Shown here: piece after piece, positions 1 to 64,000 of the stretch
Layout: each line of letters opens with the position of its first letter
Position numbering within the stretch: the stretch's first letter is position 1
Source: Corbicula japonica
Taxonomy: Eukaryota > Mollusca > Bivalvia > Venerida > Cyrenidae
Direction of reading: 5' to 3'
Assembly: GCA_038501625.1 (NCBI GenBank)
Contig: JAZAYU010000117.1
Location: 248,001-312,000, forward strand
DNA length: 64,000 nucleotides
Position numbers and translations under genes: made by a program
Notes under the pieces: model-generated
Told to the model about the DNA's origin: nothing
Database searches by the model: none
Seen by the model: only the letters and a program-made list of their open reading frames with translations

Positions 1-659
1 TACAAGTTGAACAATTTATTAGTTGAAACACAAAGTAAAACGATAGCTAAGTCAGAAAAAATGTTATTAGCATTGCTCATTATTGAACGTTAGAAATTAA
101 TAATCGTAAGTAGTAGTTATAGGTTGTTTTGATGGATGAATTTCTTGACTTCGACTTTATCACCAATTTGCTCGAAAATAGGTTCTGTGTTATTATATTC
201 TGTAAAATGTAACGCAATGGTGGCCTTTAAAAAAATATGAGATTTCTCAGTTAACAAGTAAGTTAACAGTGTTTAAAAACTATGTGTACAAAGTTTTATG
301 CATTTTTCGCAGCGTGCTGTAATTTTGCCGTTTTGTTCGTTAGCTTCTCATTAATTCAAGGTATAATGATGCCCTTTTTATTTGGACTTTCTACCCGGTA
401 CATTCAATGATTAAGTAATAAAGACCATAACACTCTGCTGAAAGGCAAGGACTGTTAATTTCGCAGACTGTATATAACAAGATACTTCGCATCGAAGGTT
501 TATTAGTCATAACACTGCAAAAATGGTGTTTTCTCGCCCATGTGGCTTTGCAATGCTATTATAAGTTGACCAAGCTAATTTGGCGATGTTTACAATTATA
601 AAAAGAAGGTTAAGGCAAACTTCCGCGTTTAAAGTACTATTTTGCCATTTTATAACACA

Positions 660-790
660 ACGCATGTATAGCGCAGTAGTTTCCTCGTCCGTCTGGCATA
701 GGACTAACTTTTTTCGACACGGGTTCGAATTGCAGTTATTTCAAAGTTTGTACGGTATTTTGCTTAAGTTTATTTTATCGCGGAAATAAT
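660..790 (+). repeat. Possible tRNA-derived SINE head
   Basis: TAGCGCAGTAGTT near 668 resembles a pol III A box, and GGGTTCGAAT near 720 resembles a B box about 50 bp later. The stems of a real tRNA do not pair, and a T-rich tail follows. It reads best as an old SINE fragment. The rest of 1-1086 shows no other recognised feature. Confidence 0.3.
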
Positions 791-1086
791 ATTTTGTGTA
801 AACAAATAAAAAACATGTAAAAACATATTTCGAACCTACGAACTTTAACAATGCTATCACCTAACTTTAACTTATGTGCATGTAAGACCACTGGGCTAAT
901 GGGACAAGTATTGTGTGCTTTACGCTTTGCGTGAAACAACGATAAAAATATTAATTCATTGTTCACATGCAACGCCAATGTAAACACGCCAATTCAAACA
1001 TTGCCAAATTACCTTTGTTCAATGATAGCTTCTTATGTTTTATATGTTTGTGTGCTTTTGCATGCAACATTGTTAAGCTGATGGGT

Positions 1087-1372
1087 GAGTTGGAGTTATT
1101 TCACCAAGACAACTTGTACTTGTTTGTTGATATGAGAACCTGTTGGGGCAAGTGGGAGGTTGGTGCACCCTAGGACCTAGTTTAAAACCCCAGTGGCAAT
1201 TTGTTTTGCCATTGACCATTGACAGGCGTCTTTTATTTGAATTGACATACTTATAACAACATGCTCACTATTCCTCTCTTCTTTTTTGTACTGGGTGGGG
1301 AGACTGTGTTTTATGAGTGTGTCGATTCCAGATATTCATATCAGTTTTTTCTTCTTTTTTGAAGATTGTTAA
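1087..1372 (+). repeat. Dispersed repeat family R2, copy 1
   Basis: About 285 bp matching 13447-13775, for example AAGACAACTTGNA(C/T)TTGTTT, GAGAACCTGT(T/C)GGGGCAAGT and ACCTGTTTTAAACCC-like words in the same order. No coding potential. It lies downstream (minus strand) of the last exon found. Confidence 0.75.
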
Positions 1373-1528
1373 TAGCGAGTTTTTTTTTCAGCAATTTATT
1401 CAAAATTTATGACACTCCATACAATGCTGGCTCTATACGAGCCGTGTACAAATGATCACCAACAGAACGATTTTTCAGCATGCGTGCATTGTGCAATGAA
1501 TAAGATTTCCTTAAGATTATGATTCTAC

Positions 1529-1635
1529 CTGTACTTTATCCGCAAATGTTCCAACTAGAATGACAGGCGGACCTTCATTATTTCCTTCTACTGCGGAGGA
1601 TTCCCGTATTGCGTTCAGCCAGAAGTTTCCGAACT
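1529..1635 (-). CDS. Exon: Roc G4 segment (VGTFADK)
   Basis: A 107 nt exon, acceptor atatttgacag in phase 1 and donor GTACAG/GTAGAA in phase 0. It encodes FGNFWLNAIRESSAVEGNNE, then GPPVILVGTFADKVQ. The helix FWLNAIRE and the strand PVILVGTFAD match the Roc region that carries G4; the usual N/TKxD is here TFAD. The following exons (G5, COR) must start in phase 0 and are expected to the left of position 1, or in the first 1.5 kb where none was convincing. Confidence 0.9.
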
Positions 1636-4600
1636 CTGTCAAATATTTTACATTATGATTTATATAATTTCAGTATAGAGAATTTGATAAAACATATCAG
1701 AATTTTGCTAGTAATTAAAAAAACAACAACAATATCTTTCTGTGTCGTTAATTCTGTGTATAAACATTTCGTATTGTAAATGGAAATCCTTTACATACTG
1801 TGGTTTGCGTCTCTTATCAATAATTCCTGTAGTTATTTAACAGGATTAAAATTATATTGTATAACCGTGGCTATAGACTTCCAAAAATGGGTTGCACAAC
1901 AAAGATGACTTTGCATCATTGCAAGGCCTTAAGTGTTATTGCAGAAAGATAGGGCAACTGTCGTTTCCATGCGTCTTTCTCGAGATCTTGAAGTTATTTT
2001 TCACACAAGAGAACACATACATGTAATTAGTGCGTAGAAGATTATTGTTTAAACATTACAAATTCAAACATGGTAAACAAGTACTATATACTTTCTTAGT
2101 TTTCGAATAACGTGTAATGATGTGATAATGGGATGTATCACTCTCTTAGAACTAGTAGAAATACTATTTGTTTCTGCAGCCACACTGCTTAATTAGCTGA
2201 CTATCAGTAATTTACTGCGGTGTCCATTTTAGACCCAATCATTTCAGCAGTTCAAATCGCCGATTGTCAGCCATTGTACTCCGTGTCAATTCCGCTACTG
2301 ACCATGTGACATCGTTGACTGTAAGTAATTGGCTGCTAAGAAAATTCTGCTTACAAGCAGTTACGGCTGTTGACAATCAGTCATTGGCCGCTATGTCCTT
2401 TTCGCTGCCAAGCAGCTGAGTGTGTTGCAAGTAAGTCATTGACCGCAGCGCAATTACGCTATCATTTCGTATTGATGTCGTCGGCTGTCAGTTATTGGCT
2501 TATGTGTTGCTCCCACTACCACCCACCAATGAGTTTCTTTTACAAGACACATTGTTTATTTCGATACCAAGCAGTTAATGTGTTGATTTTCCCTAAATTC
2601 CACTGCCATCCAAGGCAGTTGACTGTAAATCATTGGAGACCAAGAAACGTCTGCTTCAAAGAAGTTAATGTCGTTGACAGTCAGTCGTTGACCACAGTGT
2701 GCAATCCGCTATTGAAACCGTTACGATCGTGACTGTAAGTTATTGACAATTCCGTGTCGATTCCGCTACCAAGATGTTAACGCTGTAGATTGTCAGTAAC
2801 CATGAAGCATGATCTTTGACCGTCTGTTATCGACCATTGTGTCAAAGCCGCTGCAAAATTAAGGCCGTTGAAAGTCAATCTTTAGCTGACGTTTTAATGC
2901 AGCAGCCAAGTAGTTAAGATCGTTCACTGACTGTGATTGATCCTTTTAATTAACCCAATCACATAACAATCAACGTAATATGCACCTTCGCTACCAAGTT
3001 GGGGTTGTCGACATTAAGTCAGAGGACTTCTATGTCAACTCCGCTTTCAAGCAGTCCATTGACTGTTGTGTCGACTCCTCTGCCAAACCTTTTAGGTCGT
3101 TAATCAATTACGGTATCGAACTGTCAAATAATTGGCCGCAATGTCGGCCCGTTACCAATTATTTAAGGACTTTAACTGTCTTAAAGTAACCGACTTATCA
3201 TTTCTGCCAAATAGTTACATTTATGAGCGTTTACCATGTCAATTTCTCTTCAAGCTGTTGAAGTCGTTTACTGCCAGCCTTTAGCCGCCATGTCAATAAC
3301 GCAAACACATTATGGATGTTGACAAAAAGGTCATTTAATGCCGTTTCAATGCCACAGCCAACCATTAAAGGCCGTTCATTGTGAGTCATTGGCCACCTTG
3401 TCAAAGTATTTTTTGTTGTCTGTCTGTCATTGGCTGCCAATTTTAATTTCGCTTCCAGACATTAACAGCCAGTCATTGGCCGCAATGCCAATTCCGCTTA
3501 CAAGCTGTTAAGTTCGTTGACTGTCAGTCACTGGCTGCCATGTCAATTCCGCTTTCAAGAAGTTAAGTTTGTTTACTATCACAAATTAAGTACTAAGTAG
3601 TTACGCTGCTAAGCAGTTCCGTTGATTGAGTGTCGTTCGATGGTCGTTACCTCTCGGTACGTAAATCATTGAAAACCATTCATGTGAAAATTAAGCATCT
3701 TTATATTAAAAAAATACTTGCGTTAACATATTTATACATTTAAAATGATGGTATTACCTGATAGATTCCACTGTCTTCTGCCGGTAAAATCAACATAGCA
3801 GTCATCATTCTCTACGATATCCCAGGGTTGTTTTGATAAATCGGTAACCAGAAGATAGATTGTCCTCCAAGACATGAACACCTAGTCAACCGAGAATAAT
3901 AAACAATATTTAAGTGTTTCGCAGTTTGATTAGGCTACAGATCTTATACGCATGCATGGAAATTAATATAAAATATACCTCAAACTTGTTGCTAAATTCA
4001 TAGTATATATTTTAAGTTGTGAAGATTTATTACAAATTAAGAAGCAACCATTGTAAGATACGCATGTACCTGGATAAGAAAAACTGCATTGTAGCATTAA
4101 AGTTTTTTTGCAGGAAGGTAAATTTAAATCAGTCGTAAATCGGTTCATTATGCAATTAAAGAAAAAAAGGTAATATTTACTTTATGAGTTACATGAAACA
4201 GAACATTTTATTGATATTTTACAATGCTATGCATCCCTTAGTGGTGAGCACCTCTCAAGGTAATCGCTTTGCTTCACTCTTTGGTTGCACAACATAGCGG
4301 GAGTTTCAGTCTATCGAAGGTTATTTTTAAATCTTGTAAATAATTTCTGGTTCCGAAAACTTGCGTTGATATTTGATATATTGTTTAAATCCAGGTACTC
4401 CAGTACCGGAAGTCATCTTTTACCTACTTCTGTCGAGAACATCACGAATTTACATTTTTGACATGTTGAAAAAACACTCCGTTTAATTTATATTTGTAAA
4501 GTAGGTATTTAAATCTGTCATATAAATGCATATTAATAAGGTTCTACTGCCGATAACACGGTTACTATTATTACCTTGATTTTGACACAAATGACAACAA

Positions 4601-7600
4601 CGAAAGCAAGGACCCAACATATGCAATTTAGAAGCAGGTTTGATGAGGAGTTCAAACCATTCTCAAGTTATTATCTAAACAAATTATTTTATATCATCTA
4701 TTTCAATATCATAGTAGCGTTGTTTGTGCCGTTTGGCGGCTGTAAAAATTATCTTCGTACAATCAGTCAGTGATGTTATCAGTTACGTTTTTTGAAGTTC
4801 GCTGAGCTCGATACTTATGTACAATGTAAATAGTATTTCCAAAAGAAATTGTTTAAATATTTCTGCCAGTTTTAGAATGGATGGTTTCAATATCCTAGCT
4901 ACTATAGATTTGGGTATTGGTCAATCACCTCAATGATATACTTTATGCTTTTTAAATTGTGCACATGGCGTTCTCAGTGATATGTGTTTACATTACTGCC
5001 CATCAACAGGCACAATCAAACAGAACCTGCAATGTTTTCAATTTGTCGTGTTCGGTGACTTTCAAAGTGCCATTTTCATCAGTTTTTTAAGTATTACCAT
5101 GACCTTAAGATGAATCTCCACGACCCTTAGTATAAAGCCATGCAATGTCTCAAAACAATCTACATGCGCGCCAAGTTTGCTGAGGATAGCTCAAACTAGT
5201 GTAAAGGTGGTATCCAAATAAAAAATTGATAATTGTAATAATATTGACCTTGACTTACGCACATATTACGGTTTCCTCATGGGTAACCTATAATACTAAG
5301 CAGCAATAACTAGCCCATTAAGTTTAGTTATAATGCGGAAAAGAAAGTTATATCTTTAGTATTTTAGTAATATTGATATTGAAGCCAGTAATCCAAACTA
5401 TAATGATTTGCGACGACTCAACTTATGCTAATCGCCCTAAAACGATTCCACGAACTATTGTCTAATTTATAGAATTATTTATTATACAATACTGTGAACG
5501 ATTAAAGTTACAAAATTTGCGTCTATCGTCCGTACGTCTATCATGTATCCTGCGTACGTCTAATGTGTATCGGGCGTCCGTCTAACGTGCATCGAGCGTC
5601 CGTATATCGTGTATCGTGCATCATGAGTCTTTTAATTTTATCGTACAATGTGAATAAGTTACTTGCATATGCAAATTTATATGATTTAATTTCAACCATT
5701 CATCTGATATTTTCATAGCATTTTCAAATGTTTAGAAATCTCGTACTCAAATTATATGAATCGGCAGTATCGTTTATAGTGCGTCTACCGTGTATAGTGC
5801 GTCCGTCTATCGTTTATCATCTGTCCCTCTACAGTGTATTGTGCGTCCGTACATCGTGTATCGTGCGTTTCGTTTGTAACCTTGAACCTTCACAGTACAG
5901 TATCCGCGATTTATAGAAAAACACACACAATATAAATATCCATAATATAATTTTACTATCAATACCACATTGTTTTGATTCATAATGAAGTCCTTTGTGC
6001 CACACCCTGTCAAAAGCTTTGGAAATGTCGCAGAAAATCATCCCTATATATTGTTTAGAGTCTATTGTTCAACAGATTTGATGGTATATTTCAATAAGTT
6101 GTTATACAGCAAAATAACTTCTGAATCCACTTTGATTTTTGAAAATGAGTTCATTGAACTGCAAGTGGTTGTAGATATGCTTATATATAATTCGTTCTTG
6201 AACTTTTCCTTAACAGCTTAAAAGAGATATAGGTCTGTAATAAGTGGGCGTATCCGCTTCACCCTCATAAACAATTAGAATTACATTCGCGGTTTTCCAG
6301 ACATCAGGAAATACACCATCTTAAAGAGAAAGATTGAAAATAATGCAAAGCGGTTTACATAATAATTTTGATGTAGATGTGAGCATTTTTTTGGCTTATT
6401 CCATCCCGTCCAATAGCTGTATCTTGATTTAATAAAACATCACATATCTCTTGTTCTGATATCATAATATTATCTACACTAGTCAAAAGTTCTAAGTGCA
6501 CACTTGATAAATGTTAATTTTTCAAATTATTTGATTGAATCTTTCAAAATAGTGTTAATTAAAATGAAGAAGAATCAGTATTCTATTAAAGCACACCAAA
6601 AGATTTAAGTCTGCCTAACCAGATTAAAAAATAATAACATTTTAGCTCACTTGTACTCAGAGAGCAATTCTCAATTTAATTATTATTGCATCGGCTATAA
6701 TTTGTGATCGTTTTCACATCTCTGTAAAATTTAAATTTCATGTAAATTTAAAGGAAATAATGTAGTTTTTCATTCCATTGCACTGAAATTGCTTCCTGTA
6801 GCTTTTTAATGGTCTGCGGGGCTTGATGAGCCAACGCACTTTTCTCTATTTTATCCATAACGTTTATACAGGATTTCAAGGAGAAACTTCCATGTTTTTT
6901 CACAATGTTTTTTGCCAAAAATTTTTGAATTGTCAAGCAGTTTGGGATGATGCAATTTTCTATGATAGATGTATAACAGCCTTTCCGAACGAAAAAAATG
7001 TATTCATTTCGATAAAATTGACCAGTTTTCGGACACGCTTTTTGTCCAAATAAACGTCATTTTCGAATAATTCGCTTTTAAAGTTTATTGAATTTCTATA
7101 AATTTTAGTTTTAAATTTTTATTTATTGAACACTTATCCAACATATGCTACACTAATATTTTCGAGTTTACGTTGTTTTACGTAAATTTTTAAAGACGTT
7201 ATTGAGTAACGTCAGCGTTCAACGTCAGCAACGTAATCAATCTAGAAAATAATATCGTTTGATTTTCTTCTTAAATTAATAAAATATGCAAAAATAAGGT
7301 ATTACTTTTGCATTTACGAAAACCGCCAAGATTTTTTACAACAAAATTGAACTTGTGCCAGTGAAAAGAATTTTGACAGCAATGTCGTTGTCTGCTGACG
7401 TCAACCGTTGCATGGTTACAATTTGTTGGTGTTTTTTTTGTGTTTGTCTGGAGTCGGTGAACATGTGAAAAACAAAAACGATTGTAAAAAAATAAATTTC
7501 GATTGCCGCACGGGAATAACGCATAAATAGCGTATGCCGACGTGGATGACGTAATGCATAAAACATATGCACGGTTTTCAAAAAAATATTTTTGTTTGAT

Positions 7601-10600
7601 CATAATTAACATAATGTAAAACTTTCATTCAATTAGAATATGTTTACTTTGAGATATTCAAAATTAAAAAGTGTGCACTTAGAACTTTTGACGAGTGTAG
7701 TCTTGTATTGGTAAGATATCTGAATTATGGTAAGTCAGTGTTGCTATCAGCTACAGTTGATAGATGCAAAGTAGTCATTTAAGCAGTTTGCCTTTTCAAT
7801 ATTTTAAATAAAAACTTTATTTCACCATTCGGCAAGATAGTTTTAAGAGCCGGTTTCGTGTGGCATTTGTTATTAGCTTTCACAAAATACTTATTAATAA
7901 CCAATTTCCAATATTTTCTCTGGTCATGGGTTTTAGCGTCAAAACTACTATCTTCAATATTGTTATAGAAAAGTGTTTTGGCATATTTTTCATGTTGTTT
8001 ACTTTGTTAAGACATTTTTTTTGTATTGAGAACAATCATTTGGTTAATTAGAACACGATGCTTGTTTCTGTAACTTTTCTTTTCAGTTTATTTTGTTCCC
8101 TTAATTCGGAATTAAACCATAATACCTTATCACTAGGACGTATGATAATTTTTTTGTTATGAGGGATACAATTTTCTGCCATAGAAAAAAAACACGTTTT
8201 GAAATGTTATGCATGAATTGTTCAGTTCATCACTATTTAAAAATTACCGGTCAAAAATTTAACGAATTGAAGTCCGCACGCTTATTATACCAAATTATAC
8301 GTTCGTAAGTTTTCGTGTTATTGTAATTAAAAGGAATAATAGTAAATTTTGCGTTATGGTGACTAACATCCGTTGGGACTTCAATTGTCCCAGAATATAA
8401 ATCATCAACATTATTTGAAATGACGATCGGATTAATTAAAGTTGATGTACGTTCAGTAATTTGAGTGGATGTCGTTATTACGTTGCGTAAATTACTCAAC
8501 ATCATTCTGTCGATTCATTTATTTCACCTTATAAAATAAACCTTTCCGAGATCTCGCTACTTTTCCTTATACAAATATTTAACTTTTCCCAGAACTGGAC
8601 GGCCGATGACGGTCCCGATATAAATAGTATACATAGTACAACGTCTTGACCTTTGATTTTTTGTTTTAAACCAAATCGATTCTGGAAGTAATATATCAAA
8701 ATCGGCAATACGATCTAATGAAGAGGAAACATAAATCAAAATTCCACCCGAGTGTTGAGAAACGTCTTTCCTATACATTAAGTTAAAGCCTTCTCTCTTT
8801 AATGATTCCGTCTTAATGGACTCATTCAAATGCATACATGAAACATTACTTTGGTATTATTGTAGGACAATGATTCGTTTAGACGTCATTTGACATTACA
8901 ATGTTTATCCTTTGTACATTTAATAATGCACTGAACCTCGTTATACAAATAATACAACTGCGCTTATCTATTAAATAACACGAAATACTGCCGTTTCTTA
9001 TTTAATAGTTTATCTTATTCGATATACGAGTAGTTTGCAAACATTTTATTCGCGTCTTCTGCAAAAATTCCGTCTTTAAATTGATACAACAATACACAGA
9101 ATGAAAACAATGCGGACGAAATATATTTATCGGCATACCGTAACTACTTACACTCTGATACAAACGCAAAGTCTGATAAAGGCACAAAATGAAACTAAAA
9201 CATAATACAGTTGAAAGAAATGATGACAGCTAGAACAAAATCTTAAGTCATATTGAAATATTCATGTACAAACAGTTTTTGTATAAACCAATATTTATTG
9301 CAAAATGTTTCAGGCAGCACCATAAACCTATTATCTAAATTCTTTTTAGAACATTTCCACTAAGCCTTTAAATTGTGTATCTCTTTTTGTGGCCACAGGT
9401 GAAAAGATCGTACCATGGTACCCTCCTCCTGACACCCCCACCCCAGTTTAAAAAAAATCCAGTCAACCAGACAGCATATTGCATTGAATTGTATCTTTTA
9501 AAAAAACATGAAAATATGTTCTTAAATGTTTTTGTATCTGGTTAATTATCATCGACAAGTTCGGTAAGAGATGTCATTAATTTTGATAACAAGGATTTCA
9601 TAACAAGGATTTGAACTAAATACTCGGTCAATACGTGCGATGCCATGACAACCACCTACAAGTAAATTATTTGGAAGGCTTCTACAAATTTCACCGATCA
9701 TTTTACTTTCTCTCAAGTAAATCCGATGCTAACGTCGAATTTTCATCATGATTTTTTACTGTCAACTGCTACAATTTGCACTCTTTCTTGACTTCGGATA
9801 CCTTTTGATAGATTCGTCGAAGCATGACTGTCGGCGAAATCAATATGCGGTCCCGTATTACTATGCATTTAATGATAATAAACACAGTTGAAATGTGAAA
9901 ACGAAGATTTGAAACCGGTTAAACCTCGATACTTATGTACTATGTTAATAGTGCTTCTAAAATTACATGTTATACCTTTAGTTAAAACTTTGTTTTAATA
10001 TTTCGGCCAGTTTTGAGATGGGTTGTTTTTATTTCCCAGCCAATATAGAATTGTATATTGTTCAATCACCCCAAGGATATACTTCCTGCTTTTTTACTTC
10101 TTTGGCGTTGTCTGTGATATGCAGGATTTATATTCTAAGATCCCCTGTCAAAATTATATTATGTTTAGTTCCGCCCTTTGTTTTCTCGTTTTAGGCAAAC
10201 CCATTATTTTATCTTGGGACCATACGCCGCTGAACATGGAATGGTATGGCATGGGAAATACCACATTGAAGGTTCCATGTACACCGATATATGCACAGCA
10301 TCGTTTGGGATGGTCAAAGTTCTTCTGTTCATTGGTGTAAATATTGAATTGCGCTCAACCCGGGGCTAGGCGGCGTGGGCAGTAATATGCATATCCATTA
10401 CTGTCCATGAACAGGCTCAGTCAAACCGAGCCTGCAATATTTTCATATTTGTCGTGTTCAATGGCTTTCCAAGTTCCCTATTTATAAGTTTTCTGTCTAA
10501 AATTAAATAGTTTACTTTTAAATTATCTGAAATTGGTGTCGAGGTTGGGATCCGACACAGTGATTTCCCTTGACGGTAATGGAAGCTAAAGCAGTTTTAC

Positions 10601-13600
10601 AATAACAAAAATTGAAAAATTTGTCGTAGCGTCAATATCGCTCATTCCAAAACGAGATGATCGGTGGATTTTATAGTAGTCTTGCATATTATTTGCTTGT
10701 AGGTGGTTGTCATTCACGGCAGCGTTCATAATTACTGAGTTTTCGGTGTAACAGTAATGAAATGTGTGGGATTGTTCTGGTTATGTCAAAAAGCGATATA
10801 CCAGGGTAACCGTTGACATTTCCGACTGTAGTTTGAAAACTTCTTTGATTTTTTCTCCGAAGTAAACTTTTTCTTAGAGCTAGATAAATTTTCAATAAAT
10901 TGCATAAGCGTTTTGTTGGATAAAAATATTTGAAAAAAATTGAAATGACTTTAGAAGAAATATAGTAATTTTCAAACGACATCTCTTAACGACCTTGTCT
11001 ATGATAAGTAACCAGATACAAAAAATAGAGCATTTATTATTTTTTTAAGAAAAAGAAAACGTTCATTGCAATCTGCTGTCTGGTTGACTGGGGTGGGAGT
11101 GTCGGAGGGGGGCACCAATGTACGATCATTCCACCTGTGTTTGTGGCATGTTGTTTATCAGATACAACGACAGTTTAATATTGCTTAAATTTCCGCATTG
11201 GAAAGATTGGTCGGTTTCTAACCAACTCAATATGATGAAACTATTAACATTCTAAATTTAATGGAAAGTCAATCGTTTATGACAAAACTTTAATTAATCC
11301 TGCTATAAATAAAATGAGTTTGCAAATTATTTCAGCAGCTATATATGCGTTTATAACAAAAACCTGGTGTGTATCGTAGAATGCATACTGCCCGGCAAAG
11401 TCCCAGATTGACACTTCAGCTGTGTGCAGGTCCGAATCGGGTAGCTGCTGAATTTCCTAAATGGAAAACAAACATTTATAAATTATATGAAAACAAAAAT
11501 ATAGAACGATATTATTTATTTGGATGAGACGTTCGTTTGTCAATTAGATGTCAAAGAGAACGTGATCGAACGCAAAGTCCGAATTATCACTTGATGTTCA
11601 CATATTTTGTAGACCTAGTAAATAAAAAAAAATCCGAAATTATTGTTACCATGTGAGCATAGAACTTACAAAAGTTACCGAACCGGTATGCTCCATTTTA
11701 CAGAATGAGATGGTTCTTAAGATAATTATACTTCATGTACATGTCATTACCTAATCGTGTCGCACACCTTTTCTACTTGATAATATTTCTGTTAAATTTG
11801 GTACCTCTTATCCTAAACATGTAAAAGGCATACCTATTATTACTACTTGTGCACAATTTGTTGGTGATCTGTTTTTATACTGTTACCTTTTTCTACTTAA
11901 AAATCAAGATTACATTGTTACATCCCTTAAATAATTCTCAGAAGTACATGTATACAGATGATTTGTTAAATGTAGACAATAACCCATTCCCATCTTTGGT
12001 AAGAAAAACAGATCCCGTTTAACCGAGGCTTAATAAAGCAAACAATTTAGAAAAGCAAGCACACTTTCTTGATCTAAACCTCTCCAATGAAAATGATTTC
12101 ATAGCTACATTTGTACTATTATTAATTTATACCTATTAGTAACCTGGGTCAAAAATAATATTTATATAAAATTATGATGGTTGAAATTATATCTGAGTCA
12201 ATTACATAGCAGTTGTTTTCATATAAGTTTTCCAAAACTATATAATATTATCATGATAATGAGTTCTGAGTTCGTTTTTTAGTCTATTTAGTAAATGTTT
12301 TGTCCAACATTTAATGGTAATCACATATAGTTCGATATTGATTTGTTTAAAGTTTGGAGGTAGGTCTGACCAACAAAGTCAGAGGCAAATAAAATGATAC
12401 CAATCTTCCTGATAAACTACTTACAAGTGGAACTTTAACGGACAAATATACTCCTTGTTTTTTCCCCCAAAGACCGAATGTCACACAGGTTTTTCCTTTA
12501 GTGAGGTATGTTCACATGGTGATGTTTTCGGGTATAGAAATTGCAAAAATCGCTTTCAAACCTATCCTCATACAATTATTTGTCGAGTCGATTATAACCA
12601 GAAGTTTTACAGTTGATTTTGTGTTAACTCATACAAGGCAAATTATATGTAGGCTGCGACTGTTTTGTCAGTTCAAAATCTGTTTAACATAATTGTGCAG
12701 GAACAGCCCGATCAATGTTCATACAAGCCTCCAGTTAAACAATAACCAGTAAATAATTCTTTTCGCAATTGAAAAAGAAAAAGTGTTGTTATAAAGGCAA
12801 TAAATATTTGAGTCTCCAAACGCCTTCAAGCTGCTGTAAAATCAGCCTAGATCTTTTAAAAGTTTGAAATTATTTGTATCTTAAAGACAAAATTAAATAG
12901 TATTTTAGTTATCTCTAAATTTCCAAGCTTAAGTTCTTTGAAGGTCATTGTACACAATAACTATGTATGTTTATAGTTTATCAAAAATTACTTTGTATTA
13001 ATATTTCGGTCGTTTTTCATGATGGGTGGCTTAAATATTATTCAGTCATCCCTAGGATATACTTCGTGGTTTTTAATGTTGGTCTTTTTAACGTTCTAGG
13101 TGATATACAGGATTTATAATCTCCTGTCCTCTGTAACCATTCTATTTTATATAATTCGGCACTTAGTTTTCTCGTTTATGGCAAACCTATTCTTTTATCA
13201 TTGGACCATACGCCGATTATCACGGAATGGTGTAAATCTAAAAATACCGCACAGAAGGCACAGAAGGCCCCATGTTCATCGCCATATGCACACCATCGGT
13301 TTGGATCGATCAAAATTGTACTGTTAATGGATAAAATATTGAGTTGCGCTCAACCTTGAGCTAGGCGGCCCACGCAGTATCAACCATTTTTATTTCTGGC
13401 CATGAACAGACTCAATTAAACCGATAATTTCATATGTGTCATGTTCTGTGGATTAAGGTTGAAACCACTAAGACAACTTGCATTTGTTTGCTGATTTGAG
13501 AACCTGTCGGGGCAAGTGTGAGGTTGTACACCCGAGAACCTGTTTTAAACCCACAGCGGCAACTTGTTTTGTCAATAAACCTTCCCAGGCGGTAACCCCA

Positions 13601-16600
13601 TGGGTTCTCTTTGTCGTTAATTGTTTGTGGTGTCTTATTTGAAATTGATATTCTTATAAGCACTTGCTCTCTTTCCCTCTCTAAGAGTTCGCTGCGTTGG
13701 GAGGCTTTGCTTTCTGAGTGCGCCGATTCCTGATATGCATACTCACTTTTTTCAATGTTCTCATTTCAGATATTTCTGAAATATTTTTTATATGTCGAGC
13801 CGTAATTTAAGTACTATTCTTACGCGTAATTCGTCTTCTCGTCTTCTGTTTTCATTCTCTGAACTGCTTTCATCTTCTTCGACTACATTGTCTAACTGAC
13901 GACTATTTATTGTTTTATCCGCTGCAATTTCGTTTTCAGTGGGTTGTCTTTGAAAAGTTTGAACGTCTTTTGTAAAACATTCTGCAAAAATAATAACAAC
14001 AATTTAATATCAGTGATGTAACTATTTGTCTATTGTTCAACAACTTTAGAAGCGGTAACATCGCAAAAGAACATTAAACTGAGCCATTAGTATAGTTCGT
14101 GTCTCCAAAACTATAATAATTACGTGCAGATCGTTGTTTTGTTCTATCATTTGAATTTTTGACATGTTTACATGTACATGTAGTCGCTTTTAAAGTTACG
14201 TTTCAATCTATTGTAATATGTATGAAGATTTCTAGAGAAATCATGAAAAGAACGCATAAGATATTATCTGTTTCAGAAAACCATTATGAAATGTATGTAG
14301 CTCAAATGTAATTTAAACCCGTCTTTTGGAAATAACTGTATCCTAGCATATTTGTATCTTCAGAGAAAATCTTGCAAAATGAAATACTGATAACTCCAAT
14401 CATATAACGCATTCTTTGTAATACTTTCAACTATCTTCTTCCTCTATAGACAGAATAGCAATTGTGATTTATTCTCAATAATAAACAACATAGACTATAG
14501 TCAAAAAATTGATCTATAAAAATGTGATATGAAATTAACATGACGGATTCCCAAGTTTGTGTGCTTACTGATCAAAGGAAGTGCCCCGCTTGTTTTAGAA
14601 CCATGTGCGGCAGACCGTATTGATCTGACTGTTTGCATCAGGCCACACCCTTAACATGTTCGCACATATCGAGTGCTTTACTGTTCAAACTTATTTATAC
14701 AGTATTGAATACTCAATATTGAATACTCAATAAAAATAAATACACGATAAAGTACAACAAATCACCTTGTCTGTGCTTAATTGTATAAAGTTATACAAAC
14801 ACAAATACTTATAAATCATGATCATGATAAGGATTGGAGTGATTCATATATTTCAGCATTTATCCGGCAATTTTTTACAACTTTCGGATCCCAATATCAC
14901 TCGTATTCTAATTCATTTTTGGTTAAAGCAGAGCTTATACGTTGGCGTGTTTAACGCCCATTTCAAATTAGTTTCAAACATCGAATTTTATCTTTTATAT
15001 CTTGAAATCTGACTACTTACTCATAAGCAAACACGATTGCAGCTTAATTTTAACCAAAAATCAAATGTTGCAGCCACGATCTATCAAAAACCTGGGTCTT
15101 TTAACATGTTTAATGTAGAAATACCCTTTTGAGACACTATGTGACACGCTAGTGGACGGGTTTAATTTGAGAATTGTCGTTTGAAATTAGCTAATCAATT
15201 CGCCATTTTGATCGGAACGCATGATAAAATACGAAATCCGAAATCAGATCAGGAAATTAATGGCTGATGCGCGATGCTCATACTGCGAACATTGTTTTTG
15301 AAGATATTTTAAAAACGAGATAAATTTATGTTGCATAAATCCAAATTAAATTGAAATTCATTAATAGAGATTCATCAAGTATAATGTTTTGGTCATGATA
15401 ATTATTATATTAAAAATCAGAATACAAGTTTTATCGATGTCTTTTAAACATTCGATATATGCTAAATATTTTAGAGGCGTAAGGAACTGTTATTTGAAGG
15501 CATGTGTGCACGAGATTAACGACACTTATCCCTATGTTGAGGAATGTGGTGTATCCTGATTGTGGAGTTTAGAGGCAAATATCCTTTTAAAAAATAAACA
15601 TGTATACGACAAAATTTTCAGCTTTTAGAATGAAAAGCGATTCGTGGTAGGGATGGTTTTATATGGGATACACATTATTATACAGAATCATCAAATTGTC
15701 TCCACACGCTCGGCGTGTAAAACAGTCTGTCAACAGTTTTGAGTTCATGACAAACAAAATCTGTGACTAACATTTCCACAGTGTGTAACGTTAGATAACA
15801 ATGCTGTGAGATATTAACCAGATATATATCAGACGTAAAGGTAATTTCATGTAACAACAATAGCTATAAAAGAATTGCAATTATTGTAAGTGTTATTTAA
15901 AAAAAACGATGCGTACCTGGTGAAGATGGTCTATCGTAAGCATCTTGTTGCTGTCTATGTTCACTAGAAAGTTGCGAATTTGGTTCGTTTGATCGTTCTT
16001 GAATGATTTCATGGGACGATTCTGATATTACTGCAACAAAAGATTCTTAAGTTAGAAGTTCGGCGCTCTCCTTATTAAAATACATTGAACTGTCTTCATC
16101 AGATAAAATCTAATATGCAATCAGTAAATTGATCTCAAATCTATATCTTCCGTTCTGCATACGTTCGCCCAGTTTTATCTGTAAAACAATTAACAGGATA
16201 AGTATCGATTAAATGCTTTCTAGAGAATTATATAAGTTTTTCGGTGAAATAAAAGTGGTATTTTCACCGTTTTGCAAACAGTGAAATACCACTTTCATTT
16301 TCAGGTTTATTTCACGTTGGTACCCAAACACACATAAAATTACGAATAAGGACAAAAAGAAAACGGGTTCAAGTTTGGGTACATGTATATGACATGACGT
16401 AACGTTATAAACAACCGTTTTTGCGCCATTGAATGCAGATTTTCTGTTAGATCACGCAAATTGTGCACTAAAAGCATAACTCAAAAAAAGTAAATTCAGG
16501 AAAGATAGAAACATATTTCGCTCGTGAACTCCGGAATTATGTATGTACTCACTCTGTGAATTTAGATGTCTATCTTAAGCTGGTAAAAACAAATATCCTA

Positions 16601-19600
16601 ATAGTATATAAACTGCATTGAACTCGCTTGCATATAAATATAAAATATTAACTTAACTTGTGTTTCAACTGTATCACAACCGGCGTAACAGGCACAGCCA
16701 GGAGCAATCGGCACACTCAGGAGTAGACACGTAAGTTTTTTCATATTTGACAGCAGTGTAAGTAATTACAAATTTCGCTGTTTCTTTATATTGGAGCGAA
16801 ATATCGGCTAATTTCATATGCCAAATAAAATCTACACTTTTCCGTTAATTTGTGAAATGGTAGAAGGAATATTTAACATTTTATCGCGATTTTAATTTAG
16901 AAATTTGTGTTAAAATCTTGAAGTTCTGCGTTTTAAAGCAAAATTCTCCAAAGATCTGATAATACAATTATTGTTACAATAATGTTACACTGATGTTACA
17001 AGTGTTACAGTGCGTGCAGAAATGTGTCAGGTTTAAAATTAAAAATGAATGTTATAATGTTAAAAATTAAAATGTTACAATGTTACAGAGATTTTGGGGA
17101 TGATGGCTCAAAAAGTAAAAATATCAATTTTCAATAGATTCTCAATACGTTACAGTGATGTTACAATAATGTTACACATATGTTACATGTGTTACAGTGC
17201 ATTCAGAAAAGTATCGATTTTATCTGAATGTTACAATGTTACAGTGATTTTGAAGATTAGGGCTCAAAAAGTAAAAAGAAAAAAATTCAATAGATTCTCA
17301 ATGCGTTACAGTAATGTTGCAATAATGTTACACTGATGTTACAAGTGTTACAGTGCGTGCAGAAATGGGCAAGGTTTAAAACCTTAATGTTACAATGTTA
17401 CAGTGATTTTGAAGATTAGGGCTTAAAAAGTAAAAAGATAAAATTTCAATAGATTCTTAATGCGTTACAGTAATGTTACATTAATTTTACACTGATGTTA
17501 CAAGTGTTACAGTGCAAGCAGAAATGTGTCGGACTTGAAATCTAAAAGCGTTAAATGCATTAATCTGCAATCTTGTAATTTCTATCACATATATGTTACC
17601 TGTGTTACAGGCAGTTACGTTTGTAACAAATGCGCAGTGTGTCGGTAATTTAGACCAATTCCGTGCGCTATAGATGGACTTTTACCGATATTTTTGTTTT
17701 GATGGAAGCGCAGGTTTGTTTTTGAGCGCTAGTAATTGTTCTTTGTATAGATGATGGAGAAACAGGCTAGCCAAATCGACAGGATAATCGGGGATAATAT
17801 TCATCTTATGATTAGTCAATGAATATTTAGTAGTATGCAGTTAGTTTATGTCGATTTTCTCAATATAATGGATTAAAGAACCTTATAACCTACATTACTT
17901 TAAGCGGCGGACTTCACGACGGCATGACTTCTCATTCATAATATTGAATGCCATTTGCATATCTAATGAACTCGGCCGCGTAGCTCGCTGTAATGTTGTT
18001 CTTTGCTTGTTGGATGATGGTTTTGTCCTGATCGGTTCAAACTACATCCGAAAGTACAAAAAGCACTTAAAATTCTTAAAATGTTGAGCTTGTGGTGTCT
18101 GCATAAAATTTAAGCCTGGTTTTGCTGTCACCGCAGAACCTTTTCAGCTGAATACGCATGTGGGCGCAATAATATTTCAAAAGCGCGTTCGATTTCTAGC
18201 GCCAACATTCAAAAAACGGTGCGAACCTGGTGAAGATGGTCTATCGTCATCATTTTGTTGCTGTTTATGATCACCTGAAAGTTGCGACTTTGGTTCGTTT
18301 GATCGTTCATAAATGATTTCTTCATGGGAATTTTCTGAGATTTCTTCAACAGAAGATTCTGAAAAGTCTTCATTAGAAGTTTCGGCGCTCTCTTTACTGT
18401 CATCAGTATATTGATCTAAAATCTTTTTCCTCCGTTCTGCAAACTTCTGTCTAGTATTATCTGTAAATTAATTAACAAGACAAGTATAGCATGCATGCTA
18501 TGTGGTGGAAATGGAAAAGTTCATAATTCACCAATAACGGTATACCGTTGTAAATAACAGTTCAAAATATATAGTCTATTGTATGAAACTTATAATTGCA
18601 TAAAACATTGTGTTCCTAATCCAGTTGTGCATCAAAGTTATCTTTCTTAAATTTGGCACAAAAGGACCCAGAAAACTAACCGCATTTTAAATGTGTGACC
18701 TAAATGCTTGAAAGTGGAATACGATCTTTCTTGAACTAGGGGTATCCCACCCAGGGGAATCCCATTTTAGAAAACATATTATTCCCCTTTCAGTTTTAAC
18801 AATAACAATTTCTATGCGCTAACCCGATTCTTAAATGCAGTGCAGCAAGGTCGTAACTCCGCCCTAAAAGTAGTTTTTATCCCAGAGTTCCTAGCGCCAA
18901 CGTACGCAGGTCATGTCTTGGACAGTGAACTGTGTTTTATACATTGTAGAAAACGGGCTCAAGTTTGGATATATATGACGTATTGACGTCACGTCATAAA
19001 CAAAAGTTTTTAGCGCAATTTCACGCATTTTTTCTATCACATTCTAAAACATTATGCACTTAAAGCCTAAAAACAAAATTACCAGTGAAAGATAGAAATA
19101 TATTTCTCTCGCGATGTTCGGAATTGTATATTTTCACTCGTGGGTTCGCAAACCGTGAAAATACGAATTCCGGAGCTCACTCGGTAAAATATATTTCTTT
19201 CTCACTTACTAGACAGAAAAATCTCTATTTTTAGCCGTGTGAGATTTCCTTATCTCACATGGCCTTATCTTACACTCCGCGTGCTCGCGTACTTCGTATT
19301 ATTGCGCACCATAATAATTGAGCACTTTCATTATTGATTTAGACTACGTCATGATGCTTATTTCTACGTCATTTAAATTTGTAAAGTGACGTAATTAAAC
19401 GAATGTTTACTTTTTCAAACATAGCAAACTGTTGACTTTGTTTTATCAGGATTTTGTTCAAAAATCATTTGGAAAGGATACACTCGGAGGTTGCTTAATT
19501 CTTAACGCTGGAACTCGGAAGTGTTTATCGTGGTATGATCTGCAAATGCTACTTTTTAAGTGTTTCATTCTTATACCGCTGTTGCGAGATTCGTTAAACA

Positions 19601-22600
19601 TCAGGATCTATGAAGAAAGTGAATGGAAAATAAAATAGGAAATATACTGCTGTTTAATCGGGATATTTCAACTGGTACAATCAATTTTTTTAATTGTGAC
19701 GAAATCACGGATAACCTTAAAAATCGCAGATCCTTATCCGTTTTCAACGGATGAACCAGCTGTTTTAATGCCATGAAAAAAACGATTCTTTTCATTTCTT
19801 TTATTTGTACCGATATTGTTGAAGGCCTACATGTTAGGGTTGTTAAACTTTGACAGGACTGTGTATTCGTGGCTGATTTACCGTCCCTACTAAAAGTTAC
19901 GCGAAAGAAATAGTTCTCTAAAATTGTTTTTTTTTAATGTTATAGAATTTTGTGTGAATCTTTAAGAAGTAAGTGAGACAAATAATCAATCATTGGTATT
20001 CGGCGACGATCGCGGTATCCCAACCCTCGGGCAATGCTTTCCAGACACAAATTCGGCACAGACTCGTTTCCGTCTGGAAAGCATTACCGTCGGGTTGAGA
20101 TGCCTTGATCTTCGCCGAATACCAATGATAGATTCTCTTTATCTTATACTGGTAAAAACAAATATCCTCTATATGTTTGCGACGGTTGTTCTCTCTGAGT
20201 TACGCAGGATGACTCCAAAGTTATAACTCAATTTTTAACCATGCATTCCGGTTGTGTAAACACAAGGGGAGAAACACCTCGAGAAGTTACTTGCATGTCC
20301 GCTCAAAATATGAAGAACGTAGACCTGGTTTGAGACACGCATTATAAGATAAAAAAAAATAACACAATAATATCATAGTAACATTTTTTGACTTGTCGTT
20401 ATCTGTTGTTTTTTTAAGAAATGATCTATTAATTTTGTTTCGAATGTATTTATGCATGTAGCAGTAAATCTATAAATAGAGATCGGGTACCCTGCCTTTT
20501 TTTATATCCGTTAGTAAAGAACAGACACCAGTTAGTTGGTGTTTCCGCTCTCTGCAGAAGAAACGTTGTAACACCTTGCAATAACGTAACAATCTTGCAT
20601 GTAATAAAATTTATTAACACAAGGAATTTCCATAACCGTTAGGATATATTTCAATTCCTACGGCAAAAGTCTCTAATTTAAACGGCTTTTTACACACAAA
20701 AAATGCACTTTTTTAGTCCCAGTCACTCAGACGCTCTGATTTTGCAGAGGCGATCAGTACGTCTAAAGACATTGTTTGTTCAAAAATCGGACGCTTCACT
20801 TCGGCAAGTAAAGAACACACGCTACATCAAAAAAGTGTTAACATACAAGCGACGAAGAAGAAATGGCAGAAACGAAATTGATGTAATACTTAGCAGATGC
20901 TTATTTTGAGAGTTATACCTGTATGTGCTGTCCACTTGCCATCCAGAAGATTTACTGTCATTTTACCAACATGGACATCAATCCCTTCTGTGGGCACTCG
21001 AGTGTCAATCTCTACATCTTGATTTAATAACCGCTTTGTCAGAACCGTTTTGCCCACACCACAGTGCCCAACGATCATCACTCGAATGTTATAGACCTTT
21101 TCTTGTCCTTTTGCTAGCGCTGTTTTGTATTGGTCGATAGCAGTTTGATCCATTCTAAGAATTTCTAATGGAAGTGTGCTCCCTACAAATAAATTTAATA
21201 AAAGTAAATCACAAAATATGCTTGTATTATTGGGATACTTAGTCTACTTGTTTTTAGAATTGGTTGAAATCAATGGGATTTATAAAAAAGAAGCCGTCAC
21301 GGTGCTAGAAATAATTATCTCATATTCAATCAATAATTTAATAAATTTTATTCCGATTTGAACTGTTTAATGTGTGTGCCTTTAAATTAATGCAAATTTG
21401 CTGTCACATTAAACAAAAATCCTTAGTTTTTTTTCTATGACATCATCTGTTTTCAAATAGTATAGTTGCCATTTTGAATAATTTGCATAGCATTTATTGT
21501 TCTTGGGTATCAAGTAGCGATGAAAAGTTATAGACAGGAGTCTAATAAGAGCTTGCAATAGTAGATATAATTTATTGCGAAAAAAACTAATAATTTTGAT
21601 GTTGGAAAACTATAATCACAGAATACATACTTTTATATTTTTTGCTTATAATTGGAAATAAAAAAAGGAATTTATGAGATTGTTAACATATTTGAAATAT
21701 TACGTGATGCTATGTTCTCACTTTAAGCATATTTGTTATCTAACTAAATTTGTGTAAAACAGCAACATCGAATACAATACAAAATACTACATGTATTCCT
21801 AATACAAGCATACCTGTTTTAATTGCAAATGATGCATCCGACCTGTCGATATGCAAACCATGTAAAAGTGATAATGTCGGCGTTGTATTGATCACGTTCA
21901 CAATCGTCCTCCACTCCTCCCTGGTTGGTCCATTACACTTTTTTACCTCCACCGTGACCGCATGTTGCAGCTGGCCGACACTGAGTAACAGTTCTCTCCA
22001 CTTAATAGACGACATTGTGACGGAGGATAGCTTCACATGTTCTAGCTGCGTCATGTCAGGTGAGAAGCGCGGTATGACGTCACCCATATCGATGTTTTTA
22101 AGCTGGAGGTGCTGTAGCTGAGTTAATGTAGGAATGATCATCTCCTGGCAGGATGTCATCCTGCATAACGTTAATGATGATAGGACCGGTGCCGAGCGTA
22201 GATCTTGCCACAATGTGGCGCTGGCTCTGGCTGTCATCTTCTCTCCCCATGGCCGGAGCTCGAGCTTCTCCAGACATGCTGGATTCACGTGGAGCTCTCT
22301 ACATGGTACTTCATCGAGATGCAGTATCTTCAGCTCGTTCAGACGATGTAGGTCCAAGGTGACGTCACAATCACGGTACTGACCCCTGTGGTCCGAGCAG
22401 TTTATCCCCTCCAGCTTGAGCTGTGTCAGTGTTGTGGTCTGGTTGATATAAGCATAGAGACATTTAAGGTTACTGTGAGTCATCTTAACGCTAACAAGAT
22501 ACAATGATTGTAAGCATGTCAGTCCTGTGAGCGCCGTTATACTGATATCGGACAGAGAGATACCTGGCCATACTGATGATGATAGTGTCAGACATTTAGT

Positions 22601-24417
22601 GTCACGGGCTGATTCAGTGAGGATGTCAGCCAGCCATACTGGTTCCTTGTCACAGCGTTCTACTCTCAATGTCTCCAGGGAGGTGAACACACCAGGATCC
22701 AGCGACTGCATGAACTCTGTTATCTGATCTGGATCTAATAGTTGTAGCGATTTCACGTTACCTTTATTAAAGTTGATAATGATTTTCAAACTTGTTAAAT
22801 CTTCTTCTGTTAGGATGTAATCGTGAAGATGGATGGAACAACTATCATTTCCATTTCTCACACTTTCTTGCAAACACTGGACCTGCATGGACTGGTAAGA
22901 TTTCATTGTTCTCCTATCGTCATAATCCCTATCCATGTATGTTCTATAACGACGCGTTACATCGTCAAGGTCAACGATCGTCTGCAGCTCACCGGAAATA
23001 CATGTATATACTTCCGGATTAATACCACATACAAAAACAAACAGATTTTCCATTTCTAATATGCTTGAAAGCGATGAACAATCTTCAAGAATAGTTAATT
23101 TTATAGTTCCGTTGTTCCATTCAGACACAATGTACAAGGCAGCCATATATTCCTGTATGGATTTATGTTGAAAGAAAACTTGATACCGCTTTACTGAGAC
23201 TTTACTTCTGTCCTTGCTTTGACTCAACAATCCGATTTTCAGACAAAACTCGAGTTCCTTCTCTGTTAGAAATTGCAACACAGTTGTGCTGTCAATCACC
23301 AGGCTGGATTCTTTTATCTTCTGAAATAAAGTAAAGAACGATAACTTCCCCAACTTTAAAAGTAAGTTCATATACTGATTACACAACGCGTTATGTCTCA
23401 TACATTCTGGGACTGTAAAGTTACGTTCCGCGTTTCCAGTAGGAAGGATTGGTGCATTTTTCTTGTTCAAACCCCGCTGAAGTGTTAATTCAATAGTGTT
23501 ACTGTACGTTTCACATTTCGAATTGCCGATGCCAAGGCCATCAAACCAGATACAAATAAGCTGTAGTAAGATGTACGGAATTAAACGGATATATCCGAGT
23601 TTTACAGAAGATACTTTTCTGTCAAAGTCGTTCAGATCGGGCTCCCTTTCGCCACTGTTTTCGCTCAGGAGTTTAACGGCATTTAATTTCAATTCATTAG
23701 AAGTTGTGTCGTCGAGCAGGGAGATTTCTAGATGTCGGTCGATGAGGTTCGGCGGTAGCCCTATAGTACTAAGCTTCCAGGGCCTAGTAGTGGTAAGGAC
23801 GGTGCAGTTCCCGCGATAGTTGTTGTGCGGTATTCCGGGTGTTCGCGTACAAGTCTCTGGGTGGACCCACTCGTCTAGTCCATCGATAATGACCAGACAA
23901 GTTTTATTTTGTAAGATATTTGCCGTAAACTGTTCTGAATATTGTTCTTTGTTAGGCAAATTTTGTGACACAAATTTGAGAATAAGTTCATCAAGATTGC
24001 ACGTGTCACCCTGAAAGTCCCGCAAGTGTAACAGGAACAAGAACTCGAAGCGTTTTAGTGTATTGTCGTCCTTCCTTTTAAATTTTCTGTTCATTAAATT
24101 GAATGTTTTTTGCGCCTGGCACCATGTCATAGCAACCTTTTGAGTAAAGGACGTCTTCCCGTAGCCAGCGTTGGCCTCAACGTATATATTTTTATAAGGA
24201 ACATTGTCTTTGTTGAGGAACAACTCCCGGTACGACCTGACCGGCGTCTTCTCTGAATGATTGTTGCCCTGCTCAAAGGCATTGGGTTTGTGAAATGCCG
24301 ACATCGGTGGCTGAACGTACAACTCCGTTAAAGGAACAGCATAGTCTTCTACCAGAGGTGAGGCCGGGATCAAGGACTCTTTCTCATTGTAGAGACGTAA
24401 GAGTTCGTGTTTAAATT
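1529..24417 (-). CDS. NACHT-LRR-Roc fusion gene, eight exons (partial at both ends)
   Basis: Gene model joining exons 24417-21814, 21182-20919, 18460-18227, 16030-15917, 13981-13824, 11456-11364, 3881-3758 and 1635-1529. Seen in the sequence: each junction has AG/GT, the phases agree at every join (1,1,1,1,0,0,1), and the sum (3698 nt plus one base from an upstream exon) gives 1233 open codons. Known of the families: NACHT proteins are STAND ATPases that oligomerise on sensing a ligand; Roc is the Ras-like GTPase of ROCO proteins and normally follows LRRs and precedes COR. Inference: a cytosolic immune-type or stress sensor with two nucleotide switches flanking one LRR array. The end of Roc and any COR lie off the left edge, and the start codon and any N-terminal effector domain were not found. 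The alternative is two adjacent genes, with the NACHT gene stopping at 21740. Confidence 0.72.
2230..3640 (+). repeat. Degenerate ~55 bp tandem satellite
   Basis: About 1.4 kb of diverged tandem units of roughly 55 bp. The consensus words in order are GTTGACTGTCAGTCATTGGC, CGCCATGTCAATTCCGCT and ACCAAGCAGTTAAG. The best-preserved units are near 3470-3570. It fills the intron between exons 3758-3881 and 1529-1635. The several open frames across it are by-products of the repeat. Confidence 0.88.
3758..3881 (-). CDS. Exon: Roc beta-4 segment after G3
   Basis: A 124 nt exon, phase 0 in (acceptor gttgactag) and phase 1 out (TCAG/GTAATA). It encodes VFMSWRTIYLLVTDLSKQPW, then DIVENDDCYVDFTGRRQWNLS. 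The strand RTIYLLVTDLS directly continues the previous exon's THQ, as in Roc domains (THQVF...IYLLV.DLS). A 7.5 kb intron filled with repeats separates it from the G3 exon. Confidence 0.9.
4800..5075 (+). repeat. Dispersed repeat family R1, copy 1
   Basis: Shares with 9925-10490 and 12930-13450 the words CTCGATACTTATGTAC, TTCNGCCAGTTTT, CAATCACCNCAANGATATACTT and a tail GCCCATCAACAGGC...GAACCTGCAAT..TTGTCGTGTTC. This copy lacks the middle of the element. It has no open frame. Confidence 0.75.
5518..5870 (+). repeat. CGTCCGTCTATCGTGTAT minisatellite, two blocks
   Basis: Imperfect ~24 bp units built on CGTCCGTCTATCGTGTATCG at 5518-5625 and 5765-5870, separated by about 140 bp of AT-rich sequence. 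The second block abuts the broken 3' end of the retrotransposon reverse transcriptase, so array growth may have replaced its end. Confidence 0.7.
5865..6474 (-). pseudogene. Non-LTR retrotransposon, reverse transcriptase part (decayed)
   Basis: On the minus strand the frames give ISEQEICDVLLNQDTAIGRD, RPISLLS, FKNQSGF and FCDISKAFDRVWHKGL, the ordered N-terminal motifs of a non-LTR reverse transcriptase. The FCDISKAFDRVWHKG segment holds the first catalytic Asp region. In-frame stops and shifts break it, and the catalytic FADD part and 3' end are missing. It continues the endonuclease part at 7700-8885, split by a younger transposon at 6477-7697. Confidence 0.88.
6477..7697 (-). mobile_element. 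Tc1/mariner-type transposon, copy A, with intact ends
   Basis: A 1221 bp element with terminal inverted repeats of about 29 bp, CACT(A/C)GTCAAAAGTTCTAAG and onward, at both ends. It is flanked by TA at 6475-6476 and 7698-7699, the target duplication typical of Tc1/mariner elements. It is inserted inside the retrotransposon and is therefore younger. The minus strand carries a degenerate frame ending PQTIKKLQEAISVQWNEKL, which resembles the C-terminal helices of DDE transposases; no complete catalytic domain was seen. It is probably non-autonomous now. Confidence 0.86.
7700..8885 (-). pseudogene. Non-LTR retrotransposon, endonuclease and linker part (decayed)
   Basis: Minus-strand frames give ESIKTESLKREGFNLMYRKD and SGGILIYV (8835-8557), then VITTSTQITERTSTLINPIV, DVSHHNAKF and WYNKRADFNSLN (8505-8251). 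These are the order and motifs of an APE-type endonuclease, with the terminal SDHxA motif altered to SHHNA. The linker that follows (about 8100-7700) still shows fragments such as KTHDQ, YWKL and STVADSN across frameshifts. It is truncated at its 5' end near 8885. Confidence 0.87.
9392..11152. repeat. 1.8 kb fold-back structure with long imperfect arms
   Basis: The left arm, about 9392-9730 (words CCACCCCAGTTTAA, AGTCAACCAGACAGCA, TTTTTGTATCTGGTTA, ATGACAACCACCTACAAG, ACCGATCAT), returns as its reverse complement at about 10640-11152 (TGCTGTCTGGTTGACTGGGG, CTTGTAGGTGGTTGTCAT). Between the arms lies R1 copy 2. It sits in the 7.5 kb intron between exons 11364-11456 and 3758-3881. No transposase frame was recognised. 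Confidence 0.8.
9925..10490 (+). repeat. Dispersed repeat family R1, copy 2 (longest)
   Basis: Fullest copy of R1, matching 12930-13450 over most of its length (GGATATACTTC, GATATNCAGGATTTAT, TTNTCGTTTTNGGCAAACC, ACCATACGCCG, GAATTGCGCTCAACC). It forms the loop of the fold-back at 9392-11152. The 105-codon open frame here is not shared in frame with the other copies and is treated as chance. Confidence 0.78.
11364..11456 (-). CDS. Exon: Roc G3 segment (WDFAGQ)
   Basis: A 93 nt, phase 0-0 exon with acceptor ccatttag and donor CACCAG/GTTTTT. The product starts EIQQLPDSDLHTAEV and continues SIWDFAGQYAFYDTHQ. DFAGQ is the G3 motif (DxxGQ) of Ras-like GTPases, and the following YxxTHQ is typical of Roc domains, where the next exon continues with VF. 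There is no start or stop, so it is an internal exon. The match in domain order with the P-loop exon upstream and the exon at 3758-3881 downstream makes this one of the best-supported exons. Confidence 0.9.
12930..13450 (+). repeat. Dispersed repeat family R1, copy 3
   Basis: Third copy of R1 in direct orientation, about 3 kb from copy 2 and directly abutting R2 copy 2. Word order and spacing follow copy 2. It lies in the intron between exons 13824-13981 and 11364-11456. Confidence 0.76.
13447..13775 (+). repeat. Dispersed repeat family R2, copy 2
   Basis: Matches 1087-1372 in order and orientation (AAGACAACTTGCATTTGTTT, GAGAACCTGTCGGGGCAAGT, ACCTGTTTTAAACCC). It ends about 50 bp before the donor side of exon 13824-13981. 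Confidence 0.75.
13824..13981 (-). CDS. Exon: third acidic linker exon inside Roc
   Basis: A 158 nt exon with acceptor atttttgcag and the strong donor CGC/GTAAGA, phase 1 in and phase 0 out. The product starts CFTKDVQTFQRQPTENEIAA and ends with an acidic run VVEEDESSSENENRRREDEL and a final Arg. It converts the phase-1 series upstream to the phase 0 needed by the next Roc exon, which is the main reason to accept it. No domain is recognised. Together the three linker exons would add about 168 residues to the Roc fold. Confidence 0.66.
13982..15916. other. Intron, no further feature recognised
   Basis: AT-rich intron between linker exons two and three. Scattered short open frames (for example 14818-15012 and 15678-15860) have no recognisable motif and no paired splice sites in a usable phase. 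Confidence 0.6.
15917..16030 (-). CDS. Exon: shortened duplicate of the acidic linker exon
   Basis: A 114 nt symmetric phase 1-1 exon, acceptor cttttgttgcag and donor CCAG/GTACGC. It encodes ISESSHEIIQERSNEPNSQL, then SSEHRQQQDAYDRPSSP, matching the second half of the exon at 18227-18460 almost residue for residue. The first half of the ancestral exon (16031-16178) is still visible upstream but has an in-frame TAG and frame damage. A new AG, absent at the same place in the sister exon, allows the intact half to be spliced alone and in frame. Its coding status is supported by phase and by conserved reading frame; skipping would also leave the frame intact. Confidence 0.6.
16031..16178 (-). pseudogene. 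Decayed 5' half of the duplicated linker exon
   Basis: Aligns with the first half of the exon at 18227-18460: the ancestral acceptor (ttgttttacag) and the following ACN-GNN...TATGCAGAACGG are recognisable. The frame then meets TAG after the AERKI stretch and carries an insertion. It now acts as intron sequence for the shortened exon that follows. Confidence 0.65.
16240..16560. repeat. Upstream flank of duplicated exon, with hairpin
   Basis: Contains an inverted repeat (AAAGTGGTATTTTCAC at about 16252-16267 against GTGAAATACCACTTT at about 16281-16295). It then shares with about 18940-19140 words such as AAAACGGGTTCAAGTTTGG, AAGATAGAAA(C/T)ATATTTC and TNCGGAATT. This shows that the duplication that copied the linker exon also copied upstream intron. 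Confidence 0.68.
16950..17620 (+). repeat. TGTTAC-rich minisatellite, ~160 bp period
   Basis: The block GATGTTACAAGTGTTACAGTG recurs near 16994, 17180, 17336 and 17498 (steps of about 156-186 bp), each followed by GNGCAGAAA..G and then ACAATGTTACAGTGATTTTG. About four diverged units. It lies in the intron between linker exons one and two, and the open frame at 17094-17336 is a by-product. Confidence 0.85.
18227..18460 (-). CDS. Exon: acidic Ser/Glu-rich linker inside Roc
   Basis: A 234 nt symmetric phase 1-1 exon between acceptor taatttacag and donor CCAG/GTTCGC (GT present, otherwise a weak donor). The in-frame product begins NTRQKFAERRKKILDQYTDD, a basic helical start, then turns into a Ser/Glu/Asp-rich stretch (KESAETSNEDFSESSVEE) and ends QNDDDRPSSP. 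No domain is recognised. It falls between Roc beta-2 and the G3 strand, so it would form a long disordered or helical loop there. The codons stay open over 78 codons while the surrounding intron is full of stops. A related exon lies 2.2 kb downstream (16030-15917). Without RNA evidence the exon status is an inference from frame, sites and the paralogous copy. Confidence 0.72.
18940..19240. repeat. Sister flank of the duplicated exon, with hairpin
   Basis: Matches 16330-16560 (see there). It also holds an inverted repeat of TATTTTCACTCG against CGTGAAAATAC at about 19133-19180, a hairpin of the same design as that at 16252-16295, and TGAGATttccttATCTCA just after. Confidence 0.66.
19991..20127. 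repeat. 137 bp near-perfect hairpin (fold-back MITE-like)
   Basis: The left arm begins CATTGGTATTCGGCG and contains AATGCTTTCCAGAC. The right arm returns GTCTGGAAAGCATT and ends CGCCGAATACCAATG. The stem is about 55 bp with a few mismatches and a loop of about 25 bases. It lies in the intron between the Roc P-loop exon and the first linker exon. No clear target duplication is visible outside CATTGG/CCAATG. Confidence 0.88.
20919..21182 (-). CDS. Exon: Roc GTPase N-terminal part (G1 and switch I)
   Basis: A 264 nt symmetric phase 1-1 exon. The acceptor tatttgtag lies before 21182 and the donor ACAG/GTATAA after 20919. It encodes a short LPLEILRMD lead-in and a helix (DQYKTALAKGQEKVYN), then the Ras-fold beta-1 and P-loop IRVMIVGHCGVGKT (G1). 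TEGIDVHVGK follows, whose Thr is the likely G2 residue, and beta-2 ends in VNLLDGKW. This is how Roc domains of ROCO proteins begin. The exon cannot be a complete GTPase; G3 and G4 lie on exons 9-19 kb further downstream. The preceding NACHT exon ends in phase 1 (G/) and this one starts with GG, joining cleanly as Gly-Ser. The exon also holds an in-frame ATG at 21153, so a separate Roc gene starting here cannot be excluded. Confidence 0.88.
21183..21813 (-). other. Intron joining the NACHT-LRR and Roc exons
   Basis: A 631 bp intron, GTATGC at the 5' end and tatttgtag at the 3' end, AT-rich and without repeats. It contains the alternative stop of the NACHT frame at 21740 and, about 165 bp beyond, AATAAA (plus-strand TTTATT at 21571-21576). 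Retention or premature polyadenylation would give a NACHT-LRR-only protein. Confidence 0.6.
21814..24417 (-). CDS. Exon: NACHT NTPase plus leucine-rich repeats
   Basis: The open frame runs 24433-21740 (897 codons). Residue numbers follow that frame. Residues 6-50 hold a linker common before mollusc-type NACHT domains (SPLVEDYAVPLTELYV). Walker A is at 87-95 (ANAGYGKTS); the usual first Gly is Ala87. Walker B is LVIIDGLDEW at 180-189, with Asp184, Asp187 and Glu188. A sensor-like TTTRPWKL lies at 214-221. The motif FFQHKSIQEYMAALY (420-434) is the conserved helical motif that ends NACHT-associated regions. Degenerate LRRs fill about 560-860 (LQSLYL, LTQLKL, LKILHL, LQHLQL). The start at 24417 rests on an acceptor (gcttccag) giving phase 1; an ATG start at 24433 is possible. 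The donor at 21814 (ACAG/GTATGC) is phase 1, so the exon is symmetric (2604 nt). Without splicing, the frame adds about 23 residues and stops at 21740. Confidence 0.93.
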
Positions 24418-24476
24418 CTGGAAGCATAAACATATTTCAACAAATTATTTGTATGGTTTAAATAAATGCATATTAC

Positions 24477-24636
24477 TGACATAATGAATTTTTTATTAAC
24501 GAGTTTTTTTTCTCCCGGTACGACGAGATGCGTTTCCTTTTTGAAGGTTTGTTTCCCTGCCGAAAGGCATTAGGTTTGATAAACGCCGAGATCGGTGGCT
24601 GCACGTATAATTCCGTTAACGGAACAGCAAAATCTT
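24477..24636 (-). pseudogene. Truncated copy of the NACHT exon start
   Basis: Reads EDFAVPLTELYVQPPISAF and IKPNAFRQGN, clearly copied from residues 29-56 of the main NACHT exon (EDYAVPLTELYVQPPMSAF). It then diverges at SSYRE, loses the frame before any Walker A motif, and stops. It sits about 40-60 bp upstream of the acceptor of the intact exon, so it is a tandem partial duplication. A polypyrimidine acceptor (cttctgtttgacag) precedes it, so inclusion as an alternative cassette is possible but would truncate the protein. Confidence 0.8.
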
Positions 24637-24659
24637 CTGTCAAACAGAAGGCCACTATC

Positions 24660-26949
24660 GGACTGATAACACATCAAAATGGACCAATCTTTGGTTTTCT
24701 CGCTAGTTGGCTTTACAGTACGTTATTGATAACGTGCACTGGCAGACACGTGACAGATATTACTCTCTTACACTATCGCCTCATTACATTCACCTCTGTT
24801 ATAGGCTGGGACTACTTTCAACTACTTTTACTTCACCTCAAAGAAATAGTTCACCAATTACATTTACAATAGCTGGGGTTTCTTCGGTTTTAATGGAAGA
24901 TAGTGAAAATTTCAGTCATCTGTTTTACCTCAAACTTTCAAATTCATAATGTATGACTGTATAAAATAAGGCTGTCGAGTTTGGTCAAAAATCTTGACAT
25001 TGAGCCTTTCGCAGAGATAAAAAAAGTGAGTGTAAGGAACGACAACTCTTCGAAGGAGATTGGACAGATATACGCCATGTTCGTTTCGTGAGAATTGATC
25101 ACTTGTAAAATATTAAACCCACCCATATAATATATGCTGTTAGCGTTAGCGGTAATCATAATATCTCTTGACTGTCTTCTTATCTATAATCAACGGTGCT
25201 GTAATTTAACGGTTTCGCTTTAAAGACACATACATCCTTAATAATTTCATTTCAAGATGTGTATGCGCTTTTAGGACAGAAATGATAATAATATAAAGAT
25301 GTCCATTCAATAAAAGACGAACAAAACTCGATAAAAACATACTGCACTACAAGACAACGGTATGCCCCGCCGAAAGGCGTATTATGCCTAGGACTTCAGG
25401 TGTGACCACGGCCTTTAATTGTTGGTGTTGTCCTTATCAATGTAGTGTGAGGATAACATAGTTTTGGACATGTTGGACACGCGTACACTGTAAAATACAT
25501 GTATGTATAATTTCAATTGGCAGACTATTGAACTATAACCCTTACGACGATCGATCTGACATAACAAAAAAGTGTAATTTGCTATTGTTATGCTATTAAC
25601 AGGTATTACATTTTATTATTAATGAATACTATTTCTTCTTGCTGTTTTGTTTTCTGTTTGAATTTCATACAATAACGTTTTCTTTATCGAACTTCAGAAA
25701 CAAACTAGTGAGGTTTATGAAATTTTAACTTATTTTTACAAAAGTAACAAGAAACTATAAAATCTTGGATAGAAAAAAGTGTTTTTACCAAGATAATTGT
25801 CAACTAAGTCGACGATTCGGCATGCGTTAATAATAGTTTCAACATGCGTGTCTACAAAATACTAAATGAAATGTGCCGGTGTCCTTCCATATGTTTCAGC
25901 TATCAAATTACAATGCAACCTCTTGAGTAAAGTCAAAATTAAAAAAAAAAACATTCAGGGAACAAAATTTTGTCAATTGCCAGCAAATGCTGAGGCAAAC
26001 ATTGCAAACGGAATATTAGTTTGAAATTTAAAATGAATTTAAGGAGAAAACTTAAGACCAAATTTTCAAAAAAAAGAGGATACATTAGGTTTGAAATCAC
26101 AGTCTGGATATTTTTTAGGGATGGGAACGAGTAACATAATCGGTACTCGGGTACTCGGATCTTATTCCGATCGAGTACTCGAAACCTTCCTGTAATGTAA
26201 TAGAAAGATCCGCTTATTACGATCTTACCGGGTAGGAACATGCCCGGCTGCCTGTCATAATTTATTACTCGGGAAGAAAAATGTGTTCCTTTACAGTAAA
26301 GAACATATTTTTATAACATTTAATCAATCCATTTTGAGCATCAACTAAATCTCATTAATTAACCCGTGTCACAAACTAGAACATCTCTTTAAATTTACAC
26401 ATCATGAAAATAGTGTATGTTTAACATATTATTCAACATTAATGTCAAATCTTAGAATTATATACGACGGACATAAAAGCAAGCGGTTATTTGATGCAAT
26501 GAAGTATGCGATGTTATGTTGATGGATGTATAAGTAAACTTGATGTAGTGTGGGAAGTTAGTAAGATACGCAGTTTATGCAGTAGAAAAAACGATTAAAA
26601 CCATATTTCTCCCATCAGATTTGATATCAGTTTTGCAAACTTCCAGTCAACAATCAAATTTGAGTACAATCTTTCAATTAACAATTTGAAAGTAAAAAAA
26701 ACGACAAGAGACGCATCACAATTAAAACAGTTAGTTGCTAATTTTCATGATTGCAAAGTGTCTGTGATACCGATGTTTCTAGGGCATCAGACAATAGCGC
26801 CAATTATCGGATAATTGTGCCCCTAACTGTAACCCGAACCCGTGATGCGCATGCGCGCAGTATGGCAGTGTTTTTTCTTTTTTTAAAAAAGGCAGAGAAA
26901 ATACAAAAATATTGGATTTTAGCTAATGTATGAGTGAACGGTCTGGATA
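24660..26949. other. No gene recognised upstream of the NACHT exon
   Basis: AT-rich sequence searched for a 5' exon of the fusion gene on the minus strand; none with a convincing ATG and phase-1 donor was found. At about 26110-26190 there is GGGATGGGAACGAGTA, followed by GGTACTCGGGTACTCGG and GAGTACTCGAAACC, a self-complementary stretch that looks like the end of a small inverted-repeat element. Confidence 0.5.
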
Positions 26950-26951
26950 TA

Positions 26952-27986
26952 CACTTGTCAAAAGTTCTAAGTGCACACTTTTCAATTTTGAGTATCTCAA
27001 AGTAAACTTATTCTAACTGAATGAAAGTTTGACATAATGTTAATTATGATAAAACAACCATATCTTTTTTGAAAACCGTGCACATGTTTTACGTATTACG
27101 TCAATCCCCGTGCGGCAATGGAAATTTATTTTTTTACAACGTTTTTTTTTTTTTCACATGTTCACCGAATCCAGACAAATACGAAAAACACATCAACAAA
27201 TTGTAACCATAGAACGGTTGACGTCAAAAGATAACGACATTGCCGTTAAAATTCTTTTCACTGGCACAACTTCAAATTTGTTCTAAAAAATCTTGACGGT
27301 TTTTGTCAATGAAAAAGAAATACGTTATTTTTGCATATTTTGGTTAATTAAAAAGAAAATCAAACGATATTATTTTCTAGATTGATTACGTTGCTTACGT
27401 TGAACGCTGACGTTACTCAATTACGTCATTAAATATTTACGTAAAACAACGTAAATTCGAACATATTAGTGTAACATTTGTTGGATAAGTGTCCAATAAA
27501 CAAAAATTTTAAACTAAAATTTATAGAAATTCAATAAACCTTAAAATCGAATTATTCGAAAATGACGTTTATGTGGTCAAAAAGCGTGTTCGAAAACTGG
27601 TCAATTTTATCGAAATAAAATTAATAAATATATTTTTTCGTTTGGAAAGGCTGTTACACATCTATCATAGAGAATTGCATCATCCCAAACTGGTAGACAA
27701 TTCAAAAACTTTTGGCACAAAACATTGTGAATAAAAAATTCTCCTTGAAATCCTGTAAAAACGTTATGGATAAAATAGAGAAGAGTTCGTTGGCTCATCG
27801 TTCCAAGCAGACCATTACAAAGCTACAGGAAGCTATTTCAGTGCAATGGAATGGCAAACTACAGTATTTCCTTTAAATTTGCATGAAATTAAACTATACA
27901 GAGATAAGAAAACGATCACAAATGATAGCCGATGCAATGATAATTAACTTTAGAATTGGTTTCTGAGTACAAGTGAGCTAAAATGT
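26952..27986 (+). mobile_element. Tc1/mariner-type transposon, copy B, one end lost
   Basis: Reverse-complement relative of the element at 6477-7697. It starts TA then CACTTGTCAAAAGTTCTAAG at 26952 and runs colinearly to GAGCTAAAATGTTA near 27986. The last ~160 bp, including the second terminal repeat, are missing and replaced by the GC-rich repeat that begins there. The frame corresponding to the transposase-like tail is present (CAAAGCTACAGGAAGC region) but shifted. Confidence 0.82.
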
Positions 27987-28540
27987 TAAAACAGGCTCCG
28001 GTTTATCTTTGCGAATCCGGTTTATTCGCAAACTCAGCTACCCGAAATAGTGGACATATCGGGTTTATTTTATCATATGAACATAGTTTAGGCTCAAACT
28101 AATAAAAATTGGTTGATTTTCATCAATTATCTCTGAAACTTTGGAAACTGTGGTGGGTTTTACACCAAAATCGCCGCGGCGATTTTGAAAACGCCGCGGC
28201 GTTTTTGCGTCGCCGTAAAATCGCCGCGGCGAAATTCCGCCGGATTTTAAAAATGGCGTTATATCTCCGCGGCGATTTCTTGTTAAATTTTAAAATCGGT
28301 TCATACCCAATTCAGTATGATGGGACGTTTGGAATACACACTGCTGCAAAAAATTATCTCTATTGGAGCATTTTAAAAAATCGCCGCGGCGAGTTTCCGC
28401 CACATTCAAAGCTGCGATTTTCCGCCGCTTTAAAAGCGGCGGTTTTCCGCCGCTTTGAAAGCGGCGTTTTTCCGCAGCATAAAAAATGGCGATTTTGTTT
28501 AAGCTTAAATAGTTGCAATATCTCGCCGTTGTGATACAGC
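27987..28540 (+). repeat. GC-rich palindromic repeat family, copy 1
   Basis: Starts AACAGGCTCCGGTTTATC and TTCGCAAACTCAGCTACC, then carries many self-complementary words: GCCGCGGCG (at least five times) and CCGCTTTNAAAGCGGC. A reverse-complement copy lies at 56692-57208. The 141-codon open frame here and its counterpart there share the VDFH.LSLKLWKLWW start, but it breaks down in copy 2, so it is taken as non-coding. Confidence 0.84.
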
Positions 28541-28689
28541 ATTAAATATGACATATATCTTTGATAGAAAACAGTAAAGAAATGTGGGAAAATAATGTAA
28601 AAAAGGGCAGTTCATGTTTTACGTTATGTTCCATTGATTCGGTAAAAGCTTTCGCTCAAGTAATATTTATCAAATTCTATATCATAATA

Positions 28690-29080
28690 ATTGAGCGATA
28701 TAGCACTCCCCATCAACGTCGACATTATCATTATCATCAACAGCAGGTACAACGACGACAACTATTATAACAACAACAAAACAAATATGATAATAATTAT
28801 AATAATAACATCAGTCTGCACTCTCTTTTCATCATAAACATCATCATAATCAAAGCTCATCATCATCAAGATATTGATCATCATCACATTCGTCATCATC
28901 ATCGACAGCAGCAACAACAACAACAACAACAATAACACCTTCAATACCGTCATATTAATCATCATCAGTATTAAAATCGTCGTCGTCATCGTCATGATCG
29001 TTATGGTCGTAATAATCGTTTTTTCTTTATCATGATGGTCATCATTATCGTCATTATAATCATTATCACCGTCATAGAAA
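28690..29080 (+). repeat. ATC/ATT/ACA-rich microsatellite tract
   Basis: Interrupted trinucleotide runs, mostly CAT and ATT with CAACAACAA near 28910. The leucine/isoleucine-rich open frame on the minus strand is an artefact of the tract. Confidence 0.85.
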
Positions 29081-29089
29081 CAATTATTA

Positions 29090-30170
29090 TAATGAACTAT
29101 AAATAAATAACAAGTTGTAGCTATCCTAACTTTCCGATGGTCGCTCCAGCCTATGCGAATATTTGCTCGTCTTAATTTGACTCTAATTTCGCAAAAAATA
29201 TGACATTATTGGCAATAAAATAGAAAAACTTTAAAAGCACGTCGCGGTTGACAGAATAAATGGTTAAACATGTGTAACTAAGTAACGATCAGCACCAAAA
29301 CCAGGGATTTTTTTCAAGATTGAGATGTATATTTTTACAAGATTGATATCTACTGAATTCATCAGTTACGACCGATATTTACGGTCTTTAAAATTGCGAT
29401 ATATAAAAAACAAAGTACGTATGATCCATGCGCATTATCTGTTGAAACAAACTAAATGTAGTAATGTATCAATCTTTATATTTTAGGCTTTGTTCCATTA
29501 GTGTTTTTTATAGTAAAATGTAAATACTGTCAGAAAGTGGCATATCTTTTTCTAAGATGAGATTCCCAGAGACGGGAAAGCCCTCCTCAAGAAAAACACA
29601 TATTTAGAGTACATTCTCATACAATCTTATAGTAAAATAAACGCAGACTTATGACTCATTTAATAAAAGGTAGATATAGCGTTAGTATATAGCAACTTGA
29701 AATTGCAATAAAATGATGAAGAACAACGATTACACAGTCAGATGATAGAGCAGCGCGCGTAATCAACCCAATGTGTTATATTCTAACCCCAATTTCACAC
29801 GATACCGCGTTAAATAGGACCACAAGGGTAATCAGAACGCAGTAACATTTAACAAGCATATTTATTGTTGATTTTTCAAAGAAAAATGTACTCATTCATA
29901 TATTGATGTGGTTCGTTTGCAAACAAGATGATAGACCGCATCTTTATTTGAAATTAGGGATTGGCAATTTACACTCGGCGTATGAGATTTGAGTTTAACT
30001 TCAGTGCAACCTACTGAAAACTGCTATCTTCTGGTTTCCAGCATACTTTTTTTACATTTTATTTTATTTAAAAAAATGAATAACACATTAAACAAATTAA
30101 TCTTTATCATAAAATACTTATATATATTTATACAATAAATACAGTAGTGTCATGTTATTTTCATATTTCA
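29090..30170. other. No feature recognised
   Basis: AT-rich sequence without repeats that recur in the window, plausible exons or structured motifs. Confidence 0.5.
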
Positions 30171-30179
30171 AAATTTTAT

Positions 30180-30360
30180 TCCGCAATGGTTTAATTTTCG
30201 CGGTTATCGCGCTAGAGTAATTGCGTAAAATCAACCCCTTGCGAAATCAAACCATTGAATATCTAGTCTTTTTCAAATAATACCAGTGCGCGAATTTAAG
30301 TCCTCGGGAAATTTCACGTATGTAATATGCGCGAAATTTGGTCCCCGCGAAATAAATTGA
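30180..30360. repeat. GCGAAATT-rich short repeat cluster
   Basis: Several CGCGAAATTT/GCGAAATCAAACC words in both orientations, including CAATGGTTTAATTTTCGCG against GCGAAATCAAACCATTG. Similar words recur near 51460-51500. Probably the remnant of an inverted-repeat element. Confidence 0.5.
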
Positions 30361-30371
30361 TACAACAGTAT

Positions 30372-30573
30372 TTAATGTACATTAAACATCATTTTTATCA
30401 TCTTATTCCTAGACAACAATATATTGGTGTGACAATCTACATTTCATCTATTCACAAACACACAAACCGACTCTATTTTAAACACGGTATCGCAAATACG
30501 GTGTAAAAAATATACATCCGCTGTTCCGGAACTAGTCCGCCTCTATCAAACAAGATATAGGCAGAAATTGCTT
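30372..30573 (+). repeat. Dispersed repeat family R3, copy 1
   Basis: Reverse-complement match of 63420-63662: ATTTCATCTATTCA, CTATTTTAAACNCGGTATCG, CAAATACGGTG, AATATACATCCGCT, CGGAACTAGT and CAAACAAGATATAGGCA. This copy lacks about 45 bp present in the other. Confidence 0.82.
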
Positions 30574-30784
30574 TCGTTTGATTTTCTGATCGTAACCATA
30601 ATTATGATTATTATTTCCCATTCATCATGTTAGTCATCATCGTCATCAACTTTATAATTATCAACAACGCCGTCAAAGAAAAAATAATTAATACAATATC
30701 ATGACGATGACCATGCTGAAAACGATATGATAAAGATAATAATAACAATGATAATGTTGAAGATGGTTTGTTGCAGCGGCATCG

Positions 30785-31140
<356 letters not shown>

Positions 31141-31784
31141 TTTTTCATAAATAACTATTATTTTTTTTAACTACAGAAAACTTTCAAATGAATGAAAATT
31201 AATTATTCAAATATTATTGTCTCGAAAGTGTCCTGCTGATGAGCGCAAACGCACTTCAAGTGAACGCGATTTTGTCTGCATTAACATTTTCAGTATATTA
31301 CACAAATCTACAACTGCACACTGATTCACAGTAAATCGTACATTTATGCTTTCCTAGATCATACACTTTTGCAACACAGATTTGGCTTAAAAAGAAATTG
31401 AAAAGTAATAATGGTTAATTGGGGGATATGTCCGAAAGAATATAGTCCGATGTCTATGTTTCGCAGTAGGGGATAAGTTCGATAGAATGTAGTCCGATGT
31501 TTATGTTTTACAGAAAATTTTGTGTTATCATAGTTTTGTCAACCTAGAAAATACAAATATTAGTGTTACTATAAGACTCGGGTCAAGTTAAGCGTCAATA
31601 TAACACCGTGTATATGAAATGCAGCTTTTCCCCCCGTCGCACCGAAATGTCGGCCCAAACCACCACTAAATTGTGCTTCATGACACATTAGCCAGCAAAC
31701 GCTCTAATTTTCTAATGCAGACCTATTAAGTAGCGTGGTTACGCTGGAAATTAAGTTTCCCATTGGTCTCAGTTTCAACCAATC

Positions 31785-31860
31785 AGCTTGCTGAGATATA
31801 AAACTTTCTATCGATTCTCAGTTTTGTAATCTAAAGGGCAGAAAGGTGCTATATCCAGTC
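31785..31860 (+). promoter_or_regulatory. Promoter-like CCAAT and TATA arrangement
   Basis: CCAATCAG at about 31785 and GATATAAAAC about 12 bp later, with an inverted CCAAT (ATTGG) some 25 bp upstream. TCAGTTTTG, an initiator-like word, follows about 27 bp after TATA. No downstream ATG-led exon was recognised, so this may be chance in AT-rich DNA or the promoter of a non-coding or split gene. Confidence 0.25.
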
Positions 31861-32403
31861 TTCCATCCTTCGTTATCTCTGTATCGTTCTGTCAAATATT
31901 GCCAGTTGTTGTCGATATTTCTTAAAGAGAGCCACATTAAGAGTTGAAGTTGTTTTGTTAAACCGTTTCCGTAAAATATCAAATATTGTTAAAATAAAAT
32001 TCGCTGTATTTTTCTGAGGTTGCTTGTCTTAGGGTGATTTAGATTTTTTAAGATATTAGTTTTCTGTGTATTATAGTTGGATTAAATCTTTATAAATAAT
32101 AATAATAATAATAAATTTCAACGCTTATATCAGACAAATCAAACGGAGACCATACATTTGAATAAAAGCGAGTGGAGAACTAATACCTCTGGGTGCAGTT
32201 GTGCTGTTTATATAAACTAACCTAACCCTAACCCTTATAGCATTCATTTAAAAACGTCATTGAGATATACATATTCTAAATTTTGAATGTCCAGAAGTAA
32301 CATAATCTTGTGAAGATACGGCAAAAACAATTCTACCTTGGCCGTGTTTTGATATCATCCTAATTCACCGCAAATAATGAACAAACAACTTCCTCTTTTG
32401 AAA

Positions 32404-33013
32404 CTAGATCACTCGTTTTTGTGTCGCCCTTTCGAAGAAATGGCGATACATAGGGATCGCTTTGTCCGTCCGTCCGTCCATCGGTCCGTCCGTCACGAAA
32501 ACTTAACGTTGACTATAACTTTGCCATTTCGTAATATTTCTTTATCAAACTTATAAATTATATTGGTTATGACAACACGCTCGAAATGATACCAAATTCT
32601 CAAGGTCAATGTCAAATTTGATGGAGTTATGCCTCTTTTTGGACTTAATTTTAGACACCAAAACTTAACGTTGGCAATAACTTTGCCATTTCTTAATATT
32701 TCTTCATGAAACCTTCAAATTATATTCCTTATGACAACACGCTCATGATGATACCACATTCTTTAGGTCAAGGTCACATTTGATGGAGTTATTTCCCTTT
32801 TTACGAAAACTTAACGTTGGCTATAACTTTGCCATTTCTTTATATTTCTTCATCAAACTTTCAAATTATATTCCCTACGACAATACGCTCGTGACAATAT
32901 TATATTTTTAAGGTCAAGGTCCCATTGATGGAGTTATGGCCCTTTTTGTACTTGCATTTTTATTCCGACATCACCAGAGGGCGACACAAGTGTTCAACTG
33001 AACACCCATCTAG
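32404..33013 (+). mobile_element. Pearl-like non-autonomous Helitron-type element
   Basis: A core of three ~150 bp tandem units begins at about 32496, 32658 and 32804 (each CGAAAACTTAACGTTGNCNA, TAACTTTGCCATTTC, AAGGTCAANGTCA and GATGGAGTTAT). It is preceded by a CCGT tetranucleotide run. The 3' end has a hairpin GTGTTCA-AC-TGAACAC (32990-33005), four bases before a terminal CTAG followed by T, the classic Helitron 3' signature. Near both ends TGTGTCGCCCT occurs in inverted orientation. Known bivalve pearl elements share the plan of ~160 bp core units. Confidence 0.78.
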
Positions 33014-33019
33014 TCTTTA

Positions 33020-36000
33020 ATATTTTTCAATCTATCTTTCTGTGATTATTTGTAATCGCTTCCATATATGTTCTATCTGAATTATGTATTCCAACTATAA
33101 CATATGGAAAACAGTCGAAGTAAAGGTCAGACATTAGGCCTAAAGACCGTAAGTACTTTTAAATCTTTTTCATGATCATGTTTTCTAAATTAAATAAATT
33201 GACTTTAAATTCACACGTAAAAGTGTCTTAATGCGGTGTATATCGGTATTCCCTAAAACATGTTGTCTGGAATTTCGTGGATACGTGTAATAAAATAAAC
33301 TAATTAATTGCAATGTTTGATTTGTAAATGCTGATCCTGTTTATTTGAAGTTGAAATAGGACTTTATTTGTTCAGAAAATAAATGTAACGTAACTGTGTA
33401 AGCTTAAGAGATAGATATATTCAACTAAATAAATTATCGCGTCAGATGAATAACGTGTTGAAATTGTATGCAGAAACTAATACTCGGCATAAAATAACTT
33501 GTAAAATCGAATATACCAAAGGTTAGAAATTCAGTATCAGGAGTAGCAATATCTATTTGAAACATCTTTTCGCGTGATAATATTTGTGCGAGATATCGGC
33601 CGTCTCCGGAGAGATCTCAACTCTGCGCTACCTGATACTACATATTAATAGGACCAGTCTATCCTCGCGAATTTCCATTTTTCATCTATGAGACAAAGTA
33701 AATAATCATCGGATTGCTGAGATGTGAGACAGGTCTCCATTCTTAGGTTTATGCTATGATAAGGTTCTCTTGGAATGCGGTACAGGTCCTAAAAGTCACA
33801 TCACAGTAAGCATTTTAAGCCGCCGAAGGCATTTTAACGAGTTTAGTGTAAGTGTTTTATATGTATGTGATTTTATGTTTTCTGAAACAAAGCGGCCACC
33901 CACCCCCTCCCCACAAGAAGGGTTAAAACAATCACCGAACCCCTTCTGGAACCGTTAAACACGAACTATACTACGTGTTTAAAGAATAGGGGCAGATATC
34001 TCTTCGTTGGGGGGGCACAGTTTGTCTTCCCCTTTCACAAAAATGGAAGCACGGAAGAATAAGGGTAGCGCGTTTGGCCTTAACGCACTTCTTTATTCAA
34101 CCCTGCAATTTAAGTTGATTTAAATTTAACTTAAAACAGTACACTATTAAAGATTAAATCATACATCGAGTTTTATGTGTATTGTTCCTAGGAGGAAAGC
34201 GATCACACACCGAGCTCTACGCTTTTATTATAAAACCAGAAAGCGAGAATTGTTTTAATAATTCATTAGTTTTGATTACTAAACTATATCAGATAAACAT
34301 CTTATCACTGTATATGGTAGAATACTGGGCATAAACCATACCCCAAAGGTCTCTAAGAAAATTTAATTTTTTCAATTATGTTACACCTTTCACATCCACA
34401 ACAAATTTCTCACAGTGCGGGTAATTTTATTCGAAAGTTGTCGTCGTTTTTTGTTACAATTAAAAATTAAACAACCAAAAAATAGGAAATAAAATTCACA
34501 ACGCCAATTCGCAGTTTGTGCGCTAGTCTGGTTACCATCGTACTCTTAACAATGCCGAAAACGAAGTGCTAGGAGCAGGTAATCAAGACTTAATTTTCGG
34601 TCAAACCAAGTAAAACATAAGACGGGTCCCAGATTTTATTACATGTACCAGTCAACTTGATTTTATCACGAACCCGTACACTGCTGGATGCTAAATGTTG
34701 TTGTTGTTTATTCCCAGTTTATGGACCCTCCCGCCTCTGACCGAGGACATTATGGTGTGGTCCGATGCTGGATGCTAAATGGATGAGTTTAGTTTAAAAC
34801 AGGATGCCATTTGTTAAGATGGACCTGTCTATTTCCTGCTCAGGCATGCTATCCGCGTGTAACCTGCTGGTGTCGTACATAAATATATAGGATATGGTGT
34901 AATGAACGCGGGGAGGATAAGCAGCCTGCGTTTTTATTAGATGCTTATATTGTAACATTTTTAATATTTAGCTAATGAAAATGAACTTTCGAGGTTTAAG
35001 CCTAAAATTATTTCAGAGCGAATGAATAAGAGTATGGGCGATATCAGAATTCGTGAGACTTTAAGAATCATCAAATATATGCATGTAAAGAAATATACCA
35101 CAAAACGTGTACCCCTGTGATCGTTGTCCGTGCCACGTGCCCCCGATGAACCCCCCCCCCCCCACCTCCGCCTCTGAAGAAGTTACGTTGCTATTGAAAT
35201 GTATTCATTATTGATATGTTTGGGCATGTGGCATTAAATTGATTTCGCGGTTTAGTGTTATGAAAAAGATGACATTTTATTCCTGCACTAAATAAATTAA
35301 TACTTTTCATCCCTGCTATAAAATGAAATTAGATGCGAATTCATTAAATTCACTTTGATTATTAATAACAATAAATATCTAATAAATTCTGTAAGGTGTT
35401 CCCGTAAAAGGTTTCACTTGCTAAGTTAGTGTCCAATATAAAACGTTATTTCTAAAATGCATTTAGGTTATCCTTAATATTTAATCTTATTCCATAGGCC
35501 GGTTTTTGTTTTAATTTATTTGTTTCTTAATGTACGGTCAACTGTTGAATATACTTATGTATGTGAAATCCCTAAAATTTCGATAATTTATCTGCCTCGG
35601 GCAATATAACCATGACAACTTTAAGGGATATCTACATCTTATCGGTAATAAAAGTGTCAACCGCTTACAAAGAATTATACGCTATAGATGATCAATTATT
35701 TAACTAAGTATCAATATTAATATTGACAATTAACGTTAGAAATATGAAACACGACAAATATTTATATTTAGTACAATTACGTTGACAAAAACCCCCCAGA
35801 AAATCGTCATTTGTGTTAGCTACCATTTTTTGGCATGGTAACATACCCTTCCGATTCGCAAAAGTTAAGATCCCGCTTAACAAAAAAAAACTACTGTTTT
35901 ATAACGGTAGGAATTATTATCAATTCTGAATTTAAAAGGTATTATGTTTCACAACTGAACTTAAAATGATCGGAGTTAAACCGAATTGAGAATATCTCAT

Positions 36001-37050
36001 TAATGGCACGTGTCCATAATTCGATATCTCTCCTACCTGTTAAAACTCGATCACAATATGTAACAAGAATATAATTGATCTTAACGCGTTAATAAAAACA
36101 TGATTTCAGCATGGAAACTATTATAAATTTAACAAAATCACAGTTAAATAAAAACATAAAAGAAATAAACTCGCGTTTCATTATTTTGACCGATAGCCCT
36201 ATGATTTGCCACGTATATAATAACACATCTCATAGACTTAGGACACTTTTAATTCAACGAATAGAAATAAGAAATTGTTGATTTGTCGAAATAAACGACT
36301 TTAAGAAATCCGACTTGAACATACCTTAAGCTATTGTCTTATTCTATTAGTAGTGTTTTTAGTTATTTCATGAAAAGGACTCGTGTCAGTTTACAAACAT
36401 GTTTGTGTAATAAATTGAGTAGTCTGGCGATTTGAAACTATCAATAAATAAAAGAAACGGTTTCAATCTTTGTGTTGCTTCCGGTTTTAAAAATACTTAT
36501 ACTAACTTTCGATCAATATGTTCGGCGCCTCAAGAAGTGAATGCAAACGGCAGAATGACTTTAAAATTCCAAAACTGACCATCGTCCCAAATGTATAGCA
36601 TCGCGTGTCTAGTCGCCTCGTGTAAAGAAATGCCTCTTTATGAACATCAACCAATAGAAAATAAGTAGCATAGTAACGCAATAACGTGATTCGTGGGGCG
36701 GAACTGTAATAATTGATGATTCGTTCATCATTTTAATACCCGCATTCACTGATATGCGATAAGAATTTAAAATCAAATTGATTGAATATGGTGATTTAAT
36801 CACCTGCAATTATTTTATAAGTTTGAATTAACCTCGGAGTTACCGTTTTTTGGCGTACTAGCTAGGTTAAAATTGAATTTGCTATAACTCGATAATGTCG
36901 TTGTTCAAAGCTTAGAGAATAATGCTTTGTAAAATTCCTGTTTAGAGGGAAATGGGAACTAACAAAATGATAAGCCATTACTCGACTACAAAGCGTTGTT
37001 GTTGTTGTTTTTAAACTATATAATAACATCAAAAGCTTTCTAAATATTGA
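33020..37050. other. No gene recognised
   Basis: Four kilobases of AT-rich sequence with a poly-C run at about 35150 and no exon, structured RNA or window-internal repeat that can be supported. The short open frames at 33770-33958 and 36609-36809 show no motif. Confidence 0.5.
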
Positions 37051-37982
37051 ACATTATAACATTGTCGTGCAAACGCCACGCGTCCTCGTAGTTAGAGGTC
37101 CTCCAGTTTTACGAAAACGTAACATATCTTATACGCAGGGCAAAGATCTTGGGGATGTGATAAGTGTCCTTTTGAAGATCAATAGTTCATTAAGTAAGAC
37201 GTTAAATATTTTTGTGTTTTTGTTAGGTAAAATTGTTGTTGTAAGGAACTGATTAGGGATTAAATATGCTTAATTATTGTCGCAGTGTTTAACCGGAGAT
37301 TTTTAAATGATTTTGGCAACTCCGAACCGAAATGTAAAATAATAGCCCTAGGTTTAACACATTAAGTTAAAAAAAAATGATTAATCAAATAAGTTACTGA
37401 AATACTTTTAAGGATGTGGGGAGAATACGGTAGAAAACAGGTTTTTCTTGGCCGATCAAATATTTCATCATTTCACATGTTCGCTCAATAATTAAAACAC
37501 AGACTTGAAGGTAAAAGACACCGTGTTTAATGACTGTGCAACATAATTAAATAATCAAGGCACTGGTCTTACCAGCAGGCGTGTGATGAGGGTCCTTAGA
37601 TCATAAGTTCAACATGTAAGATGTGATTTTGATGCTTCATTTGTTGCTGTAAGGAATCGACTGGGGATGAAATATGCTGATTTTAAATTATTGTTAAAAT
37701 GTTGTTTGTCCTCAGATATTTTATATGATTTTGACATCTCCGAACTGAATTGCAGATTATAAAACTAGATTTAAAAGATTAATTTTACAACATTTAGTTC
37801 AAAACAAACTTAATAATATTTTTTATTTAAAGTTCATCGTTGAAAAAAATAAAAAAAGCATAAAATAAAGAAAAAAATATAATATATTAACGAAACCATG
37901 TCACTTACTTCTTCAGAATATTTAATATTAAAGAAAATTAAGGTAAATTGAAGTATGTTTAGATACTATTTGATAATAACGA

Positions 37983-38117
37983 CAATGATGATGATGATTA
38001 TGATGATGATATGGTAGTTATGGTCATGATGATGAGAACAATGATGATGATGATGATGATGATGATAATAATAATAATAATAATGATGATGATGATGAAG
38101 ATGATGATGATGATGAT
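37983..38117 (+). repeat. GAT/AAT microsatellite in array unit
   Basis: Nearly pure GAT with an AAT patch, ending TGATCTAGTTAACATAGC. A sister tract lies at 42660-42712, followed by the same flank. Confidence 0.92.
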
Positions 38118-40992
38118 CTAGTTAACATAGCTTGTTCACTCGGTATATAAAAACGACGACGATGATGATTATGATAATGCTATGGTAGTTGCGGTCATGA
38201 TAATAAGGACGTCGACAACTACGAGGATTATAATGATTTTTATTACGGTTATATATATTTTTCACTGGTAAAATATTCGACCTTGGACATATGAGCGTAT
38301 ATGCCGAAACAATGCTTGTACGTCTCCAACATACATACATGGTTATGTCAGTCTAAGATATTGTATGAGTTTCAATATAAAAAAATTCCACTTAATAATC
38401 ATACTTTAAGACATTAAGTTACAGTAAAAGGGAGATATCTTGCATTTAACCATCTTTTTGGCGATTGTCATTTTGAGGCCTAACAATCTTAGAATCAAGT
38501 CAATGTTGCATCTGTTTCGTACATTTGAATGAATTAGTCAACATAGAATTATTAAGTTTAAACGGTCAGTCCTACACGATAGTATCACGTTAAATGTAAT
38601 CCTCGTGTTCTTCGTTAGACGTAGAATTAAAACCGAGCGTGAAAACGAGTTATCATCACCATCATCATGTTGCATAACAACAACAACAACTCCGAACAAC
38701 GCGTAAATTAGTTTTTCGAAGAACTGTTTTCGTTTTGCGGTTTACTTGTAACATTATTCCTTTTGACCGACCATCGTCATCATCAACAGCAATAATAACA
38801 AAAAAAACTAATGCGATAATTAAATCTGTGTTCGGCCACACGTACTTGTAGTAAAAAGACCTCGTTTTTATGCCCACGTCACATAATCTTATCAGCAAGA
38901 CACAGATCTTATCAGTAGCGGTTTTATAAGGTCATTTTGTAGATCAGAACAGGACATCATCTTTTTATCCAGACTTGTTGTACAATGTAACATGGGCAAT
39001 GGTTCACTCCGTAAGAGGTTAAATATTATTATGTTTGTGTAGGGTTAAAGTGAAGTTGTAGGGAGTTGATTAGGGCTTAAATACGCTTAATACAGTGCTG
39101 TTTTAACCCGAGATTATTCAGATTTATTCAGATATTATGTGATTTTGGCAACTCCGAAATTATAGCCCTAAGTTTAAAGATTTTAGTTTAAAACAAAATT
39201 AAAGTTATTTCAAAAGAAAATAATTACTGAAAGTTATTTCTTATGAAAATAATTGCTGAAAGAAATTAACTAACCTTGCAGAAAGGAAAAAATGTAATGT
39301 AATCATGTTTCTAAACGTTTGTAAGTATTTAATATTTTTGGAACGTAAATTCAAGATAATCGGAGTTTGTTCCTCATCATAGAAAATATATCTTTCGTTA
39401 TTGTAGCACGAAGAGTAATGTGTTTTGTTTAAAGAAGAATAACGATTTTAATTCCGAAGTTCAAACGTTTAATTTGTCCGTTAAGCAACGGGAAACCAAT
39501 AAGAATAACAAATATCAATATTCACATTAGGAAAATCTAAACATATATTTAATAAACATTTAACAACAGATACGTTTCTAATAAAATACAATTTATGTTA
39601 CCAGTTGGAAATCTGTCTGTTCTAATTAGTCAAAAATTGCTGCCAAAATCAGCACAGCAACAGACTCCTTAACAACTTGACAACCTCCTAATTGAGATTA
39701 AGATTCTTGGTTTTTGTTACTTTTTCCGTCTTGATTTTATATTTATATTCTGGTTTTAAATGATTAACACTGGTAATTGATGCTTAATATTTAGCAACAC
39801 AATGATATTCGTAAAATTGTTGTAACAATTATTTTACTGCATATTAACTGCATAACACTAGGTTCTAAATTTTATAAGAAGGGAACTAATTGAGATTAAA
39901 GGAAGTGCATTGACACATAATTTGTTTATCCGCCTATCATTCCAAGTTGACAGAAAAAAACTTGCGTTGTGATCTAAACGGCCGATTAAACTACAACAAC
40001 ATCAACACCATACAATTTGCACGGAATAACACGCAAACAAAAAACTGACAATTTAGAGACGAAAATAACTTCGAACTTACATAATGTGATAATTTTGTAA
40101 CTGCCTTTTATAGATTATCTTAACTTTCTCCTGCCATTTGTAAGCATTTGATCTGGGGATTTTGTTTTGATACTTTATTTTTTTAAGTTATTAAAGGGCA
40201 CAGGCGTTATCAAAATTTAGCACAGGTAAACTCATATTATCTTATAAAATATGTTGAAAATAACATGCGCATCGAACAAAAGATGTGATATCTTCGTATG
40301 GCTCTTAATTTAAATGCACACCAAAATCGCACGCAAATCAACAGGAACAACAACAACATTCCTACAAATAGGGCTGTTGCGAGAAATACGGCAGAAAACA
40401 GTTTTATCTTGGCCCAACAAATATTTCATCATTTCACATGTTCGCTTAATAATGATTTTTTCCCGTTGGATTCGTAAATGGGCCGACACTAAATGATTAT
40501 TAAAATCGCGCGTGTCCTGCACCGGATTCGCTTGTTAAATAAAACAGTGGGTGGAGACTCGTGTTTTATGAACGTGTTGCATAATATAATTATCTAGACG
40601 CAGATCTTAACAGCGGGGAGTGTGATATGGGTCCTTTGGAAGATAAGTAGTTCGATATGAAAGCAGCTAAAGATGTGATTTTAGGGTACTTCTGTTGTAA
40701 CGAACTGACTAGGCATGAAATATGCTGATTTTGTTTCAATGTTGTTTTGAGACGAGATACTTTGATAACGATTTTGACATCTCCGATCTGAATTGCAAAA
40801 TAATATCACTTAGTTTAAAGCATTAAGTTTAACACACAATTAAAAATAATGTATATGAATTAAAGTTGATTGTCAAAACAATAACTTAAAAATTGTAAAT
40901 ATAAAAAAACACTATAAATGAAGTCCTCGGTATATTTTATATTTAAGACAAATTCAAGATATCAGAGACTGTTCGCATAGCATGTAAATACG

Positions 40993-41281
40993 ACGACGAA
41001 GAAGATGATTATGATGATATGGTATTTATGGTCATAATTAGAAGAACGGTGATGATGATGTTGGTAAAGAAGCCATCAGAACTTGTTAATTAAGCACATA
41101 ATAACGACGACGATGACGATGACGATGATGATGATGATGATGAAATGGTAGTTATGGTAATTATGATAACAACGAAGATGCTGACGACGATGACGACGAT
41201 GACTGCTGATGATGATGACGATGATGATTATTATCATCATCACCAGCAGCATCGTCGCGTCGTTCTTGTTGTTGTTGTTGT

Positions 41282-41330
<49 letters not shown>

Positions 41331-41333
41331 CAG
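40993..41333 (+). repeat. GAC/GAT microsatellite in array unit
   Basis: Compound GACGAC-GATGAT tract with a GTTGTT patch near 41270. The Asp-rich and Ile-rich open frames on both strands are artefacts. Confidence 0.92.
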
Positions 41334-42462
41334 AGTTTGTTCAATTAGCATATAACAACGACGATAACGATGATGACGACGATGATGATATGGTATTAAT
41401 TTTCATGATGATGAGCTAACGACGCATTCATATTATTTCCCCAAACCATTTAATTAATATATTTTATATTAAATCCCTGCAAACACATTTCGCACGATAG
41501 AACAAGCATAAAAGAAAACGAAAGTTTTAGTGACGGACATAAATTTTAACTTGCATAATGTTTCATACTTTAATTACCTTGTATAAATTATCTAAACTTT
41601 TTTCTGTCATTTGTTAGTATTTGATTTTGCTTTGTAAGATTATTTAAGAAAATAGGATTGAGGGCCACATATTCTAACATAATTAAGCACTGTGGATCTT
41701 TACTTTTGTAATTTGTGATTTCATGATTTATCAAATAAGTAACTGTAATACCTTTAAGGCTGTGGTGAGAAATACGGCAGAAAACAGTTTTATCTTGGCC
41801 GATCAAATATTTCATCACTTTACAATTAGGCTCAATAATGAAATTTTCCGTTGAATTCGTGAATGGGCCGACACTAGGCAATTATTGACATCGCGCATGT
41901 CCTCCACCGGATGCGCTAATTAAATCAGTTGTTGGCGATACGTACTGCATGATAACAGGACCGGTTTTTTATGACTGTGTTACATAATCTAATTATCTTG
42001 GCAAATGTCTTAACAGCGGGGGTGTGATAAAGGTCGTTTGGAAGATCATTAGTTCAATATATAAGCCCAAAGATGTTATTTTAGGGTAAATTTGTTGTTG
42101 TAAAAACTGATCAGGGATTGTATATGCTACTTATTTGTTAAATTTTGTCTTGACTTGAGATCTTATGATATGACTTGACACCTCCGAAGTGAATTGCAAA
42201 ATTATATCACTAAGCTTAGAACAATAATTTGAATTAACAATATTAAATCTAACATAAAATAAAAGATCATTTACATGATTAAAATTAAAAAAAAATGACA
42301 TGATTTAAATTTGATTGTTTCAAATGAAATAAATTAAATTAAAAGTTGGAGAAATTAAGAAAAATATTTATGAAACCATGTTTTTAACTTCATCAGATTA
42401 TTTGATATTTTAGAAACGTAAATTTAAGATATCAGATTTTCACTTAGCAAATGAAAACGACG

Positions 42463-42665
42463 AAAACGACGACGATGATGGTGATGACGATGATTATGAT
42501 GACGAAGACCATGATAGGGTAGTTATAGTCAAAATGAAGATAACGATGATTATGATGTTGTTGCTATGGTAGTTATCAGAGTTTGCTCAATAACCGTATA
42601 AGAACGACGATGATAATGATGATTATGAAGATGATATGTTAGTTATTTTTATGATGATGAGAACA

Positions 42666-42706
<41 letters not shown>

Positions 42707-42712
42707 CTAGAA
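42463..42712 (+). repeat. GAC/GAT microsatellite in array unit
   Basis: Interrupted GAC/GAT tract ending in a pure GAT run, at the same unit position as the others. Confidence 0.9.
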
Positions 42713-43477
42713 AACATAGCTTGTTCACTTATTATACAATAACGTCGACGATGATGATTATGATAATGCTATGGTAGTTGCGGTCATGATAATAAGGACA
42801 TCGACAACTACGAGGATGATAATGATTTGTATTACGGTCAAATATATTATTCACTGGTCAAATATTAGACCTTGGACATATGAGCGTAAATGCCGAAAAA
42901 TTGCTTATACGTCTCCAACATGCATACATTGTTAAGTCAGTCTGAGATATTGAATGAGTTTCAATGTAAAAAAAAAACAACATTTTTTTTCACTAATAAT
43001 CATACTTTAAGATATTATGTTACAGTAAAAGGGAGATATCTTGCATTGAACATTTTTGGTGATTGTCATTTTTAGGCCTAACAATCTTAGAATCAAGTCA
43101 ATGTTGCATCTGTTTCGTACAGTTTGAATGATATAGTCAACATAGAATTATTAAGTATATACGGTCAGTCCTACACGATAGTATCACGTTAAATGTAATC
43201 CTCGTGTTCTGCGTTAGACGTGGAATTAAAACCGAGCGTGAAAACGAGTTATCATCACCATCATCATGTTGCATAACAACAACAACAACTCCGGACAACG
43301 CGTAAATTAGTTTTTCGAAGAACCGTTTTTCGTTTTGCGGTTTACTTGTAACATTATTCCTTTTGACCAACCATCATCATCGTCATCATCAACAGCAATA
43401 ATAACAAAAACAACTAATGCGCTAATTAAATCAGTGTTCGGCCACACATACTTGTAGCTTAAGGACCTCATTTTTAT

Positions 43478-46017
43478 GGTTACGGGACTATTCGTGCCAA
43501 AGACTGTTCGTGCCGGGACTTTTCGTCCCAAACGTGATTTTTTACCGGGACTGTTCGTCCGGGACGTTTCGTCCCAATATATATTAAAGAGTAAAATAGC
43601 TAATTGGGACGTTTGTAATATATAGGCATTTGTCCCGATATCTTTTTAAAAGAAAACTCTCAAATTTAATTATATTTATTTTACAATGCATACATATTTT
43701 TTACATTTAAATGTTAAAAAAATACTAACTATCGAGGTTGTAAAAGTTATTAAAAAATTTATTATACAAATACACAATTATTTTACAACAAAGCTACACA
43801 AAATGAACGACCACATTTTAAAAGTTTTATTGTTAACCGACACCGTAATAACCGCTTTCTTTTATAAATTTGTTATATTTTTATTTACAATATATAAAAC
43901 ATATTTAAAAAAAAAACTTCTGCACTGACGTCCGGACAGTCTTTGGGAAAGGTACATTCTCTTAGAATAGTTTATTCCCAACAAAGTTATGTTATTGTTC
44001 CTGTTAATCCTGTATTTGGTAGTGGACTTGGAATTCTTTCAACTGTTCCTCTTGTTGTGATGTTGTGTCTTTAATAATCCCAAAAATATTGTTACGAGCG
44101 CTCAAATGACCTCCAGCTTTTCGTTATCCTGAAAAATATTAACCCATCCGTAGCATTTATGTAAAATAAATTGATAATATGCTGAAGTACATTTAAACAT
44201 TATCATAAAAAAGACTTGAACATAAACGTAGTTTAGAAAATTGAGTTCCACTAAAATAAGGAGAAATGAAAATGATTCAACAGTAAACAGTTTTCCAAAC
44301 TCACACCTGACAATAAATAAATAAATAAAGTTTGAAAGAGTCGTTTTGTTAAAACAAACACGCATTATTTTTTATTTATGAACGTACATTACCATTAAGT
44401 AAGATCATTCAAATAATTTGCGAACTGGATGTTTAAAATTGATTCCCGTATTTCTAAAAACAAAAATTTACGGTACAGTGTTGAAGAAAGTTGCGTTTCT
44501 AATTTCGTGTTTAAAGAAACCGCGTTTCTAATTTCTTTAAGTATTAGTGTTCTTACGGAACTTTGTGTAAAACACATTTCACAATACTACTTATTTATTT
44601 ATCAAACGTTTTTCGAAATACATTTTAATAAATATCTTTTATAAAAAAAATGAACTTACCGGTCTGGCAGGTATGGTGTTGCCTACGCCCGCAACTATCA
44701 CATGAAATAGCGTGCTGTCGACGGGGTCTAATATGATTGTGGCATTTCAAACACGGAACAAAACGTTTTCAGCGTTTGTAAGTTAATCGTTTTAGAACAA
44801 ATAATCGAATGAAATAAAAAAGATATTTTCCACGTTTTTAAACTTTCTGAAATGTCAGCGATCAGCTGAAGATAAAAATATCGGAAATGTCGCCGCGGTA
44901 TACCTAATCTGGTTCTTCCGACAGCGATACTCCCCGTTGCTAATGAGCATATGATGTTAATTTGTCAAAACTCTGTTTTATCTCTGTTATGATTATCTAA
45001 TCTGATTATCTGTTAATTAATGTAATTAGTTAGACGTAAGCCGGTCATTATAGTACATTATATAGTACTTTTTCTCAATATCTGTGATGTTTTAAAAAAT
45101 GACTTTAAATACTCCTTAATGATGCGAAAATTTTTTTTAAATTAAAAATGAAAATAAAATCAAAAGACGCAGAAACCGGCGTGTTTTTGTTCTGCAAATA
45201 AGATGGTTTTAATTGATGCCCATTATTACTGGTCGTAACCATTTTAGAAACATAACTATGTTCTTTTTGTAGAACGGCGAACTTAATTTTTTACATTTTA
45301 TGATAATATGAACATCTACCAGTACAAAAATTGTAAATACCTTTAAGAAATTTATGATAATCAAGTTAATGGGTACTGAGGTGTCTTCGTTTAACAAACA
45401 TCAGGAAATTATTGCATATATAGAAAGTCATATTCAAACCAACTTTAAAATGTCTTTTAGTGGTCCGATTCTCAATATTTTTTACCTTTTTAGAAAGCCT
45501 AGATATTGTTTAAATAAATGCAAAAGGAATTTAAGAGTTATTTGTAAAAAATAAAAAAAATATGCGATACTGCCGTGTGTTTTGTTACAAAAAGAATTTT
45601 TGATATATCTGTTAAAAAAATGAATTTTAAGTCAAGGTGTCGCCGATTTCTTTCCGATTTTAGTGTCTGATTTTATATAAATTTACATTTTTGAAAAGCC
45701 TAGAGGTTTTATACTGTCAAGATGCAATGAAATGATGTTCTTTTTTCATATACGCTACAAAACATTTTAATACTTATTGTAATCATGATAATATCGTCAG
45801 TGACAGACTGAAGAGTCAAACATACGATAAAGAAAATAAAACAAATCGACATTCTTGAGATTTGATAAGTTTTACAAGTACATCAAATCAATTAATTACT
45901 TTGGGACGAATAGTCCCGTAAAATGGAACGAAATGTCCCACTTAAAAAATTGGGACGAATCGTCCCGCGCGAAACGTCCTAGTACGAACAGTCTTTGGCA
46001 CGAATAGTCCCGGAACC
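43478..46017 (-). mobile_element. 2.5 kb inverted-repeat DNA transposon, MULE-like
   Basis: The terminal inverted repeats begin GGTTACGGGACTATTCGTGC on the left and, read inward, GGTTCCGGGACTATTCGTGC on the right. They are followed on both sides by several GGGAC(G/T)NTTCGTCCC-like subterminal words. The flanks repeat ATTTTTAT (43470-43477 and 46018-46025), or nine bases if the preceding C is counted. The array's sister segment at about 38860-38880 (CCTCGTTTTTATGCCCACG) is the near-empty site. Target duplications of 8-9 bp fit MULE, hAT or P superfamilies. A zinc-finger fragment inside favours MULE (inference). No catalytic domain was recognised, so the copy is probably defective. Confidence 0.85.
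44660..44762 (-). pseudogene. PHD-like zinc finger fragment inside the transposon
   Basis: A minus-strand frame after a TGA gives RFVPCLKCHNHIRPRRQ, then HAISCDSCGRRQHHTCQT, and ends at a strong donor ACCG/GTAAGTT. The spacing Cx2C...Cx2C...Hx2C resembles the PHD-type fingers found beside MULE transposases in some animal elements. There is no acceptor or start that explains its left side, so it may be decayed. Open frames elsewhere in the element (43686-43928, 44102-44365, 44429-44644, 45354-45554) show no motif. Confidence 0.55.
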
Positions 46018-47509
46018 ATTTTTATAACCACGTCACATAATCTTATCAGCAAGACACAGATCTTATCAGTAGCGGTTTTATAAGGTCATTTTGTAGAATC
46101 TAATGTAACATGGGCAATGGTTCAATCCGTAAGAGGTTAAAATTGAATTATTATGTTTGTGTGGGGTTAAAGTGAAGTTGTAGGGAATTGATTAGGGCTT
46201 AAATACGCTTAATACAGTTGTTTTAACCCGAGATTATTCAGATTTATTCAGATATTATATGATTTTTGCAACTCCGAAATAATAGCCCTAAGTTAAAAGA
46301 TTTTAGTTTAAAACAAAATTAAAGTTATTTCAAAAGAAAATAATTACTGAAAGTTATTTCTTATGAAAATAATTGCTGAAAGAAATTAACAGTTACTAAA
46401 ATTGCAGAAAGGAAAAAAAAGTAAGGTTACCATGTAAACTTCTAAACGTGTTTAAGTATTTAATATTTTTGGAACGTAAATTCAAGATAATCGGAGTTTG
46501 TTCCTCATCATAGAAAATATATCTTTTATTAAGCATTTGATCTGGGGATTTTGTTTTGATACTTTATTTTTTAAGTTATTAAAGGGCACAGGCGCTATCA
46601 AAATTTAGCACAGGTAAACTCATATTATCTTATAAAATATGTTGAAAATAACATGCGCATTAATCAAAAGATGTGATATCTTCGTATGGCTCTTAGTTTA
46701 AATGCACACCAAAATCGCACGCAAATCAACAGGAACAACAACAACATTCCTACAAATAAATTCAGCACGAAATAACAAGCAAAATAAACCAACGACTTAG
46801 TGAAGGATATACATTTTGACTTAAATAATGTGGTATACTTTATCATTTGTAAGTATTTGATCTGCGGATTGCTCTCAAATCAGTACTATAGGGCTGTAGC
46901 GAGAAATACTACAGAAAACAGTTTTATCTTGGCCAAACAAATTTTTCATTATTTCACATGTTCGCTTCGTAATGAATTTTTCCGTTGGATTCGTAAATGG
47001 GCCGACAATAAATGATTATTAAAATCGCGCGTGTCCTGCACCGGATGCGCTAGTTAAATAAAACAGTGGGTGGTGACTCGTGTTTTATGAACGTGTTGCA
47101 TAATCTAATTATCTAGGCGCAGATCTTAACAGCGGGGAGTGTGATATGGGTCCTTTGATTTCTGATTATTTATGAAATAAACTAAAGTTGTGATTTTATA
47201 GTAATTTTGTTGTAACGAACTGACTAGACATGAAATATGCTGATTTTGTTTCAATGTTGTTTTGAGACGAGATACTTTGATATGATTTTGACATCACCGA
47301 TCTGAATTGCAAAATAATATCACTTAGTTTAAAGCATTAAGTTTAACACACAATTAAAAAAAAATGTATATGAATTAAACTTGATTGTAAAAAAAATGCA
47401 AATATAAAAACACTTTATATTAATAAAACTTTGTTTCTTAAGTCCTCAGAATATTTAATATTTAAGAAAAATTGAAGATATCAGAGACTGTTCGCATAGC
47501 ATGTAAATT

Positions 47510-47745
47510 TGACGACGAAGATGATGATTATGATGATATGGTAGTTATGGTCATAATGAGAAGAACGATGATGATGATGCTGGTAAAGAAGCCATCAGAT
47601 TTGTTCATTAAGCACATAATAACGACGACGATGACGATAATGATGATGATGATGATGATGACGATATGGATGTTATGGTCATTATGATAACGATGAAGAT
47701 GTTGACGACGATGATGATGACTACGACGACGACGACGACGACGAC

Positions 47746-47780
<35 letters not shown>

Positions 47781-47870
47781 CAGTGATTATAACGATGATG
47801 ATGATATGGTATTTATCAGAGTTTGTTTTCACTCAGCATATAATAACAACAATGACAATGATGATGATGA
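47510..47870 (+). repeat. GAC/GAT microsatellite in array unit
   Basis: Compound tract with a pure GAC run and a pure GAT run (about 47723-47780). The flank GCATGTAAATTTGACGACGA matches other units. Confidence 0.92.
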
Positions 47871-48797
47871 TGACGGACATTAATTTTAACTTACATAACT
47901 TTAACTGCATATTATATATTATCACTTTTCTTCTGTCACTTGTTAGTATTTGATATGGGGATTTTGCTATGTTAGTTGGGTTTTTTTATCGACTGAGGGG
48001 AACAGGTACTATCATAATTAAGCACTGTGGAACTTCGTTTTTGTTATATTTGATTTTATTATTAATCAAATCAGTAACTGTAATACCTTTAGGGCTGTGG
48101 TGACAAATACGTTAGAAAACACTTTATCTTGCCGATATCTTACATTTCATCAGTTCACGCGTTCGCTTAATAATGAAATTTTTCGGGAATGGGCAGACAC
48201 TAGATGATTATTAAAAACGCGCGTGTCCTGCACCGGATGCTCTTGCTAAATAAATAAGTTGTTGCCGACACGTTCTTCGTGTTATGAACGTGTTACATAA
48301 TCTAATTATCTAGGCACATGTCTCAACAGCTAGGAGTGTGATAATGATCCTTGGGAAGATCAGTAATTTTTGAAAGAGGCTAAAGATGTGCTTTGAGAGT
48401 AAATTTGTTGTTGTAAGGAACTGACTAGGCATTGATTACTTTGTAAAATGGTTTTTTGAAACAAGATAGTTGGTATGATTTTGACATCACCGCTCTGAAT
48501 TGCAGAAAAATATCACTTAGTTTAAAACATTAAGTTTAACACAATCTTAAAAACATAATGCATCTATGACGGGGATAATAAATGAGGTTACCCTGGAAAG
48601 GGGCCTAAAAGGGAAAACAAAACAAAAAACAACATAATGTTTATTAATTAAAGCTGATTGTTAAAAGAAAATTAACTTAAAAATTGCAGATATTAAAAAC
48701 ACATATGTACATGAAACCATGGTCCATAAGTCTTCAAAATATTTCATATTTGAGATAAATTGAAGATATCAAAGTTTGTTTACATAGCATGTAAATA

Positions 48798-49110
48798 CGA
48801 CGACGACGACGACGATGATGATGATGGTGATGATTATGATGATATGGTAGTTTTTGTCATACTGAGTAGAATGATGATGATGATGCTGGTAAATGAGCTA
48901 TAAGAGTTTGTTCACTCAGCGCATTATAACGACGACGATGATGATGATGATAATGATGATGACGATGATGATATGGTAGCTATGGTCATTATGATGAGAA
49001 CGATGATGATGATGATGATGATGAATATGGTGGCGATAATGATGACGATGATGATGATAATATTATGATGATGGTATGGTAGTCATATTCACGATTATGA
49101 TGACGACAAT
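48798..49110 (+). repeat. GAC/GAT microsatellite in array unit
   Basis: GAC run then interrupted GAT, flanked by the array words GCATGTAAATAC and CACTCAGCGCATTATAACGA. Confidence 0.9.
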
Positions 49111-49296
49111 GACGATGATTATGACATTTTTTACGGTCAAATATATCACAAACGAGTTGCATATTCGATCTTGGAAATACTTATGAGCGTTTACGGTCAA
49201 CGAACACATACTTCTCCAACATACAAACATGGTTAACAGTGAAAGTGTGTGCGGTTCAATATAACAAGTCAGTGCTGTGACTCTTCCGTAAATTAA

Positions 49297-49497
49297 GGTA
49301 GTCTAACTGTAATGCTTTCCCGCGCATAAATTTGCGACCTCGTCAAACATCGGCTCGCTACGGTGACTTCCGACGCTACTCGTCAGAGCCGATAGTAACC
49401 GAAGCGACATCGATTATTGTCGACTGTTAATGACAGTTAACCGAGTATTCCCGACATTCGAGAAAAAAGCGCGGGAAATCATTACAGTTAGACTACC
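49297..49497. mobile_element. 201 bp TTAA-flanked MITE
   Basis: Terminal inverted repeats of 29 bp with one mismatch, beginning GGTAGTCTAACTGTAATG and ending TTTCCCGCGC. Both sides are flanked by TTAA (49293-49296, 49498-49501). The sister unit at about 52770-52800 (CGTACATTTTGAATGAATA) lacks it, giving a near-empty site. TTAA duplications are typical of piggyBac- and Kolobok-type elements. No coding capacity. Confidence 0.93.
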
Positions 49498-51967
49498 TTA
49501 AGAATGAATAATTCAACATAACATTATATAAAGCAAAACAGTTATATACAACAAGGCCTGTAAAATAGTTACGCGTTTGTTTTCCGAAGAAGAGCAATGT
49601 AATCCTGGTGCTATGCTTGAAACAAAAAATAAATACCGAGAGTGAAATTGAGCTAGCTTTACCATCATCAACAACAACAACAACAACTCCGGAAAACGCG
49701 TATTTTATAATATTTTCAAAAAACTCCTTTTCTTCCTGAATAACTTTACCGTTGCTACAGTTAAACTGGTAAAAATCTTCATAAATAAACATGGAAATTT
49801 AGTAAATTATATTAATTGATGCATTACCAGTATTTAGTAGCTTAAATTTTGTGAAATATTAATTTTTCCCTCAAGTGATAAAGATAAGAATATCGATTCG
49901 TCTAAACTTTTGAATGCATTTTTGAACAGTAAATTTGTGATCGATTGTTGAAAAGATCTGTAAAAAAATCAGTTGATCACAAATTGCTTCATCGTTTGAA
50001 AAATCTGCTTAACTCGCAGATGACACAATGCGTAAACATTGATGTTTGTAAATAGGGGGAATATAGTTACGTTTTATCTAAATGTGTGTGTACATATTTT
50101 ACATAATGAAAACTATTGAAGGTTGGATATATTTTAACCACCAATATAACTTATGCAACTTGGGTGTATAATTAATCAAGGTGAAAATAAGTACAGCGAT
50201 GCCTGTAACATAATTCTTGTTAATTGGTCCTGTCATTATTTTGTTATATAATCTGTTGAAAATGACATCCGCATCAAACGAAAATGTGAATAAAGATCCG
50301 ATATCTTCGTGTCTCTCTATGTTTAATTGCACAACACAAACGCACTCGAAATGTAACAACAAAACAACAACAACGACATTATAAATTTCCTACAAATACA
50401 TTCAGCTCGAAAGAACAAGCATAAAGAAAAACGGACGTTTTTGTGATGGGCATACATTTTAACTTACATAAACTGCCTATTATAGATTTCATAATTTTTC
50501 TTCTGTCATTTGTAAGAGAGGCACATGAGCTATCATAATTAAGCACTGTGGAACTTACTTTTTGTTATGTGTGATTTTATAATAATCAAATAAGTTACTG
50601 GTTTTACCTTTAGGGTGATTTTATAATAATCAAATGAGTTACTGGTTATACCTTTAGGGCTGTGGAAATACGAAAGAAAATAGTTTTATCTTGGCCGGTC
50701 AAATATTTTTAAATTTTCACACGTTCGCTCAATAATGCAATTTTCGGTGGATTCATAAAAGGACCGACACTAGACGAATATGCAAATCGCGCGTGTCACC
50801 GGTGGCGCTTGTTAAATAAATCCGTGGGTGGCGACACGTACTCGTGTTTTATGAACGTGTTACATAATCTAATTATCTAGGCACAGGTTGTAACAGCAGG
50901 GAGTGTGATAGATCAGTAGTTCAATTTGAAAGAAGCTTAAGATGTGTTTTTATGGTAAATTTGTTGGTAACCTATTTTTGTTTCAATTTTGTTCTTTAAA
51001 TAAAACGTCGTTGTGTGAAATGTTGTGAATTTTTGTATTTAGAGAATTTTAGTGTTTCTCTTTTCCTCAGGCAGCCGAACATTTACGTGATGAGTAGTCG
51101 GTAAACAACAGTGATCGTATCCTTTTTTAACCTTTTTATAAATAAGTGATTGTATCTTTTTCTAACCTGTATTAAGTTTCCTGACCTGTTATATCAGGAA
51201 ACGGCACATTGAGAAGACACAACATGATTAACAATTTATTGACACGTCGGTACATTTAACAGGAACGCAAAGTAACATGTCATTTGTGTAATTTACGGTC
51301 AATGGTCCAATAATTGACAAACAAAGGAACTGGAAATTGACGGGGGGGGGGGGCATCTAAAACATGGTTAGCTCGCGTGTTCAAATAAATAATATGTCTT
51401 GACAATGGGTCCGTTAAAACGATTAATTTTGTGATGTTGTTTTGATTGGATTTGCGCGAAATTTCGTCAGCGCGAATCTTTCTTTTGCGGCAATTATGCG
51501 AAATTTAACGATACCACAGATGATTGAAAAACAACATACAAAAGTGATTGTAGTGGCCAATTAGTAAATTCATTTTAATATATTCAATTTAATTTAAACG
51601 ACAATGAAATTAGTCTTAATAATTGGTAATATGTTTAATCGTTTAAATTTCTATTTAACTCTATAGCTAATTTAATTACCGACAGAAATGCACCGTTATG
51701 TTACGGCTTTAACGTGTTGGCGTAGCGTTTTATTTACTTTCTCGTGATACTTGCACAAAGGTAAATCAGCAAGCCAAAACAGCATTATCGATAAATTGAT
51801 AACGTTGTATAGTAGATTATTGTATATAAGTTGATTAAAAAAACTTAAAATTGTAAATATAAAGACTAACACATATATATTTAGTGAAACCATGTTTCTT
51901 TAGTCTTAAGAATATTTCAAATTTTAGATAAGTTGAAGATTTAAAAGTTTGTTCAAATAGCATGTAA

Positions 51968-52424
51968 ATACGGTGACGACTACGACGATGATGATGATTT
52001 TGATGATAATATGGTTGTTATGGTCATAATGAGGAGACCGATTATGATGATGCTGTTAAAGAAGTTATCAGCATATAAAAACGACTGACAATGATGTTGA
52101 TGATGATGATGATGAAGATGATGATGACGACGATGATGATATGGAAGTAATGGTCATGATGATAAGCACGATGATGAAGACGACGATTATGAAGATTACG
52201 ATGATGATGATAATAATGATGATGATGATGATGGTGATTTTGATGATGATGATATGGAAGTTTGTTCACTCAGCATATAAAAACGACGACGATGACGATG
52301 ATGATGATGATTATGATGATGGTGATGATGATCATGATGATGATATTGATGATGATGTGCATGATGATGATGATCATGATGATGCCGATGATGATACGGC
52401 AGTTATGGTTATGATGATTAGAAC

Positions 52425-52475
<51 letters not shown>

Positions 52476-52620
52476 AAAATGGTAGTTATCAGAGTTTGTT
52501 CACTCGGCGTATAATTACGACGACTACGACGACTATGATGATGAGGATTATGATGATGGTATGGTAGTCATGGTCATGATAAAGATTACGACGTTGACGA
52601 CGATTATGATATTTATTGTT
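51968..52620 (+). repeat. Longest GAT/GAC microsatellite of the array
   Basis: Four successive GAC/GAT tracts, the last with a pure (GAT)n of about 50 bp near 52425-52475. They are separated by the recurring TTTGTTCACTCAGCATATAA words. The frames encoding Met/Asp repeats are artefacts. Confidence 0.92.
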
Positions 52621-54309
52621 GTCTAATATATCACACACGGGTTGCATATTCGATCTTGCAAATACTTAAGCATATACGGGGCAACAAAACACATACTTCC
52701 CCAACATACAAACATGGTTAACAGAGAAAGTGTGTGCGCTTGAATATAACAATTCAATGTTGTACATGTAACTGTTTCGTACATTTTGAATGAATATATC
52801 TACATAAAATTACAAATGTATATACGGCCAGTCCTTTGAATTAGTTCCTCGGTTGTTTTGCGCAGAAGAGAAATAAAATCTCAGTGCTTTACGGGAAAAA
52901 TAGAATAAAAAATGAGAGTGAAATTGAGCTAGCTTCACCATCATCATCGACAAGAACAACAATAACAACAACAATAAGTCCGGATAACGCGTATTTTAGA
53001 TCTTCAAAGAGCTCTTTTCGTCCTGTATTACTTGGTCGTCGGTACAGTTAAACTGGTAAAAGCCTGCATAAATAGACATGAAAATTTAGTAAATTATTTC
53101 ATTTGATGCATTACCAGTAATTAATAGCTGAAATGTTGTGAAATATTGATTTATCCCCCGAGTAATAAAGATAACGGTACCGATGGGTGTAACTGATGTA
53201 ATGTTAATTTCGAATGTATTTTTAACATTAAATTTGTGACCGAATGTTTAACAGATCTGTGGAAAATTCAGTTGATCACAAATTGCTTCACCGTATGAAG
53301 AATCTGCCAAACAATCGAATATGACACAAAGTTTAAACATTGATGTTTGTTTATAGGGAAAATATAGTTACGTTAAATCTAAATATTTGTGTGCATATTT
53401 TACATAACGAAAACTATTGAAGGTTGAATAATTTTTAACCACCAATATAACTTATGCAACTCGGGTGTATAAATAATCAAGGTGAAATTAAATACAGCGA
53501 TGGTTGTAACATAATTCTTGTCAATTGGTCGTGTGTTTTTCTTTTCTTGTTGGAATTATTATTTTCTAATTACAGCGTCACCATGGTCATCATCTTTGTC
53601 ATTAGCAACAACAACCACATCAGATAACGCTCAATTCAAATTTCTAAACAAATATTAATTTACAATTAGCACATCATAATCAACAACAAAACCGCAACAA
53701 CAACTTTTAATGACGTTTAATTTAGTTTTCCGTAGAAACACTTGGCTTAAAATATTTTGTCATTTCGCACCTGCTTGAGCTGAAGATTTAAAATATTCAT
53801 TATTGTTGTTTTTGTTGTTTTTTTTGCCAAAATGTCCTACGTTGTAAATATCAATGTTTCTTATAAGCGCTTAATGTCATTCTTAATTTTCAAATACATG
53901 TATATAAAATTATCAATTTTATACGTATTTCGTATAAAGAAGAGTATTTTTTAAATGGATTGAGTGGTAGGTTTGAACTGTTTGCATGTTCAGGTGCATT
54001 AACGTTGACGTCAATGTAATGTTGGGCCGGAATTCCTTCAGTGGCGTTACTATGCATGCTATAAGTAAGAAATGAACATTTGTAATCAAATTAGAATTAT
54101 GTTAATTTCTCTTCTATGCAATTTTCTGAAATAACAGTACTATTATAAACAATTAAGAACACTTTTCCGCGTATTTTTGGATCACCCCTCGTACAATAGT
54201 TTCATTTTAACGCGAACATATTTTCCCAAATAAAACCGGCGTATTTTAACGTCATTAACTGTCAAATTCGTAAAGAGAATGAGCATTAATAATTTTAATT
54301 ACCATTAAA

Positions 54310-55440
54310 TTGCGAGCTGCCCTGAATTACCAAGGCACAATGAAGAACCGATCTTTTTTAAATTAAGTTAGATAATCTTTATCGTCATTTTATAATCGTT
54401 TCCTGCTTCAGGCATATTTATTGGTTGTAGTTAAACTGTCAAACGCGATTTCAGTGCTGTTGTTTTTGTTACTTTTTCAAAGTTTTGGGAAATAAATATG
54501 TATGTATCTTTTTTGCATCATTTAATAATTAATCCGGTAAGTGAATTGATGTACCCGGCAAATCCAGTCAATGCAAATGAGCATTTAAAAATTAAATCGG
54601 TCGCGCGGCTGCTGCAGGCCGATGTAAGTTCTTATATGCTCATTGAATTAAGCACTTGTCCATAAATATCCAATATCCTGAATTATTATATGATTGGGCA
54701 GACAGATTTTAATAAACAAACCGTTAGGTAATTCTTTGCATCGCGTCTCGTGTAGATGGGAGCTCAATCCTCAACGATCATGACAGGCAATAACTTAGGG
54801 TGTTGTTGTTGTTGTTATCTTCATGCATTTCAGGCTAAAAAAATGCGATCTTTTTTTGTCAGAAAATGTTTAAGTTATTTTTTTTCTAGAACCGATTTAT
54901 TTTCATTTTGTATTCGCAAAAGAAAGAGAAAAATTATTATAAGTATAATTATGAAAATGCGATCGGTTCTGAATTGCCATGACACAGAGAAGAAGAGATA
55001 TTTTTATAATATAGTAAGGTTTTGAAATCGTTTCCAGCTTTGCGGGCATTTAATGGTTAAAATTATGTATTACTTATGGAACTGCTATCTTGTCTTTGTT
55101 TTGAAATTGTTGGGAAAGTTATCATTTCAGCAAATATAAATGAACATTTATAATTTAAACCGGTCGAGTTAAGCTCTTAAATGTTCATTATTAGCACTAA
55201 CCTATACTTATTTACTAGACGACTTCCTTATATAATTGAACAGACAGATTTTAATAGATAAATTTTTTAGTATATCATTTCACCATGCCTCGTGTAGATG
55301 GGAGCTCAAGCCTCACTCAAAATTTATGACATTCACAAGTTCTTTTGTTGTTGTTGTTTCCTTGTATTTTAAAACTATCATTGTTTCATTTTGTATTACA
55401 ACGTTAGTGATTAGTAATAATTATTATTAATTAAGAACGA
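54310..55440 (+). repeat. Two-copy tandem duplication, ~600 bp
   Basis: CTCGTGTAGATGGGAGCTCA occurs near 54750 and 55291, each preceded by CAGACAGATTTTAATA and followed by a GTTGTTGTTGTT run. Upstream, the ATCGTTTCC(T/A)GCTT words of the two halves also match. The open frame at 54756-55025 is not preserved in the second copy. Confidence 0.72.
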
Positions 55441-56691
55441 AACCTTAACATTAACAATACGGATATCGCGATTCATGTAACAAAACAAAAAATGAATCTG
55501 GCCCCGTAATCATAAACATTTTTTCATGCGCAACTCAGTTCTGTGCTAAAACTTATAATTTCTAGAACATGTATAAGCTTCATAAAAAGATAACTACTGT
55601 CTGGTTTACCGTTGCAATCAAGATCAACTGTGTCATATTTTCAGTTTAAAAAGTTTCCTTTGATAATAAAAGGAAAGGAAGCTATTAAACTTTCTTGCTA
55701 AAATTTAATTTAGCATGAAACAAGATTCATAATCACGGGGTAAAAAAAATCCGGGAATTTTTTGTTGTCAAATCTGTAAAACACGCCGATAAAATCAATC
55801 AATATTTCCATGTTATGGCTGCCTTTCTCTACTTTTTTGGTCCTTTGTTGTTTGCGCATGTGCGCAGTTTTTTCGGCTTACGGGTTAAATGCAGTGCAAC
55901 CGATCGCGTACCGAAAAGGTCTATACGTTTTCATTAAAAAACTTCTCTTAATGCCTACATATTTTGTACCAACTGCCAAAACACATTTAGCATGTTAAGT
56001 CGAATTCAAAAGTATCAGCCTCATTAATCCAGCACATGTGTAAATAATGACTTTCAGGAGAGGCGCAACAGGAGGAAGCTATGGGTTGTGCTTATTATAT
56101 CCAAAATCAGAGATTTGCGACTTTTGTTAATAATAATCAGTAAACCAAAGTTTTTTGCGCGAACACAAACCAGAACTCTTATAAACATATTGTTCAAAAG
56201 GATATTACGCGAGGTTCACATCGCATTTTAGCGGTTGTTCACGATAAAATTTTCTGTAAAATTTATTCTACTATAAGCACAATCAAGATGATTCTAAGGG
56301 AGATTTTCCGAACGGCATTTAGGGATCGTGCAACTGCAAAAGCCTTTGTGTGCACTGATTTGTAAGTTTAATGTAAATTAATGCTAATTGTAACATGGTA
56401 TCTGGTTTCAGAAAAAAATAGAGTAAATTTAAATAAGAACAACAACAACAGCAACAGCAACCACATAATAAACAACAGTATGCAGCAGGAATCAATATTG
56501 TCTGCGACGACATAAAGTATTTAAGTTATTCTCCAGAAAAAAGAAACGCATGACTGTTTCAACAAGGACGGGTGTTGTTGTAAACATGAGAAATCCATGA
56601 TTTTGTTCCGACCTGTATATTTATTCAAAGTTATTATGCAAATGCATTTTGGAAAAATAAAAACAAGTCAAATTTCGCAGCAAACTGTACA

Positions 56692-57208
56692 CCATTTTTC
56701 CGCCGTTTCAAAAGCGGCGATTAACCGCCGTTTTAAAAGCGGCGATTTTCCCCCACTTTAAAAGCGGCGATTTCCCCCCGCGGCGGAAAATCGCCATCTT
56801 GAAAATGGCGGAAAATTCAGAAAGTAATCCAGTACCTGTATATAACACTTAAAAGTAATAAGTAGGTTCCATTCGATAAAAAAATTTATGAAACAGCCGG
56901 TTTCAAAAATTTAAAAAATCGCCGCGGGAAAATAACGCCATTTTTAAAATCCGGCGGAATTTCGCCGCGGAGATTTTACGGCGACACAAAAACGCCGCGG
57001 CGTTTTCAAAATCGCCGCGGCGATTTTGGTGTTTAACCCACCACAGTTTCCAAAGTTTCAATGATAAATGATGAAAATCAACCAATTTCTATTAGTTTGA
57101 CCCTAAGCTATGTCTTTATCATAAAATAAACCCGATACGACCATTATTTCGGGTAGCTGAGTTTGCGAATAAACCGGATTCGCAAAGATAAACCGGAGCC
57201 TGTTTAAT
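56692..57208 (-). repeat. GC-rich palindromic repeat family, copy 2
   Basis: Reverse-complement copy of 27987-28540: ends GGATTCGCAAAGATAAACCG and GGAGCCTGTTTAA. It carries GCCGCGGCG palindromes at 56935-57025 and CCGTTTCAAAAGCGGCG words at 56700-56780. The middle differs by an insertion with no match. Confidence 0.84.
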
Positions 57209-57209
57209 A

Positions 57210-58045
57210 AGAAGATTTTTCAGATGTTTTTTCTTATGTTAAGCAAAATTAACTTCTTTTCCTTCAGGAAACAGTTTTCAACTTCATTACATATGGTTGC
57301 ATTGACAAATGATAAGTTCCCATATTGAGGGTTGCACTAATCTTAGAATAAGTCTGGGTCAATTTTGTTTCATATTGAAAGGTGCCGCACCATTTAACAA
57401 GCTAGGCATAACTTTATTAAAGTCTATACCTCATCATGCGAAAACGGAAGTAAGATTACAATCTTGTTGGTTGTAAGTAAAACATAATATTGTATTGCCT
57501 GTAAATGTTTTCATTTTTACATATTTTGAAATAGAATGGCACATTTGGAAATTTCTAGCTTAAACTAGTCAAGGAAAGAGAAAAATCCCAAGTCTTTTAA
57601 GGATAGTAAGTAAAGTAGTTTTCCTGTATATGTCAAAATATACATGTATATATTGTTCGAGCTTAGAGAAATAGGACTGCTTAGTAAAATGGAGAAACAG
57701 TCACTTCTGGATGCTAGCGTTGCCCCAATATAGAACAAGGGGGTCTTATAAACGCTAGCAGAGTCATTAAAATATGACACGGTATTGCTTCCTACACCAC
57801 AGAATAGTGTAAACACCTTCTTGACGCCAGTGTATTTGCCATGAGACGTATGGTAACACTATCCAGAGGTTTTAGAATGGTTACTACCCAGTTCTATGTT
57901 ATAGCAACCGCTTTTTGAAATGGGTAAAAAGTATTCGAAAGTTGTTCTTAGTCTAGACTTATAGAAAAGAAAACAAAACTGTTTAATTAATTAGGCAATT
58001 ATACTCTTTCTTAGGTCTAACACTAGAGATATGTCCACATGACAG
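57210..58045. other. No feature recognised
   Basis: AT-rich sequence with no exon, repeat or structure that can be supported. Confidence 0.45.
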
Positions 58046-58049
58046 AATG

Positions 58050-58497
58050 CCCCCCCCCCCCCCCACTCCCTCCGTTGTCATTGTGAAACACGCCTATATT
58101 GTGCTCAAAGTACACATAATTGTGAAAACTTTCAGGAAAAAAAAGAGATGAATTTGCAGTTCACAATATTAAATATGAGTGCAGTTTGATGGTCAACATG
58201 CCTGTAAAGTTTCATGACTGTCACTGATACTTTTGGACTTACCTACGACACAAGATTACACACTGAATGCATTATATTAAAATGCATAAGGGGCCATAAC
58301 TATGGTCTTAACAGGTGTGGCCCAAAAATAAAAACCCAGGTGCACAATTAAACATGATGGTCAACATACCTGTTAAGTCACATGATTGTGGCTCTCATAC
58401 TTTTTGAGTTATGTGCGACACAGGTTTCGTAAGTACGGAGGGACGGATGGACAAGAGCATCCTATAAGGCCCCTCCTCGTTCAGTGGGGGCATAAAA
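58050..58497 (+). repeat. Poly-C-led dispersed repeat with internal duplication
   Basis: Starts with about 16 C. It holds two related halves (GATGGTCAACATGCCTGTAA near 58190 and GATGGTCAACATACCTGTTA near 58358, each followed by GTNNCATGA(C/T)TGT). It ends GGACGGATGGACAAGAG and GTGGGGGCATAAAAA. The layout looks like a non-autonomous mobile element, but no terminal repeats were found. Confidence 0.6.
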
Positions 58498-58499
58498 AG

Positions 58500-60395
58500 G
58501 ATGCAGGATCCAAGAATTAGAATAAGGTAAATCTACGAAGGAATCTGGACCCTTTGGTTTGATGACAATGCTCTCTACTAGGATCCTCAACCCTATTATT
58601 AGAGTTAATAGGGTACTTGTATTGTTAAAGAATAATATCTTTTAGACCCAGGCCCTCACTCCATTACAAGGGTAGTGCTAGTATTCAGAAGGGACTGCAA
58701 CAATTAGACAGGAGCTGGAATAAGTTTAAAATACTGTTATCAACTACAAGCAGATAGTATAACCCATAAGACCTATTATTTTTATTTGCTCCTAGGTTCT
58801 TGGTCCCTGGCCAATGTTAGGTTTATGAATTCGGTTCGGTTTACTATGCTATTCTAGATGCAGTCCTACCCAAAGAAGGGAGTACATGTACTACCATGAA
58901 TGGCTTCAGATTGCCTTTCAGGCAATATAAAAACATATTTAAAACCAACTTGCTACTTCAACGTTTCTATTCAGGCCCAGAAGGGGTTAAGCATTTTTTC
59001 TAGGACTGACACTTCCCTTTCACGAAGACCAAGGCCATACTTAAAGCAAAGCGACTGTTGAGACAATAACTTGTTACAGAAACACATAGTCTCAATGAGG
59101 TTCCTCAACCAGTTTCTAGCTTAATATTACTAAAACCAGTTCCATGTGAATGAAAATTGATTCATTGTTTCAAGCAAAAAAGAAAGAATGATCAAGATGA
59201 AGCTGTAATAATTTAACATAACAAACCACAGATATGAAGTTCTTTTTTTGTTTTTCACTTATTGTAATACTCTTGAGACTTCTGTCCAAATGGAACCATC
59301 CTTATTTATTGGAAGTACTACCCGTAGATGGACCCAGACCTTACTCTTAGACTGTCGTTCAGAAGCTTGACAATTTTGTCAAGGACAAGTGCGAGTATCT
59401 CTGACTATAGTTTAAGTGTAGCACTAGCCACAAGCATATTTATCAATAGCCATAACAAACATGTATTAAAGACTCCCTGGTGCTATTTCAAATGAGCTCT
59501 AAAGCAGAAGCAGTCAATGGAACACTTTAAAAATATTATTTAGGTAATTTCCAAAATAATCTTTCAACCATATGTTAACTAAAAAAAATTTAGTTGGATG
59601 TCGTCAAATTATCACTGCTCATTTACTTGTATTTGTTTTTGATTTACATTTTTTAATTTCGTGTGCATTGATGGCACTTAGAAAGTAGAAAAAATAAACG
59701 AGTTTTAACACACATATTGTTTAACTCAACATGTACGAATGATTTAATAGAATGATATATACAACTAATAAAGAACACGTTTTCAAACTGCCACAAAACC
59801 GTCAGAATGCAGAAATTGTTTATTTGTTTAAGTTTTGGAAATTAAAGACCCATAACTCCTCAGTGACTTGACTAATTTAATCTTGCTTGTAACCATACAT
59901 AGCTGAGATCTTATTGTCCCCTTAAACAGTCGGACGAATTTTAGTGATAGTAAATAAAGGTATTGTTTGGTATAGATGTAACTTGTTAAACATTTCCTGT
60001 TGATGGGCATAACTTAAGAGTGACAATAGCAATCTGACTGGCTGCCAAACTTGTCTAAGATATTATGTACATGCATGTTCTTACTAAGTTTGATGAAGAT
60101 TATCATTTTAATGAGGAAAGCATCCATTGCTTGTTTGATTTCAAAAATGGCAATGAAATATCAATGAATCCAACGCCATTGCTGCAATCAAAAATATCTT
60201 GTTTAGATATTAGCAGCCAGATTATGCCCACAGCATTCTGACAAAATGGGGCCTTGGGCAGTCCTTATTTGGTTAAAACAGCCATTAGAGGACACTATCT
60301 ATCCAAAGCTATCTGCAAGTTACTGAACTGGATATGTTTACCTTAAACATTCTAAGCAAGTTTGTTGAAGATTGTCGAGTTAAAATGTGGAGGAG
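58500..60395. other. No feature recognised
   Basis: Moderately AT-rich sequence without supported exons or repeats. Confidence 0.45.
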
Positions 60396-60399
60396 TTAA

Positions 60400-60510
60400 C
60401 CCGTCAGATTGCTTCAGTCACTATAGAGTTATTAGCGTTTAATTACTATTTTGGTCAAAATTAGTAATTAAAGGGCAATAACTCCAGTCTGACTGAAGTA
60501 ATCTGACGGG
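60400..60510. mobile_element. 111 bp full-length hairpin MITE
   Basis: The arms begin CCCGTCAGATTGCTTCAGTC and return GACTGAAGTAATCTGACGGG. The palindrome continues inward through AGTTATT...TTTAATTACTA against TAGTAATTAAA...AATAACT, leaving a loop of about ten bases. The left flank is TTAA and the right flank TTAT, a slightly eroded TTAA duplication. Confidence 0.85.
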
Positions 60511-61198
60511 TTATTAAATATATTAGTGTCGTAATCACTCAAACCAAGGTCAGCGAATACCTTGAATAAGTATTATTGCCATAAGAGAGTTGATAACATT
60601 TTTTGGACGTTTCCTGACGTCGATGATTCTGTTAAACGTCTTGTTTGTCAAACTGGCTTGTAATAAATGGCTTGCTCTTAAGTATGAAATTAAATGTATA
60701 TAATCTGACCTGGATGGTTATTGGTGTTTAACAAGCTTTTTCAGAGAATTTGTGCTACAATTCCTTTCTCTAAGTTAAAAAATCACTAGAAATATTACTT
60801 TCTAGCAGAAGAAAATGGGACATAAGTGATTTACATTATCTTTCAATAAAATAAAGGGGAATAACTCTTGTTTTTCACACATTATATACATAAGTTGTTC
60901 ACCTTGGATTTTAAATTGCTTCTTGCAACTTATTTGACAAAGTTTTGATGAAGACAGAAAAAAGTCATTATAATATATGTCATATCATTGAGTTTGTCAG
61001 TTTTTTGTTGATTTTTTGTATGATTTGGCATGAGTTATCTCCCCTTATTTTCCGACGATTCGCAATAAAATTTTCTTTGCATGCCAGTCCAGATTGTTTG
61101 GCCATATAATAGGCTTTAATTTGGTACCAAAATAAAAAGTATATCTTGTCGGCCCTACCTCAACTCATTTTTGAGCCCTTTTGGACTTTCAGAATCTA

Positions 61199-61437
61199 GT
61201 CCAAATTAAGTGTTAGCCCTTTGCTGCAAAATATCTACTTATTATTGTCCAAATTAAGTGTTAGCCCTGTTGCTGCAAAATATCTGCTAATTATTGTCCA
61301 AAAAATTGTAAGCCCTTTGCTGCAAAATATCTGCTAATAATTGTCCAAAATAAGTGTTGGCCCTTTGCTGCAAAATATCTGCTTATTATGGTCCAAATTA
61401 AGTGTAAGTCCTTTGCTGTAATAATCTGCTTATTATG
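61199..61437 (+). repeat. Five-unit 48 bp tandem repeat
   Basis: Units starting GTCCAAATTAAGTGTTAGCC and containing CTTTGCTGCAAAATATCTGC at about 61199, 61247, 61296, 61342 and 61391. Divergence is low, which suggests a fairly young array. Between 60520 and 61198 nothing else was recognised. Confidence 0.92.
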
Positions 61438-61944
61438 ATTAAGATGTCACTCTTTTAAAGATTTCAAGATTTTATTCTAACACTCAATACGTGAACACAA
61501 TGAAAATATGTAAAAGTAAATAAGTATGTTGTTTATTTGCATGACATGTACATACAAATATACAGTTTGAAAGCATTTAACTAGCACCAGGTCCAGTGGA
61601 CCTATGTGTCAGCTCAATTTAACAAATCAAGTGTTATTCAGTCATCAATGTAGTAATTTTTTGTCAAATTATATGTAATATACAATGTCTGAAATGACAA
61701 ACAAAATAAAGTTATATTCAATTCTATACTTCTAACAATAAATGTATATTATACTCGAACTGGCCATCTATGTGTTAGAGTGCAACACGATTTGTGACAC
61801 AATGTCAGTATTCAATATACTAAAATAGTTCCTCTGATGATTTTAACAATTTGATTGGTCGATGAAGATAATGGCGGCGCTAAGCCAATTCCTTCGCTGG
61901 CCAGTCACAATAAACAAATATTCTTGACTTCGACTATCAATTGT

Positions 61945-62140
61945 AGCGCCGGGAAATGTCGCAACGCCGGGAAACGTCATAATCTACGGAAAATGTCGCA
62001 CCGTCGCCGGGAAATGTCGCAATCTGCTGAAAACGTCATAAACCCAACTGCCGGAATATGTCGCATTGTTGACGGGAAATGTCACAGAAAAATTCGCTGC
62101 CGGTATATGTCGCAACATCGACGGGAAATGTCGCAATTAT
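61945..62140 (+). repeat. Cluster of GCCGGGAAATGTCGCAA words
   Basis: About nine variants of (C/A)GGGAAATGTCGCA spaced irregularly by 16-40 bp, in one orientation only. They make an open frame rich in Arg and Cys (61855-62199), judged to be repeat-derived. From 62141 to 63030 there is a poly-G run at about 62524 and otherwise nothing recognisable. Confidence 0.8.
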
Positions 62141-63035
62141 TATTAATATTGCATTTTGATGATTTTGAATTTATATGCGATTATAACGATTTTTATTGAA
62201 TTAAAATGTAAACTCGTTGGTTTAAATGTTTGTAAAATGTTTATTGATCGTGTGATTTTTTTTTGATTGAATTTGGGAAATCATAAGTTTAGCGGATCCA
62301 GGATCTCAGATTAGAGGGTGTGTGGTTTTTTGGTTAGTGGGACGCGAAGAATAAATAACCTTTTTTTCAACCAGAGACACTAGTATGCTTTCAAAGTCAA
62401 AGATTGTTCTACTTGAAATAGATGTTGTGCTTTAATTTTATGTAAAAATAGGGCTTTAGATAGAAATTATGATATAAAACGTTATAAGTGTTTGTCATCA
62501 AGGTTGAAAAGTCTGGCACTTTTAGGGGGGGGGGGGGGGGCGTGCGCCGGGTGCGCCCTGGGCCTCTGAATTCGCTAGTGTTCATCCGCACTTGTATAAG
62601 ATATTAATCAATATTATACCTCTTGTTGCCATATCTCCATATGCAGGAATTCAAATTTCCTTTCGTGTCTTTTTCCTCTTTTACGGGCTTCGTGGACAAG
62701 GCATACACATAATGTCATGGCTTTCTTCGAATCTGTAAAGTCATTTTTGGAGAGGGGGGTGGGGGCGGTTGGGGCTAAAGCTCCCAAGTTGGCTGAGAAG
62801 CGACCAGTAAATAAATAAACCCGAAAAGCACTAAGCTGTTTCAAACATGAGCAAACCTCAGCTTTAGATCCCCCAAGTATTTTTTTTCTGGGCCCGTCAC
62901 TGTCATGCATGTATTGATGCATCATTATTTTGCTTAATCAATACATGTATATCGTTAATGGTTTATCATTGATTTGATCATTGTTTTAATCAAGCAGCTG
63001 TGATTTTACCATAACTGCGTTTGTAATAAACTAAC

Positions 63036-63300
63036 ACCCCGTTCACACAAAGTGACGACTGTACGACGACCATCCCGACCATACCACGATCTGACAAAAA
63101 TATGGATCGAGGCTGATCGGCGTCGGTCAGGGTCAAAGTCGATTTTGACAGTTGATGGTCTTTACTACGACAACACTACGGTGATACTACGTCTTATACG
63201 CTCTCAGCTTCTACTACGATGTTACACAGACTACAGCCGTCCATCGACTGAGTTTATTGCGTTTAGGTTGAATTACACCAAATCACGAATCGAATGAAGT
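63036..63300 (+). repeat. TACGAC-rich dispersed segment, first block
   Basis: Starts ACACCCCGTTCACACAAAG and is rich in TACGACGAC/ACTACGA words. A second block of the same character lies at 63715-63840. The 81-codon open frame across it has no recognisable domain. Confidence 0.5.
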
Positions 63301-63419
63301 CCGTTTTAATATATGCTATTTTTTTCTCTTCATCTGGGGGCCTCTTAACCGTTTGAAATGGGCCTGTTTTTGACTTGTTTGCAGAAATAACATGTCAGGA
63401 AAATAAATGTAAGCAATTT

Positions 63420-63662
63420 CATGCCTATATCTTGTTTGGTAGAGGCGAACTAGTTCCGGTTAAGCGGATGTATATTTTTGGCACCGTATTTGCGATACCG
63501 CGTTTAAAATAGGGTCTATTCAGTCAGAGATCAGTAATTTTCTTGCAAGTAAGTTAACACCCTATTTCCTGTGTGTTTTTGAATAGATGAAATTAGATCT
63601 TCGCGGCAATATATAGTTGTCTAGAAATTAAGATGAAAGAAATCATGTTAAATGTACATTGA
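63420..63662 (-). repeat. Dispersed repeat family R3, copy 2
   Basis: Reverse-complement copy of 30372-30573 with about 45 bp more in the middle (CTGTGTGTTTTTGAATAG to GTCTATTCAGTCAGAGATCA). It lies between the two TACGAC-rich blocks and may be part of one composite element. Confidence 0.82.
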
Positions 63663-63714
63663 ATATTGAGATTTTAACATTGAGGTCTATGGGAATTGGA
63701 TTTACCTTGGTTCA

Positions 63715-63840
63715 ACCTTTACGATACGCCTCTACTACGACATTCAAGATCATACTACGACGCTACGAAGTCCTAGACGACTGTACAACGATACCACTAC
63801 GGTTGTGCTGATCATACTAGGATTCTACTACGCTTCTAGT
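63715..63840 (+). repeat. TACGAC-rich dispersed segment, second block
   Basis: CTACTACGACATTC, CATACTACGACGCTACGA and GGATTCTACTACG words, like 63036-63300. The two blocks flank R3 copy 2. Confidence 0.5.
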
Positions 63841-64000
63841 AATGTATGATTAAGCGATGATGTGCATATCTTTTGGGTTTCTGAAACGTATCTAACTTTA
63901 TTTTACGACATGAAAAAACGTATAAGTGATTATTTATCTGTCTTTGTTTCAACAAAAAACAAATTTAAATAGAAATTGAGCTTGCGTAATTTTTTTTTCA

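Follow-up and report, generated by a model that had tools for sequence, protein, structure and literature searches.

A candidate gene joining a NACHT domain, LRRs and a Roc GTPase in one reading frame in the bivalve Corbicula japonica

In a contig of Corbicula japonica, we found a chain of exons in which a NACHT domain, LRRs of the NLR type and a Roc GTPase follow each other in one reading frame. A single gene that contains all three is the best-supported gene model from the sequence, and we consider it likely that this is an animal gene whose parts were joined by exon shuffling. We favour one gene because the open tail behind the NACHT-LRR exon (21813-21740) looks non-coding, the donor in front of it is strong, homology to the Roc exon begins before its first ATG, and no open reading frame (ORF) with ROCO-type LRRs was detected in the window. 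A COR domain would probably follow the Roc domain beyond the contig end. If the one-gene model is right, a single LRR array lies between two nucleotide switches.

The DNA that was analysed, here called the window, is 64,000 nucleotides long. The chain from 24417 to 1529 consists of eukaryotic exons on the minus strand, so that the gene reads from right to left, and it is real at the coordinates in Table 1. The earlier note on this DNA had described eight exons with matching phases and 1233 codons that place NACHT, LRRs and Roc in one frame. The shared frame holds: joining seven of these exons, that is, all in Table 1 but the optional second insert-exon copy, yields 1194 codons with 0 stops, and the phases agree at all junctions. 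The codon count has to be corrected, since with the AG acceptor in front of 16030 the eighth exon adds 114 nt and the total comes by arithmetic to 1232 whole codons. Splice sites were scored with a matrix of generic base frequencies; on this scale, the acceptor at 21182 is ordinary (top 15.5% of AGs), and the acceptor at 1635 (-4.0, top 41.9% of AGs) and the donor at 11364 (-2.6, top 22.2% of GTs) are weak.

Table 1. Exons and other features of the putative NACHT-LRR-Roc gene, in the order of transcription (positions in the window).
Feature	Position	Strand	Phase	Remarks
Decayed duplicate of NACHT-exon start (nt 68-194)	24512..24638	-		Directly upstream of the NACHT-LRR exon
NACHT-LRR exon	21814..24417	-	1-1 (phase 1 at both ends)	2604 nt, 867 open codons
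Open frame past the donor, stop included	21740..21813	-		74 nt, reads as intron
Intron joining NACHT-LRR to Roc	21183..21813	-	1	631 nt, GC 0.258
Roc exon 1	20919..21182	-	1-1	LPLEI linker, G1 GHCGVGKT, G2-like PTEGIDV
First in-frame ATG of Roc exon 1 (residue 10)	21151..21153	-		Inside the conserved linker
Acidic Ser/Glu-rich insert exon	18227..18460	-	1-1	Between G2 and G3; could be skipped in frame
Optional second insert-exon copy	15917..16030	-	1-1	114 nt still open
Acidic insert exon	13824..13981	-	1-0	
Roc G3 exon (VSIWDFAGQYAFYDTHQ)	11364..11456	-	0-0	Roc-COR HMM E 2.4e-5; PDB match to LRRK2 Roc
Roc exon VFMSWRTIYLLVTDLSK...	3758..3881	-	0-1	Roc-COR HMM positions 104-120
G4-like exon (PPVILVGTFADK)	1529..1635	-	1-0	Recognised by motif and phase; last exon before the contig end

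The NACHT domain is detected in the first exon by Pfam (35.9 bits, E 8.7e-9, cut-off 26.7) and covers residues 79-215, when residue 1 is counted at 24415. Within the domain, we take ANAGYGKTS to be a Walker A-like and VIIDGLDE to be a Walker B-like motif. LRR-like motifs follow at about residues 554-856. Across residues 541-868, LxxLxL occurs 6 times compared to a shuffle mean of 1.16 (p 0.0012) and Lxx[LV]x[LIV] 11 times compared to 2.92 (p 0.0004), and in the same residues the most permissive pattern, [LIVM]xx[LIVMF]x[LIV], does not reach significance (13 compared to 8.37, p 0.06). The Pfam LRR models stay under their cut-offs on this exon (LRR_4 15.6 bits, cut-off 27); NLRC4_HD2 (14.7 bits, cut-off 33.1) and LRR models match behind NACHT below threshold and in the order expected. 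We take these LRRs as genuine, yet divergent or degenerate, on the grounds of the motif counts. The earlier claim that the NACHT is followed C-terminally by LRRs is thus borne out, by Pfam for the former and by motif enrichment for the latter. A single-sequence AlphaFold2 model of the exon reached a mean pLDDT of 36.7, which is too poor for a fold search. By sequence, the exon has 0 matches in the PDB, its LRR part has 2 at chance level (E 0.95 and 1.4), and the viral contigs that were scanned with the exon contain no relative.

Immediately upstream of the acceptor at 24417, there are in-frame ATGs at 24433 and 24427, at either of which the protein could start. The duplicate next to the exon is decayed and is still recognisable by blastn (79.5% over 127 nt, E 1.5e-26) and by tblastn (70% over residues 21-64). 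Upstream, no N-terminal effector (CARD, death, HEPN and others) lies above cut-off in the three minus-strand frames of 24420-64000, where short divergent exons could escape. These Pfam scans used a threshold of E 0.01 in one run and of 0.5 in others; they gave a chance-level match to Phenol_Hydrox (E 0.17), and the same method recovers the NACHT.

The NACHT exon very probably ends by splicing, because a strong donor is followed by a fall in GC content and by intron-like codons. Of all GTs on the minus strand of the window, the donor after 21814 ranks in the top 0.3%, and it is the best of three donor-like sites that score >2 in 22040-21735. The GC content is 0.47 over the final 300 nt of the exon and falls to 0.284 in the tail; 85 of 2530 same-size windows inside the exon are as low as the tail. 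The in-frame codons of the tail score -0.402, which is lower than all 843 24-codon windows of the NACHT exon, each of them left out of training; of 2000 non-coding windows free of stops, 88.5% reach or exceed this value. A coding reading of the tail was rejected on this codon score. The intron itself has no Pfam match in three frames, and its 6 poly(A)-signal-like motifs (A[AT]TAAA) are not clearly enriched over the shuffle mean of 3.07 (p 0.085).

On the other side of this intron, we compared the Roc exon to the best 80 of 130 confirmed prokaryotic genome loci, which were among at least 587 pattern matches. In 68 of these 80 loci, the homology begins no later than residue 4; the count rises to 69 when starts up to residue 9 are included, and in the other 11 it begins later. 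The pattern used for scanning sat in the P-loop and thus outside the linker, although the ranking by E-value still favours loci with a matching linker. The archaeal Roco structure 4wnr aligns from residue 4 of the exon (E 0.0013), and for five of six plasmid records the alignment starts at residues 2-4 (E 5e-4 to 0.1). The last LRR in the prokaryotic relatives ends just upstream of the point where the Roc exon starts. After 5 loci with fewer than 40 open codons upstream were dropped, 75 remained; 68 of these have an LRR motif no more than 80 residues upstream, and 67 have a PxEI-like linker. In the prokaryotic LRR-Roc loci, a conserved linker of the form PPLEI...Y...LYEAKLLIVGE stands directly after the last LRR. 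Because the Roc exon starts with the LPLEI stretch, which in the relatives connects LRR and Roc, it would be expected to have LRRs in front of it. An independent Roc start at 21153 was discarded as the main model, since the homology of the relatives extends upstream of this ATG.

We then asked which LRRs the window has to offer. An HMM of the prokaryotic upstream LRRs gave no significant match among the 2073 six-frame ORFs of the window, and none of these ORFs matched a ROCO-type LRR pattern. The NACHT exon is one of the two best ORFs for this HMM (8.8 bits, E 0.15, which is also the best E-value), so that LRRs of the ROCO type were not detected in front of the Roc. Besides the NACHT exon, at least two LxxLxL occur in 12 ORFs, of which 7 lie on the minus strand; all 12 were rejected as LRRs, as by eye they are short or of Leu-rich low complexity and show no regular repeats. 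By these searches, the NACHT exon, which lies 631 nt upstream of the Roc exon, is the one LRR candidate found in the window. When an LRR-Roc HMM was run across the junction, the fusion scored 59.8 bits compared to 58.9 for the Roc exon alone, a score that was reached by 61 of 200 NACHT-part decoys and by 31 of 200 shuffles. The segments for this HMM were cut relative to the exon start, which sets the boundary column by construction; this does not apply to the failure upstream of it. The junction itself is, by this comparison, without positive homology support. That the HMM stops at the junction can mean either shuffling at a domain boundary or separate genes.

Separate genes would imply that an NLR gene ends in the intron region and that a ROCO gene starts near 21153, with the joined frame open because the phases happen to agree (about 1 in 3). 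The uncrossed junction, the poly(A)-like motifs of the intron and the in-frame ATG at 21153 are consistent with two such genes in tandem. We nevertheless regard them as unlikely, as the tail to 21740 is non-coding-like with a strong donor before it, the homology of the Roc exon extends upstream of the ATG in 69 of the 80 relatives (the best 80 of 130), and an acceptor AG precedes the Roc exon. The earlier note had named two outcomes that would speak against one gene, transcripts that end at the 21740 stop and Roc transcripts that start near 21153, and both are disfavoured by the sequence evidence above.

It seems less likely still that the LRR exons of a ROCO gene lie beyond the window and that the NACHT-LRR exon is a cassette in an intron of that gene, skipped in some or most transcripts. 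As the exon is of class 1-1, skipping it would keep the frame; furthermore, the LRRs before a ROCO-type Roc are expected to be ROCO-type, a type to which the LRRs of the NACHT exon do not belong. However, the window has no significant ROCO-type LRR ORF, and the minus strand upstream has no Pfam match above cut-off.

Returning to the model of one gene, its Roc half is recognised once the exons are spliced. Pfam Roc scores 23.9 bits on the first Roc exon alone and 53.5 bits (E 3.5e-14, cut-off 27) on the spliced sequence. In the PDB, 29 distinct sequences match the spliced Roc at E <=0.01; these are mostly LRRK2 Roc (best E 6.6e-11) and fall mainly over the G3 part. We also used a Roc-COR HMM of 510 positions that is based on 75 of the 86 prokaryotic Roc-COR loci retrieved. 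This HMM orders the exons, with exon 21182 at positions 2-78, exon 11456 at 76-106 and exon 3881 at 104-120, and a Roc with G1-G3 is found with 84.1 bits. By this measure, the Roc core is complete up to position 120 of 510. Taken alone, exon 3881-3758 is not significant (2.8 bits, E 4.8); its start falls within the stretch of the spliced protein that matches Pfam Roc best. The viral contigs that were scanned with the Roc linker alignment and with the G3-G4 part contain no relative.

The ROCO form of the G4 motif is GTHxD. The last exon of the chain reads VGTFADK at the corresponding G4-like motif, has a weak acceptor at 1635 and obtains -2.1 bits against the Roc-COR HMM, which lends it no support. 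It is the least certain member of the chain. The earlier observation that G1, G3 and G4-like motifs lie on separate exons therefore stands, with motif and phase as the evidence for the G4-like exon. The contig ends 1528 nt past this exon. No significant match to the COR part of the HMM was found in the six-frame ORFs, and Pfam has no match in three frames of 1-1640. The label ROCO-type that the earlier note had used can thus be kept for the Roc and for the linker between LRR and Roc, whereas no COR was detected up to the end of the contig.

The acidic exons form an insertion between G2 and G3. When exon 18460-18227 is left out, the Roc-COR HMM is contiguous across its position, and the score rises from 84.1 bits with the acidic exons to 91.5 bits without them. 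Judging by their phases, 18460-18227 and 16030-15917 could both be skipped, and 13981-13824 is the only insert exon found that leads from phase 1 of the G2 exon to phase 0 of the G3 exon. The optional copy lies in a decayed duplicate, 15901-16205 on the minus strand, of the insert exon and its flanks (18211-18487; blastn 71.6% over 317 columns). A longer version of this copy, 16178-15917, was rejected as a whole exon because it has stops in all three frames.

The surroundings of the gene are rich in repeats. Two inverted repeats of 89-93% identity were observed, one with copies of about 1 kb at 6635-7699 and 26950-27988 that flank the NACHT and the first Roc exons, and one with copies at 27989-28281 and 56913-57205; Pfam has no match in six frames of 26700-28300. 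In the intron after the G3 exon, 5829-8856 on the minus strand contains broken frames (e.g. FCDISKAFDRVWHKGL at 6068-5829). By its resemblance to such elements, we presume that this region is a decayed non-LTR retrotransposon; Pfam has no match in the single frames scanned there. Another intron of the Roc half contains a TGTTACA-rich tandem repeat of about 156-159 nt (16969-17547). Upstream of the gene, many dispersed and tandem repeat families, some of them 9-nt spaced, occupy 37300-53500, and a long simple-repeat array at 30726-31170 is open in several frames, which read as stretches of Thr, Leu, Tyr or Ser. Scanning the window against Rfam and for tRNAs gave 0 matches each, and Pfam gave 0 in one frame of the first 15 kb of the plus strand. 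A misjoin in the assembly, or a fusion that has decayed and lost its expression, would suit the repeats and the presence of decayed copies of both the NACHT exon and the insert exon, but it is very improbable given 1194 codons over seven exons without a stop and intact NACHT and Roc G1-G3 motifs.

The one-gene model could have arisen as follows. A symmetrical class 1-1 NACHT-LRR exon would have come to lie in a phase-1 intron directly ahead of a Roc module, the first exon of which starts at the point where the LRR array would end in a ROCO protein. The LRRs of the NLR would thereby occupy the place of the ROCO protein's own LRRs. Such shuffling would suit the symmetry of the NACHT and Roc exons and the presence of decayed exon duplicates nearby, although these do not prove it. 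In the protein, provided that both halves are transcribed together, the LRRs may sense a ligand and keep the protein shut. The NACHT would then swap ADP for ATP and oligomerise, and this might cluster or free the C-terminal Roc(-COR), whose GTP cycle would act as a second switch and as the output. We tentatively go one step further, in a proposal that we hold with less than even confidence: the gene may encode a double-switch immune receptor, in which one LRR sensor serves both a NACHT oligomeriser driven by ATP and a Roc-COR dimeriser driven by GTP. Such a receptor would have originated when the LRR module of a ROCO protein was swapped for the class 1-1 NACHT-LRR exon, and the cassette exons would tune the acidic Roc loop.

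NLRs and ROCO proteins are two separate families that couple LRRs to a nucleotide switch. If our reading is true, two switches can share one sensor, and the gene would be a test case for the gating of Roc-COR by LRRs, which is a question in LRRK2 biology. It would furthermore illustrate how innate receptors of invertebrates can be rewired by means of symmetrical exons.

Lastly, we compared the gene to known systems. Among the open-access (PMC) matches listed, there is no description of a NACHT-LRR-Roc protein. The term Roc is absent from the main texts of papers on pearl oyster (PMC9646362), cnidarians (PMC8260672), corals (PMC10236652), a ctenophore (PMC11797021), metazoan NLRs (PMC11508797) and amphioxus (PMC2575513). 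The earlier note had doubted that the order NACHT-LRR-Roc is established in animals. This doubt is weakened by NLRs of the sponge Dysidea avara, as the legend of figure 2 in PMC12909245 names COR among the domains of bona fide NLRs. The likeness to our gene lies in this listing of COR for NLRs; the legend by itself shows neither the domain order nor a Roc, and the combination NACHT-LRR-ROCO may already have been drawn for the sponge in that figure.

With the NLR family, which includes a large pearl-oyster set (PMC9646362), the gene shares a NACHT with downstream LRRs and tandem duplication, here seen as the decayed copy that adjoins the exon. It differs in the Roc GTPase after the LRRs and in that no N-terminal effector was found. 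With ROCO proteins of the order LRR-Roc-COR (the archaeal Roco 4wnr, LRRK2), it shares the Roc G1-G3 and a PLEI-type linker between LRR and Roc, whereas its LRRs are NLR-like and preceded by a NACHT, it has a long acidic insert between G2 and G3, and a COR is not seen. Further relevant cases are TIR-ROCO proteins of Aplysia (excerpts of PMC9334734) and proteins of an anemone that combine LRR, Roc and TIR (excerpts of PMC5094078), where a Roc(-COR) likewise stands on an innate-immunity domain in a marine invertebrate; there the partner is TIR and here it is NACHT. Shuffling of LRR exons is described for brown-algal ROCO genes in excerpts of PMC11378527. We thus read the gene as a new combination of known kinds, in which a class 1-1 NACHT-LRR exon would have been joined to a Roc module by exon shuffling.
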